Origin: Ulva prolifera
Lineage: Eukaryota > Chlorophyta > Ulvophyceae > Ulvales > Ulvaceae
Direction of reading: 5' to 3'
Assembly (NCBI GenBank): GCA_023078555.1
Contig: CM041196.1
Coordinates: forward strand, 9,318,985-9,382,984
Length of the DNA stretch: 64,000 nt
Shown here: positions 1 to 64,000 of the stretch, one piece after another
Numbering within the stretch: position 1 is the stretch's first letter
Layout of the letters: every line of letters starts with the position of its first letter
The notes under the pieces: model-generated
Seen by the model: only the letters and a program-made list of their open reading frames with translations
The model's database searches: none
What the model was told of the DNA's origin: nothing
Translations under genes and position numbers: made by a program

Positions 1-530
1 GGGGCCGTCTGTGTATGGCTGTGGCCAGGGCGGGTGGTGACGTGTGCGGTCGCATGGGTGTATCGGTCTGTGTTGCGTGTTCCTGGTTGCGCACTTCCCC
101 TGCTTGTTGCCCATGGTGCTACCTGCCTCACTGGCATTGCCCTTACACAAACAACAATGCCACGCTGTGGGTACATCAGTAGTGCAGTACATAGGACAAG
201 CTGCCATGCTGCACGCCGATGTAGAGATTACAGTGTAGACAGGCCCTTGAACATGGACTTCGCGGAGGGCAACAAATATGTACACACACACTTGCTTGAA
301 CTCAGCACATGGTTGAGAGCCTGGCAAAATATGTAGTGCACAGGTGGCCGTCACCTGATCACAGGTGGTGTGCATTTCACTGAGGCCCCTAGCAGCAGCA
401 ACATCGATGGACCTGCCACTTCCACTCCACTGGAGCACGCGCATGCAGGCAACTGTGATGATCATGCAAGCTACCATGCAGCATGCGCACTGCAATTTCC
501 AATCTCCTATCACTGGACACACTGAAGTGG

Positions 531-628
531 GCTTCTCAAATCACTCCCTCCATGAATGCCTCCGCAATTCGTAGCAGACGCTTCTCAAATCACTCCCTCC
601 ATGAATGCCTCCGCAATTTGTAGCAGAC
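531..628. repeat. 49-bp tandem duplication, two copies
   Basis: The unit starting gcttctcaaatcactccctc occurs at 531 and again at 580, directly abutting, with about one mismatch (aattcg versus aatttg). It looks like a recent local duplication. No function is evident. Confidence 0.85.
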
Positions 629-867
629 GCTTATGCAGGAGTCTGCGGCTGGATGTGGCTGCAGGGCTTTGATGGCAGGGCCGCGTGACTGGGAGTTCAA
701 GCATCTGTGCTGGGTGGCATGAGCAAATGTTCCCGGGATGCCCCAATGGTTACGGCCACGGCCTGCCTCACCGCAGCTGGGCCTGCGCCCCCTGCCGCAA
801 GGGTGCTGGCAGGGTACCGGGCCAGGAGCAGTCGTCTTGCCGAAGAATTTGCGTGGCCGCTGGGCGT

Positions 868-891
868 GGGGGGGGGGGGGGGGGGGGGGGG
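868..891 (+). repeat. Run of 24 G residues
   Basis: An uninterrupted G homopolymer lies in otherwise mixed sequence. It could form stacked quadruplexes, and its true length may vary between reads or individuals. Confidence 0.9.
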
Positions 892-2272
892 TCCCTATGT
901 AGGTCCCCATATATTGGCGACGACTGCGGCGGGCGGTCCAGCGTTGTCTGGAGAACATGCATCGGCGCAGGCCTCGCAAGCGATGGAGCCGGGCTGCTGG
1001 GACTCTGAAGGCATCCTGCACACACCACACTGACATGCACATCGTGAGAGCACGCTTGACGACTCCCGCTCGCCAATCACTGTTCCGACATACAGACCTC
1101 TCTGGAGCAGGGCTTGGCCATGTTCAGCAGTGGGACTCCCGCGGACGTTGCAATCGACACCAGACAGCTGGTACAGCCCCACACAGAGGACGGCACATAC
1201 GTGAGGGCACCCACCACCATCACAATGATCACACACACAGTGGCAGTCACCTCTCTCACGCACAGGCTGGCCAGCACGGCCAACACAGCAAGCAACATAG
1301 CCCCATGCATCGATTCCAGCACATGCGCAGGAGTGGACTTCGCCTACGCCGGCACTTGCCGCAGTGGCAGCGACACATTTGTCATGCGTCAAGGACCTGC
1401 CGTAGTAGTGTTGAACGCCTGAACTGCCGGCAGTCGAGCTGCGGCGGGTATTGCAGTCAGTGCAGCCTTGACCACCTTCAGAGTGATCCCAATGCATGTA
1501 GACTTGCACCTGTTATCATTCGGACAGCCCCGTGCTGGCTAAGGCCGTAAAGACCATGGCCCAGCGAATTGCAACGTACGGCGGACGGCCAGGTTCAAGT
1601 TGCAACGGCCGTCGGAGGATGGGCGAGGTGTCTGGGGCAGATGCTTACCTTCAGGCATGTATGCCGCACGCATATGGTGTTCCGGAACTGTAAGTCAGGC
1701 CATCCACATCCTGTTGCCCGACAGTCACTCGAGCCTCCAGCTGGGGGAAGGGGTCTCATCAGAAGAGTCATCAGTGGAACCATCATCTTCGCAGGCGGCT
1801 GCCGTTGAGCCGGGGAGGCTGACCACATCTGCACAGCACGTTGCCTGTGCCGAAACTCGGGCCATGGCGGACCTTGCGCAATCAGCTGGAACACTAGCGA
1901 CAACAAAGGCCAGTTGCACAATCAGGGTGCGGTGACACACGCGGTAGCACCCATGACACAAGCTCACCCCGCCGGTTCCGCGGCATCAGAGATTGAACTG
2001 CGAGGACACATGACAAAACAACTCTCTGCAGTGCCGCTGGCGCATGCCGCTTTCGCAGCTGGCGCGTGCCACTTTCGCCCTGCGGTGCAGCTAGCCGCTT
2101 TCGCTGCCGGCGGCGATTTGCGCTGCCGCCACAGCGCGCAGCTCCCAGTGAGTCATTGTTGATGTTCAGCCACATTCTCACACCATGACATTTTTCTGAT
2201 CATCTGATGAATTGCGCGAACAGAATCCTGCTGAAGTTATCCGACTCGAGCGCAGGCCCAGGGCAAAGGAAT

Positions 2273-5160
2273 TCATGAACAAACATGTGAATGCGCACCA
2301 TAGTCGGTGGTGTGGATCTGGGTCAGGGGGGCCAGCACGCCCGGCAGCTGCGCCCTTCCCGGTGACTCCTGTCGGCCCACGTTCCCCGCCAACCTCAGCA
2401 CGCGCAGGCCGGCCAGGCTCCTCAGCGCCTGGGCAACAACGACCACACCCTCCAGACCGAGCCCGAGGTCCGAGATGTCGAGGCGCTCGAGCGTCCGGAA
2501 CCGCTGCACCAAGGCCGCAAAGGCGCCGACGCACTGCAGCCGGACGGCCGCCCCCGCCAGCGCCAGGCGCCGCAGCGGCACCTCCCCCTCCGGCCACGGC
2601 TCCAGCAGCGCCGTCAGCACGGCGGCCACGCCGGTGTGAGACCCGGAATTCCCCCCAATGTCAACCCGCGTCAGGCGCGTGAGGCGCGGCAGCACGGCGG
2701 CCACGATGCTCAGCGCGCCGTTGCCAAGGCCATTGTCTGCTAGGTCCAGGGTCTCCAGGGCCGGCATGTCTGCGAGCAGGGCCGCGAGGTCCTCTCCCTG
2801 GTCCCCTCTGATGCTGCACCGCCGCAGCGGTGCCTCAGTCATCCGCGCCAGCAGCGCCGGGTGGGTCTCCTGCAGAGTGCTGTGGAGCGCCGCCACGTTC
2901 TGGTCCTTGCGACGCGTGTCGCCGCTCCTCGCGAGATCGAGCCCCCCGACCTGCAGCCTCTGCAGCGCCGTGAGCTGCGTCGCGCATGCGAGCGTCGACA
3001 TGATCAAGTTCGGAAACGTATACGTGTAGTAGTCCAGTTCCAGCTCGAGGTGGAGCTCTTGAAGCTGCAGCATCTGTGGCAGCTTCTCGAACAGTGTCGA
3101 ACGGTGCCAGTTGTCACACTCAAGCTGCAGCAGCTTCAGGGAGGTGAGAAGGGGCAACTCCAAAAGGTCCCCCAGTGCCATGCGGCCTTGCATCCAGCGC
3201 CCCCCCCCACCGTGTGTGCAGCCTCTCATGCGTACTGCGACGAGCTGACTCAGGCTGACGACGCCTGCTAGCAGCTCCCCAGACAGCAGAGCGGCGCCTG
3301 AACCCCTCGGGTGTTCATCGACGCCGATGCTGAGCCGCTGGAGGGCCGGGAGGCGGTGTAGCGCTGAGACACATGCCGGGACGTGCAGGGTCTCGATGCT
3401 TGGAGCGTCCAGGCTCAGCGCGCGCAGCGTGCGCAGCTGCGCCAGCGCATGCATGTGGCGCCCCCGCGGAACCTCCTGCTCGGAGGAGCCCCGCGCTACG
3501 TCCTTGCCTGGCAGGTGGAGCTCCAGCCTTGTGAGGCTACCGCCTGGCAATCCAGTGCACCACAGCCACTCACCGCCGCGCGCGCGTGGAGCCTCTGCCG
3601 GCACGCGTGCGGCAGTCACAGCGTCTGAGGAGCTCAGTACAGCCTGGCTCGCGTCTTCGAGCATCCCCAGGCCTTCCTGTGCGATCACCCGGCCAGGATC
3701 CGATGGATCCGCAACGTCCAGCTTCCGATCATATACTTCCTCGAGGCTCCCCCAGGCAAGAGGGACAGCCGCCTGCAGGAGGTGGAGGGTGAGAGCTGCC
3801 GGCCCGAGGCCGCGCGCGGTGGCGCCGCCGCGCGTGTGCTCACTGATGACGCATCCGCGGTTGTCCTCCGGGAGCATGCAGTTCGTGAGGACGATGGCGG
3901 GGTGGAAGGTGCGGGGAAGCAGCTGCAGCAGGCGGGCGGTGTGGTGCTGCGGCTGCAGGGGGCAACGGGGAGGGCGGGGGGTGAGCCGGCGGTGGATGGC
4001 TTGCAGCATGCGGAGCACGGCGTCCTGTGGCATCGCTTCCACGATCTGCAGTGCACGACTGTGTCATGGGCTGGTGGAGCCACACCTACATGGTCTGTGG
4101 TTCCCTGCACAACAGTGTTGGTTCGGAGAGAGGGCGACTGATGTCAATCACTTTTTGATGACTGTAGCCAGCAACGAATGGGCCGATGCATGGAGGACCT
4201 TGTTGGAAGCGTGTTTAGAGCCGGGAGAGTGAAACATCGTCACGTGAAGCCATACACACCTTGCACGCCCTGGCCTGCTCAGAATCGGTCGATACTGCTG
4301 TCCCCAGGACTGCGGCGCCGAGCCTCTCAATCACCGTGGCAATTGTGTGGTGGTCCCGAAGAAAGTCCGCGGCCTACATGCGCATGCATGTGTCATGGTG
4401 TACTTCAGCGGCGCCTGTTCTCTGTGCTCTGGCAAAGTGATTGCCCGCTACGTCCGTGCAAAGTGCTGTATGGATCACCGGATCGAGCTGCACAGGAGCT
4501 TGTGCCGTGCATGGCTTGGCGCTCGTGCATGAGATACACAAACCCAGAATTTCGTGAATCAAACCAGATGGACGAAAGCGACAGGCAGGTGTGAGAACGA
4601 CTCTGACGAGCACGAGGTTGGCACATGCACATAGCCAGAGGATAGCTGCAGCTCCGGTGCATGGCAGTGGCTTACTTTGAACGAGAATGCCATGGCCAAT
4701 GTACTGTTGAGAGTTCACGCTGCTGGCCAGCGTCGCAGCACGAAATGCTGGCGACATGAACTCGCGCAGTGCCTGATGTCACACATGGATGGCGATCGTG
4801 ATCCACTGCGCGTCGCACCTTTAGCGCATGCAAGAGCACTTCGTCGTCGACGAGGCCAGAAGATGCTGCGCCTAATTGATCGTCCGTTTGATTTCGAGTG
4901 TGAGCATCACAGCCGTCTGCTGCACTTGCAAGGTCGCTCTCTGCGGCGGCGCATTGCAGCCAGGCATCCACCTCTGTCGTTGACAATGGCAGCGGCAGGA
5001 GAACGTCCCTATCTTCTTGCTTACGCAGATCCATAATTAATTCGCTTCGCAGAGCTATTGCGGCAGGAATGGACAGCGTCCCTGACCCGCAGAGGATCGA
5101 CGCTGCTGCTTCGCCCAGACACAGGTTCAGGCAGCCTGCTGTATGCACAGCTTCGTCCAT
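2273..5160 (-). CDS. Copy A: Skp1/BTB-like N-terminus fused to leucine-rich repeats
   Basis: Three coding exons on the minus strand: 5160-4819, 4373-4260 and 4045-2273, joined by GT-AG introns of 445 and 214 bp, both phase 0. Predicted protein 742 aa. Residues 1-114 give the Skp1/BTB-like pattern: an N-terminal strand region, SIPAAIALRSELIMDLR, then LPLPLSTTEVDAWLQC, ending LLHALK. Exon 2 (38 codons) begins AADFLRDHHTIATVIERL, like the helix after the BTB core in Skp1. Exon 3 begins IVEAMPQDAVLRMLQAI, has LLQLLPRTFHPAIV, then leucine-rich repeats such as ALETLDLADNGLGNGALS. The start is the ATG at 5160, which aligns with the starts of other copies. By analogy with Skp1/BTB proteins it may dock a cullin and use the repeats to choose a partner; this is inferred. 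The last 600 bp are copied at B. Confidence 0.8.
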
Positions 5161-7298
5161 TGCAAAGGTGATGTCAATAAATCAACGCTTCAAGTGGTTG
5201 TCCGAGATACAGTTTGGCTACTTAACGGCTGGCGAGGCTGGCTGGCGCTTTCGACTTCTGGCGTTCGTTTTACAGATCCGCCTTCACACGAGATCAAACT
5301 TTGACACTTACTGAAGCCTGTGCTGAATATTTTGGCAGCGTATATGGCCATGGGCGCTGTAGTTTCCCACGGCAACACCATGCATCATCACACTGGTACT
5401 GCCCCCGGGGCCTGGCTTCGAGACTGCGCCGAGACGCAGCCAACGTGCCGAAATTCAGCAATACAGCAGGAGCAGCAGCAATTGATAACACTGGAGATTG
5501 TCGCCGACGTTGTTGGGGTATGGGGATGCACTGGAAACTTGGAGCTTAGCTGTAGCGCTCGCAGCGCCTGGACGCTCCATCCAGCCACACTGTGCGCGGA
5601 GGCCTTTTGCGCCGAGTTCTGATGTTGCTAAGTCACCTGAACGTAGGCTGTTATTTGGGAATCTCACACGTTCACAGCTGTGAAGCAGGGATGCATACGG
5701 CAAAAGCGCCACTGTCACACGCCCGTGACATTGTGTATTCTCCACAGAATGGCGGTCACTACAACAGTGACGATGTGCCTTGGCATGCAGCTGCTTGTAG
5801 TACATATGCTGGACCCTGCTGTTGACACAATCAGGCACAAAACGCCTCAGCTAGCTCCAGAGCATCACGGTTTTCAAGCTACCAGGCATTTGGCTGTACT
5901 TGTCTGGTGCTGGGCGGCTACAACTGTCTGAGATTGCTGCCGCCTCTGGACTGTTGTGGCTAATCGCCAGTAGCAGCCCGGCTGTAGATATAGAGCTGCA
6001 GCTGTGGGTAGCCTGGCATCTGTATATACTCCCAGCAGGGATCTGAACATCCACGCTCAAGTCGAACTGCGCATGCAAAGCATCAATTTTGCAGCACGCG
6101 AGACTGGCCATGGGTGCAAAGCTACATTCCAGTGGACAAGGCCTTTTCAGGCGGAGGAAAAGAATGTTGCAGACATGGTCCATTCATGTGAGACAGATCA
6201 CTGTACAGACCATATGGAATATTTGACCTGCTCGCAATTGCTGTCATCTTTACTTTCATCCCCTGGCTGCAGCAATATCTGCCACTTCCACTTTGAATGT
6301 CCTTTTGCATGCAGCCTAGGTAACCGTGACCGTCACGCAGTGTGCACATGCCACGTAAGCTCATCACTGAATCAGAGTGCACTAGCCTCTGTACATATTC
6401 CATAATGCCTATCCTTGACTGCTGGAAGGCGACCTGCACACACCACACAGCCATGCGCAATCAGTCAAGAAAGCAATCCCAAGCCTTGCCAATGGAAAGT
6501 CAGTGTTTAATGATAACTGTTCTGTAGCAGTGCTTCAGAAAGGCCAATCCGTCTGTAACACAGTCAAGAAAGCAATCCCAAGCCTTGCCAATGGAAAGTC
6601 AGTGTTTAATGATAACTGTTCTGTAGCAGTGCTTCAGAAAGGCCAATCCGTCTGTAACAGGATCCTCAGCAGGAGGTGTGCTGGAGGTGAACTGACGCTA
6701 TCACACTGGAACTACGTCACACACAGAGATCACCACACGTGAGAGGGAACACAACATCACTACATGTCCACATGCATGTACAAGTTTGTACGAAGCTCAC
6801 ACATGCGGATCCAAGGCGACAGTCTGTTACGAACGGGGCTGCCAGTGGCTAACACCACCACAACAGCAAGCAGCATTCGCTGCACGCATCAAGGCAAGCA
6901 CAGGCAAGAAGCAGAATGCACCTGCGCCACAGCAAGCAAGCAAGCAGCAGCGGCAGCGGCACCCGATGGAGGGCTTCTGCTGGAAGTTGTCCATGCACGG
7001 ACCGCCCACTGTCCGGCATGGATCTCACCTGCACAGCACATTGTGAATGCCCAAACTAAGGCCGTGGTACAGCTTGCGTATGCATCTTGAACACTGGCCG
7101 CACGCAGTGCTATGCCGCTGCCAGCCTGAGAGTGCCCTGACACGCAGCAGCACATGCGGAGTCTCCTGCATCATATGAAGAGCTGCATGCATGCATGCAG
7201 GGCAACACGTCACTCCGCATTGCAGGCCCTGCCCTTGAGGTTGATGGTGGCCAGATGCATCTGCGACACAGCACATTCCTAGCAACTCCGCATTGATA
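5161..7298. other. Intergenic stretch between copies A and B
   Basis: No gene could be supported here. The reading frames are short, overlap on both strands and lack motifs. A 99-bp tandem duplication (6462-6659) is the only clear structure. Low-complexity CAGCAAGCA-type repeats occur near 6860-6960. Confidence 0.5.
6462..6659. repeat. 99-bp tandem duplication, two copies
   Basis: The unit beginning cagtcaagaaagcaatccc is present at 6462 and again at 6561 with almost no differences. This implies a recent duplication. It lies outside any supported gene. Confidence 0.9.
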
Positions 7299-7429
7299 CT
7301 AGGCCGCATGTACGCACATGCATGTGCGCATCACTCCGCCAGCTGCCGTGCACGTGTAGAGGCGAGCAGAGGGCTTCCGAACATGTTCGCCTGTACAGGC
7401 GCAGGCCCCGACCCTTGTGCTCACAAGGT

Positions 7430-8063
7430 GGCTTTCACAGCAAGTTGGTGAATGAGGCGCACCGTAGTCAATGGTATAAACTTGCGTCAGGGGGGCTATA
7501 CCACGCCCGGCAGTTGCGTCCTCGCGGCCCATGTTCCGCGCCAACTCCGGCACGCGCAGGTGGGGCAGGCTCTGCAGCGCCTGGGTCACCACGGCCACAC
7601 CCTCGACCCTGAGCCCGAGGGCGGAGATGTCGAGGTGCTCGAGCCTCCGCAACCGCTGCAGCAATTGCAGCGGCTTGCAAGGCCGCCACATCACCAATTA
7701 ATATTATATAATATTAATGCGTTGCGGCTGCGCGGCCGGCCCCGCCAGCCCCAGGCGCCGCAGCGGCACCTCCCCCTCCGGCCACGGCTCCAGCAGCGCC
7801 GTCAGCACAGCGGCCACGCCGGTGTGAGACGCCGTGTGTCCCCCGATATCAACCGACGTCAGCCGCGTGAGGCGCGGCAGCACAGCCGCGACGGCACGCC
7901 GCCCGCCGTTGCCAAGGCCATTGTCTGCTAGGTCCAGGGTCTCCAGGGCCGGCATGTCTGCGAGCAGGGCCGCGAGGTCCTCTCCCTGGTCCCCTCTGAT
8001 GCTGCACCGCCGCAGCGGTGCCTCAGTCATCCGCGCCAGCAGCGCCAGATTGGCATCGCGCAA
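7430..8063 (-). pseudogene. Copy B: 3' fragment of the Skp1/BTB-LRR family, copied from A
   Basis: About 620 bp closely match the 3' end of copy A (roughly 2290-2870), including the repeat that reads ALETLDLADNGLGNG and the C-terminal LTQVYTIDYG (LTQIHTTDYG in A). No exon 1 or exon 2 is found upstream. Similarity stops near 8055 and continues into unrelated sequence. The reading frame is interrupted near 7700 by an AT-rich insertion containing a 22-bp perfect palindrome, so the two halves read in different frames (7704-8063 and 7299-7697). It is best read as a partial segmental duplication that never formed a complete gene. Confidence 0.8.
7697..7718. repeat. 22-bp AT-only perfect palindrome
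   Basis: Starting attaatattat and returning as its exact reverse complement, this palindrome sits in the middle of GC-rich leucine-rich-repeat coding sequence of fragment B. Copy A has nothing like it at the matching place. It may be a footprint of a small insertion. Confidence 0.85.
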
Positions 8064-8163
8064 GTGCTGGTGGAAGCTGATGACTGCTCACGATTCTCTC
8101 CCGCGCTCGCACACGCTGTCACACTGCGGCACCCCGGAGGAACGGTAACGGGAGGCGACAGAG

Positions 8164-8302
8164 TCAATCATCTTCAATTTCATCATCATCTGCTTCACCC
8201 GATTCCAAATCTGATTCATCGTCATCTTCGTCACCCGATTCCCAGTCTGCACCGTCAACAGCATCCTCTTCATCATCATCTGTACCTGCACCAACGGAGA
8301 CC
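8164..8302 (-). other. Acidic low-complexity open segment
   Basis: On the minus strand a frame ending with TGA at 8166-8164 encodes a run rich in Asp, Glu and Ser (for example DWESGDEDDDESDLESGEA). It is preceded by a possible acceptor (ttggtgcag, near 8285). It could be the acidic terminal exon of a small gene or a GAT/GAA-rich simple repeat. No partner exon was found upstream. Confidence 0.3.
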
Positions 8303-8558
8303 ACTTGAATGTTCATGATGCACAGAGGCCAAGGCAAAGAACCATCTGCGGCTGCAGCAGTGCATGCTGGATCCAACCAGGAGCACAAACAACCCGCGCC
8401 ACACTTCGGACGATCATATGCATGTCACAACCATAGACAATGTGTAGCGCTCCGGAAACCATACGCGACCGACCGTTTCCGCTGGCAAGAATCTGCACTG
8501 CGGTACTGGCAGTTCGGAGTAGCTACGACCAAAACATGCTGGGCTAGAACAATCCCTG

Positions 8559-11500
8559 TCAATTGAAAGCGTCTGTCAGACAGTGTCTATCTATGCCGGC
8601 TATTGGAAAGTATGCAGTCCAGTGTATTTGCAACAAGAATCCGGCTGGTTCCCGCGGGAAACCCGTGCTAGCGCACACACTCCGGGTCAAGCAATTCCTC
8701 AATGAATCGGTGCAATGCAAGTGCAGCCTCAGCGCCCAAAACACACCGTTCGGCATGTCTGGCACATCTTTCGTGCAACCCGTGAACAGCGAGCGAACGT
8801 TCCCCACGCCGTTGCCACGTGCATCGAGGTGCCGCAGCTCTGGAAGCGTCTCCAGCGCCTCAACGACCACTCGCAGCCCCTCGCGCCCCAACTCCAGAAA
8901 CGCCATGTCCAACGACGTCAGGCTGCGGAACTGCCGGAGTGCGCCTGCCAGCCGCTGCGCCGACCGCGGCCACGTGCTGTTCATGCTGATGTCAAGGCAT
9001 CGTAAGCGCTCCCGCCCCGCCGCCCCAGGCTGCAGAAGAGCCTCCAGCAGCGCTAGCACACCCGCCCGCGCTGCGATGCAGTCACACACGTTCAGATGCG
9101 TGAGGCCTGGCAAACGCGGAACCACACGGGCCAGGCACAGAAGCCCGTGATCCTTGAAGTGGTTGCCGCACAGATCCAACGACTGCAGTGCCGGCATGTC
9201 GCCGATCATGGCGGCAAGCGCCTCCGCCTGCCACAATTCAAATATGCACCGGAGGCGAAGAGCGGTCAAGCGCGTCAGCAGGGCCGCGTTTTGCTCGCAC
9301 ATGGCCTCATGCAGCCGCGCAGCTGAAAACTCCGGCAGTGGATCAAGGTAGCCATTCTCCTCTGTGGCGTTGCACACGAGGCGATGCAGCGCGGGCAGGC
9401 CCGGACCCGTGAGAAGCGATGACAACAGCTCCTCTGGTCCAGCTGACTGCACACAACCATTGTCACCTTCGATCACAACGAGCTCCATCTCAAGCTCCTG
9501 CAGCGACGGGAGCCGTTTGACGCCGCCCGCGAACGCGGCGGCCCACCCGGACTCGACGCTTCTGACTGCAGTGAAGAACGCGAGCCGGGACAGCCGGGAC
9601 AGCCGGGACAGCTGGCCGATCACATCAATGGCTGCGGCCCCGCACGACCCGCGCACGGCGCCAGCAGTGGCTACGGGGGGAAATTTCAAGATGGCGGTCA
9701 GGCTCAGCGACTCGAGCTGAGTCATGCAGGAGATCGCGCCCAGGAGCTCGAGCATGGCGCCATCATCAGGGTAGTAGTCCCGTTCGCTGATCCAGACATC
9801 CTCCCACTCCGGCGCCTCCTCGTCGTCAACATCATCATCGCACACACGCGGTGCGGGCACCCGCTCGAGCTCCAGACTCGCGAGCTCCGGCAGGCTGCGC
9901 AGGGCCGCGGCGAGCTCCGGGGCGCGGATGTCCGTTGCAACATTCTCCCTCTGAACGCCGATGGTGAGAGACACAGCACGCAGCGCGCGCAGCAGGCCGA
10001 GCGCAGTCCACCACAGCGGCGGAACGTCCGGGGCTGCCGAGGCTGTTTCTATCTCCAACCGGAGACTCGTTGGGGCCCCACTCGGGAGGTGCCAGGCGAG
10101 GTCATGGTCGCTAACAAAATCCGGATCGCCTGCTGCCGGAAGCAGTTGCAAGCGCCCCCTGGATCCAGAGTCATGCATGCTGCGGTGGGCATCACTGGCT
10201 GAGTCGGTGAGAACAGCGACTTCGTCGCCGTCCGACACACGGTCAGCGTGAGGGGCTGCACAGCCCCCCGTGAGAAGGGCAGTTGCCGCGAGGAATTGCA
10301 GGGTGGGCGTGATGCATGGGCACGGCGGCCCCGCGGCCTCGCCGCAGGTGCCCCCGAGCGCCTTGCAGCTCACGCTGAGCTGCAGCTCACAGCAGCGGGC
10401 GTCGGAGGGTGACAGGCAGAAGGTCTGCACGACGGCTGGGTGGAAGGTGTCGGGCAGGAGCTGCAGCAGGCGGCTTGCGTGAGCCTTCACCAAGGCTTTC
10501 CGCCGATACGTGTACTGCTCGGACACCGAGGAGTATTTGAATCCGGCAGAGCTGCTCTGCAACTCCATCGAATCCAAGAGGCGCTTCGCGGCGGTGGAGA
10601 GAATGGCCAGCACAGTGTGCTGCGGCACTGCCTGAATGATCTGCACACCGGGGGAATGTCATTAGGCTTTTTAAATTTGGGTCAGCAGTGCCGAAGCAAA
10701 ATGGCCTGGGCGATACATCTTTGACCCGTAGCTGGTAGCTTGGGAGCTGCGCAGGATGGGCGTGCTCGCAACAGCCTGCGTGCCTCCCACAACTAGCACA
10801 TGGCGAAGGTGTGAATGTGAAACTACTGTGCTTTGTTTCACTTCAGTGACGCACTGTCCGCCGAATAGGATGAGGTAGATCGACAGGTCTACCATGGCTT
10901 GACCCTGCCGGAGACTTTTCCCGAGCTCGCTATAGCTAGCTAGCTGCCCTGAGTGAATGCTTCGATGCTATCTCACGCTAATGAGGCAAATTGTAGTACC
11001 CAAGGGGTGCCAGTTTGTCAGACGAACACTCTGAAACAAAGCCCATCAGCGGGCATCACAGTGATTGATCATGGAATGCCAAGGAGTTACACTGTGATGA
11101 CTCCATACACTGCATGTGGGCACACGTGATGACTCTGATCAGAGCTGGTCACACCATGCATGCCCTCAGACGTGATTCGCTTGAGCCTGCGCTTGGATCC
11201 TCTTGCATGGCTTGTTGTAGAACAAGTGACAGGGCGTCTACCACGTCAGCCATCGTCTCCTCGTCTTGCAAGAAGTCGGCAGTCTGCAGACAATGCCGTG
11301 TTGGGCCGAGAGATGCTTGCTCAAGGCCACGGCCTGAAATAATGTTCTGCGTGTGTGACTGGAGTAGACGAGAGCAATAGATCGTGATTCTCGAATCGTG
11401 CATATTTTTTAACAGTATATGTTCGTCGGAGTTTGGGCGGACGCTGTCCCGGCAGTGCCAAACCATGTTTCGAACACGCTGTGTTGCTGCTGCATTCTGG

Positions 11501-12061
11501 ACAGGCCGGCTGGAGCTGAAGCGCAGATGCCGGAGACATCTGTTCCTGGCATGCAGCTCGTGTCGCGGAAGTGATTCTTTCACAAGCTCACGCAAGCAGG
11601 CATAGCAAACCTAGAAATCTGGAAACGCCTGACCAGATGCAGCACTGGGAATGTATCGGCGCCGTGACCGAAGTTAGCACAGGTAGCACTGTGCGTGGTC
11701 TGCATTGGTGGATCCACCTTCATGATCATGCGTCCGCCTTTGCTGAAGGTGTGCCATTTTGTCTCAGAGAATAGTGTTTGAGCTTTACCTTGAGGCCTCT
11801 GAGCAGCGTGGCGTCGTCTTGCGCTGCGCTGCAAGGTGACCCGGCGCAGGCCAGCCATGCCTCCACGTCTTGCCAGGATAGCGGCAGATCTACATCGCCC
11901 TCACCATCCTCCTGCTCACGTAGCTCTGTGATGAGTGTGCTCCGCCGGGCGCAGTGGCTTGGAATCGTCCGCGACTTCGACGTACTTGCATCTACCACCG
12001 ATGCTTCCCTGTCTCCCAGCACCAGCGACAGCCTATCTACACCGCTTGCTTGCGAATTCAT
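8559..12061 (-). CDS. Copy C: Skp1/BTB-like N-terminus fused to leucine-rich repeats
   Basis: Minus-strand exons 12061-11789, 11283-11155 and 10640-8559, with GT-AG phase-0 introns of 505 and 514 bp. Predicted protein 827 aa. Exon 1 is the shortest of the family (91 codons). It starts MNSQASGVDRLSLVLGD, then has IPSHCARRSTLITELR and VDLPLSWQDVEAWLAC, and ends LLRGLK. Exon 2 (43 codons) begins TADFLQDEETMADVVDAL. Exon 3 begins IIQAVPQHTVLAILS, then LLQLLPDTFHPAVVQTFC, followed by about ten irregular leucine-rich repeats, for example LTSLDMAFLELGREGLRVV. The last 75 or so residues after GNGVGN have no repeat character and are absent from sister copies, so the true C-terminus may differ. The ATG at 12061 is the only in-frame ATG. 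Confidence 0.78.
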
Positions 12062-13398
12062 GTTAGTCCCGGCGCGCAAGCAGGGCGCCACCGCCTTCGT
12101 ATGCAATGCCCAACAACCTGACAGCTATCGGAAGCGATTGAGGCGTGGGCATCAAATCAAATTTGTAGAGAATGCACCCAGTCAATGGATAGGTGTACAT
12201 CTGCAGCTTCGAAGTTTTCTGGTCGACTTGGCTGCCGGTGCGTGGCATGCGAGCGTGATTGCGAGCGTGATTGCCACTGGCGATCATATGCAGTGGCCGC
12301 TCGAGTTCGTGGTGGCGACAACTTCCCTCGCAGCGCAGCTATCTACACTGATAGACGTTAAACCTGCAGCATGGCTTCGCTTTTAGTGTACACAGCGCTC
12401 TGCATGATGCGCGGAGGTTCTGCCCGCGTTTCGAGGAGTGCTGGAAGAGCTCTTAAATACCTTATCAAATTCAGAGTCTGTATGGCCAGGCGTGATTGGC
12501 AATCGCGATGTACATGCTACGTACTCCAACCTCAAGGCTTCTGCGCTGAGGTATGGCCAGAACGTCGATAGTCACGCGCATCGACGGTCTTACAAAGTAC
12601 TGCTCTAGTGACTGCAGTGATGACGGACTTTGATGTATCATGCACTCATCTACCTGTGCCAAAACAAATCCCAAATTCGATGATTTCAACAGTATATATG
12701 GGCTGTCGCGCACATGCCAGGCATCCATCTACGTCACACCATGCCATGCCATGGCACGTGCACACATGGTGACAAGGCTGCTGTTGTATATGTTACAACT
12801 GTAGCCAGTGCTCTTGGTCCGCCCAGGTCAGCCTCTGGGGTGACGCCAAGCTGCTACTGCCATGCGAGGCTGAGCTGACACCGGGCCACCGGCTGCTATC
12901 TCGCTCTGCATGGCCCTGAGACCCACGTCCAAGCTCACACCACACAATGCCCTATAGAATACGGCTCAGTAAATTCAGATTAGCTTTACTTTACACAAGG
13001 TGGCATTGGTGTCTGGGTGCGCACAGGCACGCTCGGACAATGCCATCAGCACAACCTCCTGCACTGCGAAGTGGCAAGGGCCGCTGGGCCGGATTGGTGT
13101 CATCAACATTGCGGCCGGGTGGGTTTCAGAGAGTGCCGGAAGCAGTCCAGATCCCTCCCCCCTCCTCATGCATGGTGGCCAGAGGTGTCTGCTGCCGGGA
13201 GGTCAGCATGTGGCGCCAGGTGAGGCCGATGCTGCCCCCGGCGAGGGAGCGGCTGAACGACACCGACCATGCCGTGCCTGGGGCAGCCCGCTCACCTGCT
13301 ACGAGCCGTCGGCTGGTAATGGTGCCTGTCGCACGATATCAGGAACGGTGCCTGTCGCACGATCTGAACACACTGGGCACGGGTCGTGGCCGCATGTG
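12062..13398. other. Intergenic stretch with no supportable gene
   Basis: This lies between copy C and broken copy E. It contains short overlapping frames without motifs. A 26-bp unit ggtgcctgtcgcacgat is repeated twice near 13320-13364. The stretch ends at the first MITE copy. Confidence 0.5.
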
Positions 13399-13500
13399 CG
13401 GTGTTGGGTCGCTTGGCACCATTTCCAGGGCTGCCACCCAGACATTAGACCTGAATATTCAGAATTGTTACATATGATCGGGCCCGACGACCCAACACTG
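13399..13500 (+). mobile_element. 102-bp hAT-like MITE, copy 1
   Basis: It starts (cg)gtgttgggtc and ends gacccaacactg, inverted repeats of about 12 bp. The interior matches the elements at 22167 (reverse orientation) and 31601 at about 80-85% by eye. It has no coding capacity. Flanking duplications are not clear for this copy, suggesting age or a rearranged flank. Confidence 0.8.
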
Positions 13501-14439
13501 CTGCGCGGCGGCGCGGCACCCTTGCGGCCACTCGACTTCACTCGGGCCATCACCTCCGTTCTGGAGGTGAATCAGATTAATCGTATATATTGTGCCGGTC
13601 TGGAGGCAGGCCAAGGACACGCATGGCATGGCAGCGTCTCCAATCGCATGCATGCGCTCATATCAAGGTCCCGCCAGCACGTGCATGGATCGGTAACGCG
13701 AATTGTTGGTCACAACGAAGCCACCACGCACCATGTGTGCATATGCATGTGTCTGTTGGACAGGGCGCATGCGTGGAGAATGCTGGAATGGAGTGCGTGT
13801 ACACTGGACCCGTGGAATTCTGGTTAACCAGGGCAGGGGTGACGTGTGTTGCACCGGCAGCTGACGACCGGACCGCGCGGCAGCCGATGTTCCCCCCAGT
13901 TTCTCAGCAGCAGATGACACATTGATCGATATGCCGCAGCTCTGGAAGTGTCTCTAGCGCCTCCACGACCGGGGGGAGGGGCAGTACCTTGAGGGCGCGG
14001 GGGCGCTGTGCCTCTGTGAGGGGCTTGTCTGCCATGCCTTCCCCGAGCACTACTGGTGACTCCCCAAGGGCAAGCACCAGCAAAGCGTGCATTCCCACAT
14101 CATCCAGAAAGTCTGCAGCCTGCAGGGCACTATGGTGTCATGCTCAAGCACGAAGCTCTATATACGGCTAGGCTGACGCATGATCGCAAGTGATACAAGC
14201 TCTGAGAGCAGGAATGCCTAGAGAACTGCTGATCAAAGGGCGCCCGGGACAGGCGGCGCCCGGCTCTGGCGGCCCTGGTGGCAGTATGTGTGTGGCTATG
14301 TGTGTGTATGTTGCAGCGGAACCAGAAGACATTCATGTGTTACAAGGAGAAGACGTTCATGTGCTGTGTTTGTGCTACCAAGGTCAAAGCAAGCAAGGCA
14401 GGTGGCAACGCGAGCAACAAGCAGGGTGGTTGTGATGTT

Positions 14440-14622
14440 GTGTGTCGGCCGTGGGGTCTGTGCGTGCGTGTGTGGGTTCGGGTTTGTGGGTGTGTGGGTG
14501 TGCGGGTGTGTGCTTGGCGGTCTGCGGATCTGTGTCTTTTGATGCGCCAGTGGTGGGTCTCCTGGGCGTGGTGGGTGTCGCGTGCGTGCGTGTCTGTGTG
14601 TTTGCTTCGTCTGTTTGCTTCT
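14440..14622. repeat. GT-rich low-complexity tract
   Basis: Irregular tgtg/gtgcgtg repeats dominate about 180 bp. Open frames across it on both strands are compositional artefacts. It abuts the 3' end of the LINE insertion. Confidence 0.6.
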
Positions 14623-14814
14623 GTATGTATGTAGTTACAAAGGACAGAGGCCGGGCAGCGAGCCGTTGCCAGGAACACACACGCAAATCCACTCACGCAG
14701 TCATGGCACTAGGCCGGTGTATGTATGTAGTTACAAAGGACAGAGGCCGGGCAGCGAGCCGTTGCCAGGAACACACACGCAAATCCACTCACGCAGTCAT
14801 GGCACTAGGCCGGG
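14623..14814. repeat. 96-bp tandem duplication at the LINE 3' end
   Basis: The unit beginning gtatgtatgtagttacaaag starts at 14623 and again at 14719 and is nearly identical. It covers the last part of the LINE (minus strand) plus the gtatgtatgta motif that also flanks the other end of the element. It either arose during insertion or is a later slippage product. Confidence 0.85.
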
Positions 14815-16580
14815 CACGAGCACGTACCACAGCTCGGCCGGTGATGCCAGCCAAAGATCGAAGCCCCGCACGGAGCACAAGAGCATTCCCCTTGCACAAC
14901 GCCACACTCAACCGGCGCAGAGCATTCGTCACAAACAAAGCACGGTTCACCTTACCACACCGAGACGCAACCTCCGCCAGCCGATTCAAGTGATTCATGG
15001 CAGGCCGCCCCAAGCGACCATGCGTCTCATGCGACAACGGCACGAAACTATACGCATCAGGGTCGTACAAACGATAAGCAGTGCGTTTCTGCACGTCCCG
15101 CGTCTCCGCAGCACCCCCGTCCTCGCGGGCCGCACGGCCGCAATAGGAACCAGCACAGGGGTTCACAACCGACACATCTCCTATGCACAAAGGGTCGCCC
15201 GGCGGCATAAACATGATGTCCCCCAGTTTCTCCTGGGCCACTGCCCTGAACACCTCATCCAGCGCCGTTGCCTGCGCGGCAGCGGCCTGCTCCCCAGGCC
15301 CCGCTGGACCCTGACCACCCGGCGCCGCCGCCGCCGCCAGGGCCGCAGCCTGCGCTGCGTCTGGCGCGCGGCGCCCCATGTGGGCGCTGTGTCCAGCATC
15401 GGCGTCGGCGGCCGGAGCAGGCGTAGGTGCCGGCGCCTCGTCCGCGCGCGCGGTCGGCGGCGGCGGCGGGGCTGCAGGCATCGGCGCCGCGGGCAAGGCT
15501 GCCCCACGCGAAGGGCCCGCGACCTGGGAGGCGGGCTGGGGCGGAGCAGGGGGGGGCGGGCCCAACGGGCCAGCATGGATCTGCCTCGATGCGGCCGCGA
15601 GCTGCGCGCGGACGAACGGCGCTGTGCGCGGGATGCGCGTGGATGCCACACACGCGTGGGACCCGATCTCGCGCCATTGTTTTTCAACGATATTGTGGCG
15701 CGAAGTCCAGGTCCCCGCATTGTGTGTGCAATTCATCGCGTGATCGAGATCATGCGGCTGTATGAGAGTGCCACATTCGCAGCGCGAGCCGACCGCATTG
15801 GGAGGGGCTGGGGACATGCCCAGGAGATACCTGATGCACAGCATGAACTCAATGTCAGTCATGCGCAGCGCCTGGGAGAGCGGCAGGGTGCTCAACCAAA
15901 GGGTGGCTGCACGGCAAGCACAGCTGCGAAGCCGTGCCAAGTTGCATGCACCCTCGAGCGTGGCGACGTCATGGCTGGCAAGCAGAGCTGCCCGGCGGCG
16001 CAGGGCAACCAACTTTGTGATACGCTGCTGCATACCAGGTAACACCTTGGCGATGGTGTCGCCGCTCGCCGGCCCGGGCAGCTCCGGATGGAGCTGCTGA
16101 GCGACGTTGAGGGCCTGCCAGGTTTCCTGCAATTGTTGCCCGTGCGGCCCCCGGTACGGCTGCATGCACTCGGGGCCTCCTGCGAACGCCTTTTGGCTCA
16201 CCGCCGCTGCAGCGAGGTACGCTCCGTCCGCGACCTCCTGCGGCGTGGACGTGACGCCCAGGCCTCCGAGGCGCGCTGGAAGGATGGCTTGTGCGGCCGC
16301 ACGAGTGTCGTCCCGCGGGACGCGCATGATTTCATTCACCGCAGCCAGGACGGACGCCTCCGTCCGGCGCATGTGATCGGAAATGTGCGCCCACGGCACC
16401 GCCCTGGCGTAGTGCAGCATACGGCGTTGGCAGGACATCGTGAGCAGCAAGAACTGGTCTTGCGCTTTCAGGGGCAAGCGCATCATCTTTTCGATGGTGG
16501 CGCACACCTTGTCGGCCGTCGCTTCCGCGTGCGCCGACTCGAACGCCGGGGTGCCGATGGGCGTGCCGGTATGTATGTAT
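14623..16580 (-). mobile_element. 5'-truncated LINE: RT thumb, zinc knuckle and restriction-like endonuclease
   Basis: On the minus strand an open frame (about 16570 down to 14789) encodes the C-terminal part of a non-LTR retrotransposon polyprotein. First comes the reverse-transcriptase thumb region (TGTPIGTPAF, then LPARLGGLGV). Next is a Cys/His cluster, CECGTLIQPHDLDHAMNC. After a Pro/Ala-rich linker comes a restriction-like endonuclease pattern: IGDVSVVNP, then KRTAYRLYD and YSFVPLSHETHGRLG. The catalytic palm of the reverse transcriptase is missing, so the copy is 5'-truncated, as is usual for LINEs. The motif gtatgtatgta occurs at both ends (16570 and 14623/14719) and may be the target-site duplication. 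It sits in intron 1 of broken copy E. The preserved long frame suggests a fairly young insertion. Confidence 0.8.
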
Positions 16581-17436
16581 GCATGATTACACAGCCGTAT
16601 CCATTTGGACATTGACAACTCCGAAATCCGGGACCGAAAGAGGCATCCAAGCAACATGCTGCCGCAAACTCTGACTTGCGCCACAGAATGCAACAACACG
16701 AGCCAATTCACCGAGAGGGGACGGGCGATTTGCAAAACCCGACACCCCAGCATCACCACCAACACCATCAACACCGACAATAAGCACAACCGCTACATCA
16801 GACCACGAAACACCAGAGGCACTGTCATAAGGACCTGGCCGTGCGAGCAACTGCCGCACCAAAACCGCGTCTGTCGCGGTGCTGCCCGCCTTGCTGCGTT
16901 TGTCCTTGTAACACCGCGAGCAACAAGCAGAGGAACCATGCTATGTTTCAAACAGACAAGTTGTCTGAACCCGTTTGTACTGCGACACATCCTTGTTACA
17001 CTGCAGCTGCGGAGAGTGTCGTGAGGGCTGTGCACCAAGTATGCACGGAAAGGTTCTATACCAAATGGAGGATAAGCAGCGTTAGATAGAGACGAACCTT
17101 CAAAGCCAGTAATGACGTGTCATCGTGTGGCCGAGTCTCGAAACCGCTGCCCTCGTCCGTGCCGATTGAGTTGGCGCACGCAAGCCACGCTTCCACTTGG
17201 CGCACTGCCAGCGGGAGAGGAAGCACGATATCAGTACTGCCAGATTCAGCGGCCTCCTGGCGAAGGCCTTAGATCAGCTTTGACTGGTTGGCAGACAAGT
17301 AGGCCACATCGACATCCACCGGCCCGCACGCGAACGATACATGCTCCTCAGTGTCAGCAGTCGACTCCGCAAACCGGAGCTTAGCCAACTCTGAAAATAT
17401 TTCTGGTGACAGTACAGGCTGAGGGTCGCCAGGCAT

Positions 17437-19267
17437 TTGTGATGCAGCAGATCTGCGCTGGCCCGATGCAAGGCCTTGGACTGAACGTTCAGTTAACGGT
17501 CTGGTCTGAGCAGGCAACCAGCAGATTTCGAGACATTGGGCAAGAGGAAGCAGATCTAGGCAGTTTTGACTTGACGGTCTCTCCTGTGGAGACGAGACAG
17601 AGTCACCAAGTTCTGTCGGGAGGAGTCGTCAATCGGGCCTAATGCACGTCCAGGGGAAACCCAGATACTCAGACACCTCTACAGCATGCTGCCATGATCT
17701 ACATACACATCATGATTTCCGTCTGACACACGATTGTCATCGTCGTGAGTCAATTAGTTGCTGACGTATGCATTCGCTTCATGAAATGCAGTAGCACAGC
17801 TACCTGACGTGCTGCGGAGGTGCATTATGCGCCTTTCTTGCATGCATTTCTCACACTCGTGGGCGACGCGATGTGCCTCGTCCCGCGGTCTGTTCTCGTG
17901 TTGTTACGTTCCCTGTGTACCTGGTGGATGCCGAGTTAACGTCGGACGGCATCGCTCTCGAGAATTGAGCATCATAGGCTTTCCTGCGACCTGCTGTCGG
18001 TCCTCTCTCCGCTCACGTACGCCCAGGCAGTCAATAAAGCCCTTCGGCTCTCTAAATGATAACATGATCGAACTCCACGAGGTCAAGTGCGGGTGGACGA
18101 ACACTTCGAAATGGCAGCAGGCACGTCTGCAAATCATGGCATGATGACATCAGAGCCGCCAGGTTGTGTTTTTGTGCAGTGTCGAATCGCAGACTGGCCT
18201 GGCACGTGCTGGCGGCACAGTAGCTCGAGGCACAAGCGATGGCGCACCATCTAGATCTGCGATGGAGGATAGCCGTGCGCCATGCATGCGGATGAGGGAT
18301 CCCCGGTGGTTCAAAAGGCCTTGGAGCTCAGTCTGGAAAGATGTACTGCCTCGGCAGGTCGCACAGCTGCGATGCCAAACACAGGCAGCCGAGCTTCGTG
18401 CACCCTGCGCTGTTCGCATGTGCTCTCGTACCTTGCTTAATATTACACCTCAATCGCCAGCACAGCAGACATCATAGCTACAAACAAGCCCAGCAAGGCG
18501 GAGAAATCTGAATTGAGCACGTGGCTAGTGAGTGCGCATGCTGTGTCAATCGGCAACATGTAGATGCAAATCTAGAATTGACAACGTCCATTTGCACCCC
18601 CGCGCCGCAGCAGCCAGCTGGTGCCACCCAGTGGGTCACAGCTATAGCACGGCCAGGCTGGTTGGGCAGACACAATTGCCCCAGCAGCAGCCGTGGGGCT
18701 CGGAGGAGCATGCATATGATGCCCGGCTAGCTGGCAGCATAGCGGCCGCTGCGGGGGTTCCGCCCGTGTGACACCTCTGCATCGCCCCTTCATGCATGCT
18801 CACGCAGACATAGTCCGTCTGTGGCACCCCTCCAGGCCGCCATTCTTGCTTCAAATTTAAAGATGCCCGGCACAGAGTGCCATGACTCCATTGATGCAAC
18901 CTACACGTCACGGACGAAACGTGGAAGCAGCGCCGGTGGGGTGCAAATGCAAGAAGATGTGCAGCCGTGCCAAGTTATGGCATGGGGGCGACGCTGCGCG
19001 GCTTCCGTCAAAGACAAGACCCAATCATGCAGTATTCTGCTTGACAATCAAACACAGCTAAACATGACCCCAAACCGCAGCTTCCGCAACCATCGTTTAT
19101 GCACTCTATCCTACAGCTGCAGCGTCACACAGGCTGAAGCATTGAGACTCTTCATACACTTTGCAACAACCCCACAGGCTCGGTCCCTCATGCATCTCAA
19201 CTGGTGCTGCAGCAGCGCACAGTGGCAAGGGCCGCTGGCTCAGGAAGAACAGAACGTACCACAAGCA
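17437..19267. other. Intergenic stretch between copies E and D
   Basis: I found no gene, RNA or repeat to support here. The short frames on both strands lack family motifs and splice context. Confidence 0.5.
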
Positions 19268-22200
19268 TCAGTAATTCAGGCTGGTCAGGCGTGCCAGGCG
19301 CGTCATCATGGGTGCCACCTCGCGGTGCCACTGCTCGGAGTCGTCATCGTTGGAGTATACATCCAGATCGCAAAGCTGCGGCAGCATCTCCAGAGCACCG
19401 ACAATGAGTCGCATGCCCGCAAGCCCTAGTCTCGGCCCCATATCTTCCATCCGCAGCTGTGCAAGAGCGCTCAAGTGGCGGAGGCTGTCGGCCATCTGTG
19501 CTGCATGCTCCAGGCACGTTGCTTCATCGTGACAAAGTGAAATATCTAGGAACTGAAGGGCATGCCGCCCGGCTGCGCCCGGCTCGGCCAGTGCACGCAG
19601 TACAGCAACCAGCCCGGCAGCAGTGCCGCTGGTGCACTTGATGTCGAGTTCTGTGAGGGCAGGCAGGCACGGCAGTCCCTTCGCAAGGCCGTGTAGCCCC
19701 TCACCTCCCAGGCTGTTGTGAGCCAGGTTCAACACCTGGAGCGCCGGCATGTCGGCTACAAGAATCCCAATGTCTGCAACCGGCTCTGCCACATCACATA
19801 GGCGCAGAGCCGTCATGCGTGCAAGCAGTGCGGGGCTGTTGTTGCGCATGCGCGCATGGATCTTGCCAGCGGGTATCAAGTGGTGCGCATCGTTTTCATG
19901 ATACACCTCAACATGGTGGAGGGCAGGCAGGCCCGGCCCCCCCAGAAGGTCTGTCAGCATATCTTCGTGGCCGTCATCATCGACAAACCTTCTCAATATC
20001 ACGTCCATGTCCAGTTTGATGTGGAGCTCGCGCAGGGACGCCAGCTGCTGCACTGCTCCAACAAACGCTCGATACCACACGCACTCAGGGTGGCCACTGC
20101 CCAAGTCCATGCATAGGTACGTCAGCCGCGACAGCCTCGATAGCCGCGCAACGGCTTCGAGGCCGGCTTCATGCGGCCCCGCACCCTCAGCCTGAGGTGC
20201 ACCGTGCCGATCCGACGACGAGCTGGACGACTCGGAGGCTGTATCAAAGGCGTTGGGAAACGTCACGCAAGAGTGCAGATCCAGCCGTTTCAGTTGCGGC
20301 AGATGTGAGAGGCCCTCCAGCAGCTGCGTGGCGGGGCCCAGCGCGGGTGGCTGTGAGGCCGCGCCATGGCCAGCTGATAGAGGATGTACGTGCGCAGGGT
20401 CTGCACCCACTTGGGTCACGTACGTGGTGCTTTTCTGATACCAGAGCTCAAGGTGTCCGAGGGCGGGGAGGGCGCGCAGGGCGGCGGCGAACTCCGGCAT
20501 GCAGAAGTCTGTTTCACAGTAAAACTCTGCAACGGTGACCTGCAGTGTGCTCAGCGTGGCCAGGCGGGCGAGCGCATGCGGCCACTGCGAGGGCGCTGCG
20601 GGAGCCTCGGCGCACAGTCGCAAAGCGAGGCATGTGATGTGGTCAGGGGACTGCGGCTGGGGGGGGCCGGGCTGCGCTTCCACGGCGGCCAGCGCGCATT
20701 CCGGCGGGGCCGACGCCGCGGCGTGAAGGGCCGAGTCGGCGGGCGTGATGCCGTGAGGGGGCCCCGGGGGGCCTGGACCGCCTCCAGCCCCGAAGAACTG
20801 CCCGGCGGCATCTAGCGCGAGGGCCGTCGCCGAGGAGCACGAGCACTGCTCGGCGGCTACCGCGCCCGGGCGGCCCGCGCCCCGTGCTGTGCATGCTGCG
20901 CAGCGGAAGTGCGCGTGGCTCTTCACGTCGATGCGGCAGTCATCGATCCGAGAGTTAAAGTTGCTGGAGCGCAAACAGAAGGCCTGCACGACCGCCCAGC
21001 GGGAGGTGCGGGGGAGCAGCCGCAGCAGCGGCTCAACAGCAGAGTCGCACATGGAGGCGTGGCGGTGGCGCTTGTGAATCGCGGCAAGGACCGCCAGCAC
21101 GATGTGCTGTGGCAGTCCTGCGTCGATCTGCACAGGCCACGAGTCGTCAGGCAAGCGAGCAACGCAAGCAAGGCATGCGTCAAGCAGCTCAACATTGCTG
21201 CTGCAGCTATGACAGAGGTAGTGGCTGCAGCTGTAGCGCCCCCTGCCACCAAATGCGCTACTGGTCGAACACCTGGGAGTGTGTCAGCTTGCAAGAACGC
21301 AGAATTCAAATGCATGTGACGTGGTCCGTGCATCCACCTTCTGGCATGTACTTCCCGCGAGCGCTCGGCGATCTCAAAGAAGAAGGTTTGAGGGGGTTAA
21401 GGTCACGCACAGAGCGGTAGCTATACGATACGCCCGAATTGAGCCCAGGCCAAGCACTCTCAGCATGCTCGCCAGCTGCGGTGTTGGGATAGTGGCTCGG
21501 TGGGCTGCAGGTTGTTGCTGCCTTTGAGAACAACATTAAAATTTGACCAGTCAAGGCCAGACCTCATTGCGCGCAGCCCCGGGCATCATGTGCCAAGCAT
21601 GTCAGCAGGGCGTGCAGCCCTGGCACAGACGGACAATCATGACTCGGCCGTTGGCAAGCAGACTTTATTGGTACTCAAGCTCAAGCATCCACGGGAGTGT
21701 GCTGAACTGCGGGCGCGTTCGTGCCTGTAGGCCCTTCAGTTGAATTGTTTGACTTGTTCGCCTGGGTCGGAGAACGACACCCCAGCATCACACCTCTGCA
21801 GCCTCAGCGCCGGTGTCTGTCGCAGCATCGAAAGTATCAAGCGTGCACGAAGAGTGCTTGAAGCCGAGTCTAGAAAATTGCAATCACCAGGCACAAGACA
21901 ATTGAGAGCACCAGCGTGCACCAACGGCGTCATGCCATACTAAAAGTTAGCTTGAGTGGTCAGGGGTTGGGTTTTTCAGGGGCTCACCACAGAATCATAC
22001 ATGATTTCCTCACATTGCTGGCATGGAACTCCGTCTGTGGAGCGACAGGTATGCCACGAGAGTGTGATGGGCGTACGGGTGCAAATTTCTTTCAAGACGC
22101 AGTCCATATCATATGCGTCGGGCAATCTCCACACCCGCTCACGGACCTCCACCCACTCGTTCGACGCAGTGTTGGGTCGGCGGGCTGGATCATATGTAAC

Positions 22201-23422
22201 AATCCCGAACACTCGTGTCTAATTTCAGGGTGGCAGCCCTGGAAATGCTGCACAGCGACCCAACATGGCGTCGAACCCACAACTAACAATCGCTCCTGAG
22301 CAACGGTCCATGCAGCAAAACAGACTCTGGATGCGCCACAGCTGTAGCCGTGGCGGACTTGATGGCGGACTCTGTGGCTCACACGCCAGGACCATGACAA
22401 GCTAGACGAGGATGCATGTAGCAGCATCAAGGCACGTCGACGCACAGTAAATCTGGGTGAGCTGAGCCGTACCCTGAGTGGACGCTGAGCAAGTGGAATG
22501 AACTTGAATGAACGGGACACCGTGCCGATGATGTGCAAGCGGCGAGTTTCAGGACACACCTTGAGGGCGAGGGCGCACTGTGCCGCCGTGGGGGGTTGCT
22601 CTGCCATGCCGTCCCCGAGCAGGGCCTCCCCGAGAGCTTCCACGACCATCGCCACTGTCTCCTCGTCGTCCAGGAAGTCAGCAGCCTGCAGAAGAGCTTG
22701 CACAAGGTCTGGGTGCTCTTAAGGCCATGTGTGTGTGCACGGACGACCGCTTGTCACACAGCAGCAGAGCCGATATGTAGTGGAAATACACTGTCGCTGC
22801 AGTCAACACGTGTGAATGAGCCCGGTCCTGTCAGTGGCTTGCCCAGCACCATGTCAACAACCTGCCGCGTTCCCCGCATTGCATGCCACCGTTCGAGCAA
22901 CATCGAATGCCCCAGCTGAAGCTCTTCACGATTTCTGCTTGCGGCTGCAGAGAGGCAATAGCGACAGCATGGTCGAGGGTCAACGGCAGCTGTGCGTTTC
23001 CGGAACACAGCACAGATGTCGGACGAGACTGCGTCGTCAGGCCCGTGCACCGGCTTGCAGAAGTCATCAGCTAGACAAAAATTGTACGTGGGAACGTTTT
23101 GGCGTACCTTGAGCGCTCGGAAGAGGGTGTCGGAGTCGCAGGCTGTAGCGTCTGTTCTCACGCCGGTTCCGCTGGAGCAGGCCAGCCATGCCTCCACGTC
23201 GGGCATGGACACACCTAGCGGCAGCGGTAGTGACAGCTTGGCAGCGGCTTCACCATGTTCAGCTGCTTGTTGGCACAGGTCAGTGACGAGCCGCGATCGC
23301 TGCGCTGATGCAGCGGGCACGGCAGCGGTGATATGCCCACAAACGAAGGAAGCCTCCACTGGTGAGCCCACTATACAAAGTTCTACGCAGCCAGGTGGGG
23401 GAACTCGAGGTGAGGTCTCCAT
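19268..23422 (-). CDS. Copy D: Skp1/BTB-like N-terminus fused to leucine-rich repeats
   Basis: Minus-strand exons 23422-23108, 22685-22560 and 21127-19268. The GT-AG phase-0 introns are 422 and 1432 bp, and the second contains a MITE (22167-22268). Predicted protein 766 aa. Exon 1 (105 codons) starts METSPRVPPPGCVELCIVG, has VPAASAQRSRLVTDLC and LPLPLGVSMPDVEAWLAC, and ends LFRALK. Exon 2 (42 codons) begins AADFLDDEETVAMVVEAL. Exon 3 begins IDAGLPQHIVLAVLAAI, then LLRLLPRTSRWAVVQAFC. The leucine-rich repeats include ALQVLNLAHNSLGGEGL, and the protein ends LARLTSLNY. It is head to head with copy G, 1.34 kb apart. A role as a cullin-ligase adaptor with a repeat-based recognition domain is inferred from architecture. 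Confidence 0.8.
22167..22268 (-). mobile_element. 102-bp hAT-like MITE, copy 2
   Basis: It is bounded by cagtgttgggtc and gacccaacatgg, in reverse orientation to the other two copies, and lies in intron 2 of copy D. The 8 bp on each side (gttcgacg and cgtcgaac) are exact reverse complements rather than direct repeats, so the palindrome extends past the usual ends. Confidence 0.8.
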
Positions 23423-24765
23423 AAATTTCAAATGCGGGGATCGTCTACGATGTGCGAGCCAGCATTCGGTGCGCGTTTGAAGCACGTCAAGGGATCTTGG
23501 CAGACGAGAGACACCGTGACAGCCGCAGTCATATCAACGACGATGGCAATCAACGTGCCACATGTAGATGACACTGGCCAACTTGTAACCTCTGGTACAG
23601 CTTTGCAGCCGGGAGCCTGTGGCCACGTTCGAATGTTGCTACGTGGCTACAGGCGGTAAGCAATCCGGCGGTCAGCAATCCAATTCACAGCGTGCACGAC
23701 AACGGCATGCCCACAAACAGAGGACGCCTGAGCAGTTAAGAGTTTGAGTTTACAGGTTCGTCTGTAGCTGGACAGGCGAGTTCGAGGTGGGTTGTCTATC
23801 TGTCGCAAAGGAAATTTTAAGCAGCGACCGTCAGCCCCAGTCCAGCGCGAAATCGGTGGGTTTCGAAAGCAATTCGAGAGATCTCTGCAGTCGAGAGGTA
23901 CACACGCTGCTGCAACACTGTTGTACAGCTTGAGCGCGGGGCATTGTGCGACCCCGAGTACAGCGTAAGCTGATTGATCGGTACACCGTGAAAGGTACAC
24001 GGTACCGTTTTATATTAAACAAAATGAAACAAAGAATCTCTTCCAAATCAACATCCTACAGTTAAAAGCCTGCTATGTGGCCACAGGCGCTTGCCAGCGT
24101 GCGGTCAGCAACTGAAGCCGGGCTCACAGCCACTGCCGTTAAGATGTGCACATGCCAAGCGTGCATCTTCCGCGCCGTGGCTGGAATCCACCGCAGCATG
24201 TAGCTATCCTGCGCACGCACCGCTCACAGGCGCACACTCTGAGCTCGCACGTGCTGATCTCCGATTATGTACGTCCCCCAGGCTGTCGTGCCGCGTCTGG
24301 GGACAGTGAGCGAACACGTGAGCATGTGCACGTCTAGCCGCGGCAGGGCATTCTTGTAGTGCGCGCGAGGGGCTGTCAGTATCGCGTGGCGATGCTGCGA
24401 GTGCGGGACTCATACAGTGCTTGTAATGCATATCTCGTTCGCTCCTCTGTAACTTCGTATCTCTACATGCCGCCCGAGGGTGGTCCGAACACCTGGCCAG
24501 GCGCGTACGTCATCCACTGCGTGGCTACAGGATCTATCTTGACCATGAGCAAGCTTGCCCACCGACGCCATGCTGGCAACAGAACAGTTGCATATATACC
24601 CCACCACCAGCGCATAAATGGCGATAGGCGTGAGGATATATTGTTTAGACGTCTTGAGAACGGGCACCGTCAGCCGATGCTCTCAGCTCTTCCCCATTCC
24701 GTGTAAAGGAAGGTTACTGATGCGTTGAGCGTTCAAGCCTCTCTCAAAGAATCCAACCGCAAATA
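23423..24765. promoter_or_regulatory. Divergent intergenic region between copies D and G
   Basis: The 1.34 kb between two oppositely facing start codons should hold both promoters. A TATA-like atatata lies at 24592-24598, about 170 bp before the start of G. Near 23690-23740 a minus-strand stretch reads TAQASSVCGHAVVV, resembling SPVEASFVCGHITAAVP of copy D exon 1, so part of an older exon 1 may survive here. A segment of about 45 bp near 23639 is repeated near 24070. Confidence 0.4.
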
Positions 24766-27700
24766 ATGTCTGACAACGGCTCTGCAGAGGCTACAGAGCT
24801 TCGAATCTTCGGTTCGCCCGTAGCGACGTCTTTCGTCAGCGGCTCTCGCGCCATTGACGTGCCCACTGCATCGGCCCAGCGATCGACTCTGATCACTGAT
24901 CTGCGCCAGAAAGCAGCTGCTGAAAATATCAGCGATGCTACGGTGCAACTTCCGCTGGCTATGGCGTTGTTCGAGGCGTGGCTGGCATGCGCCAACTCGA
25001 TATCGATCGCAGCGGAGACGAACAGCCCCCACGGGTTCGCCACTGCGCATGATGACGACACCCTGCTACGCGCACTCAAGGTATGTCCCTCTTCTAAGCC
25101 ATAGATCCTCTAATGCTGTTGCCGTCCCATTTGTATGAAAGCAGCCTGCGGAGAATCCCGGGTGGCACCGAGATCCTGTCACTCGCAACTTTGCTTTTCG
25201 CAGCTTGCCATGGCGTCGACACGCTGCACCGCCGTTGCGCGGAATCTCCACGCCAGCAGCACACATTCGCTCCATATATAAATTTAAAGCCATAATAGCA
25301 GCGCCAGCAATCCCGTGCGGGTGGCGCTCGGGCTCGTTACTTATGCTGCGCTAGGGGCTGACAACGCACTATTTCAAATGGCAACACGGGCAGCCAGTTC
25401 GGTAACTAAAATTTTCACATTACGTACAATCAACACCGCATCGCGACTACTTTCCACCGCTTCGTCTGCGTTCGCTTTCAGAGGCCGGAGGGAGCGCTGT
25501 GCTGCGACGCAGGTGCGACGACATGCGGATAGGCGCGGGCACGCAGTGTCGACCCCACGAGGCCTCGTTCTGCACGAGACGATGCGAGTGGCCACGCTGA
25601 CGCCCTGGCCCGATAAGAGCATGCATAACAGGGGCGTCCTGCGTGCATCATCAGGGCCCCCTGCGGCATGCATATCGTGTGAGCTGCCAGACCGTGCGGC
25701 ATTCGCATAGTACCCCTACCTGGGCCAGTCATTTTGATCTATACAATCCATCCCGCCAGAGACTTGGAAACCCCCGATTCCGTGTAGCCCCCCGCTGGGG
25801 CCCCTTCATCCCCTCCGAGACAGACGCACCACACCTCCGTGTTGTCCATGTACCACATGGACTGCAGCTGTGTCTTCCATGCATGTGCTTTGTCCAGCAT
25901 TGCATGCTGGACATGTGGAAGTGCAACTTCCAAATGATGTCATGATCTGCTGAGATGCAAGGCTCACACCTGACCCAGATTTGTGTGTGTACCTGCAAGG
26001 TCTATCTATCTGCCTGCTGCTGGTGACCCAAAACTGCCTCAGGCACCTTGCAACTCTTGCAGTTGCCCTCGGCACAATGCATGAGTAACCTGAGCTTGCA
26101 CCATGTGCATGGTCCGCAGCCGCGCTGGCATGGCATGAACACATGAATCATCTCAAGCATCACACCTGGTGACTGGGCTGCCTGGCTTGTGCTTCTGTTT
26201 CATCCAACACTCAGCTTCGTCGTGATGTGCTGTGCAGGCTTCTGTGTTTCTCGGTGATGGAGCAACTGTGGCACTGACGATCGAAGCGCTGGGCGAGGCG
26301 GTGATTGGTTCGACCACTGAGCCGCCGACCCGAGCCCAGAGCACCAGAGCCCGGAAGGTATGTTACATGCATGTCGCATGCGTGCCCCTTGCATACGGGC
26401 CACAATGGGTCCACCTCAGATACTAGGGCCTTTTGAAATTCCCTCCATCAGTGGACCAGCAACATTGTCTAGTGTCTAGGTGGTGATCGTGCGGGAAAGG
26501 CTGGCACAGATGTGTCTTCAAAGCCACCCAAATTTGGTCAACCTGAGACAGATGCTGGTGACAGGCCTGATGCCTGAGCCCATGTCCGTCACACTCGCAT
26601 GTCTTCCTGTGCATATGATTAGTACTGGAGTGGTATCCTTGGCATGACTCTGAGGACAAGTCATGCGCATGTCATGTTGGGTGCCCTTGAGGCCGCATCA
26701 GCCTCAGGAGATGGCCCAGTCACCATACACTGTGTGCTTGGCAATGCCAGAGTTTGCATGTCACCTGTCACCATGCTCCAGGAGCAGTCCTCCAGGGTTT
26801 GTCAGTTTTATCGGCAGTGCTCCCCCAGCAAGTATGGGCGCATTGTACTTTTTGATTCCAACACCCAAGCATATTGGTGCTTGTGGCAACCCAGTGGTAC
26901 AGCGATCGTATCACTCAATTGCCACAGTGCTGCATGCAAACCCGGACTGCCTGCAGGCATCAGCTGATGCCTGCTGCCTGCTTCGCTCCGCTGTGAATCT
27001 TTCGTCATCTGACCCCTAGACTGCACCCACCACAGCTGCCGCGTTTGTCGCCATTTTCACTGTTTCTGCAGATTGTGAATGAGGCGCCTCCGACCACTAT
27101 GCCGCCCATCCTCTCCTCCCTCCGTGAGCGCCACCTCGGCGACGACAACGGCCAGGCCTGCATCGAGCGCCTCATGCGGCTGCTCCCCCGCAGCCTGCAC
27201 CCCGCCATCGTGCAAGCCTGCTTCGCGTCCCCCACCGACGGCAACCGCTGCGTCATCGACGTGGAGGACCCGGACCGCCAGAAGCGCACGCCGTGCCCAG
27301 CGTGCCGGGGCCGGCCCGGCAGCCTACAGGGCAACGGCACCCTGCCGCAGTGCACGTGTGCGCCGCCGACGTTCCTGCTGCTCGCGGCGGCTGCGCCGCT
27401 GGCCGGGGGGAGCCTGGATGACGGCCCGCAACCCCGCGCCGCGGCCGACGGCGGCTTTGGCAAGGGGACGGTCACCCGCGGAAGAGCGCCGGTGGTGGCG
27501 CCGGCGAATGGTGTGCGGAGGGAGCCGCTGCGGAGCTCCTCGAGGGGCGTGAATGGCGGGATGAATGGGGGGGTCAACGGGGGCAGGAAGGGGGGCCTGA
27601 ACGGGGGCAGGAATGGGGGCATGAACGGGGGCAGGAATGGGGGCATGAATGGGGTCAAGAACGGGACCATGAACGGTGTCAAGAACGGGGCCACAAACGG

Positions 27701-29216
27701 GGGGAAGAATGGGGCCACAAACGGGGGGAAGAATGGGGCCACAAATGGGGGGAAGAATGGGGCAACCAACGGAGGTTTTAAAACTCTTGATGACACCACG
27801 TCCAGCAGCGAGGGAGAGACGGAGAAGCGTGAGTGGCGGCTCCGCGGCGGCAACATGACAGCGCTCGAGCTGCACATGCGCCGATGCATGCCGGTGGAGC
27901 CCCTACGCTGGGCGTCCGCGCTGGGCGCGCTGAGCACGCTACGCTTTCTGCACATCACCATGCATAGCGCGGTGAACGCTGTACGGTGTCTACCGGCGGC
28001 CGCAGCAGCCCTGGCAAAGCTGCCGGAGTTTGAGGGGCTGCGGGTTGACTACTGCCTGAAGGACATGCGTACCGGCGGCACCGGCCCTGGCACGCTGGAC
28101 ACATGCATCACCTCAAAGAATACCCTAGAACTGCTGTCCGCCATCTCCGCGATGCCGCGGCTGTCATCGCTGGATCTGCGGGACTGCTTCCAGTTCTCCG
28201 GGGCCCCAGACTCTGCGCGCCGCGGTGGCGCCGGCCGCGGCGCGGCCGGCCGCGCCGCCGGCCGGCGCTCCGTCACTGCCGGCCGGCCGCGGCCGGGCAG
28301 CACGCCCGGGCCGGAGGAGGTCATCTCGCAGCTGACTCAGCTGTCCGCACTGACGCACCTCACGCTCCACGCCGCGGTCAGCACCGGGCGGTGGACGGGC
28401 GCATTCGCGCGCGCCGTGAAGCAGCTGCCCGCGCTGCAGGAGCTGGAGGTGGTGGCGACCATACGCGTGCAGCCGATCGAGGACGTTGCTGCGTCAGATG
28501 ACGCCGGAGAGTTCATGGTTGAGCTCGTGGCCGGGCCGGGCATGCCGGCACTGAAGCGCCTCGACTGCTCGATCCGCAAGCGCCGCTACGTCGGCGGCTC
28601 GCACATCGCGCGCATGCATGAGCGCATGCGCGCCGACAACCTCGAACTCCTCGACCGCCTGACCGACCTCAGCTTCGGCAACGCTGAGGTGCCGTACCCT
28701 AAAGAGGCCGTCGTCTCGCTCGCCGCCGACCTCCCGGCGCTGCGAAGCCTGAACCTCAACAGCGCCTCCGGCTACCTGCGCACGTACGGCAACGAGTGCC
28801 TGCACTGGCCGCCGGAGCGCGTCACGGACCTCACCGCCGCGAGCGCGGTCGGCGAGACGACTGACGAGGGCGCCGCGCGGGTGCCGCGCACCGGCGTGCT
28901 GGCTGTGCTACGCGCCCTGGTCGCGCCCACTGGGCAGCACGCTTTGCAGCGGCTGGACGTCGGCAACAACGTGGAAGTCCAGGCGCACTCTGCGGCGGAG
29001 TTCGCGGCCCTGCTGCGCAGATTTGTGGGTCTGGAGGAGCTCGCGATGTGCGGGCTGGGGCTTGGGGTGGACGGGCTGAAGGAGGTGGCGGGGGCGCTGG
29101 CGGCGCTGCCGCGGCTGCGCAGCCTCGATGCGCGCGAGAACGTCGACGAAGCGGCGCGGGCAGCTCTGCCGGCGGTGTTCTCTGGCCTGAGGCAGCTCAC
29201 GGCCCTGCAGTTCTAA
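24766..29216 (+). CDS. Copy G: Skp1/BTB-like-LRR protein with an Asn-Gly repeat insert
   Basis: Plus-strand exons 24766-25080, 26238-26357 and 27072-29216, with GT-AG phase-0 introns of 1157 and 714 bp. Predicted protein 859 aa, the longest copy. Exon 1 (105 codons) has VPTASAQRSTLITDLRQ and VQLPLAMALFEAWLAC and ends LLRALK. Exon 2 (40 codons) begins ASVFLGDGATVALTIEAL. Exon 3 begins IVNEAPPTTMPPILSSL, then LMRLLPRSLHPAIVQACF and LLLAAAAPLAGG. It then has a low-complexity insert of about 75 residues built from NGG, NGV and NGAT units, which no sister copy has. Leucine-rich repeats follow, ending LRQLTALQF. A Cys pair, PCPACRG, lies before the insert. Confidence 0.8.
27545..27777 (+). repeat. 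In-frame minisatellite coding Asn-Gly repeats
   Basis: Short units of the form aacggggg(c/g)(a/c)agaatgggg(g/c)c repeat through about 230 bp inside exon 3 of copy G and stay in frame. The later part is nearly regular, with 24-bp periods. It probably makes a flexible linker whose length can change by slippage. Confidence 0.85.
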
Positions 29217-31312
29217 AATGGTCGACGTTCATCCAAAGGTATGTGGTTGTGAGATGCACGTGTTGTTCTCCAGGACTGGAACTGTTTCCGGCCGCGGTTC
29301 TTGTGCGCGAGGATCTGGGGCAGTATGTGGTTGCCGAGCCTGCGAGAAAGGTTTGTCGCCTCTGTGCGGTGTTGGCAATCTCACCCTCGCAGTCTGTCGG
29401 CCGAGACCCGCAGCAGCCACGCAACTTGCGCACAGTCATGCTTGAATCACATTGCATTAAATTCCCAGCACTGTTGTGAAATGCTTTGCGCGGTTCGGCG
29501 TGTGCTTGATATGAGGCTGTCAATCGCCCTATTGGAGAACCCTCTAGACAGCTATGCTGCATGCAGGTTACAGGCATACATTTCAAGTGGCAGCCGCGCC
29601 ACGCGGTAGAACTCGCCCTTTGGGGCAAGCGCGTGTGTTCAGGATGCTCCGCTTTCAAAGCAAGCTGTGATTTGGAAGCGACAATCTACGAATAGAAGCT
29701 GCTGCACCTCGGAACGAAGTCGCCAGGAAACTGCGTACGCATGCTGCCATGACCATACCGATAGCAGCATCCTGTTACGGCCTTGATCAACTGCCGTTGT
29801 CCCTCGCGACAGTGCGTGATGAATTGCTCACGCCACGGCGGCCCTTCGCCGTTGTCCCTCCCAGCAGAGTCGCTGGTGCCATGGTGGCCGCACCAAGCTC
29901 TCAGCATCTGTGAATGCTTATCCAGATATAGATATACAAGTATCAGCGATCTATGTCGAGCGTGGAGGCGTACTGTGCCATTCAAAATCTTTTTTTCATC
30001 TACAGCTGCGCAAGCCAGCACGGCGTCCAGCAGTCCAGAGATCTGCAGGACCCCCAGGTCTGCGCTACGATTCTCAACAATTCAAGTTGACAGCAACAAT
30101 CTCATATTTTTGTGCAACGCAAGTCTGCTGCTTCGGCTGCTTCAGAGCAGGGCAGTCGGTACTTGGGCCATGGCTACTGAATGAGAAGCCCACAAGGCCT
30201 TGCAAGGGGGGAGGGGGGGAGTTGTGTCCACAGGGGGATTCGGAGGGGTCGATGTGTACATTATTCGACAATCGGGTGATGTTTCCTACGGGATGCTTGT
30301 GCACAGTTGACCATGCACATGCAGAATGTGCACTTGATGTTGCCACGGTGATGCTTCCATGGTTTTTTTATTTTGATGGTTCGCTGGGTATGAGCCCTGC
30401 CGTGATGACTCGGGGAATAAGGAATGCACTTTGCAAGTGAGCCCGATGACCCAGCACAGCCCGTTGCCGCGAATATGGCCACGTCTTGTGGCTCTGGCCG
30501 GCACAACGGAGATACGTACTGTGCCTGGCAGGGCCGCTGATGAGGGCTACACATATTGTGTTTCATGCGTTTGAAGTTGGAGAGGCCTGCGCGTGTCGTC
30601 GACAGGGAAACGTAGTTGTATCAGATCTAGACATGTTTCGTGAACACTAGGTGCCCGGCAACACATTACTCGATGATGACGGCATACTTTATCCTTTACT
30701 TGTTTTATTATCACATATCATTCAGTGATTGTTGTAAGTGTCATAGGCGTTGGAGTCATGCACAGGAGCGTGGTGTGGGTGAAGGATTCAGGCAAAACAT
30801 AAGACATTATTCCCTTCCCTGGCATCGGCACTGATGCATGCAGGTCAGTGGCAGCAGAAATGAACAGCAGATGGTAGCAGTGACAAAAAAAGTGGCTTCA
30901 TGCCGCAACACTTGCGTGCGTTGCAGAGGTGCAGGAGGGTGGCACAGGCACGGTGGAGCGCTCCAGGCGACTCTGAACATGCATACTACGCAGGGCATTG
31001 CACAGCAACCACTGGTGGACATGTCGGCAGGATTTTGAGACATCGGCATCCTGATCACCTCAAGATGTAGACCCTCGCAGAATGTCATTCGGCGGCTTGT
31101 CTTGGTACACTGAGAATTAGCTCATGTGTATGGCTTGTGCACACCGAGTATGGACTGCATACACAGAGTTCGCATGGCACAACTGTGTGCATCACTCTGA
31201 GAGCACACACATAAATGGCATGACCACACTGATTTTCACACCGTTGTTCCCATACTCATGACAAGAACCACAGACACACTCAGAAGCACAGCTTCACCAG
31301 CCCGTGTTGGAC

Positions 31313-31314
<2 letters not shown>

Positions 31315-31347
<33 letters not shown>
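31315..31347 (+). repeat. Run of 33 C residues
   Basis: An uninterrupted C homopolymer, so the G-rich strand is the minus strand. It lies in non-coding DNA. Its exact length is uncertain in any sequencing method. Confidence 0.9.
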
Positions 31348-31349
<2 letters not shown>

Positions 31350-31592
31350 CCCCACTCAAATGCACTCAGCTCCAGGCTCTGCGGGAGCGAACGTCCGCTG
31401 TCACCACTCTGCATGCCGCAGCGGGGAAAGTCACGAGCTGCGAGGGGAACAGATCAATATTTGTCAAACCGCGCGCCACTCGTCACCCGGCCGCAACTCG
31501 CAAATCGCAGGGACATTCAGCATGTGCATCAGACACGCGCATCACACATGTACAGCAGCGAGCATGAATTGTATGCTGCAGCAGGCACAGGA

Positions 31593-31710
31593 GGCCACAC
31601 CAGTGTTGGGTCGCTTTGCAGCATTTCCAGGACTGCCACCCCGAAATTAGATCTGAACATTCGGAATTGTTCTATGTGATCGGGGCCGATGACCCGACAC
31701 TGGGCCACAC
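31593..31710 (+). mobile_element. 102-bp hAT-like MITE, copy 3, with 8-bp target duplication
   Basis: The element (31601-31702) starts cagtgttgggtc and ends gacccgacactg. It is flanked on both sides by an exact ggccacac (31593-31600 and 31703-31710). An 8-bp target duplication and ends beginning CAGTG are typical of the hAT superfamily. It has no coding capacity, so it would have been moved by a transposase encoded elsewhere. Confidence 0.88.
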
Positions 31711-33617
31711 CACGGCGATGCCATGGGGGGAGGCGGGTTCTGTCGCACCAGTGGCTGCAGCATGTCCATCAGTCTAGCGGCCGGGGCGCCACCGTGAGGC
31801 GGATACGTGAGCGGGGCTGTGGCGAACAAGCATGGCTTGGGGGTGCCAGAGACCTGGCAGCGCCACCCATATCTCAGACATGCGAGCCGCATTGGTGCCA
31901 AATGCAAGCAGGCCCACTACGGTGCGGTTTTGCAACAGCTCACGCCGCCATCGCGCCCACGTGCACTGCGCACGCTATGCGTTTGAGCCCCTCAATTTGA
32001 ATTCGTGTCGAATGAACACAAAAACCGGGATACCGAAGCCGCCGTGGAGTGGATATGTAGAGACGAGACACGCACCCCGGAGCTCAGGTGAACTGTGTGG
32101 TGGTGATGTGATCCAATGCTCGCAGCTCCGAGACGCGGGTGTCCTGTGAGAGGAGGCGATATGGCAGCAGGATGAAGCGGGGCTCACGCTGACCTTGCAG
32201 TGGCGTTTCAGGCTGGCCAAGATGGCAGCCCGCCTGAGGCTGGCGGGCCGCAGGCGCTTCCGTATCCTGCACGCACAGTCCTCAGTAAAACAGAGTTTCC
32301 AGGCGGGCATCATGACGACTGATTAGTTGGTGTGGTGTCATCCTCGCAACTGCTGCCTGTGATAGTCAGTGACAGCGGTAGATGAAGTCCTGTTCACTTG
32401 GAGAGACTGTCAGCCAGAGTGCAGGCCCAGAGTAGATATTGCGGACCTCGTCATCTAGAGCTTCTTTGCTTTCTTCGAAGGTTTGGTTGACCAAGTCTTA
32501 GCCGAGTAGGAAGTCCTCAAGGGGAAGCAATACCACCTCTCCCTTGCCGTTCATCATGGTCATTGGCCTGCAAGGCACTGTCAGATGCACACCACCAAAG
32601 CGTGACATTCAAAGATCGTACGCGTGCTTGCAGACTTGAGCAGTGCCAATAAGTATGCTCGTGGTCTTTCACGCAGGCCACCATGGCAGGACATGGCTGT
32701 TGTCATTGAGCTTCGGAGCGGTCAAGACTCTGAACACCACATGGGCATTGCCCTAATCCGTGATGTACCCGGCTGTTTGTCTGAAAGTTCCACAACAGAT
32801 GTGTATGAGTAAGCTACCGCAGTCTCTTGTTCGGGCTGGCGCACACGGACTTAGGACGGTCACGAGCGACATGACCCACCGTCAGCTTGCGGCAAAGCGG
32901 CGAGGAGAGCTGGCATTCCGACATTGCAGGCATGCAGGCTTACCTTTTTGTGGACGGTCGCATTCTTGTTACGTTGCAGAGTCCACGCCAAGTTCGGCGT
33001 TGTCAACATTGAGAACGCCGCATGAAAGCCACGCCTGGCATGATGAGTGAAGGTGCAAACTCTTCTCACTTTTCGAATTTTCTGCTGCTCGCAAGCGAGA
33101 ATTAGTCAGTATCGCTGGGAAGGCAATCATGGCACGCTGACAGCATGGCCCGCCTGCACTCAAGCAGCTGCACGCTCCGTCCGAAGCAGTGCGAGTGCAG
33201 CAGCCACTTCCGTGGGGCTCCACATGCACTGTTTCACAATTGAAATGGACTTGACGGACGAGGATGCACAGCACCTTGAACGCTCAGCCGGTCAGAATTG
33301 GAAGCAGCGTGATCAATTGCAATTGGGTGCAGAAGCCAGGACGCGTATCAGCTAGAGTCACACTAAGGTGACACGTTTTCCTGCGTAAATTTCGACTGGA
33401 ACGGGTTGTGTCCCGGCTGTCGATGCGCACCACGCCATGCATCATTGTCGGTGTGATGCTGAGAGATGTGCTGTGCATTCAGAGTGGGAATCTGGCGTTC
33501 TCGCCATACTGTGCCGAATACATAATCGTCAGGCTACATCTGGAGACACCACCACCGTACTTGGCGGATGGTCTCATGTAGTGGAGCTGGTGGCAGTGTC
33601 GCTCGATCCCGTTGACA

Positions 33618-36600
33618 ATGTCGTTCGAGTCCTGGGCTGGCCACGCTGAGTCGCCCGTGCGGTGCCAACTACCGTCATGTGGCCATGTACTTTGTATATC
33701 GGATCCAAGTGTCTCAGGCTTTGAATGTCCTACCTGCGGAGCCGTGCAGCCTTCGCAGAGCGGCCTTGCGAGCCGGGACTACGTCCCAACAGCCAATTTG
33801 ACGTGGCAAGGGGCAACATGCGAGAGAATAAATGTTCTAGACCACGCATGCATAGACCTGGTGCGACACGATGCTTTCTATGTGCAGCTTTGCACCATGG
33901 TGCCCAAATGTCAACCATCCCGCACGGACATAGAGCACACGCAGAGGCCACGCTGAACTTTGCACACATAGGAAAAAGCACATATTCGGTACATTTAAAC
34001 AAAAGAGCTGCTTGTATTTGTGCCAAGTCCTCGTGGGCGCATTCCGCGTGAGGCACGATTCGGCCGTTGTGGTGAGCAATACGACCTCTGCTCAACAACA
34101 GATCCGCGATGTGAGATAAATACAGCGTCAGAACGGCAGGTTGCAACGCAGAAAAATCGGTATAGGACTATGTCACATCCTCGTCACACCGCAGCCGTGA
34201 TCTCACGCTGCGAGACTGTCCACGCTCAGCGCTGTGTGCTTGCCACCAAGTACCGCCTTCTTGCTGCTTTGCCAGGCAGGGCCGGATCGTCAAAGTGCAA
34301 TGATTGCAGAGCAACATCAGTATCTCAGCCGTCGAGGAGCTTGTGGCAGCTCTCTGCTCCCCAAAGGTGCACCGGCTGCACCTCCCCACGACGCCCCTCC
34401 AAACCCAATCCCCGCTGCCGGCGCCAAACAGGAATTCATTTGCCGTGTGGCGGGCAGCCACCACAGGCTGCGCTGTGCACGCTGGCACGATTGAGCTGCC
34501 GGAGGCGGGGCTGCTGCTGCTGGCTGGCCGCGGTGTACACTTCAACGGCACCACCTTCACTGGTCCGTGCCCACGCCAAACTGGAAACTTGCATGGACCG
34601 AAAGTAGCTCAACGGTCGCCGATATCATACTTGTGTCACTGACAAGTTGCCAGTGTCCCTGTGGGCATGGCTGCTTTACGATGCATACAATCTGACGTCA
34701 GGTACCAATGCAATCGTCTAGAAATCTGCATGCCGTCGCCCGGAATGTGCACAGCCGTTATGCCGCACTATGCATGGGTCATGCAGTACATACCAGGTAG
34801 TACATCCTGCTACGGGGGCGCCGAATAGTGCATGCATGCTGCAGGGGGCGTCATCATGTGTGCCGGGCCGCATTTCTCCGGAACCTTCCAGAACTGCACC
34901 TTCCGCTCGACCGCGGTGTATGCCGTGCACGGCGCGGCCGTCACCCTCCGCGGCAGCACCTTCCTCCACACCCACCTCGGCCTCACGCTCAGCGGCGAGG
35001 CCACCTCAGCCACCCTCACTGGCTGCACGTTCCGCGGCTGCCGCACCAGCATCGTCGTCGAGGCGGGCGCGGCCGTCGCACTGAGCAGCTGCCTGATCCT
35101 GGAGACCGAATGCGCGATCACGGTCAATGAAGACGGCAGCCACGCGGCGCTGGAGAACTGCGATGCGCGAGGGGGTTTGCCCAACGAGCATGCCTCCGGG
35201 GTGGCTGTGCGCCACGGCACAACCACCCTGCGCACTTGCACCCTGGAGAACTTCTACACCGCGGTGTATGCCGACGGCGGCACGGTGGAGCTGCGGGGGG
35301 TGCAGATCGTGGGTAGTGTTCAGGGGGTGTTCATGCGCCGCCGCGCTCGCGCGCTCGTGCGCGAATGCGACGTCCGGATGTTCGGCCCGCAAGGGGCCGA
35401 GGGGTGCATGGCGTTTGGCACCGCCGCCAACGAGGGCCGCGTGTGCATGCAGCTGGAGCGCTGCGCCGTGCGCGACTGCGTGGCCGTGGCGCGTGCGCTC
35501 GCGGTCGACGACGGCAGCGCAGTGTCCGCGACCCTGTGCCGCTTCTCGTGCCGCACCAATGTCGCGGCGGTCGGGGCCGGCGGCGGCGGGGGCCGTGCCA
35601 CGCTTGCGCACTGCGCCGGCGACAGCTCGAAGCTGTGCCTGTCGGTCACCTCCCCGACTGCGAGGCTGCGGCTGAAGGGTGGGCGCTACGATGGCAGCAC
35701 GTGTGTGTGCGCCGCCCGACAGGGTGCGCAGCTCACAGCCGCGGACTGCAAGTTTCACGCCTACGACTTTCCGTGGGAACACGCCGGAGTGGATGCCGAT
35801 GCCGGCGAGTTTCCAGGGGTGGTGGTGGTCGAGGGCGGTGCACAGGCGCGCCTCCACGGCTGCAGTGTCCACGGCGGCGCGACCGGCGTGCTTGCGTGGG
35901 AGGCGGACGTCTCTGCGGTGAACACGCGCATCTGCGACGTGCAGACGACGTTGGCGCCGGCTCCAGGCAGCATGTGGGCTGGCGATGACAAGTTTGGTGA
36001 CAAGGGTGGGGCAGGGTTCATGTGTGTGGGCAGCCGGCTGACGGTGCGCGGCGGCAGCGTGCGCCGCTGCGTCGTGGGGATTGAGGCGGAACACAGGCCA
36101 TCGTATCCGAGCTCTTTGACGGTAGACCGTGTTGAGTTCACCGACTGTGCGTCAGGAGTCGATTGTGCGCTTGCGGGCCGGGCGGACGTGGCGCACTGCG
36201 TGTTCCGGGGGCTGCAGGGCGAGCGGGGTGGGGCACCGGGCCTGGCGGTGTTGCGGGAGGCGGCGGAGCGACGGCACCGCGGGCGGGGCGAAGCCGGCAT
36301 CTCCTTCCACTGCCTGCATGCATCGGTGGAGCACTGCTCTGTCTCGGGGTTCTCTGCGGGGGTCGTCGTCGCGCTCGCCGACGCAGAGGTGAGCGTTCGG
36401 CACTGCGATGTCACACTGCCAGCCGCGGGCGTCAGAGGCGTTGGCGCGGTTGTGAACGGGAACGTGGCAATCGAGGACTGCAAGTTTCAATCCTTCGGAA
36501 GCACAGATGCGCGCAGCGTTGCCGTAGCCGGGTCGGCGACGTGCACCGTCCGCCGCTGCAGTTTCCGAGGCGCGGCGCTGTCCGTGATAGACGCGCAAGG

Positions 36601-37447
36601 GGAGTCTTCCGTCACCGTCGTGGACTCCACTATCGCCGGCCCCTGCAGCCATGGCTTGGGGGTTCATGACCGGGCCCAAATCGCGGCCCAGGACTGCCGC
36701 ATCACCGACGCAGAGTTCGCCGTGGATGTTACCGCATGCGGTGGCGTGTTCACAGCGAAGCGCGTCACAATGCAGGCGAGCATTGCCAACGTGAGCGTGC
36801 CTCCAGCGCCGCGGCATCGGGGCCGCCGCACTGTGGTGAAGGTCGTCGACTCGGAGCTCAGAGACGCTGCGACAGGGGTCTGGGCCGCCGATGCCGTGGC
36901 GGACGTCGCGATTCTTCGCTGCAGCATCGCCGCATCCGAAACCGGGGTGTCCGTTGCGGGCCCCGTCCAAGCCCGCATCAAGGGCGGCAGCATCTCCGGG
37001 GGTGACACCGGCGTCATTATCGGCGCAGTCGTGGATGCCGGGCCGGCCCCGTGTGTGGTCTGCGGGCTGCAAGGGCAGGCCGCGATACAAGCAGGCGCTA
37101 TGGCGGCGATGGCGCCGCGTAGCGCCGTCAAGCCGGCGCAGTGCACGCATGAGGGCGCGGTTGTGCGCATGACGATGGCCGACTGTGAGGTCGCGCGGTG
37201 TGCCACCGGGGTGCATTCGCACCTCCTCGGCCGCCTCGCGGCGTCCGGGGTGACCGCGCGGGACTGCGGCCGCGGGTTCTGGATGTACATGTACGCTGGC
37301 TTCTGCAGCTTTGAGCGCTGCAGAGCGATCGGGTGCCGGCTGGGTGCCGGGGAGTTGGACCAGCGCGCGTTGGTCAGCATGGATGACATGCATGAGGATC
37401 CGGTCAGTGCGACGCGGATCCCAGGGGTGGAGGTGGTGCCGATATGA
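33618..37447 (+). CDS. RING-like Cys/His motif plus right-handed beta-helix protein, gene 1
   Basis: Plus-strand exons 33618-33860 (243 bp), 34310-34562 (253 bp) and 34845-37447. The GT-AG introns are 449 and 282 bp, phases 0 and 1, and the frame stays open throughout. Predicted protein 1032 aa. Exon 1 starts MSFESWAGHAESPV and carries CQLPSCGHVLC, then CPTCG, then DYVPTANLTW. This resembles the second half of a RING or U-box, but the first Cys pair is absent. Exon 2 starts the beta-helix (GRGVHFNGTTFTG). Exon 3 has some thirty short turns with the pattern C.(F/V)...(A/G).V....A.(A/V).L..C, as in pectate-lyase-like and FBXO11-type beta-helices. Near the C-terminus lies APCVVCG, with a later CTHEGA. 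No signal peptide is seen, so an intracellular binding role is likely. The start and exon sizes match gene 2. Confidence 0.85.
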
Positions 37448-39463
37448 TGCAACCACTCAGTGGCCACCGGTGCGCACGCTGCTGCTATGCGGCCACCGGT
37501 GCGCACGCTCCTGTGGTGGGCCCTTGGCAGTGCGTGGGAGAACTGCACGCGTCGGTGGCAGCAGTGTCTGTGCATTCCGAAGTCGGTGTTTTATGTAATC
37601 ACATTGCCGTTCCTGTTCCGTGTATAATGCTGTCCAACTGCGATGTGGTTGCTCTCACCCGGGGGGCAGCGTCTCAGCGTGCTATGATTCACCACATCCT
37701 GTGGCAACCATCTGTCGGCTCTTGCAATGGCTGTGCGTCGCTGCATGCTCTGGCGGCGATCTGCCGGTTGATCGTAGTCGCACGTACAATCCTTGTCAAT
37801 GCATCCGCGTGGATGAACGAGGCGCAATGGGCTAGTGAAGAGGCCCTACACGCGCACTGTCATCACACATGCTGTGGGTGCGGCACACGTGAAGTAGCAT
37901 TGCCAGCAAGCCAACTGGCCCGTAACAGAGTGGGCAAAGAGGTCCCAGCTTGGGTGGAAACATCACATCAGGCATGCATCCTTACATGATGTCTGGCGTA
38001 TTATGTATTGTTGTTGGTCGTCAGGGCAGGTGTGACGTGGAGTATCACGGCAAGCCTTCCAACCACCGCACCACAGTCACATGCATGCAAGCCAGGCAGT
38101 CCACGCGAATTCCCCCCTACCAGATGAAACACACACAGCACCGCAATCAGCACGTCCGAAGTGCACACAGCGAATCACCCAGGCAGAGCCCAAACAGGAC
38201 ATCATTGGGCGTCTGCCTTGGCTGCGGGCGGTGCCTGTCGTCAGATAGCCTGAAGCAGCAGCTGAGTGAACTCTGCAGCGTGATGCTGGCAGCCTCACTC
38301 ACCACGGCAGGAGTGCAGCACTGCCTTTGCTGTCACGTGATGTTTGGAGGGAGGTCATGAGGGAGGCCATTCATGCTATAGCACTGCAGTGCCCCTGGGG
38401 TGTGGAGATGTCAGACGAGAGTGCAGTGGCGTAGAAACGGTCGGTCAGTGCAGGGCCGTGACGAATGAACGGTCGCTCAGGTAATGCGGCAGTCCAGCGC
38501 CGAGGATCAGTAGTCACCAGCACACGGCAGTGCAGGAGGTTGCTGAGAGACGGAACTTGAGCTGCATGCTTCTGTCTGCTCCATCACAGTGTGGCCATAC
38601 ACGGGGAGAGGTGGAGAGAGAGACATGAGGACAAGCCGCGTCCAGATCTGGCACTACCTCATGAGCGAGTAGGTTGTTCAGGAAATGGCTTTTAGCAGGA
38701 GGATTATGCTTGGAGACACGATATCCGCACCGGAACTGGGTGACAGAGGCATGCCAGAGATGGACACAGAAACTCATAGGGCGTATTCTCCTGACCCGTT
38801 GATGGTGAAAGTATCAGCGAATTGACTACAACCGTGTGGCGGTGCAGCAGGGTGGAGAAGCAAGGCCAGCTTAGGGATGCCAGGCCAGGCACATGCTGTC
38901 GCTGCGCCCAAAGGTTCCTTGGTCCAGAGCTATTCATTCTTCGCGACAGGACAGATACCAGCCAGAAAGTATCCCAGGGCACTGTATGGGAGTTCTGGTG
39001 TTCACGTGCGTCGAAGATGAGCGGCGCTGCTGCTCGCTGGCGTTTGCAGAATCACCTCCCGAGACATGCACGCCTTGGGATGGAATCGGTACCCAGCAGT
39101 TTCAACGCATGCCTTCACATTCACATATGGCAGAGAAGACTTCGCCAAGCGATCAATCACGTTTACCGGCTGTAGCGTCCTCTGGTGTGTGACGGCTGTT
39201 CCCATGCCACTCGGCATCAATCTCCGATCACGATCCAGCGCTTCCCAGGACACCAGTGACCACCGCGCAGGTAGGTTGGAAGCCGTATCACACGCGTATT
39301 GGTGCACTATGTTACTCGAGGTTTCAGCTTCATAGCCTGCAGGTGGGGCAAGGTGTACTCGGCGACGGTGCGGTGGAGCCTGTGTATGGCAGATGCGCGC
39401 ATAGGCTTGCTAGTCATGCAGTTCCCGCTTTTCACATACTGAGCTTACTTGTTGCATGTAATT
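37448..39463. other. Intergenic stretch between the beta-helix gene and HCF106
   Basis: Nothing here could be supported as a gene. A short duplication (gccaccggtgcgcacgctgc and gccaccggtgcgcacgctcc) follows the stop codon of beta-helix gene 1 near 37460-37510. Confidence 0.5.
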
Positions 39464-40548
39464 ATGGCAAGCTTCAGCGCTTCTCGAATGTGGTCGCCTG
39501 CGGCAGGAGCACCGCGACGTCTCCATCGCGTGCCGCGTCTGCCAACGGGCGTTGAAGGTACGCCTTTGGTGCGAAAACTTGCTTGAAACTCCAACTGTGC
39601 ATCTATCAACTATCTGTGTATCTGTGTTGCAGGTCAAACTGCGTTCAGGCGACAAACGCATCAGCGCACTGGCAGCAGGAATACGGTGTGCTCCTGGTGG
39701 CTCCTTGCGCGCCTGTGACGTACGTAGGCCGTGAATTTTCACCACGTACCATAGCCAGATTCCTTTGCAGGCTGTCTCATCGTTCTTCGGAGTCGGTGCT
39801 CCGGAAGCGGCACTAGTGGGCATCGTGGCTGTGGTTGTGTTTGGGCCACAAGGACTGATAGATGTGCGCCCCTTCACCTGAAACACCTCTCCCTGGACTC
39901 CGACATGAACAGCCAAATTGACATCCTTTGTACTGTGCTGCCAAACGTGGCAGTTTAAATCTGTCTTGATCTGTTTGTAAAGCAGACGCTGCGATGCAGG
40001 CTGCCAAAGCTGCAGCTGCCACGATTAGATCGTTCCAGCCCGCGATTCAAGAGATCAGTCAGGCCTCGTCCGAGATCCGGACTACCATCACCAACGAGAT
40101 GGGCATTGACAAGCTGCAAAACGAGTTCCGGGAAATTCAGCAGACGACCCGAGATTCGTTCTCTCTCAATCCCACCCTCGCAACAACTGCCAATGCCAAC
40201 AAGACCGAAACTGCAGCTTTAGATGATGCAGCGACGGCCAGCACTGATAAAGCAGCTGCCAGGACTGATGTACTAGACACAATACCTCAGGAGCTCGAAT
40301 CGTTCGAGTCTCGGGTGGCCAAGGCGCAGAATGGAGCTTCAGACGAGGATCCTGACATTGAGAAGAAACGAGCAGAGTCTGCAGCGCTTGCATGGGGAGG
40401 GGCAGATGCTGTCCCCAGCGCAGCAGACGGCACACCCGCTGACACTGGCGGGCCAAGGCGGCTGGAGGACATGAGCATGGCAGAGCTGGAGCGGGAGCTC
40501 GAGAGGAGAAAGAAGCTCATCAAAGCCATCGAGGACCTGAATGCATAG
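39464..40548 (+). CDS. HCF106: HCF106/TatB-like thylakoid Tat translocase subunit
   Basis: Four plus-strand exons: 39464-39557, 39649-39719, 39771-39863 and 40000-40548, with GT-AG introns of 91, 51 and 136 bp. Predicted protein 268 aa. Residues 1-55 (MASFSASRMWSPAAGAPRR and on) are rich in Ser, Arg and Ala and look like a plastid transit peptide. The next exon encodes the single membrane helix with FGVGAPEAALVGIVAVVV and FGPQGLID, matching the conserved FGVGAPE/GPKGL signature of HCF106. The last exon gives the amphipathic helix (AAAATIRSFQPAIQEIS), then a charged disordered tail ending in a coiled-coil-like MSMAELERELERRKKLIKAI. HCF106 pairs with cpTatC to receive twin-arginine precursors at the thylakoid. 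Gln replaces the usual Lys in GPKGL. The exon 1-2 junction (acceptor at 39648) was chosen because it keeps the frame. Confidence 0.87.
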
Positions 40549-41301
40549 CGCCTTTCGGCACAAACTTGTAGCACACGAGGCCGTGTAGTGTGTGGCATTG
40601 CTGTGAGAGGTGCTCCCGCTGTTCGCTTTTCCTGGCACACGCACAGAAAGTAGAGACATCATTGTCTCTTGCATCTCTGTGCACCGTGCGTGTGTAAATT
40701 TGATCCGTGATGCGTGTATAAATCTGATCCGTGATGCGGCTTGTGCTATATTGTGGAGGTTGCTGACAGCGATGGAGAGTACAGCTTCGTCCAGGAAGGG
40801 CAGTGATTACATAGCCGTAGCTGCAGTTGTGATGGGAGTAGCCGGGCAGCCTTCACGCCACATCCGGTTCACAACCGCCTTTGAAAGTGCCTGAGCTTGT
40901 GTTGAATCGGATTTTGTGTTGAAACGGTTGACAAGCGTGCCAGCTTTCAGACATGCGGCATTCACTGAGAGTAGGCAACAGCACACTCATACTGCTCGTA
41001 CGATTGTACTGTGCTTGTGAGCGGGACGAGCATTCGGCTTCGATGTTCTGTGACCGAGACACACCAAGTAATATGGAGTGCCTGTAGTCACGCCCAACAT
41101 CAAGTGCGATCGTGTTCGCCTGCCTCTGCCCCCGTAGCATAGTGCAATGGTACACTAGCAAAGTTTAGAGACAGGAACAGCACGTTGAAGCGGGGTTTCA
41201 AGCGCCCAGATCCATTGCCATTGATGACTCGACTGGCTCCGCTCTATGCTGTCATCATAAGATTTGCAAAGGCATCGGATAACAATGAAACGGCAGGGCA
41301 T
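40549..41301. other. Downstream region of HCF106
   Basis: A TGTAA motif, the usual polyadenylation signal in green algae, lies at about 40691, 145 bp after the stop. It sits in a short tandem repeat (gtgtgtaaatttgatccgtg then gtgtataaatctgatccgtg). No gene is supported in the rest. Confidence 0.4.
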
Positions 41302-44300
41302 GTATGCGTCTCCGCTCAAGCTGCCATTGACTGATTCCGCAGTGATCATCTGGGCGGGCCCAGTGATCTGGAGGTGACAGGCCCCGTCTCACAGAGAAGC
41401 GCACTGATAGCTGGCCTCCGCGAGCAGCTCCATGACAATGCAGTCACTGTGCCGCTGTCGCTGTCATGGGAAGATGCGCAAGCATGGTTCGCCTGTGCCG
41501 AGGGACAGGAGCTCGCAGGTTCTGTGAGCACAGCCTGCGGTCATCAGAAACACGACGCAGCGGCAGACCGCGATGACCACCTCCTACGCGCCCTGAAGGT
41601 GAGCTCAAACAAACGTCGTATTCCTGAGTAGCATAAGCCACTATGCCATACTGTTCGTGGGCCGGCCGGGGTTGGTGCCTCGCCGCTAGCGAGCTCGCGT
41701 GTGTGCTCAGTGCACTGCTCACGTAGGGCTGTCCCGTAATTCCTGGTACGATAGATTCACAAGACCTCGGGCCAATGCAGAGTCAATGCTCGAATAAAAA
41801 AAATACAGCAAGACCGGCATCCACGCGAGTAATTCCCGGTTGTGTCCCAGATTCGACTTCCAAGCTCTTAGCACCAACGCTGCGATGTACCGGCAAGGCA
41901 CTATTGCTAGCTGTGTGCATGCTACATGGCTACGTGAGCTGCCTATGCACGATAGTGCTCATTCCCATACGGAGGTCGCACACGTCTGTAAATCAGACCG
42001 GCCGTCTCGAGCAACATCCATGAGCACTGGCAGGCATCAGCACCCTCAGATGAAGCACACCACTGTGCAAGAGACCAAGGCACAGCATCACCTGCAGCAC
42101 CGTGCCAGCCTCAGCACCGCCAAACCGTTTCATGCGGCACTGGCAGTGCACCCGGATCCAGTGGTGGTTTGAGGATGGGCAGATGATGCACAGACATCCA
42201 TGGACATCAATCGTGCCCGCACAGCGCTGCGGCCTCTGACAGCGTGTGGCAAGAGTGGGTGCAGGCTGCGGACTTTCTCCGAGACGAGGCCACCATCGCA
42301 CAGGTGACAGACGCCCTCGCTGCGCTGCTGATTGAGTTCACCGCCAGCGACCCGTCAGTGAAGGAGCGGGCTCGGGCTGCAAAGGTGTGACCTGACACGA
42401 CTTATCTGTGGCTATTTGGGACCCCTCTGAAGTGGTAATGGTATTTTCAGTTTGGTGGGTGCTGCGCGGTGGCTTCAGCTAGCTAGCGCATGTGTGTGCC
42501 GACCGGGGGGCGTGGGGGGCGTGCTGACAGCTGCACGCAAGCGGTGGACTACGCCGCAATGCGCGTGTTTGCTCTCACAACGCGCATGCTGATAGCATCC
42601 GGAATTGCTTCGCGGACGACTATCTGCACACGTACAAACCTTCGTCCCCAAGAGACACCCCTGTGCGCTGCTGCTCGTGTTTTCAAGCCACGGCACGGCC
42701 GGGTGTGCAGATCGTGCGCGCCGTGTCCCATAGCAACGTGCTGGCCATCCTGGCGGCCGTGTGTGAGCGAACCACCCCCTCCGCAACCAGCATCAGCCGG
42801 GCGCCAAACGGCCACGCGCCCAGCCGTCCGTAAAGGGCCCCCTCGGCCCCTGTCGGGCGGCTGCTGCAGCTGCTGCCCCGCAGCTTCCACCCGGCCCTCG
42901 TGCGCACATGCTGCCTGCACCCCACTGACAGGCGCTCCTGTGACCTCTGATCTCGACTCGGACTTCGGGATAAGCATGTTGCCAATCGATGATGAAGAGC
43001 TGACGCAGCTCCTCGCGGCGGCCGCGCCGCTTGCGGGGGGGTGCAGGGAGCTTGCACATGCATGTGTCCCCTGCACACATATAAGGAACGAGCGGCAGCC
43101 TCGACAGGGAGACCCTGCCGCCGGCTCCAGCGCGCTCGCCGTCGTGCATGCATGCGGCGAGGGCGCGGAGCCGGGGTGCGGGCCAGAGTGGCGGTTGCCA
43201 CAGGGGGCCTGCCACGTCTGCAGCTCAGCATTGATGGATCACGGCAACCAAAACCCGCTAGCTGGTGCAACGCGCTGGCGCACCTCCGCACGCTGCAGAC
43301 CCTCGCAGTCGAGGTGGCTGAGGGGCCGCTCCGGAACAGCATGCCCGACTTCATGGCGGCGCTGCGGAGCCTGCCCGCCCTGTCGCACCTCTGCATCAGT
43401 TACGATGAGTTACGTTACAGCACCCCGCCGCACGCTTCAGCATCGAGCTCCGCAGTCAGCGATGGTGGCCGGCTGCTGCGGGAGGGTGTGGCCGCGCTGA
43501 CGCAGCTCCAGTGCCTGGACCTCGACCGCTGCTTCAATGCTGCCGTGAGCCCGGAGAGCGGGATCACAGCGCGCAGCTGATGCAGCTGTCGCGCCTGCCC
43601 GCCCTGGCGCACCTCTGCAATAAGTACAAAGGCCTACAGTACAACGTCCCAGTGGAGGTGACGGTCCCACAGCACGATTCAACCTCACACTTGCAAGGTG
43701 GCGATGGTGATCGGCTGCTGCTTGAGGGCGTGGCCGTGGTGGCGCAGCTCCAGTCCTTGGACCTCGACCGCTGCTTCAATGCAGCTGCAAATCCTCAGAG
43801 TATGTACGGTGAGTCGACAGGGCGCGCCCTCGCGCAGCTGCCGCGGCTTTCGCGGCTGACGTGTCTGCGCTACACCGGCGCAGCCAACGCGTCGAAGAAC
43901 GTGCAGCGGCTGGCAGACTCTATCAGGAGTCTCGCATCTCTACAGGAGCTATATGTTGGTCTGCTCGGGTGCAAGAGCAGGAATGTTCGCTTCGACCGAG
44001 CACAGGCCGAGCCCGCTTCTGCGCAAGCTGGTCTACTGCTGAATTTGTTTGAGAGTCTAGGGCTGCCCCCGCTGCAGCATCTTGAGTTGGGTGTGGGAAC
44101 AGCCGGGCATGGAACTGGCGGACGGCGGGTACATATTGGTCATATGCCGGTGGCAGAGAGCCATGCATGTATGCGCAGGCACAACCCGGCGCTGCTGACC
44201 CGGCTGACCGGCCTGCGGCTTGGCCTACGCACAGTATGTCTTGCGGTATGTCTCGTGGTGAGGTGTGTTGCCGGCAGAGCAACAGCGCCGGTCGGTGCCG

Positions 44301-44869
44301 GTCGGCGAGGCCCGCTGCTCCACAGCAGATCATGTATCAGGGCCGCACCGAGGCGGCGCTGCTCGCCGACACGCCGGCGCTCCGCTCCCTGCGCTTGAAT
44401 TCATTCGTGGCATGGTCAAGATTTCATCCGTTTTTTTTTTCGAGAGGACTTCTCTTGCATTAACGCGGTGCTTCCGGGCATGTCCGGGCTGACGCGCCTC
44501 GACATCAGCTGCTACGGCGCCAACGCCGAGGCCGTGCTGGCGGTGCTGACCACTCTAGCCCGGCCCGGAATGGCGTGGTGTGAGGGGCTGCGGGACCTGG
44601 ACATCGGGTTCAACACGATTTGGCTGGAGCATGCGGAGGAGCTCGCCGGGTTGCTGCGGCAGTTCCGCGGCCTCGAACGGCTGGGCATGCAGAATCTTAG
44701 CCTTGGTGGCCGGCCCGGCCTGGAGGCCTTGGGGGTGGTACTGCCTGCTGTGGCTTGCCTGCCGCGGCTGCGGGCTCTGGATGCGGCGTGCAATTGCAGT
44801 CCGCCGGACCTGGAAGCTGCCTGGGACCTGGCTGCGGGCCCTGCGCATGTGAGTGATGTTCAATTGTGA
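41302..44869 (+). pseudogene. Copy H: broken Skp1/BTB-LRR gene
   Basis: Exon 1 (about 41302-41599) has SQRSALIAGLREQLHD and VPLSLSWEDAQAWFAC and ends LLRALK. A one-base loss near 41350 shifts the frame relative to the matching sequence in copy I. Exon 2 (42265-42384) is intact and begins AADFLRDEATIAQVTDAL. Exon 3 starts at 42711 (IVRAVSHSNVLAILAAV) but soon shifts frame before the LLPRSFHPA block. Leucine-rich repeats then continue in several frames (43041-43580, 43511-44398 and 44468-44869), with a deletion near 43560 and further shifts near 44250 and 44440. A repeat unit appears duplicated at 43580-43790 (LEGVAVVAQLQSLDLDRCFN). The C-terminus WDLAAGPAHVSDVQL matches copies I and J. At least four frame breaks make a working protein unlikely. 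Confidence 0.78.
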
Positions 44870-45555
44870 GCAGTGCGCTGCGGTGACCATGGCAGCATGA
44901 AGTGCATGTACACATAGTTTCCGTTATGTTGTGATCATGGCAGAGCGGCGATGTTGAGGCCTGTGCTAGACAGCAGTCTGTCCTTCCCGATCGTGGTCGA
45001 GAACTCCAATGTTGATGTGACATCTCAGTGTTCCAATCCTTTCTCTTGTGCATCTCACGCAGCCTCCAAGCTATGCCCGATTCAGTCACCCGCGGCCATG
45101 ATGCCCGCTTCACTGACAGCACGATGTCGCCAAAAGTCATGACCAGGAGATCACGATGGCAACATGCAAAGGAACCACCCAGCCTGGCGCGACCTATCGC
45201 ATGTTCTGTCTTGCCCAGCAGAGGTCCATAAGGTCACGACTGGGAGGCTGCTGTGTTGCTGCTGTGATCTTCGTTTGTCAACAAGCGTGCATGCATGCAT
45301 TTGCAATGAAACTGCACACTGACAGTGATGCAATTCACCAGGTGCAGACAGCATACACGCCTTGCCACACGACCACTGCCTACATCTCTACCACGACCAA
45401 TGTATGTGATGCAAATCATCGACGTCCTGATTCTTTGTGAGGGCAAACGAGATCAACAAGCTTGTTAACAGCTTAAGCCCACATCCTCGAGAACATTGGA
45501 TTGAAACTTTGCAAGGACCAAAACAGAACACACAGGAGGGGCAATCTGGCCATTG
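44870..45555. other. Intergenic stretch between copy H and beta-helix gene 2
   Basis: It contains no supported gene. It separates the 3' end of copy H from the 3' end of the convergent beta-helix gene. Confidence 0.5.
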
Positions 45556-48500
45556 TCACACAGACCTTGCCGCGACCACCTCCACGCCCTGCACCTTCTC
45601 GTAATGCGCCAAGCCACACTCGTTTAGCCCGTGGCACATGAATCCCCGTGTTGCAACACCCCCTGGCACCCCCTCCACCTTGCACTCGCTGAAACAGCTC
45701 TTCTGCGCCAGTGCTGCCCTCTGCACATGAAACCCCACTAGACACCGGGCCACGTCAACCCGCCGAGCCGTCACCACGCCGTGCTTCGTCACAGAAACCC
45801 CTATGACGCTGCAGTCACGCACCTGAACCGCGTCAAGCGTCGCGTGTGTCTGGGCCCCCTCATGCACGCACCGGGCCCCCCGCCCCTCCGCCGCGCCGCG
45901 CGCGAGCAGTGCGTCCCATGCGTGCTGAACCGCCTCCGGCCCTGACCGCCCGCAGACGCCGCACGGCGCCTCGAAATCGCACGGAGCTTCCCCAACATGC
46001 ACTCCCGTGGTACACTGTGAAACCTGTGTGTCTCGCACCGTCATGGCCGCTCCATCGGAAACATCCACTCCGATTTCCTGCGCGGCAACGGTGCAGTGTA
46101 GAAGCGACGCCGTCTTCTGCACCCCGGCCACCTGGACCCCCCTCCACGAGCTTGACAGATCACAGGAGACAAGCTTCAGCTCCCCGCTGCCAGACGCGCA
46201 TGCTCCAGCAGCGCATGTCCCACCATGAGCTTTGACGCGCTTTGCGTGGAGCGTGCCGCCGCCTTGCCCCACAAGCAGTGCCACTGATCCAGCGGAGCAT
46301 TCGCAGTCCTCCGCCACAAGCTTCCCACCACTTGCCGCAAAAAAGCCACACCCTGTGGCGTGAATCTCGCAGTCGACGACGGACATGCTCGCGCCGCCGC
46401 TCGCAATGAAGGCCTCCTTTACTCCCGCCCCCACCGTGCACTTCCTGACTGCACATGTAGCCACTGGCACGTCTGCAATGACGGCAATCTCTGAGCGCGA
46501 GAAGCGGCACCCCTCAAATGCAGCGTTTGCGCGTATCCGCACGCAGCACTCCCGGTCCCCTGAAGTAGGCCCCTCAAACGAGCACTCTTCGATTTTCACA
46601 GACACGTGCGAGTCTACAAAGATGTCCTGCATGTTGTCGCGGAAGGTGCAGCCCCGCACAGCCGCCGCCTGCACGCCGCAGAGCGAGAGGCCACCTTCCA
46701 GTGTCGTGTGGTCCTCACAGCGCGCAGCGAGATACGCACGGCTCGCCGCCCGTATGCCCGCATGGCCCTCAAAGCGGCACCCGACCAGCTCGGCGCGGGC
46801 CGCCTCGTGCGCCTGCACTGCCCGGCTATACCTGGTCAGAACTACTCCATGCATGCGCAGATCGGCCTGGGTCCCCCCGCCGTTCGGCGCGGCTGTGGTG
46901 AGGACGCCAAACATGCAGTCCTCCACCGACCCACCCTCCACGTCGATCTGCCCGCCACGACAGACGTACGCCGTAGGAGCATCGGTGACGAGCGGCTGGT
47001 CCACATGTTCAGACTGCCGGGCCTTCGCAGTTCCGGTCGCAACGGCGGTCATGTTGGCGACGCGCGAGTCCTTCATTCGCGCCCGGCCGCAGTTCACATG
47101 CATGCCCATGTAGCCCTCCGGGATGTTGCAGCGCAGGAAGCGGCCGCACGCGCCCTCCTCCACGACAACGGCCGCGTCGCGCTCAGTGACGCCCGGCCCC
47201 GGCAGCATGCCGCCCCGGAAGCACACGTCCACCGCTGCGACTTCGGCGCCGCCGCTCGCCACGCAAGCCGGACCCACAGCCTCGAGCTGCCCGCCCTCGA
47301 TCCGCAGTGCCGCGTCCGCACAGTTGACGAAGCAAGAGACCTCGTTACCGCGGGCGTCGCAGCGTGACACCACCGCCCGGCTGCCACAGCCATGCACTAC
47401 CATACCGTAGTAGCTGCGCAATCGGCACAGCAGCAGCGCGGCGGCACTGCCCTCCCCGACCCTGACCGCCAACCCGTCTCGGCTGCGCACGTCGCAGCGC
47501 GTCATCTGCAGCCGCGCCGCCCCGCGCGACCCCTGCGGAGGCGCGCGCTCCAGCCTCACAGCGATTGCATCTGGATCACCCTGGCCACGGAAGTGGACGT
47601 CCGACATCGCACCCTGGGCGCCCTCCGCCAGAGTGCATGCCTCAGCGCAGCGGATGCTGGTCTCGCACACTTCCAGTGACGCTGTGGCACCAGTGGCATC
47701 AGCGGCGCGGCGAAAGCCAGTGATGTGGCAACGGCGCATGTGCGCCGTGCCGCCATGCATGCACAAGCAGGTGCCTTCATTTATGGTGCAGGGGCTGTTG
47801 GTGCCCTGGCTGCCGGTGCCGGTGAGGGCGCAGTCATCGGTGGCGATGTGGCTACCGGGGTCGTTGGCAATGATGGCGGTTGCGACGGTGCCGAGAAGCT
47901 CGGAGGCCTGCAGCGCGGCGGAGGCGCCGGCTTCGGCGATGACGCAGTAATGGCAGGTCTGGAAGGAGCAGCCGGTGAGGGTGGTGGTGGAGGCGGGGCC
48001 GTGGGCGATGAGCGCGGCGAGGCAAGCGTGCCAGGCGCAGTCAGAGAGGGCCACGGCGGCGCCGTGCACGACATAGAGCGTGCACGCGTAGAAGGTGCAC
48101 CTCTGGAAGCTTCCGCGGAAGTCTGGGCCGGCACATATGACGGCGCCGCCTGAACCGAGCAATGGATGATGTCGCAGAGCGGCCAGATCGTGCGATGGAT
48201 ACATGCGCATTGGTAGAGCAGATGGGCTTGTGGTGGATGCAGTTGCTGAGCGACAAGGTCGATTGCAACCTATTTCTGAGTCATGGCCTGGTTCGGGGTG
48301 CACCCCATGGCAGCAGTCTCGTGGGTCAGGGCTGCCAGGACGAAGACAACATGATGTCGCACTCAGAGTGATTTTTGCGCTTGTGCATGGATCTGATGGA
48401 TTCGCAAACTGTATTTTGTGGATTTGGTGACCGGTCGGCCCTGGCAATGAGTTCAGGCAACTCTGAGCGGGCCAACCACTCGCACGACCTAATAGATGAC

Positions 48501-49558
48501 AGCGATGCAGAGATCTTGGCCTCTCGATGCGAGGACAGACTTAAGCCAGTGCAGGGTATCACTGCACGCCATATTATAGAACATGATGCACCAGCGGTGA
48601 TGGGGACTGCGATCGAGGACTGCGACTGGATCAACGGCGTCTTTGCGTTCCCCAAAGGTTGCAATGCTCCCTTGGAGACTTGCGCCTATCATGCAATGCA
48701 TGCGGCAGCTTGACCTCTGGCAAGGGAGGCCGCACCAATGAAAGTGGTGTCCCTGAAGTGAGCTCCTTTGCCAGACAGCAGGAACACGCCGTTTTGGGCG
48801 ATTTTGATGGTTCCCCGCAGGACAAACCCGCCAAATGTGGAGCACCTCCAAACAATGAAGGTGCTCAGCAGGGCCTGCGCCCCGGTGTCGTGCGCTTCAT
48901 GGCCCAACTCGGGCGGTAGGATCACATGAGAATTGCCGGACGAGACCCGACGTACCAGGTCTTCAAGCGACGCCACATCGCCCTGCACTCACACATACGA
49001 TAGCTGTGATAGATGTTACCTTGTGTGAATCTGTCGCAAGAGCTGGTGCATGCGTAGGTGAACACTGATCATGATCAAGTATCCTGCAGCTGTGACATCC
49101 GAGACGTAATTCCCGCCTGGTAGCTCCATAGGGCAAGATAGGCTCCATAATATCAGCCAAAACATCGATGTCGGTGTGGAATTGTTTGTTCGTGGTGAAG
49201 ATCTCGGCTGTTTTACCGAGGCATCCATCGCGGCAAGCGGTCGCGACAGCCAGCCAGGTTCAACGGGTGTTGCATATGTAGCATCTCTGATGCAATATAA
49301 CGACAGAAGACTCACCGGGTCTCGTGTGGGATCTGTCAGCGCTGCCGACTGGGAGCATGTGGCGACAGTCCACGTCAGTTCGGATGTTGGCACCCGGTCT
49401 ATGACGGGTGTTAGCGCCCCGGCACTGCCACAGCCACACTTGACACAAGCCACTGGAACATGGAGAGCAGCAGGAGGCTGGGATACAGTTGCGACGTGGC
49501 CGCAGGTGTGGGCGCGGATAGCACACTCTCCGCGAGTGATCCAGCATTCTGTAGACAT
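45556..49558 (-). CDS. RING-like Cys/His motif plus right-handed beta-helix protein, gene 2
   Basis: Minus-strand exons 49558-49316 (243 bp), 48982-48736 (247 bp) and 48149-45556. The GT-AG introns are 333 and 586 bp with the same phases (0, then 1) as gene 1, and the joined frame is open. Predicted protein 1027 aa. Exon 1 starts MSTECWITRGECAI, aligning with MSFESW of gene 1, then has CGHVATV, CVKCGCG and DRVPTSELTW. The Cys three residues after CGH in gene 1 is missing here, so the metal site is weaker. Exon 2 begins GDVASLEDLVRRVSSG and starts the helix (GKGAHFRDTTFIG). Exon 3 is about 860 residues of beta-helix turns (for example VICAGPDFRGSFQRCTF). Near the C-terminus APCGVCG and CVHEGA match gene 1. 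It faces gene 1 across HCF106 and copy H and is clearly its paralogue. Confidence 0.85.
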
Positions 49559-50204
49559 GTCAACGTATGTATACAGAATGTTTCAGCTGGTTCAGCCTGA
49601 AGCGTAGACAAATATATCTAGACGAGTGCCAGCGAACACGATGCCTACTTCAAGCAGCGACTGCGAATGCGATGCCTGTTGTCGTCGCGCCAACATCGCG
49701 ACCGAGCGTATCTCTTCGAGATAGGCTTCAGGCGCCAAAGTCTTGCCAGGTGTCACCGCGGGATACCTGTGGACACCAGAGCTTGCAGGGCGTGAACGAA
49801 GCATTTAGTGGACATCAAGTTGTTGTTTGACGATACGCAGCCACAATTGAGGTCGATGGTTCGTCCGTCGCTTGTTTAGGTGTACATTGCTAGCCCTGGA
49901 TATCCAATGCGTGTACAGCCTTTGGATAGAGACACGTAACTTGACGTGACGTAACTTACGTCACGTAAGGCATGGGGGAGTGCCTGTGGCCACGGTTGCG
50001 ACGGTACCTTACTGCTTTCACCCCCCAGAGCACCTAGGCATACACATGCACGGAACAGTGGTTTCAATGCAGAACCATACTTGTGGTCCAAGTCCCTGGA
50101 ATTGCCGTCCTGGTAGGTTTTGCCAACCATGTGGACGACTGGTCATGAGCGACAAGTCGATGATCCGCAAGAGTCCCAAGCAACACCGGAGAGGAAACGC
50201 ATCG
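49559..50204. other. Upstream region of beta-helix gene 2
   Basis: No gene is supported here. It should hold the promoter of beta-helix gene 2 and contains the palindrome at 49941-49968. Confidence 0.45.
49941..49968. promoter_or_regulatory. Near-perfect palindrome with repeated ACGT cores
   Basis: The arms ttgacgtgacgtaa and ttacgtcacgtaa face each other across one base. Each arm carries two ACGT cores in TGACG/CGTCA context, the kind of site bound by plant and algal bZIP factors. It lies about 380 bp upstream of the start codon of beta-helix gene 2 (minus strand). A regulatory role is inferred from sequence only. Confidence 0.45.
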
Positions 50205-53200
50205 ATGTGTCTCCGCTACAGATGTGCTTGTCTGAAACCGCGGTGATGGTTCTGGGCGGGCCCAGCGTCCTGGAAATCCCTGTCTCCTGTGCGAGCGGAA
50301 GCGCGCTCATGGCTGACCTCCTTGAGTTCATCAATAAAGTTTAATTCACTGACCCATTGTCCCTGTCGTGAGACGACGTGCAGGCATGGGTCGCCTCAAC
50401 CGAGGGACAACACCGCTGGAGCTGGGCCCAGTTGCAGAAACAAGGCGCAGCGACAGATCGCGAAGCGATGCTCCCGCGCGCCCTGAAGGTGAGTTGAAGT
50501 CAAGCCATATGACATATTCCCGCGCTACAGCGGCCACTGTGTCTTCCGTTCTTTATCGCTCAGGCAGGTCTGTTTCGAGGTTCCTGCAGACCACGGTGTC
50601 GATTCCAGGCTTGCTAAAGGTTCCAGCGTTGATATTTCGTCACTGCTGGGTCAGGCCACGGCAGGTGGCGATGCACGATCGCAACCACACCCGCATGGAG
50701 CTCGCAAGCAGCAGTGCATAAAGCAGCAGTGCATGGACTGACCGCCCCAGGCAGCAGCAAGCCTGTTGACCTCTGGGAGGCAGCGTAACACTCTGGGGTA
50801 GCGCATCACTGGTGGTGGTAAGGGCAACATACGGCATGAGTGCGAGCTCCACCAAGCCATCTGCACCACAGCGGGCTGTTTTTCACCACCTTCAGATTTA
50901 CTTTACCTTCACCTGCATGCATGGGCGCTGACTGCTCCGGGAGGGGCAGCGCATGCGCAGACGTTCATGTACCCGGACTGGTTAGCACACAGCGCCCCGG
51001 CCCCTGCGGCCTTGTCATCAATGATTGTAACACACACAGCGCCGTGGCCCTTGACGATGTCAGCCGCGGTGCGTGCAGGCTGCCGGCTTCGTCCGAGACG
51101 AGGCCACTGTCGCACACGTGTCCGACGCCCTCGCTGCATTGCTGGTTGAGCTCACCGCCTGCAGCTCGTCATCACAGGGGCAAGCGCGAACCGCCCAGGT
51201 GCGGCCTGAGTCTGCTCACATGTGGCTCCGAAGGCCACCTGTGCTTGATGTGGCTAATTTCCATCTTGGGTGCACAGTTGCAGCAGAGCACGTGTGTGCC
51301 GACCAGGCCGATCTGTACTGCACAACTATAGGCATGTGACATCTGCGACTTAAACCGCCAATGTTGACCTGGCCCTGTAAAGACACATACCAGACCATGT
51401 TCCCCACAGACAACCGTGTGGTCAGCTGGTCCACTGTTCAAACCAGACAAGGCCAGGTGTGCAGATCGTGCGAGCCGTGTCGCACAACAGTGTGCTGGCC
51501 GCCATGGCCAACGTGTACGAGCGAAACCTCCCCCTCCGCAACCAGCATCAGCCGGCCGCCCAACGGCCACGCCCCCAGCCGTCCGTAAAGGAACCCCTCG
51601 GCCCCTATGTCGGGCGGCTGCTGCAGCTGCTGCCCCGCAGCTTCCACCCGGCCGTCGTGCGCACATGCTGCCTGCACCCCACTGCCAGGCGCTCCTGCGA
51701 CCTCCGGGCGCTCGACACAGAGCTAGGACTGAGTTCATTTCTGCTTGATGATGAAGAGATGACGCAGCTCCTCGCGGCGGCGGCGCCGCTTGCTGGGGGC
51801 TGCCTGAAGCGCGCATACGCATGTGCCCCATGCACACCTGCGGGAAAGCCCGAAGCCTCAAGCGATTGTGCCAAGCAACAGCCTCGTCAGTGTGACCCCA
51901 CAGCCGGCTCCAGCGGGCTCGCCGGTGTGGATGCGTGCGGGGACGACGCGGAGACGGGGTTCGGGTCAGAGTGGCGGCTGCCCGAGGGCGGCCTGACGCG
52001 GCTTCAGCTCGGCGTCGATGAGTCACGCGAACCAAGCACCGCCCACTGGTGCACGGCGCTGGCGCAGCTGCGTATGCTGTGATCGCTCGCAGTCGAGGTG
52101 GCTTCAGGAGCACTCGGGGGCACCATGCGCGATTTCATGGCGGTGCTACGGCACATACCCGCCCTGGCGCACCTCTGCGTCAGTTACGATGAGTTACGTC
52201 ACAGCACCCCGCCGCACGCTTCAGCATCGAGCTCCGCAGTCAGCGATGGTGGCCGGCTGCTGCTCGAGGGTGTGGCCGTGCTGACGCAGCTCCAGTGCCT
52301 GGACCTCGACCGCTGCTTCAATGCTGCCGCGAGCCCGGAGAGCGGGACGCGTGGCCTCACAGCGCGCGCCCTCGAGCAGCTGATGCAGCTGTCGCGGCTG
52401 AAGTGCCTGCGCTACACCGGCGCGGCCGTTGCGTCGAAAAACGTGTGGTGGCTGGCCGATTCGATCAGGCGGCTCCCCTCTCTGCAGGAACTGTATTGTG
52501 TGCCGGTGGCGTACAAGTCTTGGGGCGGTGTGTCCGGCCGGAGTTTGGCCTCGGGTTGAGCCCGGCCCTGCCCGAGCAGGCCTGCTTCTGAATCTGTTTG
52601 AGACCCCAGGGCTGCCCTCGCTGAAGCATCTCGAGATGGGCACTGCAGAAGCCAGGCGGGGAATCGTCAGGGTTCCGATAGAGGTCGGTCATCAGCCGGT
52701 GGCAGAGTGCCATGCATGTATGCGCAGGCACCACCCGGCCCTGCTGGCCCGGCTGACTGGCCTGCGGCTCGGCTCTGGCGTGTTTGGCTGTCAGCAGGGC
52801 TCTTTGGCGGAGCTGCTCGCCGACATGCCGGCGCTCCGCTCACTGCGCTTGAATTCAGTCATGGCAGGAGCGCAGAACTATCGAGCGAGGTCCATTTTGA
52901 GCTCGCGAGCATTTCGTACCTTGTCTGCCAGCCTGAGTGGGGTGCTGTCGGGGATAGTAGCTGCTATATATATAGGTATGCTTCTATATAGGGCTGTCAC
53001 GCCTCGATGTCAGCTGTTGCGGCGCCAGCGGCGCATCTGTGTTGGCGGTGCTGATGACTACTCTAGCCCAGCCTGGCACTCGAGTGTGTGAGGGGCTACG
53101 GGAGCTGGACATCGGGCGCAATGACATCAGGCCGCAGCACGCGGCGGAGCTGGCCGGCGTGCTGCGGCAATTCCGCGGCCTCGAGCGGCTGGGCATGCGA

Positions 53201-53377
53201 GATCTTGGGCTCGATGGGAGAGGTGGGCTGGATGGCTTGGTGGTGGTACTGCCAGCTGCGGCTTGCCTGCCGCGGCTGCGGGCTGCGGATGCCACGCAGA
53301 ACTGCGATCCTGTGGACGCGGCTGCAGCATGGGACCTGGCTGCAGGCCTTGCGCATGTGATCGGTGTTCAGCTGTGA
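50205..53377 (+). pseudogene. Copy I: broken Skp1/BTB-LRR gene
   Basis: Exon 1 (about 50205-50488) still reads LGGPSVLEIPVSCASGSALM but then meets stop codons (first at about 50342) before DDVQAWVASTEG and PRALK at a GT donor. Exon 2 (51079-51198) is open and begins AAGFVRDEATVAHVSDAL. Exon 3 starts at 51465 (IVRAVSHNSVLAAM), has LLQLLPRSFHPAVVRTCC, and runs to an in-frame TGA at 52080-52082. The same frame then resumes with LAVEVASGALGG up to 52559. After that it shifts frame, and a TA-rich insertion near 52965-52990 interrupts the repeats. The end (53039-53377) reads WDLAAGLAHVIGVQL. Sequence identity to copies H and J is high, so decay looks recent. Confidence 0.78.
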
Positions 53378-54998
53378 GCAGTGCACCGCAGCGACGCATG
53401 GCACGGTGCAACACACGGAGCATACACAGATGTCTTTCCGTGCAGCATAGTGTGTTTGTGGTTTGTAAATCCAGCAGACCTGTGGTGTTGGGTTGCCTGG
53501 TCTGGTTGTAAAATAGAGGATTGCGATGTATCTCCTGCAGCCGCCGACTGTTCGAGGTAGATCAGGTTGAACAAGTGTGTGCATGGACACCCTAATGGAC
53601 ACACTCGAACATCCATGCCGGATCTTTGGCGTGGCTACTGGTGTGGAGCCCCACTGTTCATCAGATGTGCTCCAGAGGCCAACGTGGCCTGTTGGGTGTG
53701 CTGCTTGACATGCGAGGGCTGGCACCCTCTTGCTAGCTTTCTTCAGCGGCAGCAGTAGACGCACAGCCATGCGCGTGGTATGCTGGGTCTTGAGCGCATG
53801 TACCGACGCTTGCTGCAATCAGGGGGTGGGGCTACGGGAGCTCACTATCGGGGCAGAGCATGCGGAGTAGTTGTTACAACACGCCTGCTGCCAGACCACT
53901 TCGATGCCCAGCAGGTCGAGGCGCATGAGGGGCTGGGCGTGGGGCAGTGTTAGGAGGGATACTTTCTGGCCTGGAGGGGCCAAGCGACATTTTGCCAGCT
54001 TTTGGCGCCCACATCACAACGTTGACGCAGATCACATTGTGTGGTTGCACCTCCTCGATATAGCTCATGGTGGGCAGCAGCATGGAATCTAGACCTGCGG
54101 TGACTGAGGGGGGCTGGGGCGATGTTCAGGTCTGAGGACTGAGCTGCAGCTGCAGCAGTCGCGGTACCTTGAAAATACTGCCTTGTGCTATTCAGTACAA
54201 CGTTCGAGTAAACTTATCTTGAGATACATTGCATATTCTGCTACATCTCGTCTGCAATTGCACGTGCGAGCGCCGGACACTACCCGCGTTAAACGTCGCA
54301 AACAGCCACTTCAAACGATGCAATAGCTACAGGATAGCGATGTCTCTTCGAAGGACCGAAGCTCGTATTCTCAACGGAGCGAGGTTGAAGCTACGAAATT
54401 CACCAGCGATGCTCTTGTTTGATCGATTGGCCAATCCCGGGCGCCGCAGCTGGGCAAGGGTGACATGTACAGGTTGTGCAGGTGGTGAGACGCTGTTTCA
54501 TCGTTGGCATCATATGCACGAGACTCGGCGGAGCACGGACCGTTGCATGTCAGAGCATTAACGTGGACTACAATGTGTGATCGTGGTGCCTTGCACCCCT
54601 CGCCACTGGCATTGGTCTGTCCTGTCCTGGCCTGTGCTGTTTGAGAAGCCTACGCAATCAATACAAAAGCGTTCCGTATGCATAGCTGAAGCCGCAGTGT
54701 CAACCTCACACGGAGTCCAGCTGGCTGTGCACGTCAACTGTCTCTGGGAGATTCATCCGAGTCTAGGAAGGTGCACAAAGCCGAGGCTGCCCGTAGCCAC
54801 AACAGGATCTCTGGAAACGTTAACGCCTTGGCGGCAACTGCGGAAACTGCAGAGTAGTCTGCTGCGATGCTTGTGACGCCATACAGACTGTCTACATTCA
54901 TGCCGCTTGCAACACGACTGTATTTCGGCATAATCATCGACCCAGGCCGCTCCGTTGTCATCCGCCTGTTCGTTGCCGCTCATACGTGACAGGCTCGC
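53378..54998. other. Intergenic stretch between copies I and J
   Basis: No gene or repeat could be supported in these 1.6 kb. The promoter of copy J should lie in its right part. Confidence 0.5.
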
Positions 54999-57900
54999 AT
55001 GGAGTCTCCTGTGGATAATGATCGTGTCAGTCTGCGCCTCACTCGCGATGCAGCCTCTGTGTCGGTCTCGGGCACGCCTGACGTTCTGGACATCCCTGCC
55101 TCCTGTGCGCGGCGAAGCGCGCTCATAGGCGACCTCCGCGACCAACTCGATGACGATACAGTCATCGTTCCGCTACCGCTGTGCTGGGATGAGGTGCAGG
55201 CATGGGCAGCCTGTGCATTGGCGAACGGCGCCACTGATATTGGCATCAGGGCCCTGACCAGCAGCGCCAAGGGAGACGACGCGGCAGACCTCGATTCCAC
55301 GCTCACGAGAGGCCTGAAGGTGAATTTGCCATATGATGTGATTTCTTTGGACTTGCGAAACGCACAATTCCGTTCTGTTCGCTGCATGGGGGAGCTTGGT
55401 GCTCAGCATGGATTGCTCAGACTGGGCTGTTCCGTGTTTCCTGCTGGCCATTAATTCGCTCACAGCTTTTCTCTGGTATTATGCTCTTGGCATGGCACTG
55501 CTGGTGTGCATGCTGGGCCAGCCCATGGAAGGCGCTGCAGATGTGCCTACCGGCATGGAGTTCGGACTGGCGGGGCATCAGACTGCTCTGAAAGAAGATT
55601 TAGTGGCACGTCTCAGCTCGCTGGCAAGCTTCTAAATTGTAAAACACCTGAAGGGATGCGCATTGCAATTTGCAATGTCCAAAGTCAAAGGCCATCGGCT
55701 GCGGGCCAGAGTAGTTATGTGTTGTTCTCATCCCTGAGAAGCACGGCGGCTCAGAGAAGCGGAGGGGCTCGCCTTGAGCAGGCCTGAGGCAAGCATAGGT
55801 CCATGTGTCACCGCATGAGAGTGTACATTGTAGCACTGTCCCTGACGCTGCTGGCGGGAGCGGGTGCAGGCTGCCGACTTCTTCCGAGACGATGCCACCA
55901 CCGCGCAAATCACTGCCACCATCGCACAACTACTGACTGCGTTCACAATCAAACCACCGTCTCCAAACGAGCAAGCTCGAGCCGGAAAGGTGCGGCCTGG
56001 AAGTGTACATGCCTTGCCATGCATCCGACTGACAGCTGGGCCGGGGATTGACAGGCAATCCGCACCGTGCTTCGCCGTCCATATGTAAGGTTCATGCACG
56101 ATCCAATTCACATCTTGACAGCATGTAGTGTTTGGCATGTCACGTGGAAAGAATCCACTTCTACATCGCCCCACGCGGGGCAGTCTGTGTTGTTGACACT
56201 GTAACTATATACCCGTCAATGGCAAATGCGCCTAACGGATCCCCCCGCTGCAGATTGTCCGGGCCATGTCCCACAGCCACGTGCTGGCCATCCTGGCCGC
56301 CGTGTACGAGAAAACCCATCCGGCCCGGGGTGCACCGCGTGAGTGGCGCGTTGGCAATGGTTTTCTTAGCTCGCACTTCCGTCCACGCCCACAAAACGTC
56401 TCTCTGGGGCCGTATGTCGGGCGGCTGCTGCAGCTCCTGCCCCGCAGCTTCCACCCAGCCGTCGTGCGCGCATGCTGCATGGACCCGGCCGACAGACAGT
56501 CGTGCGACCTGCGGGTTCGTGGCTCAAACCCGGATGATAGCATGTGGCACATCGATGGTGAAGAACAGCTGACGCAGCTCCTGGCGGCGGCAGCGCCGCT
56601 TGCTGGGGGCCGGCTAGAGCAAGGGTATGCAAGTGCCTCATCTGCTCGCGACGATGCCACTGGGGATGTCGGTTCAGGGGGATGTAACCTGCCTCGCGAG
56701 CAGGAACCCAGACCCCCATCAAGTGAACCCCCCGCCCATGCATGCGGAGAGCTGGGGTGCGGATCCGGCGCGGAGTGGCGGCTCATGGCGGGGGCGCTGA
56801 CGCGGTTGCAGCTGTGCGTCTACGATTGGCGCCCCAAGCGTCAATCCCCGGTTGCTGATGATCTGTATCTGCAGAACCAGGAGGCTACCCGCTGGTGCAC
56901 GGCGCTGGCGCAGCTCCGCACGATGCGGTCCCTTGCAGTCGATGTGATGTTTGGGAGGCTCGTGTATGGCATGGGCGATCTCACGGCCGCGCTGCGCAGC
57001 CTCTCGGCCCTCACGCACTTCCGCTTTAGATGCGTTGGATGCCTTGGCGTTCCCCAGGATGAGATCACCAGAACATGCGACTGGCAGCTGCTCGAGGGTG
57101 TCGCCTGGCTGCCCAAGCTCCAGTGTTTGGAACTGGACAGCTGCTTCGATATCGCTCCGCTCACAGACCGCGCGCGCCGTGAGCTCGAATCTGCAGCAGG
57201 CGCCATCAGGCAGCTGCCACACATGTCGCAGCTGACGTGTCTGCGCCTCATTAAGCTGGTGATCAGAACAGACCTAGTGCATGTCTGGGCTGATGCCATC
57301 AGGGAGCTCCCAGCTCTGCAGGAGCTCTGCATAGTCCTAGCAAAGTGCAACGGATCCGGCTTAATCCGTGAGATTACTGAGGCTGTCGCAGCACACGGAG
57401 TGGTGCTGCAGAGCCTGTTTGACGGCCCCGGCTTTGCGTCCCTGAGTCATCTCGAGATGGGTGTGGAGGCAGGCAGTCAGTACCGACAGATGAACAGTAG
57501 TGAATGCGAAGCGCTAGTTTCACACTTCTACCAAGGTGTCTGCACGCACAGCCCTGCTTTGCTGGCCAGGCTGACAGAGCTGCGTCTCGGCCCTGGCCTG
57601 TTTGGCTGCGAGCCTGAGGGGGGCTCTGTGGCGGCCCTGCTCGCAGACACGCCGGCGCTCCAGTCGCTGCGGCTGAATGCTGTCTCAGCGCAATCGCTCA
57701 AGCCCACATTCCGTACTGCTGGGCTCTTGAGTTCACGGGACCTCCTCAGCCTTGTACCCCTCCTGCCGCGCATGACAGGGCTGACACGCCTTGATTTCAG
57801 TTTCTGCGGAGCTGACGGCACGTCTATGCTGGCGGTGCTGACCGCTCTGGCACGGCCTGGCACTCCAGTGTGTGGGGGGCTGCTGGACCTGGACATCGGG

Positions 57901-58158
57901 TGCAATGACTTCGGTCGCCAGCATGCGGAGCTGGCCGGCCTGCTGCAGCAGTTCCGCAGCCTCGAGCGGCTGGGCATGCAGAGGCTGTGTGTCGTAGATT
58001 TGTTTGGCCTGGAGGGCTTGCGGGTGTTGCTGCCAGCCGTGGCTTGCCTTCCGCGGCTGCGCGCATTGGATGCATCGCAGAACTGCTCCAGCGCAGACAA
58101 GAAGGCGGCCTGGGACCTGGCTGCAGGCCTGGCGCATGTCAGGGATGTTCAGCTGTGA
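54999..58158 (+). CDS. Copy J: Skp1/BTB-like N-terminus fused to leucine-rich repeats
   Basis: This is the clearest intact copy. Plus-strand exons 54999-55319, 55870-55989 and 56254-58158, with GT-AG phase-0 introns of 550 and 264 bp. Predicted protein 781 aa. Exon 1 (107 codons) starts MESPVDNDRVSLRLTRD, then has IPASCARRSALIGDLRD and VPLPLCWDEVQAWAAC, matching strand 1, helices 1-2 and strand 3 plus helix 3 of a Skp1/BTB fold. Exon 2 (40 codons) begins AADFFRDDATTAQITATI, where Skp1 has its AANYL helix. Exon 3 begins IVRAMSHSHVLAILAAV, then LLQLLPRSFHPAVVRACC and LTQLLAAAAPLAGG. Around ten leucine-rich repeats follow (for example LTRLDFSFCGADGTSMLAVL), ending AAGLAHVRDVQL. Its neighbours H and I are broken close relatives. 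I do not know a named family with this order. Confidence 0.85.
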
Positions 58159-58859
58159 GCAGTGCACCGCCGACATGCGGCAGGGTGCGGCAGCCTGCCT
58201 GAGGGTGCGGTGCGTGTACATATGGTGTCTCTCATGCCGTTCTTGGTGGTCATGGCAGAGTGGTTGCGATTGGGCTGGGTAACTGGCCCGGAACTAGCAC
58301 TGGAGAGCAATTCGCGCTCTCAGGTCAGTATGGCGTGCTCAATCCCGAAGTAACATCTCAGTGTTCGAATTCCCAAAATTTCCCAAATTTTACAATGTCT
58401 GCTACATCTGACATGCATCTGGCAGCCTGCAGCTGGAGTCAGACCGAGTCGTCAGCAGGAATGATACCCTCGTCGACGGCAGTATGGTGTAGGTCACAGC
58501 TGCCACAAAGACATCAGAGCGGCAACATGCAACAAGATCCAGAGATGCACATGATTGCCCTGGCGTTGCCCTGCGGAGGCTCATCATGTTATGGCTGCTT
58601 GGCAGCTGCGCGACTGGCATGGCTGTTGTTTGGCAACAGGTGCTGCATGCATGCATCTCGAACGTGCATCGACAGTACAGCTGTCCACTATACCCAGAGC
58701 GCCTATACTACTACACGTCTTGCCACACGATGGTTATCTGCTCCTCAGCCATATATGTATACACAAGCTTAAGAACCGACTGCAGTTGCACGCAACACCG
58801 ATCAAGCATGCCCTTCAGCTATGCAAGGGTGCACCGACCTCAGCGAGTAGACACTTCCT
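58159..58859. other. Intergenic stretch between copy J and the LINE fragment
   Basis: No gene is supported. A plus-strand frame (58555-58866) has no motif. Confidence 0.5.
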
Positions 58860-59639
58860 AGCATAAACGAAACATTGCTGTTTGCAGACGACACGGGACG
58901 TTCCTTTTCATTTACAAGCAGCACTTTTAACAAACATGTGGACATTTGTTCAGTCCAAGAAACCTGGTGCGACTTGTCGGACACAGAGAAAACTTCTATG
59001 CTTGCCGCGCACGGGTATACTGCATATGGTGCTCCGGGATACACAACTCAAACAAGGACCGGCGGCGGCACAGGCATCATTGTGAAAGACACACTGTCAC
59101 ACCTTACACACACACTATCCTGGGGTTCCAAGAAAAATCATCAGACGACCTGGGTACAATTGTGCGCCGGCAGACACACAACCAAGACTGCAATCGGAAG
59201 TGTATACATTCGGCCGGTGGCACACGCCCGTCCTGCAGACAGCGACAGGTTTGCTGCTGAGCTGGAAGCTCTCACACACGACATACACTACTTGACTGAC
59301 AAGGGATTCCACATCATTGTGTGCGGGGACTTCAACGCCAGGATTGGGAATGCACAAAACTCACATCATATTCCACTACATAATGAAACGTTCCGTAACT
59401 CACAGGGCTGTCGCCTAATAAACATGGTAGAACAATGCAATATGCATGTCATGCACAACCACACTGCCTTTTCGCCGACATGCATGCATGCCGGCGGCAC
59501 CTCTGTTGTTGACTACTGTCTGACGAGCTCTGCATGTAGGGACCGTTGCAGTGCACCTGCAATCCACTCTGCTGGGCAGTGTCTCTCTGATCACGCGCTG
59601 CTCACAGGGGCTACGCCTTTTGGGAGCACCTGCAGGTGA
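58860..59639 (+). mobile_element. LINE fragment with AP-type endonuclease domain
   Basis: A plus-strand open frame of about 254 codons matches the APE-type endonuclease of non-LTR retrotransposons. In order it has SVQETW (near 58950), GGGTGI, GSVYIRP, GDFNARIG (near 59328), SVVDYCL and LSDHALL (near 59590). These are the expected metal-binding and catalytic positions. The N-terminal start of the domain and the whole reverse transcriptase are absent, and the frame ends soon after the domain, so this is an internal fragment. It belongs to a different LINE type from the one at 14623-16580, which carries a restriction-like endonuclease. Confidence 0.82.
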
Positions 59640-61390
59640 GTCGCTCGGGTGATCCAGAAGTGTGCTGTACTCCAAGTGATCCGTATCAGCTCTAAATCGG
59701 GCCTGGATGCTTGCAATAGATAGATATACAAATATAATTGTTACTGGGCTTGATCCGGGCGCGATTGGTGCGGTATCGCGGGTGCTGTAGGTGCGTGTGT
59801 GAGCGCCATACCTGGAGCGGGACTGACGTGCGACGACTATATGAACTACGTAGGCGCACACCAGAGGTTCCACAACATTCAAATTGGTCGATGCCATGAT
59901 CCCTCCAATGATATGGCTTCATCTATTGATCTCTCTTCTCGATAGCACTGGTACATGGTCAGATGCTTGCAGACATCGTATCCCGTTCTTTGCAGCTCGC
60001 CGTCACTGGTGGACATGTATCGCGCGCCAACAGCTAATGTTTATATATCTGGTCGTATGTGTGACTGTTTGTGAAGGATGCTCGCGTACATGGAGGTGTA
60101 TTGCCTGTGGGCGACATCGGGCGCCTGCGAGTAAAGGTAGTGCGATTCATCAAGGCGTCCTGCCTACGTGCGCCTGACTTAACGAGTCATTCCCATGTTA
60201 TACGGAGTTGTCGATGTGGCCGCTTTGGATCGAGTTTGGGTAGAAATGGAACGATCTTGGTGGTGGAAGCAGTTGTCATGGATGTCCTTGCCAGCTCCAT
60301 ACGTTTGCCATTGATAGGCGCCCGGCGAGATCACGGTCAATAAACGATATGACGTACAGTACCTGCGATATGACGTCCGAGATATGGTGCTACGGGGGTG
60401 GTTGGTTGATGCCGAGTGCTATGCGCCCGGTATCGGGAGGTAAGGTTGTGCGCAGTGTTTGTCTATGGTACGGCGTGTGTCCGGCATCCCGTGTGGGCAT
60501 GCATTATTTTCAACATCAAGTGACTATGTAGCATGTGTCGGAGCCGTGTATGGATTGGAGACTGAATCCGCAGCGTCGGTGCGGGGTCCGGATGCCCTGG
60601 TCCGTGACTGTGTCGTCACCAAACTGCCTCTACCTGTGAGATACACATGACTAAATAATACAGATCGTGTTGCCGTGTTGATTAGGCGTCAACGAGTTGT
60701 GTATGGCTGTCTTGTTTCGGACCCACCTTTGGGTGTCTCACCCTAGGCAGTTGACCTTCCCCACTAGGGCTAGCCCACCCTGGAGGCGCAGGTGGAAAAG
60801 TGTGCCATTGTCCTCGCGTGCGCCTGAAGGGTGAGTCGAATAGGCGAATAGCATACAAATGGCCTACCGATTCGGAAACGCTGCTTATTGTATTGATACA
60901 TGTATGGAATGCTTTGTTGCCTCCCTGGTTTCGATTTACAGTGGGGGGTCCTGCCACCGCTGCTCCCCTGTAGTCATCTCCTAGCACATCATCACAACAA
61001 CTACCCCACGAGCACACTCACATGTACGGAAGAAGAACTTATTCAATACCAGCAATGGGGGACATGGTCCGAACGGTCTCTGACAGCACTTGGTCAGTTG
61101 GTGCCACGCCTGCTGGACCGTCTGTTGGGACGATTCTTGGGGATCGAATCCGTCACTGCAGTTGTTACCTCAGTTGGTGTTTCATCAGGCTGCATCTGTT
61201 CATCTGCAGTCCAGTCTTGTGATTCCTGCATTCGGACCGGAAGGTCAGGGCTTTCGCAATCACCGGTATTATGTCAGCACTTCTTTCTTTCTGTAGACAT
61301 GATTATGCAGTCTGGATGATTCACAAGTCCATAAGCCGTCTAGCACCGTGGTGTATTCGACTTGTCTATACATGTAACACATGATGGACT
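59640..61390. other. Stretch with no supportable gene
   Basis: The base composition becomes less GC-rich here. Short frames occur on both strands (for example 60900-61319 plus) without motifs. Whether the LINE fragment extends into this region could not be shown. Confidence 0.4.
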
Positions 61391-61399
61391 CACCGGTGT

Positions 61400-63993
61400 C
61401 GCAGTACCAGTTGATGGTACTAGCCAGGATTCGGTGTCTGGAGACTCAGACTTTTGCTTCTTCAATCGCTTCCTGTCTTGGCTCTTTGTCCGTGTGGACA
61501 TGTGTCCACTGCCACGAGGTTGCTTTTGGACTGCCACTTTGTCGTTGGCCAGCTGCCCAGTCTTGCGCGTCACCTTCATACACCACTGCTGCCTGACATT
61601 ATGCATTCCATCAAGTTCAAACATGAGTTACTTGCACATGTACATCATGTAGAGCATGTGACAGTATGTATGTCAACGGCCGGCGCAGTCGAATCATGGC
61701 ATCGAGTCAGATTTACTTCAAGAAAGCAGTCACATGTGGGTATACACTGATGTATGCAGTGCTCACCTCTGTGCACAGTTGAGTCGTCGCCGCCAGAGGT
61801 GAAACTCCAGGGAGTTCCTGTGCTTCAGATTCAAGCTGACGCGTACGCGTGCCTGCTCTGGTGCGTTTGACGGCGCCTGCACTTGTGTTGCCTGCACCTG
61901 TACCGCCTTTCCTAACGGTGCCGAGGCCTCTACGCACCCGCCTCTCGTTCCTTGCTGTTCCCTTTGACGTGGTAGCCATGCTGCGGGACGCTTCGGGTAT
62001 GTCTTCCTCTTCATCACTGGTGAATTCATCATCTGACCCCACAATTGGCCTGTTGTCATCTGCAGCTTGCTGAACCTCTGAGCCTGGTGCCTGTGGGATG
62101 ACTGCCAGCACTGTCTCTGTGAAATCAGTTAACGCCTGTGGTGGAGGAAGGTGATGTGCCTTGAAGAGCTCCTCCTGCACATGAAGATTCCGTGAAACAT
62201 ATACCTGTCACTGTAACCAGGCTGCAGGGACCATGGTCCACGGCACACAAGTTCCATTAAATAGAAGACAGTGCGCACCACATACTCAGTCAGGTGCCGC
62301 AATACAAGGACTCCGTGGACGTGCAGATATCCGCTAGAAGGGGCCCGGATTTGGATCACATCTCGCCCTCCACCTGTGGATGTTCCCTCACCTGCTTCTG
62401 GATCCTCGCTCTTGTGGAAGAAGTCGGCCAGGTCAGCCCCGCGTGAGCTCGAGTCCTCTTCGTCGTCAGCTTGTGAAGGAACGGGCACTCTCCATCTGTG
62501 CAACGGATAAGTGTTGCGAAAAGCCTCGATGGCTGCAGGTGCATTTCTCCCCGAGGCTGTGAGCAGGTGATGCATTGGAGTAGCTGAGATTCCTGAATGT
62601 AATCTTCTGTCCATTTGATTGGCACAACCTGGGATCATTCTTGTATGGTGCAGAAATGCATACGGCGAGGACTCTGCGTTGTCTCCCGGAGGTCCCCAAT
62701 CGATTTTCCAGTCGGGGAGACTGGACAAGTCTGTATCTGATGGGAGGTGTGCGAATGACGGTACACCATTCGACGGGATGTCGCTGAGCGAGGTGTCAAT
62801 CCGCAAAGTCTCCCCGAAAATAATCTGCAGAGCTCTGATTCCCTGCACATCGATGCGGGCCATCCATGTCTGGAGTTGGTAAATTGGGTTGCAGCCATGT
62901 ACCGGTTGTTCTGTCAAGGCATTGGAACACTGCGTCATCTGATCCATTTTCGTACAGTATGTAATAGTGGCTGAAAGCGTACCGTTGCACACTTCTCTGA
63001 AGCCACCAGACGGACCATGTCTTTATGCAGCGCATCTCTGAAGTCCTTAGCATTCAGGCCGTCTACGACTTCCTTCCGCGCCTCGAATATCCCGTCAAGT
63101 CCTTTCAGCGTGTCCTCGATTACATCAGCTGGGAAATTCCATGGCTGGTTCGAAAGCAAAGCCTTGATGCCGCCCTCGACTGGAGGTGTTTTGCCTTCCC
63201 CAGGCAATAAGTTGAGCAGCCATGAGAGGAAGAGCAGGTCGAAGGAGGCCCTTACCTTGCGAGCGTTGTTTGTATTGTGTGATTTTGTGAACTGCTTAAA
63301 CGCAGCTTTGGCGTGTCTTGCCGCCAGTGGCCTTTTGTGATACGCGCAGAATAGCTTGACATAAGACAGCACCATCCGCATCATATCTGTCCGCTCTCTG
63401 CGACAAGCGAAAGCGACACGCAGGTGGGCAAGGCCTAGTGGAAACTGTAAATACACAGTATGTTGACATACATGATCATGGATACGGCGACAAACGATAT
63501 ACGGTATATGTCGACTGAAGCTCCACAACTCTGGGCAGGTCGGAACTCGGTGGGCGCACCAGTGAGGGGCTGCCTAGTGCCCAGGCTTGTAGAGCTCTAA
63601 GATGTGTACGGATGTTTGCGGACACCGCAACGCCCGGAAAAAGGGACGCGCCCTTCGTGTGAATGGCAGCGCCGATATGGGTGCTGATGTGAAGGAACGC
63701 TTCTGGTGTGATACGCGGCATTAACAGTTCGAGGTCGTCAAATAGTTTCTGTTCTGCCTGTAAGCAAGTCGTCGTCCATAAATGCACAACTCAGATGCGA
63801 AAGTCGTGCAAGTAACAACGAGTGCGCGATGCAGCAGCGCGACGTGCAGGTGACCTATCCATTTAAGTGGAAGGTCGTACTTTTGGAGCGGCTCTGCTTT
63901 CTCTTGTGGTCCGTTTTGAAGTCGTGTTGGATGATCGCGCCTGAGGCTGTCCCGTCGTCGGTGCAACCATACGGAAGATGCCAATGTCGCCAT
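61400..63993 (-). CDS. Unrecognised multi-exon gene, helical N-part and disordered C-part (partial model)
   Basis: Several minus-strand frames join through plausible splice sites. Exon 63993-63855 starts MATLASSVWLHRRRDSL and joins in phase 1 to 63753-63503 (EQKLFDDLELLMPRITPEAF). That joins in phase 0 to an exon starting at 63444 (FPLGLAHLRVAFACRRERTD), which stays open to about 62990. It contains YVKLFCAYHKRPLAARHAK and FLSWLLNLLPGEGKTP and looks like a helical solenoid. Further frames follow: 62992-62129 (including GIRALQIIFGETLRID and an acidic Ser-rich stretch) and 62180-61767, which has GSDDEFTSDEEEDIPEASR, then Lys/Arg-rich sequence, and ends at a GTGAGC donor. The middle junctions and the last exon are not resolved. 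The gene may continue past the right edge. I do not recognise the family. Confidence 0.4.
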
Positions 63994-64000
63994 GTTCGCC

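Follow-up and report, generated by a model that had tools for sequence, protein, structure and literature searches.

A stretch of 64,000 nucleotides of the Ulva prolifera genome, referred to here as the window, carries a tandem family of genes whose predicted products combine a Skp1-type domain with leucine-rich repeats (LRRs). We consider it fairly probable that they belong to a large family of one-chain cullin adaptors, each built from a Skp1-type POZ domain, a helical joint and LRRs of the ribonuclease-inhibitor type. Profile comparisons and structure models support a relationship of the POZ core to Skp1 (PF03931); from the fold we infer cullin docking, a ubiquitin-ligase role and substrate binding for the copies.

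Within the window, tblastn with pieces of the copies located exons 1 and 2 at eight places (copies A, C, P, D, E, F, G and H) and exon-3 sequence at nine (Table 1). The motifs quoted in the preliminary description and the order exon 1, exon 2, exon 3 were confirmed in the sequence; its count of nine loci with this order stands for seven, copy P lacking most of exon 3 and locus B lacking exons 1 and 2, since no Skp1-type exons were found there by the same search. Five copies (A, C, D, E and H, the last probably its copy J) gave joined exons open throughout, in agreement with its count of intact copies. The C-terminal tail of copy C diverges past the last shared LRR, and exon 1 of copy F is an open frame without an ATG, while that of copy G is open from 50372 only. 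Exon 3 of copy E contains a 12/24-base repeat at 27544-27772 that gives an NGG-rich insert between joint and LRRs.

Table 1. Copies of the Skp1-LRR family in the window and predicted parts of copy H.
Feature	Position	Strand	Details
Copy A, intact, 742 aa	2273..5160	-	exon 1 5160-4819, exon 2 4373-4260, exon 3 4045-2273
Copy B, C-terminal LRR fragment only	7440..8186	-	LRR matches alone
Copy C, intact, 827 aa	8559..12061	-	exon 1 12061-11789, exon 2 11283-11155, exon 3 10640-8559
Copy P, broken	13823..17400	-	exon 1 17400-17098 with stop, exon 2 14119-13988, LRR scrap 13969-13823
Copy D, intact, 766 aa	19268..23422	-	exon 1 23422-23108, exon 2 22685-22560, exon 3 21127-19268
Copy E, intact, 859 aa	24766..29216	+	exon 1 24766-25080, exon 2 26238-26357, exon 3 27072-29216
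Copy F, broken	41335..44869	+	exon 1 41335-41598, exon 2 42265-42384, exon 3 from 42711 in shifted frames
Copy G, broken	50216..53377	+	exon 1 50216-50488, exon 2 51079-51198, exon 3 51465-53377 in shifted frames
Copy H, intact, 781 aa	54999..58158	+	exon 1 54999-55319, exon 2 55870-55989, exon 3 56254-58158
Putative Skp1-type POZ domain of copy H	55020..55989	+	encoded by exons 1 and 2; intron 1 = 55320-55869
Predicted three-helix joint, start of copy H exon 3	56254..56500	+	rough borders; helices modelled in copy A
Predicted leucine-rich repeats of copy H	56750..58158	+	rough start; fold modelled in copy A

In these copies exon 1 ends with ..LK|GT, exon 2 starts at CAG|GCTGC (variants TAG|GCCGC in A, CAG|ACTGCC in C and CAG|GCTTCT in E) with AADFL or a variant as the first codons after the AG acceptor, and exon 3 starts at GCAG|AT with I as first residue; all joins, including that at the end of exon 1, are in phase 0, and the junction of exons 1 and 2 in copy H reads ..STLTRGLK|AADFF... 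The splice phases are common to the copies although identity between each copy and the first row of its alignment is only 30-50%, which argues that the shared order is more than chance. Splicing of exons 1 and 2 to exon 3 is predicted from these borders.

The family was then sought across the genome (88.9 Mb, 44 contigs). Exon 1 of copy E matched 40 places at E ≤ 0.01, three of them with a stop. Contig C1 carries 24 of the 40, including 7 from the window, and C9 carries 9; the other 7 are spread over C3, C4, C5 and C8. Exon 3 of copy C gave at least 63 matches at E ≤ 1e-5, with 64 of 159 candidates scored. At 30 exon-1 loci taken from the 40 matches (L008-L037, window copies included), HMMs built mainly from window exons located, inside a 1.5-kb flank, a downstream exon 2 at 27 loci and an exon 3 at 24. 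Both exon 1 and exon 2 were present in 34 rows of the splice table; some rows overlap one place, and the exon-2 donor, taken as the first in-frame GT, is less sure. The donor rule of our script passed 26 rows and failed 8, of which four (L019, L023, L026 and L028) plainly continue with V, that is, GT. Among donor-passing rows the first acceptor is AG in 25 of 26, and exon 3 starts after CAG in 22 of the 23 that contain it. The exon-1 donor place of L029 (C1:6386297 region, - strand) has CAG|GC, which could mark either a GC-AG intron or a splice site that has decayed. Two loci 43.6 kb apart, L034 (C1:9438408) and L035 (C1:9481966), are a recent duplication, 99.5% identical over 3.2 kb; one of them has an exon 2 whose beginning is not in the reading frame of the HMM match. 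Rough genome counts from exon-by-exon searches, 40 exon-1 matches versus 18 F-box-like, 4 BTB and 1 canonical Skp1, suggest a major receptor system of the lineage. The genome also holds three cullins and 34 chlorophyll a/b-binding matches at E ≤ 1e-5; all 168 residues of one of these align to PDB chains named 'chlorophyll a-b binding protein, chloroplastic', which we take to come from green algae and plants.

To place the domain encoded by exons 1 and 2, we built a profile of 25 joined sequences from the 30 exon-1 loci plus L073, a distant member described below, leaving out the broken P (L012), two loci in which exon 2 was not located (L014 and L033), two that lacked a donor according to the script (L031 and L036), L035 as a 99.5% copy of L034, and the broken F and G. 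Each of the 25 sequences agrees with its DNA. Comparison with Skp1 by hhalign scored 32.6, 38.2, 31.9 and 25.2 in four set-ups, two of which exclude L073, with moderate probabilities of 62, 85, 57 and 14%; in each, 0 of 150 column shuffles scored as high. In the L073-led set-up only the first 47 columns align; the other three give an alignment that begins at the second strand and extends as far as the last POZ helix. Exon 1 was also modelled from window sequences alone, and among 993 chains aligned to this model the four highest-ranking ones were Skp1, at low Z; the best Foldseek row for this model was unrelated, the window copies alone had no direct Pfam match, and a PDB sequence search with a profile of five window copies returned no match. 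The preliminary description had assigned a Skp1/BTB fold by pattern and proposed such structure and profile searches, and its assignment gains support from the shuffle controls, the Skp1_POZ match of L073 and the structural top rows.

Two other POZ types were rejected. For classical BTB domains, a genome search with PF00651 yielded four sequences at E ≤ 0.01, none of which coincides with a known family copy. Against these four BTB sequences alone the scores were 12.0 (equalled in 22 of 150 shuffles) and 15.5 (in 3 of 150), over 11-16 columns and out of register; Skp1 itself scores 18.8 and 20.2 against them. Elongin C scored 15.9 (2 of 150 shuffles; 16.0 and 2 of 100 in another run) over 12 columns only. 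The profile scores thus support a POZ domain nearer to Skp1 than to classical BTB.

The canonical Skp1 of the genome (L071, C3:342061-341416) is closest, among solved structures, to SKP1-like 1A, 1B and 20, presumably plant proteins. The family resembles it in the POZ core, the order of strands and helices, a variable insert after helix A3 (a feature described for Skp1 in PMC1257465) and the tip, AANYL in Skp1 and AADFL in the family. Skp1, however, is small, stands alone as a protein and carries F-box-binding helices at its C-terminus; in the family no such helices can be recognised, and the next exon encodes LRRs. A genome search with PF01466 at E ≤ 1 matched only the canonical Skp1, in two places, and the local hhalign alignments stop at Skp1 residue 125 of 157 or before. 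The intron positions also differ: those of the genome Skp1 lie after ..SSDE and ..FGIE, not before AANYL, and a shared intron was discarded as proof of descent from Skp1.

Two of the seven loci matching LRR_6 turned out to be distant members of the family. Exon 1 of L073 (contig C2) matched Pfam Skp1_POZ at 22.5 bits, above the cut-off of 21.9, and its joined product reached 21.3 bits, slightly under it; the exon 2 border reads CTGCAG|GCTGCGGAT, and exon 3 has a similar start, followed by clear LRRs (LRR_6, 69.7 bits). Against PDB sequences, L073 matched a designed scaffold only (E 1.3). The second, L094 (contig C7), was first found as a plain LRR_6 match (L003); the exon-3 profile recognised its exon-3 start (best-domain E 8.1e-7), an exon-1 HMM from five window copies found an upstream exon 1 within a 6-kb stretch (E 3.4e-9), and an exon 2 with AAHFL lies between the two. 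The joined exons of L094 matched no POZ family in Pfam, and the remaining five LRR_6 loci had no significant family-HMM match with about 1.5 kb covered on each side.

Exon 3 was modelled for copy A (mean pLDDT 69). In the model, three helices are separated from an LRR solenoid by a stretch of poor prediction quality; the closest Foldseek match of the model is ribonuclease inhibitor, with TIR1 also in the list, and by Z it is FBXL2 that ranks first, at 23.0, level with many further LRR proteins. The three-helix joint may be F-box-like in outline. When 28 exon-3 starts (the L029 row having one wrong first residue) were compared with 16 of the 18 F-box-like matches of the genome, scores of 13.3 (0 of 150 shuffles) and 12.9 (2 of 150) were obtained, with 15 columns aligned at the right place; a clear F-box before the LRRs was not found in this comparison.

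The preliminary description had held that the family is under some selection, and this agrees with pN < pS in all pairs tested, both for exons 1 and 2 (300 of 300 pairs from the 25 joined sequences) and for exon 3 (210 of 210 pairs from 21 sequences, the trimming of which was imprecise at the exon border in four cases, L041, L045, L051 and L058). Omega of the Skp1-type exons was 0.21-0.46 in 24 of 25 closest pairs, the outlier being L020 with copy H (L022) at 0.75; for exon 3 it was 0.43-0.65 in the 14 closest. Because pN is below pS in all pairs and omega is lower than in exon 3, the Skp1-type exons are most probably translated and maintained, under tighter constraint than the LRRs. Diversifying selection on the LRR strands was considered and rejected: in a crude test on the 14 closest of 210 pairs their omega was 0.27-0.90, with no excess, and the only exon-3 value above 1 was 1.03, in the length-variable inserts of one pair.

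As one-chain adaptors, the proteins would work as follows. The conserved tip would serve the POZ domain as its docking contact with a cullin, either Cul1 or one related to it. In Skp1 this tip has N108 and Y109, residues that touch Cul1; the family has D in 22 of 25 copies and F or Y in 24 of 25 at these places, and the Elongin C of the genome has D-Y. The helical joint of exon 3 would replace the contact between Skp1 and F-box, and the LRR solenoid would bind the ubiquitination target. A birth-and-death process of tandem duplication would in this way supply many receptors independent of the single free Skp1. A bolder version, conceivable but doubtful, takes the three-helix start of exon 3 as a worn F-box: Skp1, F-box and LRR would then form one polypeptide with their contact inside the chain, expanded to at least 40 loci in one green-lineage genome and outnumbering the ordinary F-box matches there.

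Alternatively, the Skp1-type domain may have lost cullin docking and serve only dimerisation or scaffolding, with the LRR proteins acting outside ubiquitination. The unrecognised C-terminal part of Skp1, a tip that matches Skp1 in part only (D for N) and the one close pair with omega 0.75 all fit this idea, but the tip is well conserved among copies and constraint is stronger on the Skp1-type exons than on the LRR exon; we regard this alternative as unlikely. Lower still, and rather improbable, we place a diversifying family for immune or self/non-self recognition, with shifting selection on the LRRs and a Skp1-type domain that sets off degradation or signalling. Its biochemistry is compatible with a one-chain cullin adaptor, and it could draw on the tandem arrays with broken copies, the recent duplication and the weaker constraint on the LRR exon; the omega values of the LRR strands, crude as the test was, and the single value above 1, confined to inserts, speak against it.

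That exons 1 and 2 are not Skp1/POZ at all, their resemblance being chance or convergence of a small alpha/beta domain, would agree with the missing direct Pfam and PDB sequence matches of the window copies and the unrelated best Foldseek row. This is very improbable in view of the shuffle controls, the closer fit to Skp1 than to BTB, the Skp1_POZ match of L073 and the Skp1 chains in the top four structural rows. The one-chain cullin adaptor is our preferred reading.

FBXL2 and TIR1 are LRR receptors of SCF that bind a separate Skp1 through an F-box. The Ulva proteins share with them the predicted LRR solenoid; they differ in that a clear F-box was not found and the Skp1-type domain lies in the same predicted chain. 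Like the Kelch and MATH receptors of Cul3 they would have adaptor and receptor in one chain, but with a POZ domain nearer to Skp1 than to BTB and with LRRs in place of Kelch or MATH. The preliminary description rightly saw a docking-like fold and an LRR receptor in one gene, a plan visible in the DNA, and overstated its novelty: PMC1257465 reports 43 BTB-LRR proteins in strain UWE25 (Parachlamydiaceae), and PMC4209131 reports 73 in the PEX1 family of Parachlamydiaceae, with gene birth and death, so that an adaptor and LRRs in one chain have a bacterial precedent. As far as the description in that paper goes, PEX1 is likewise a large birth-and-death family with an N-terminal BTB-fold domain and C-terminal LRRs; it is bacterial and described as likely host-directed, whereas the Ulva genes bear introns and lie in a genome with chlorophyll a/b-binding proteins. 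Single-protein pattern scans, which find close relatives only, detected none in prokaryote or viral contigs. The features that look new are the Skp1-type domain, its occurrence in a eukaryote and the number of family members. Skp1 and Elongin C are described, in PMC1257465, as almost exclusively the bare fold, and among the literature matches listed no title or abstract opening named a Skp1-LRR protein, which is no proof of absence. A natural Skp1-LRR fusion, if true, would mean that the contact of adaptor and receptor can turn covalent and then expand like a receptor family; it would also provide a cullin ligase with a substrate receptor encoded by a single gene, which could help to find out what purpose the separate Skp1 serves.

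The window holds further elements among and beside the copies. Intron 1 of broken copy P contains an ORF (14789-16792, - strand, 667 aa) that is LINE-like by eye and without a Pfam match, and a LINE-like piece at 58851-59639 (+) carries an endonuclease/exonuclease domain (PF03372, E 8.5e-14). Perfect two-copy tandem repeats lie at 6462-6659 (99 bases) and 14622-14813 (96 bases). Two single-exon ORFs between the Skp1-LRR copies, at 34829-37447 (+, 872 aa) and 45556-48540 (-, 994 aa), contain right-handed beta-helix repeats (PF13229, E 7.8e-33 and 3e-25, respectively) and are possibly a second local family.
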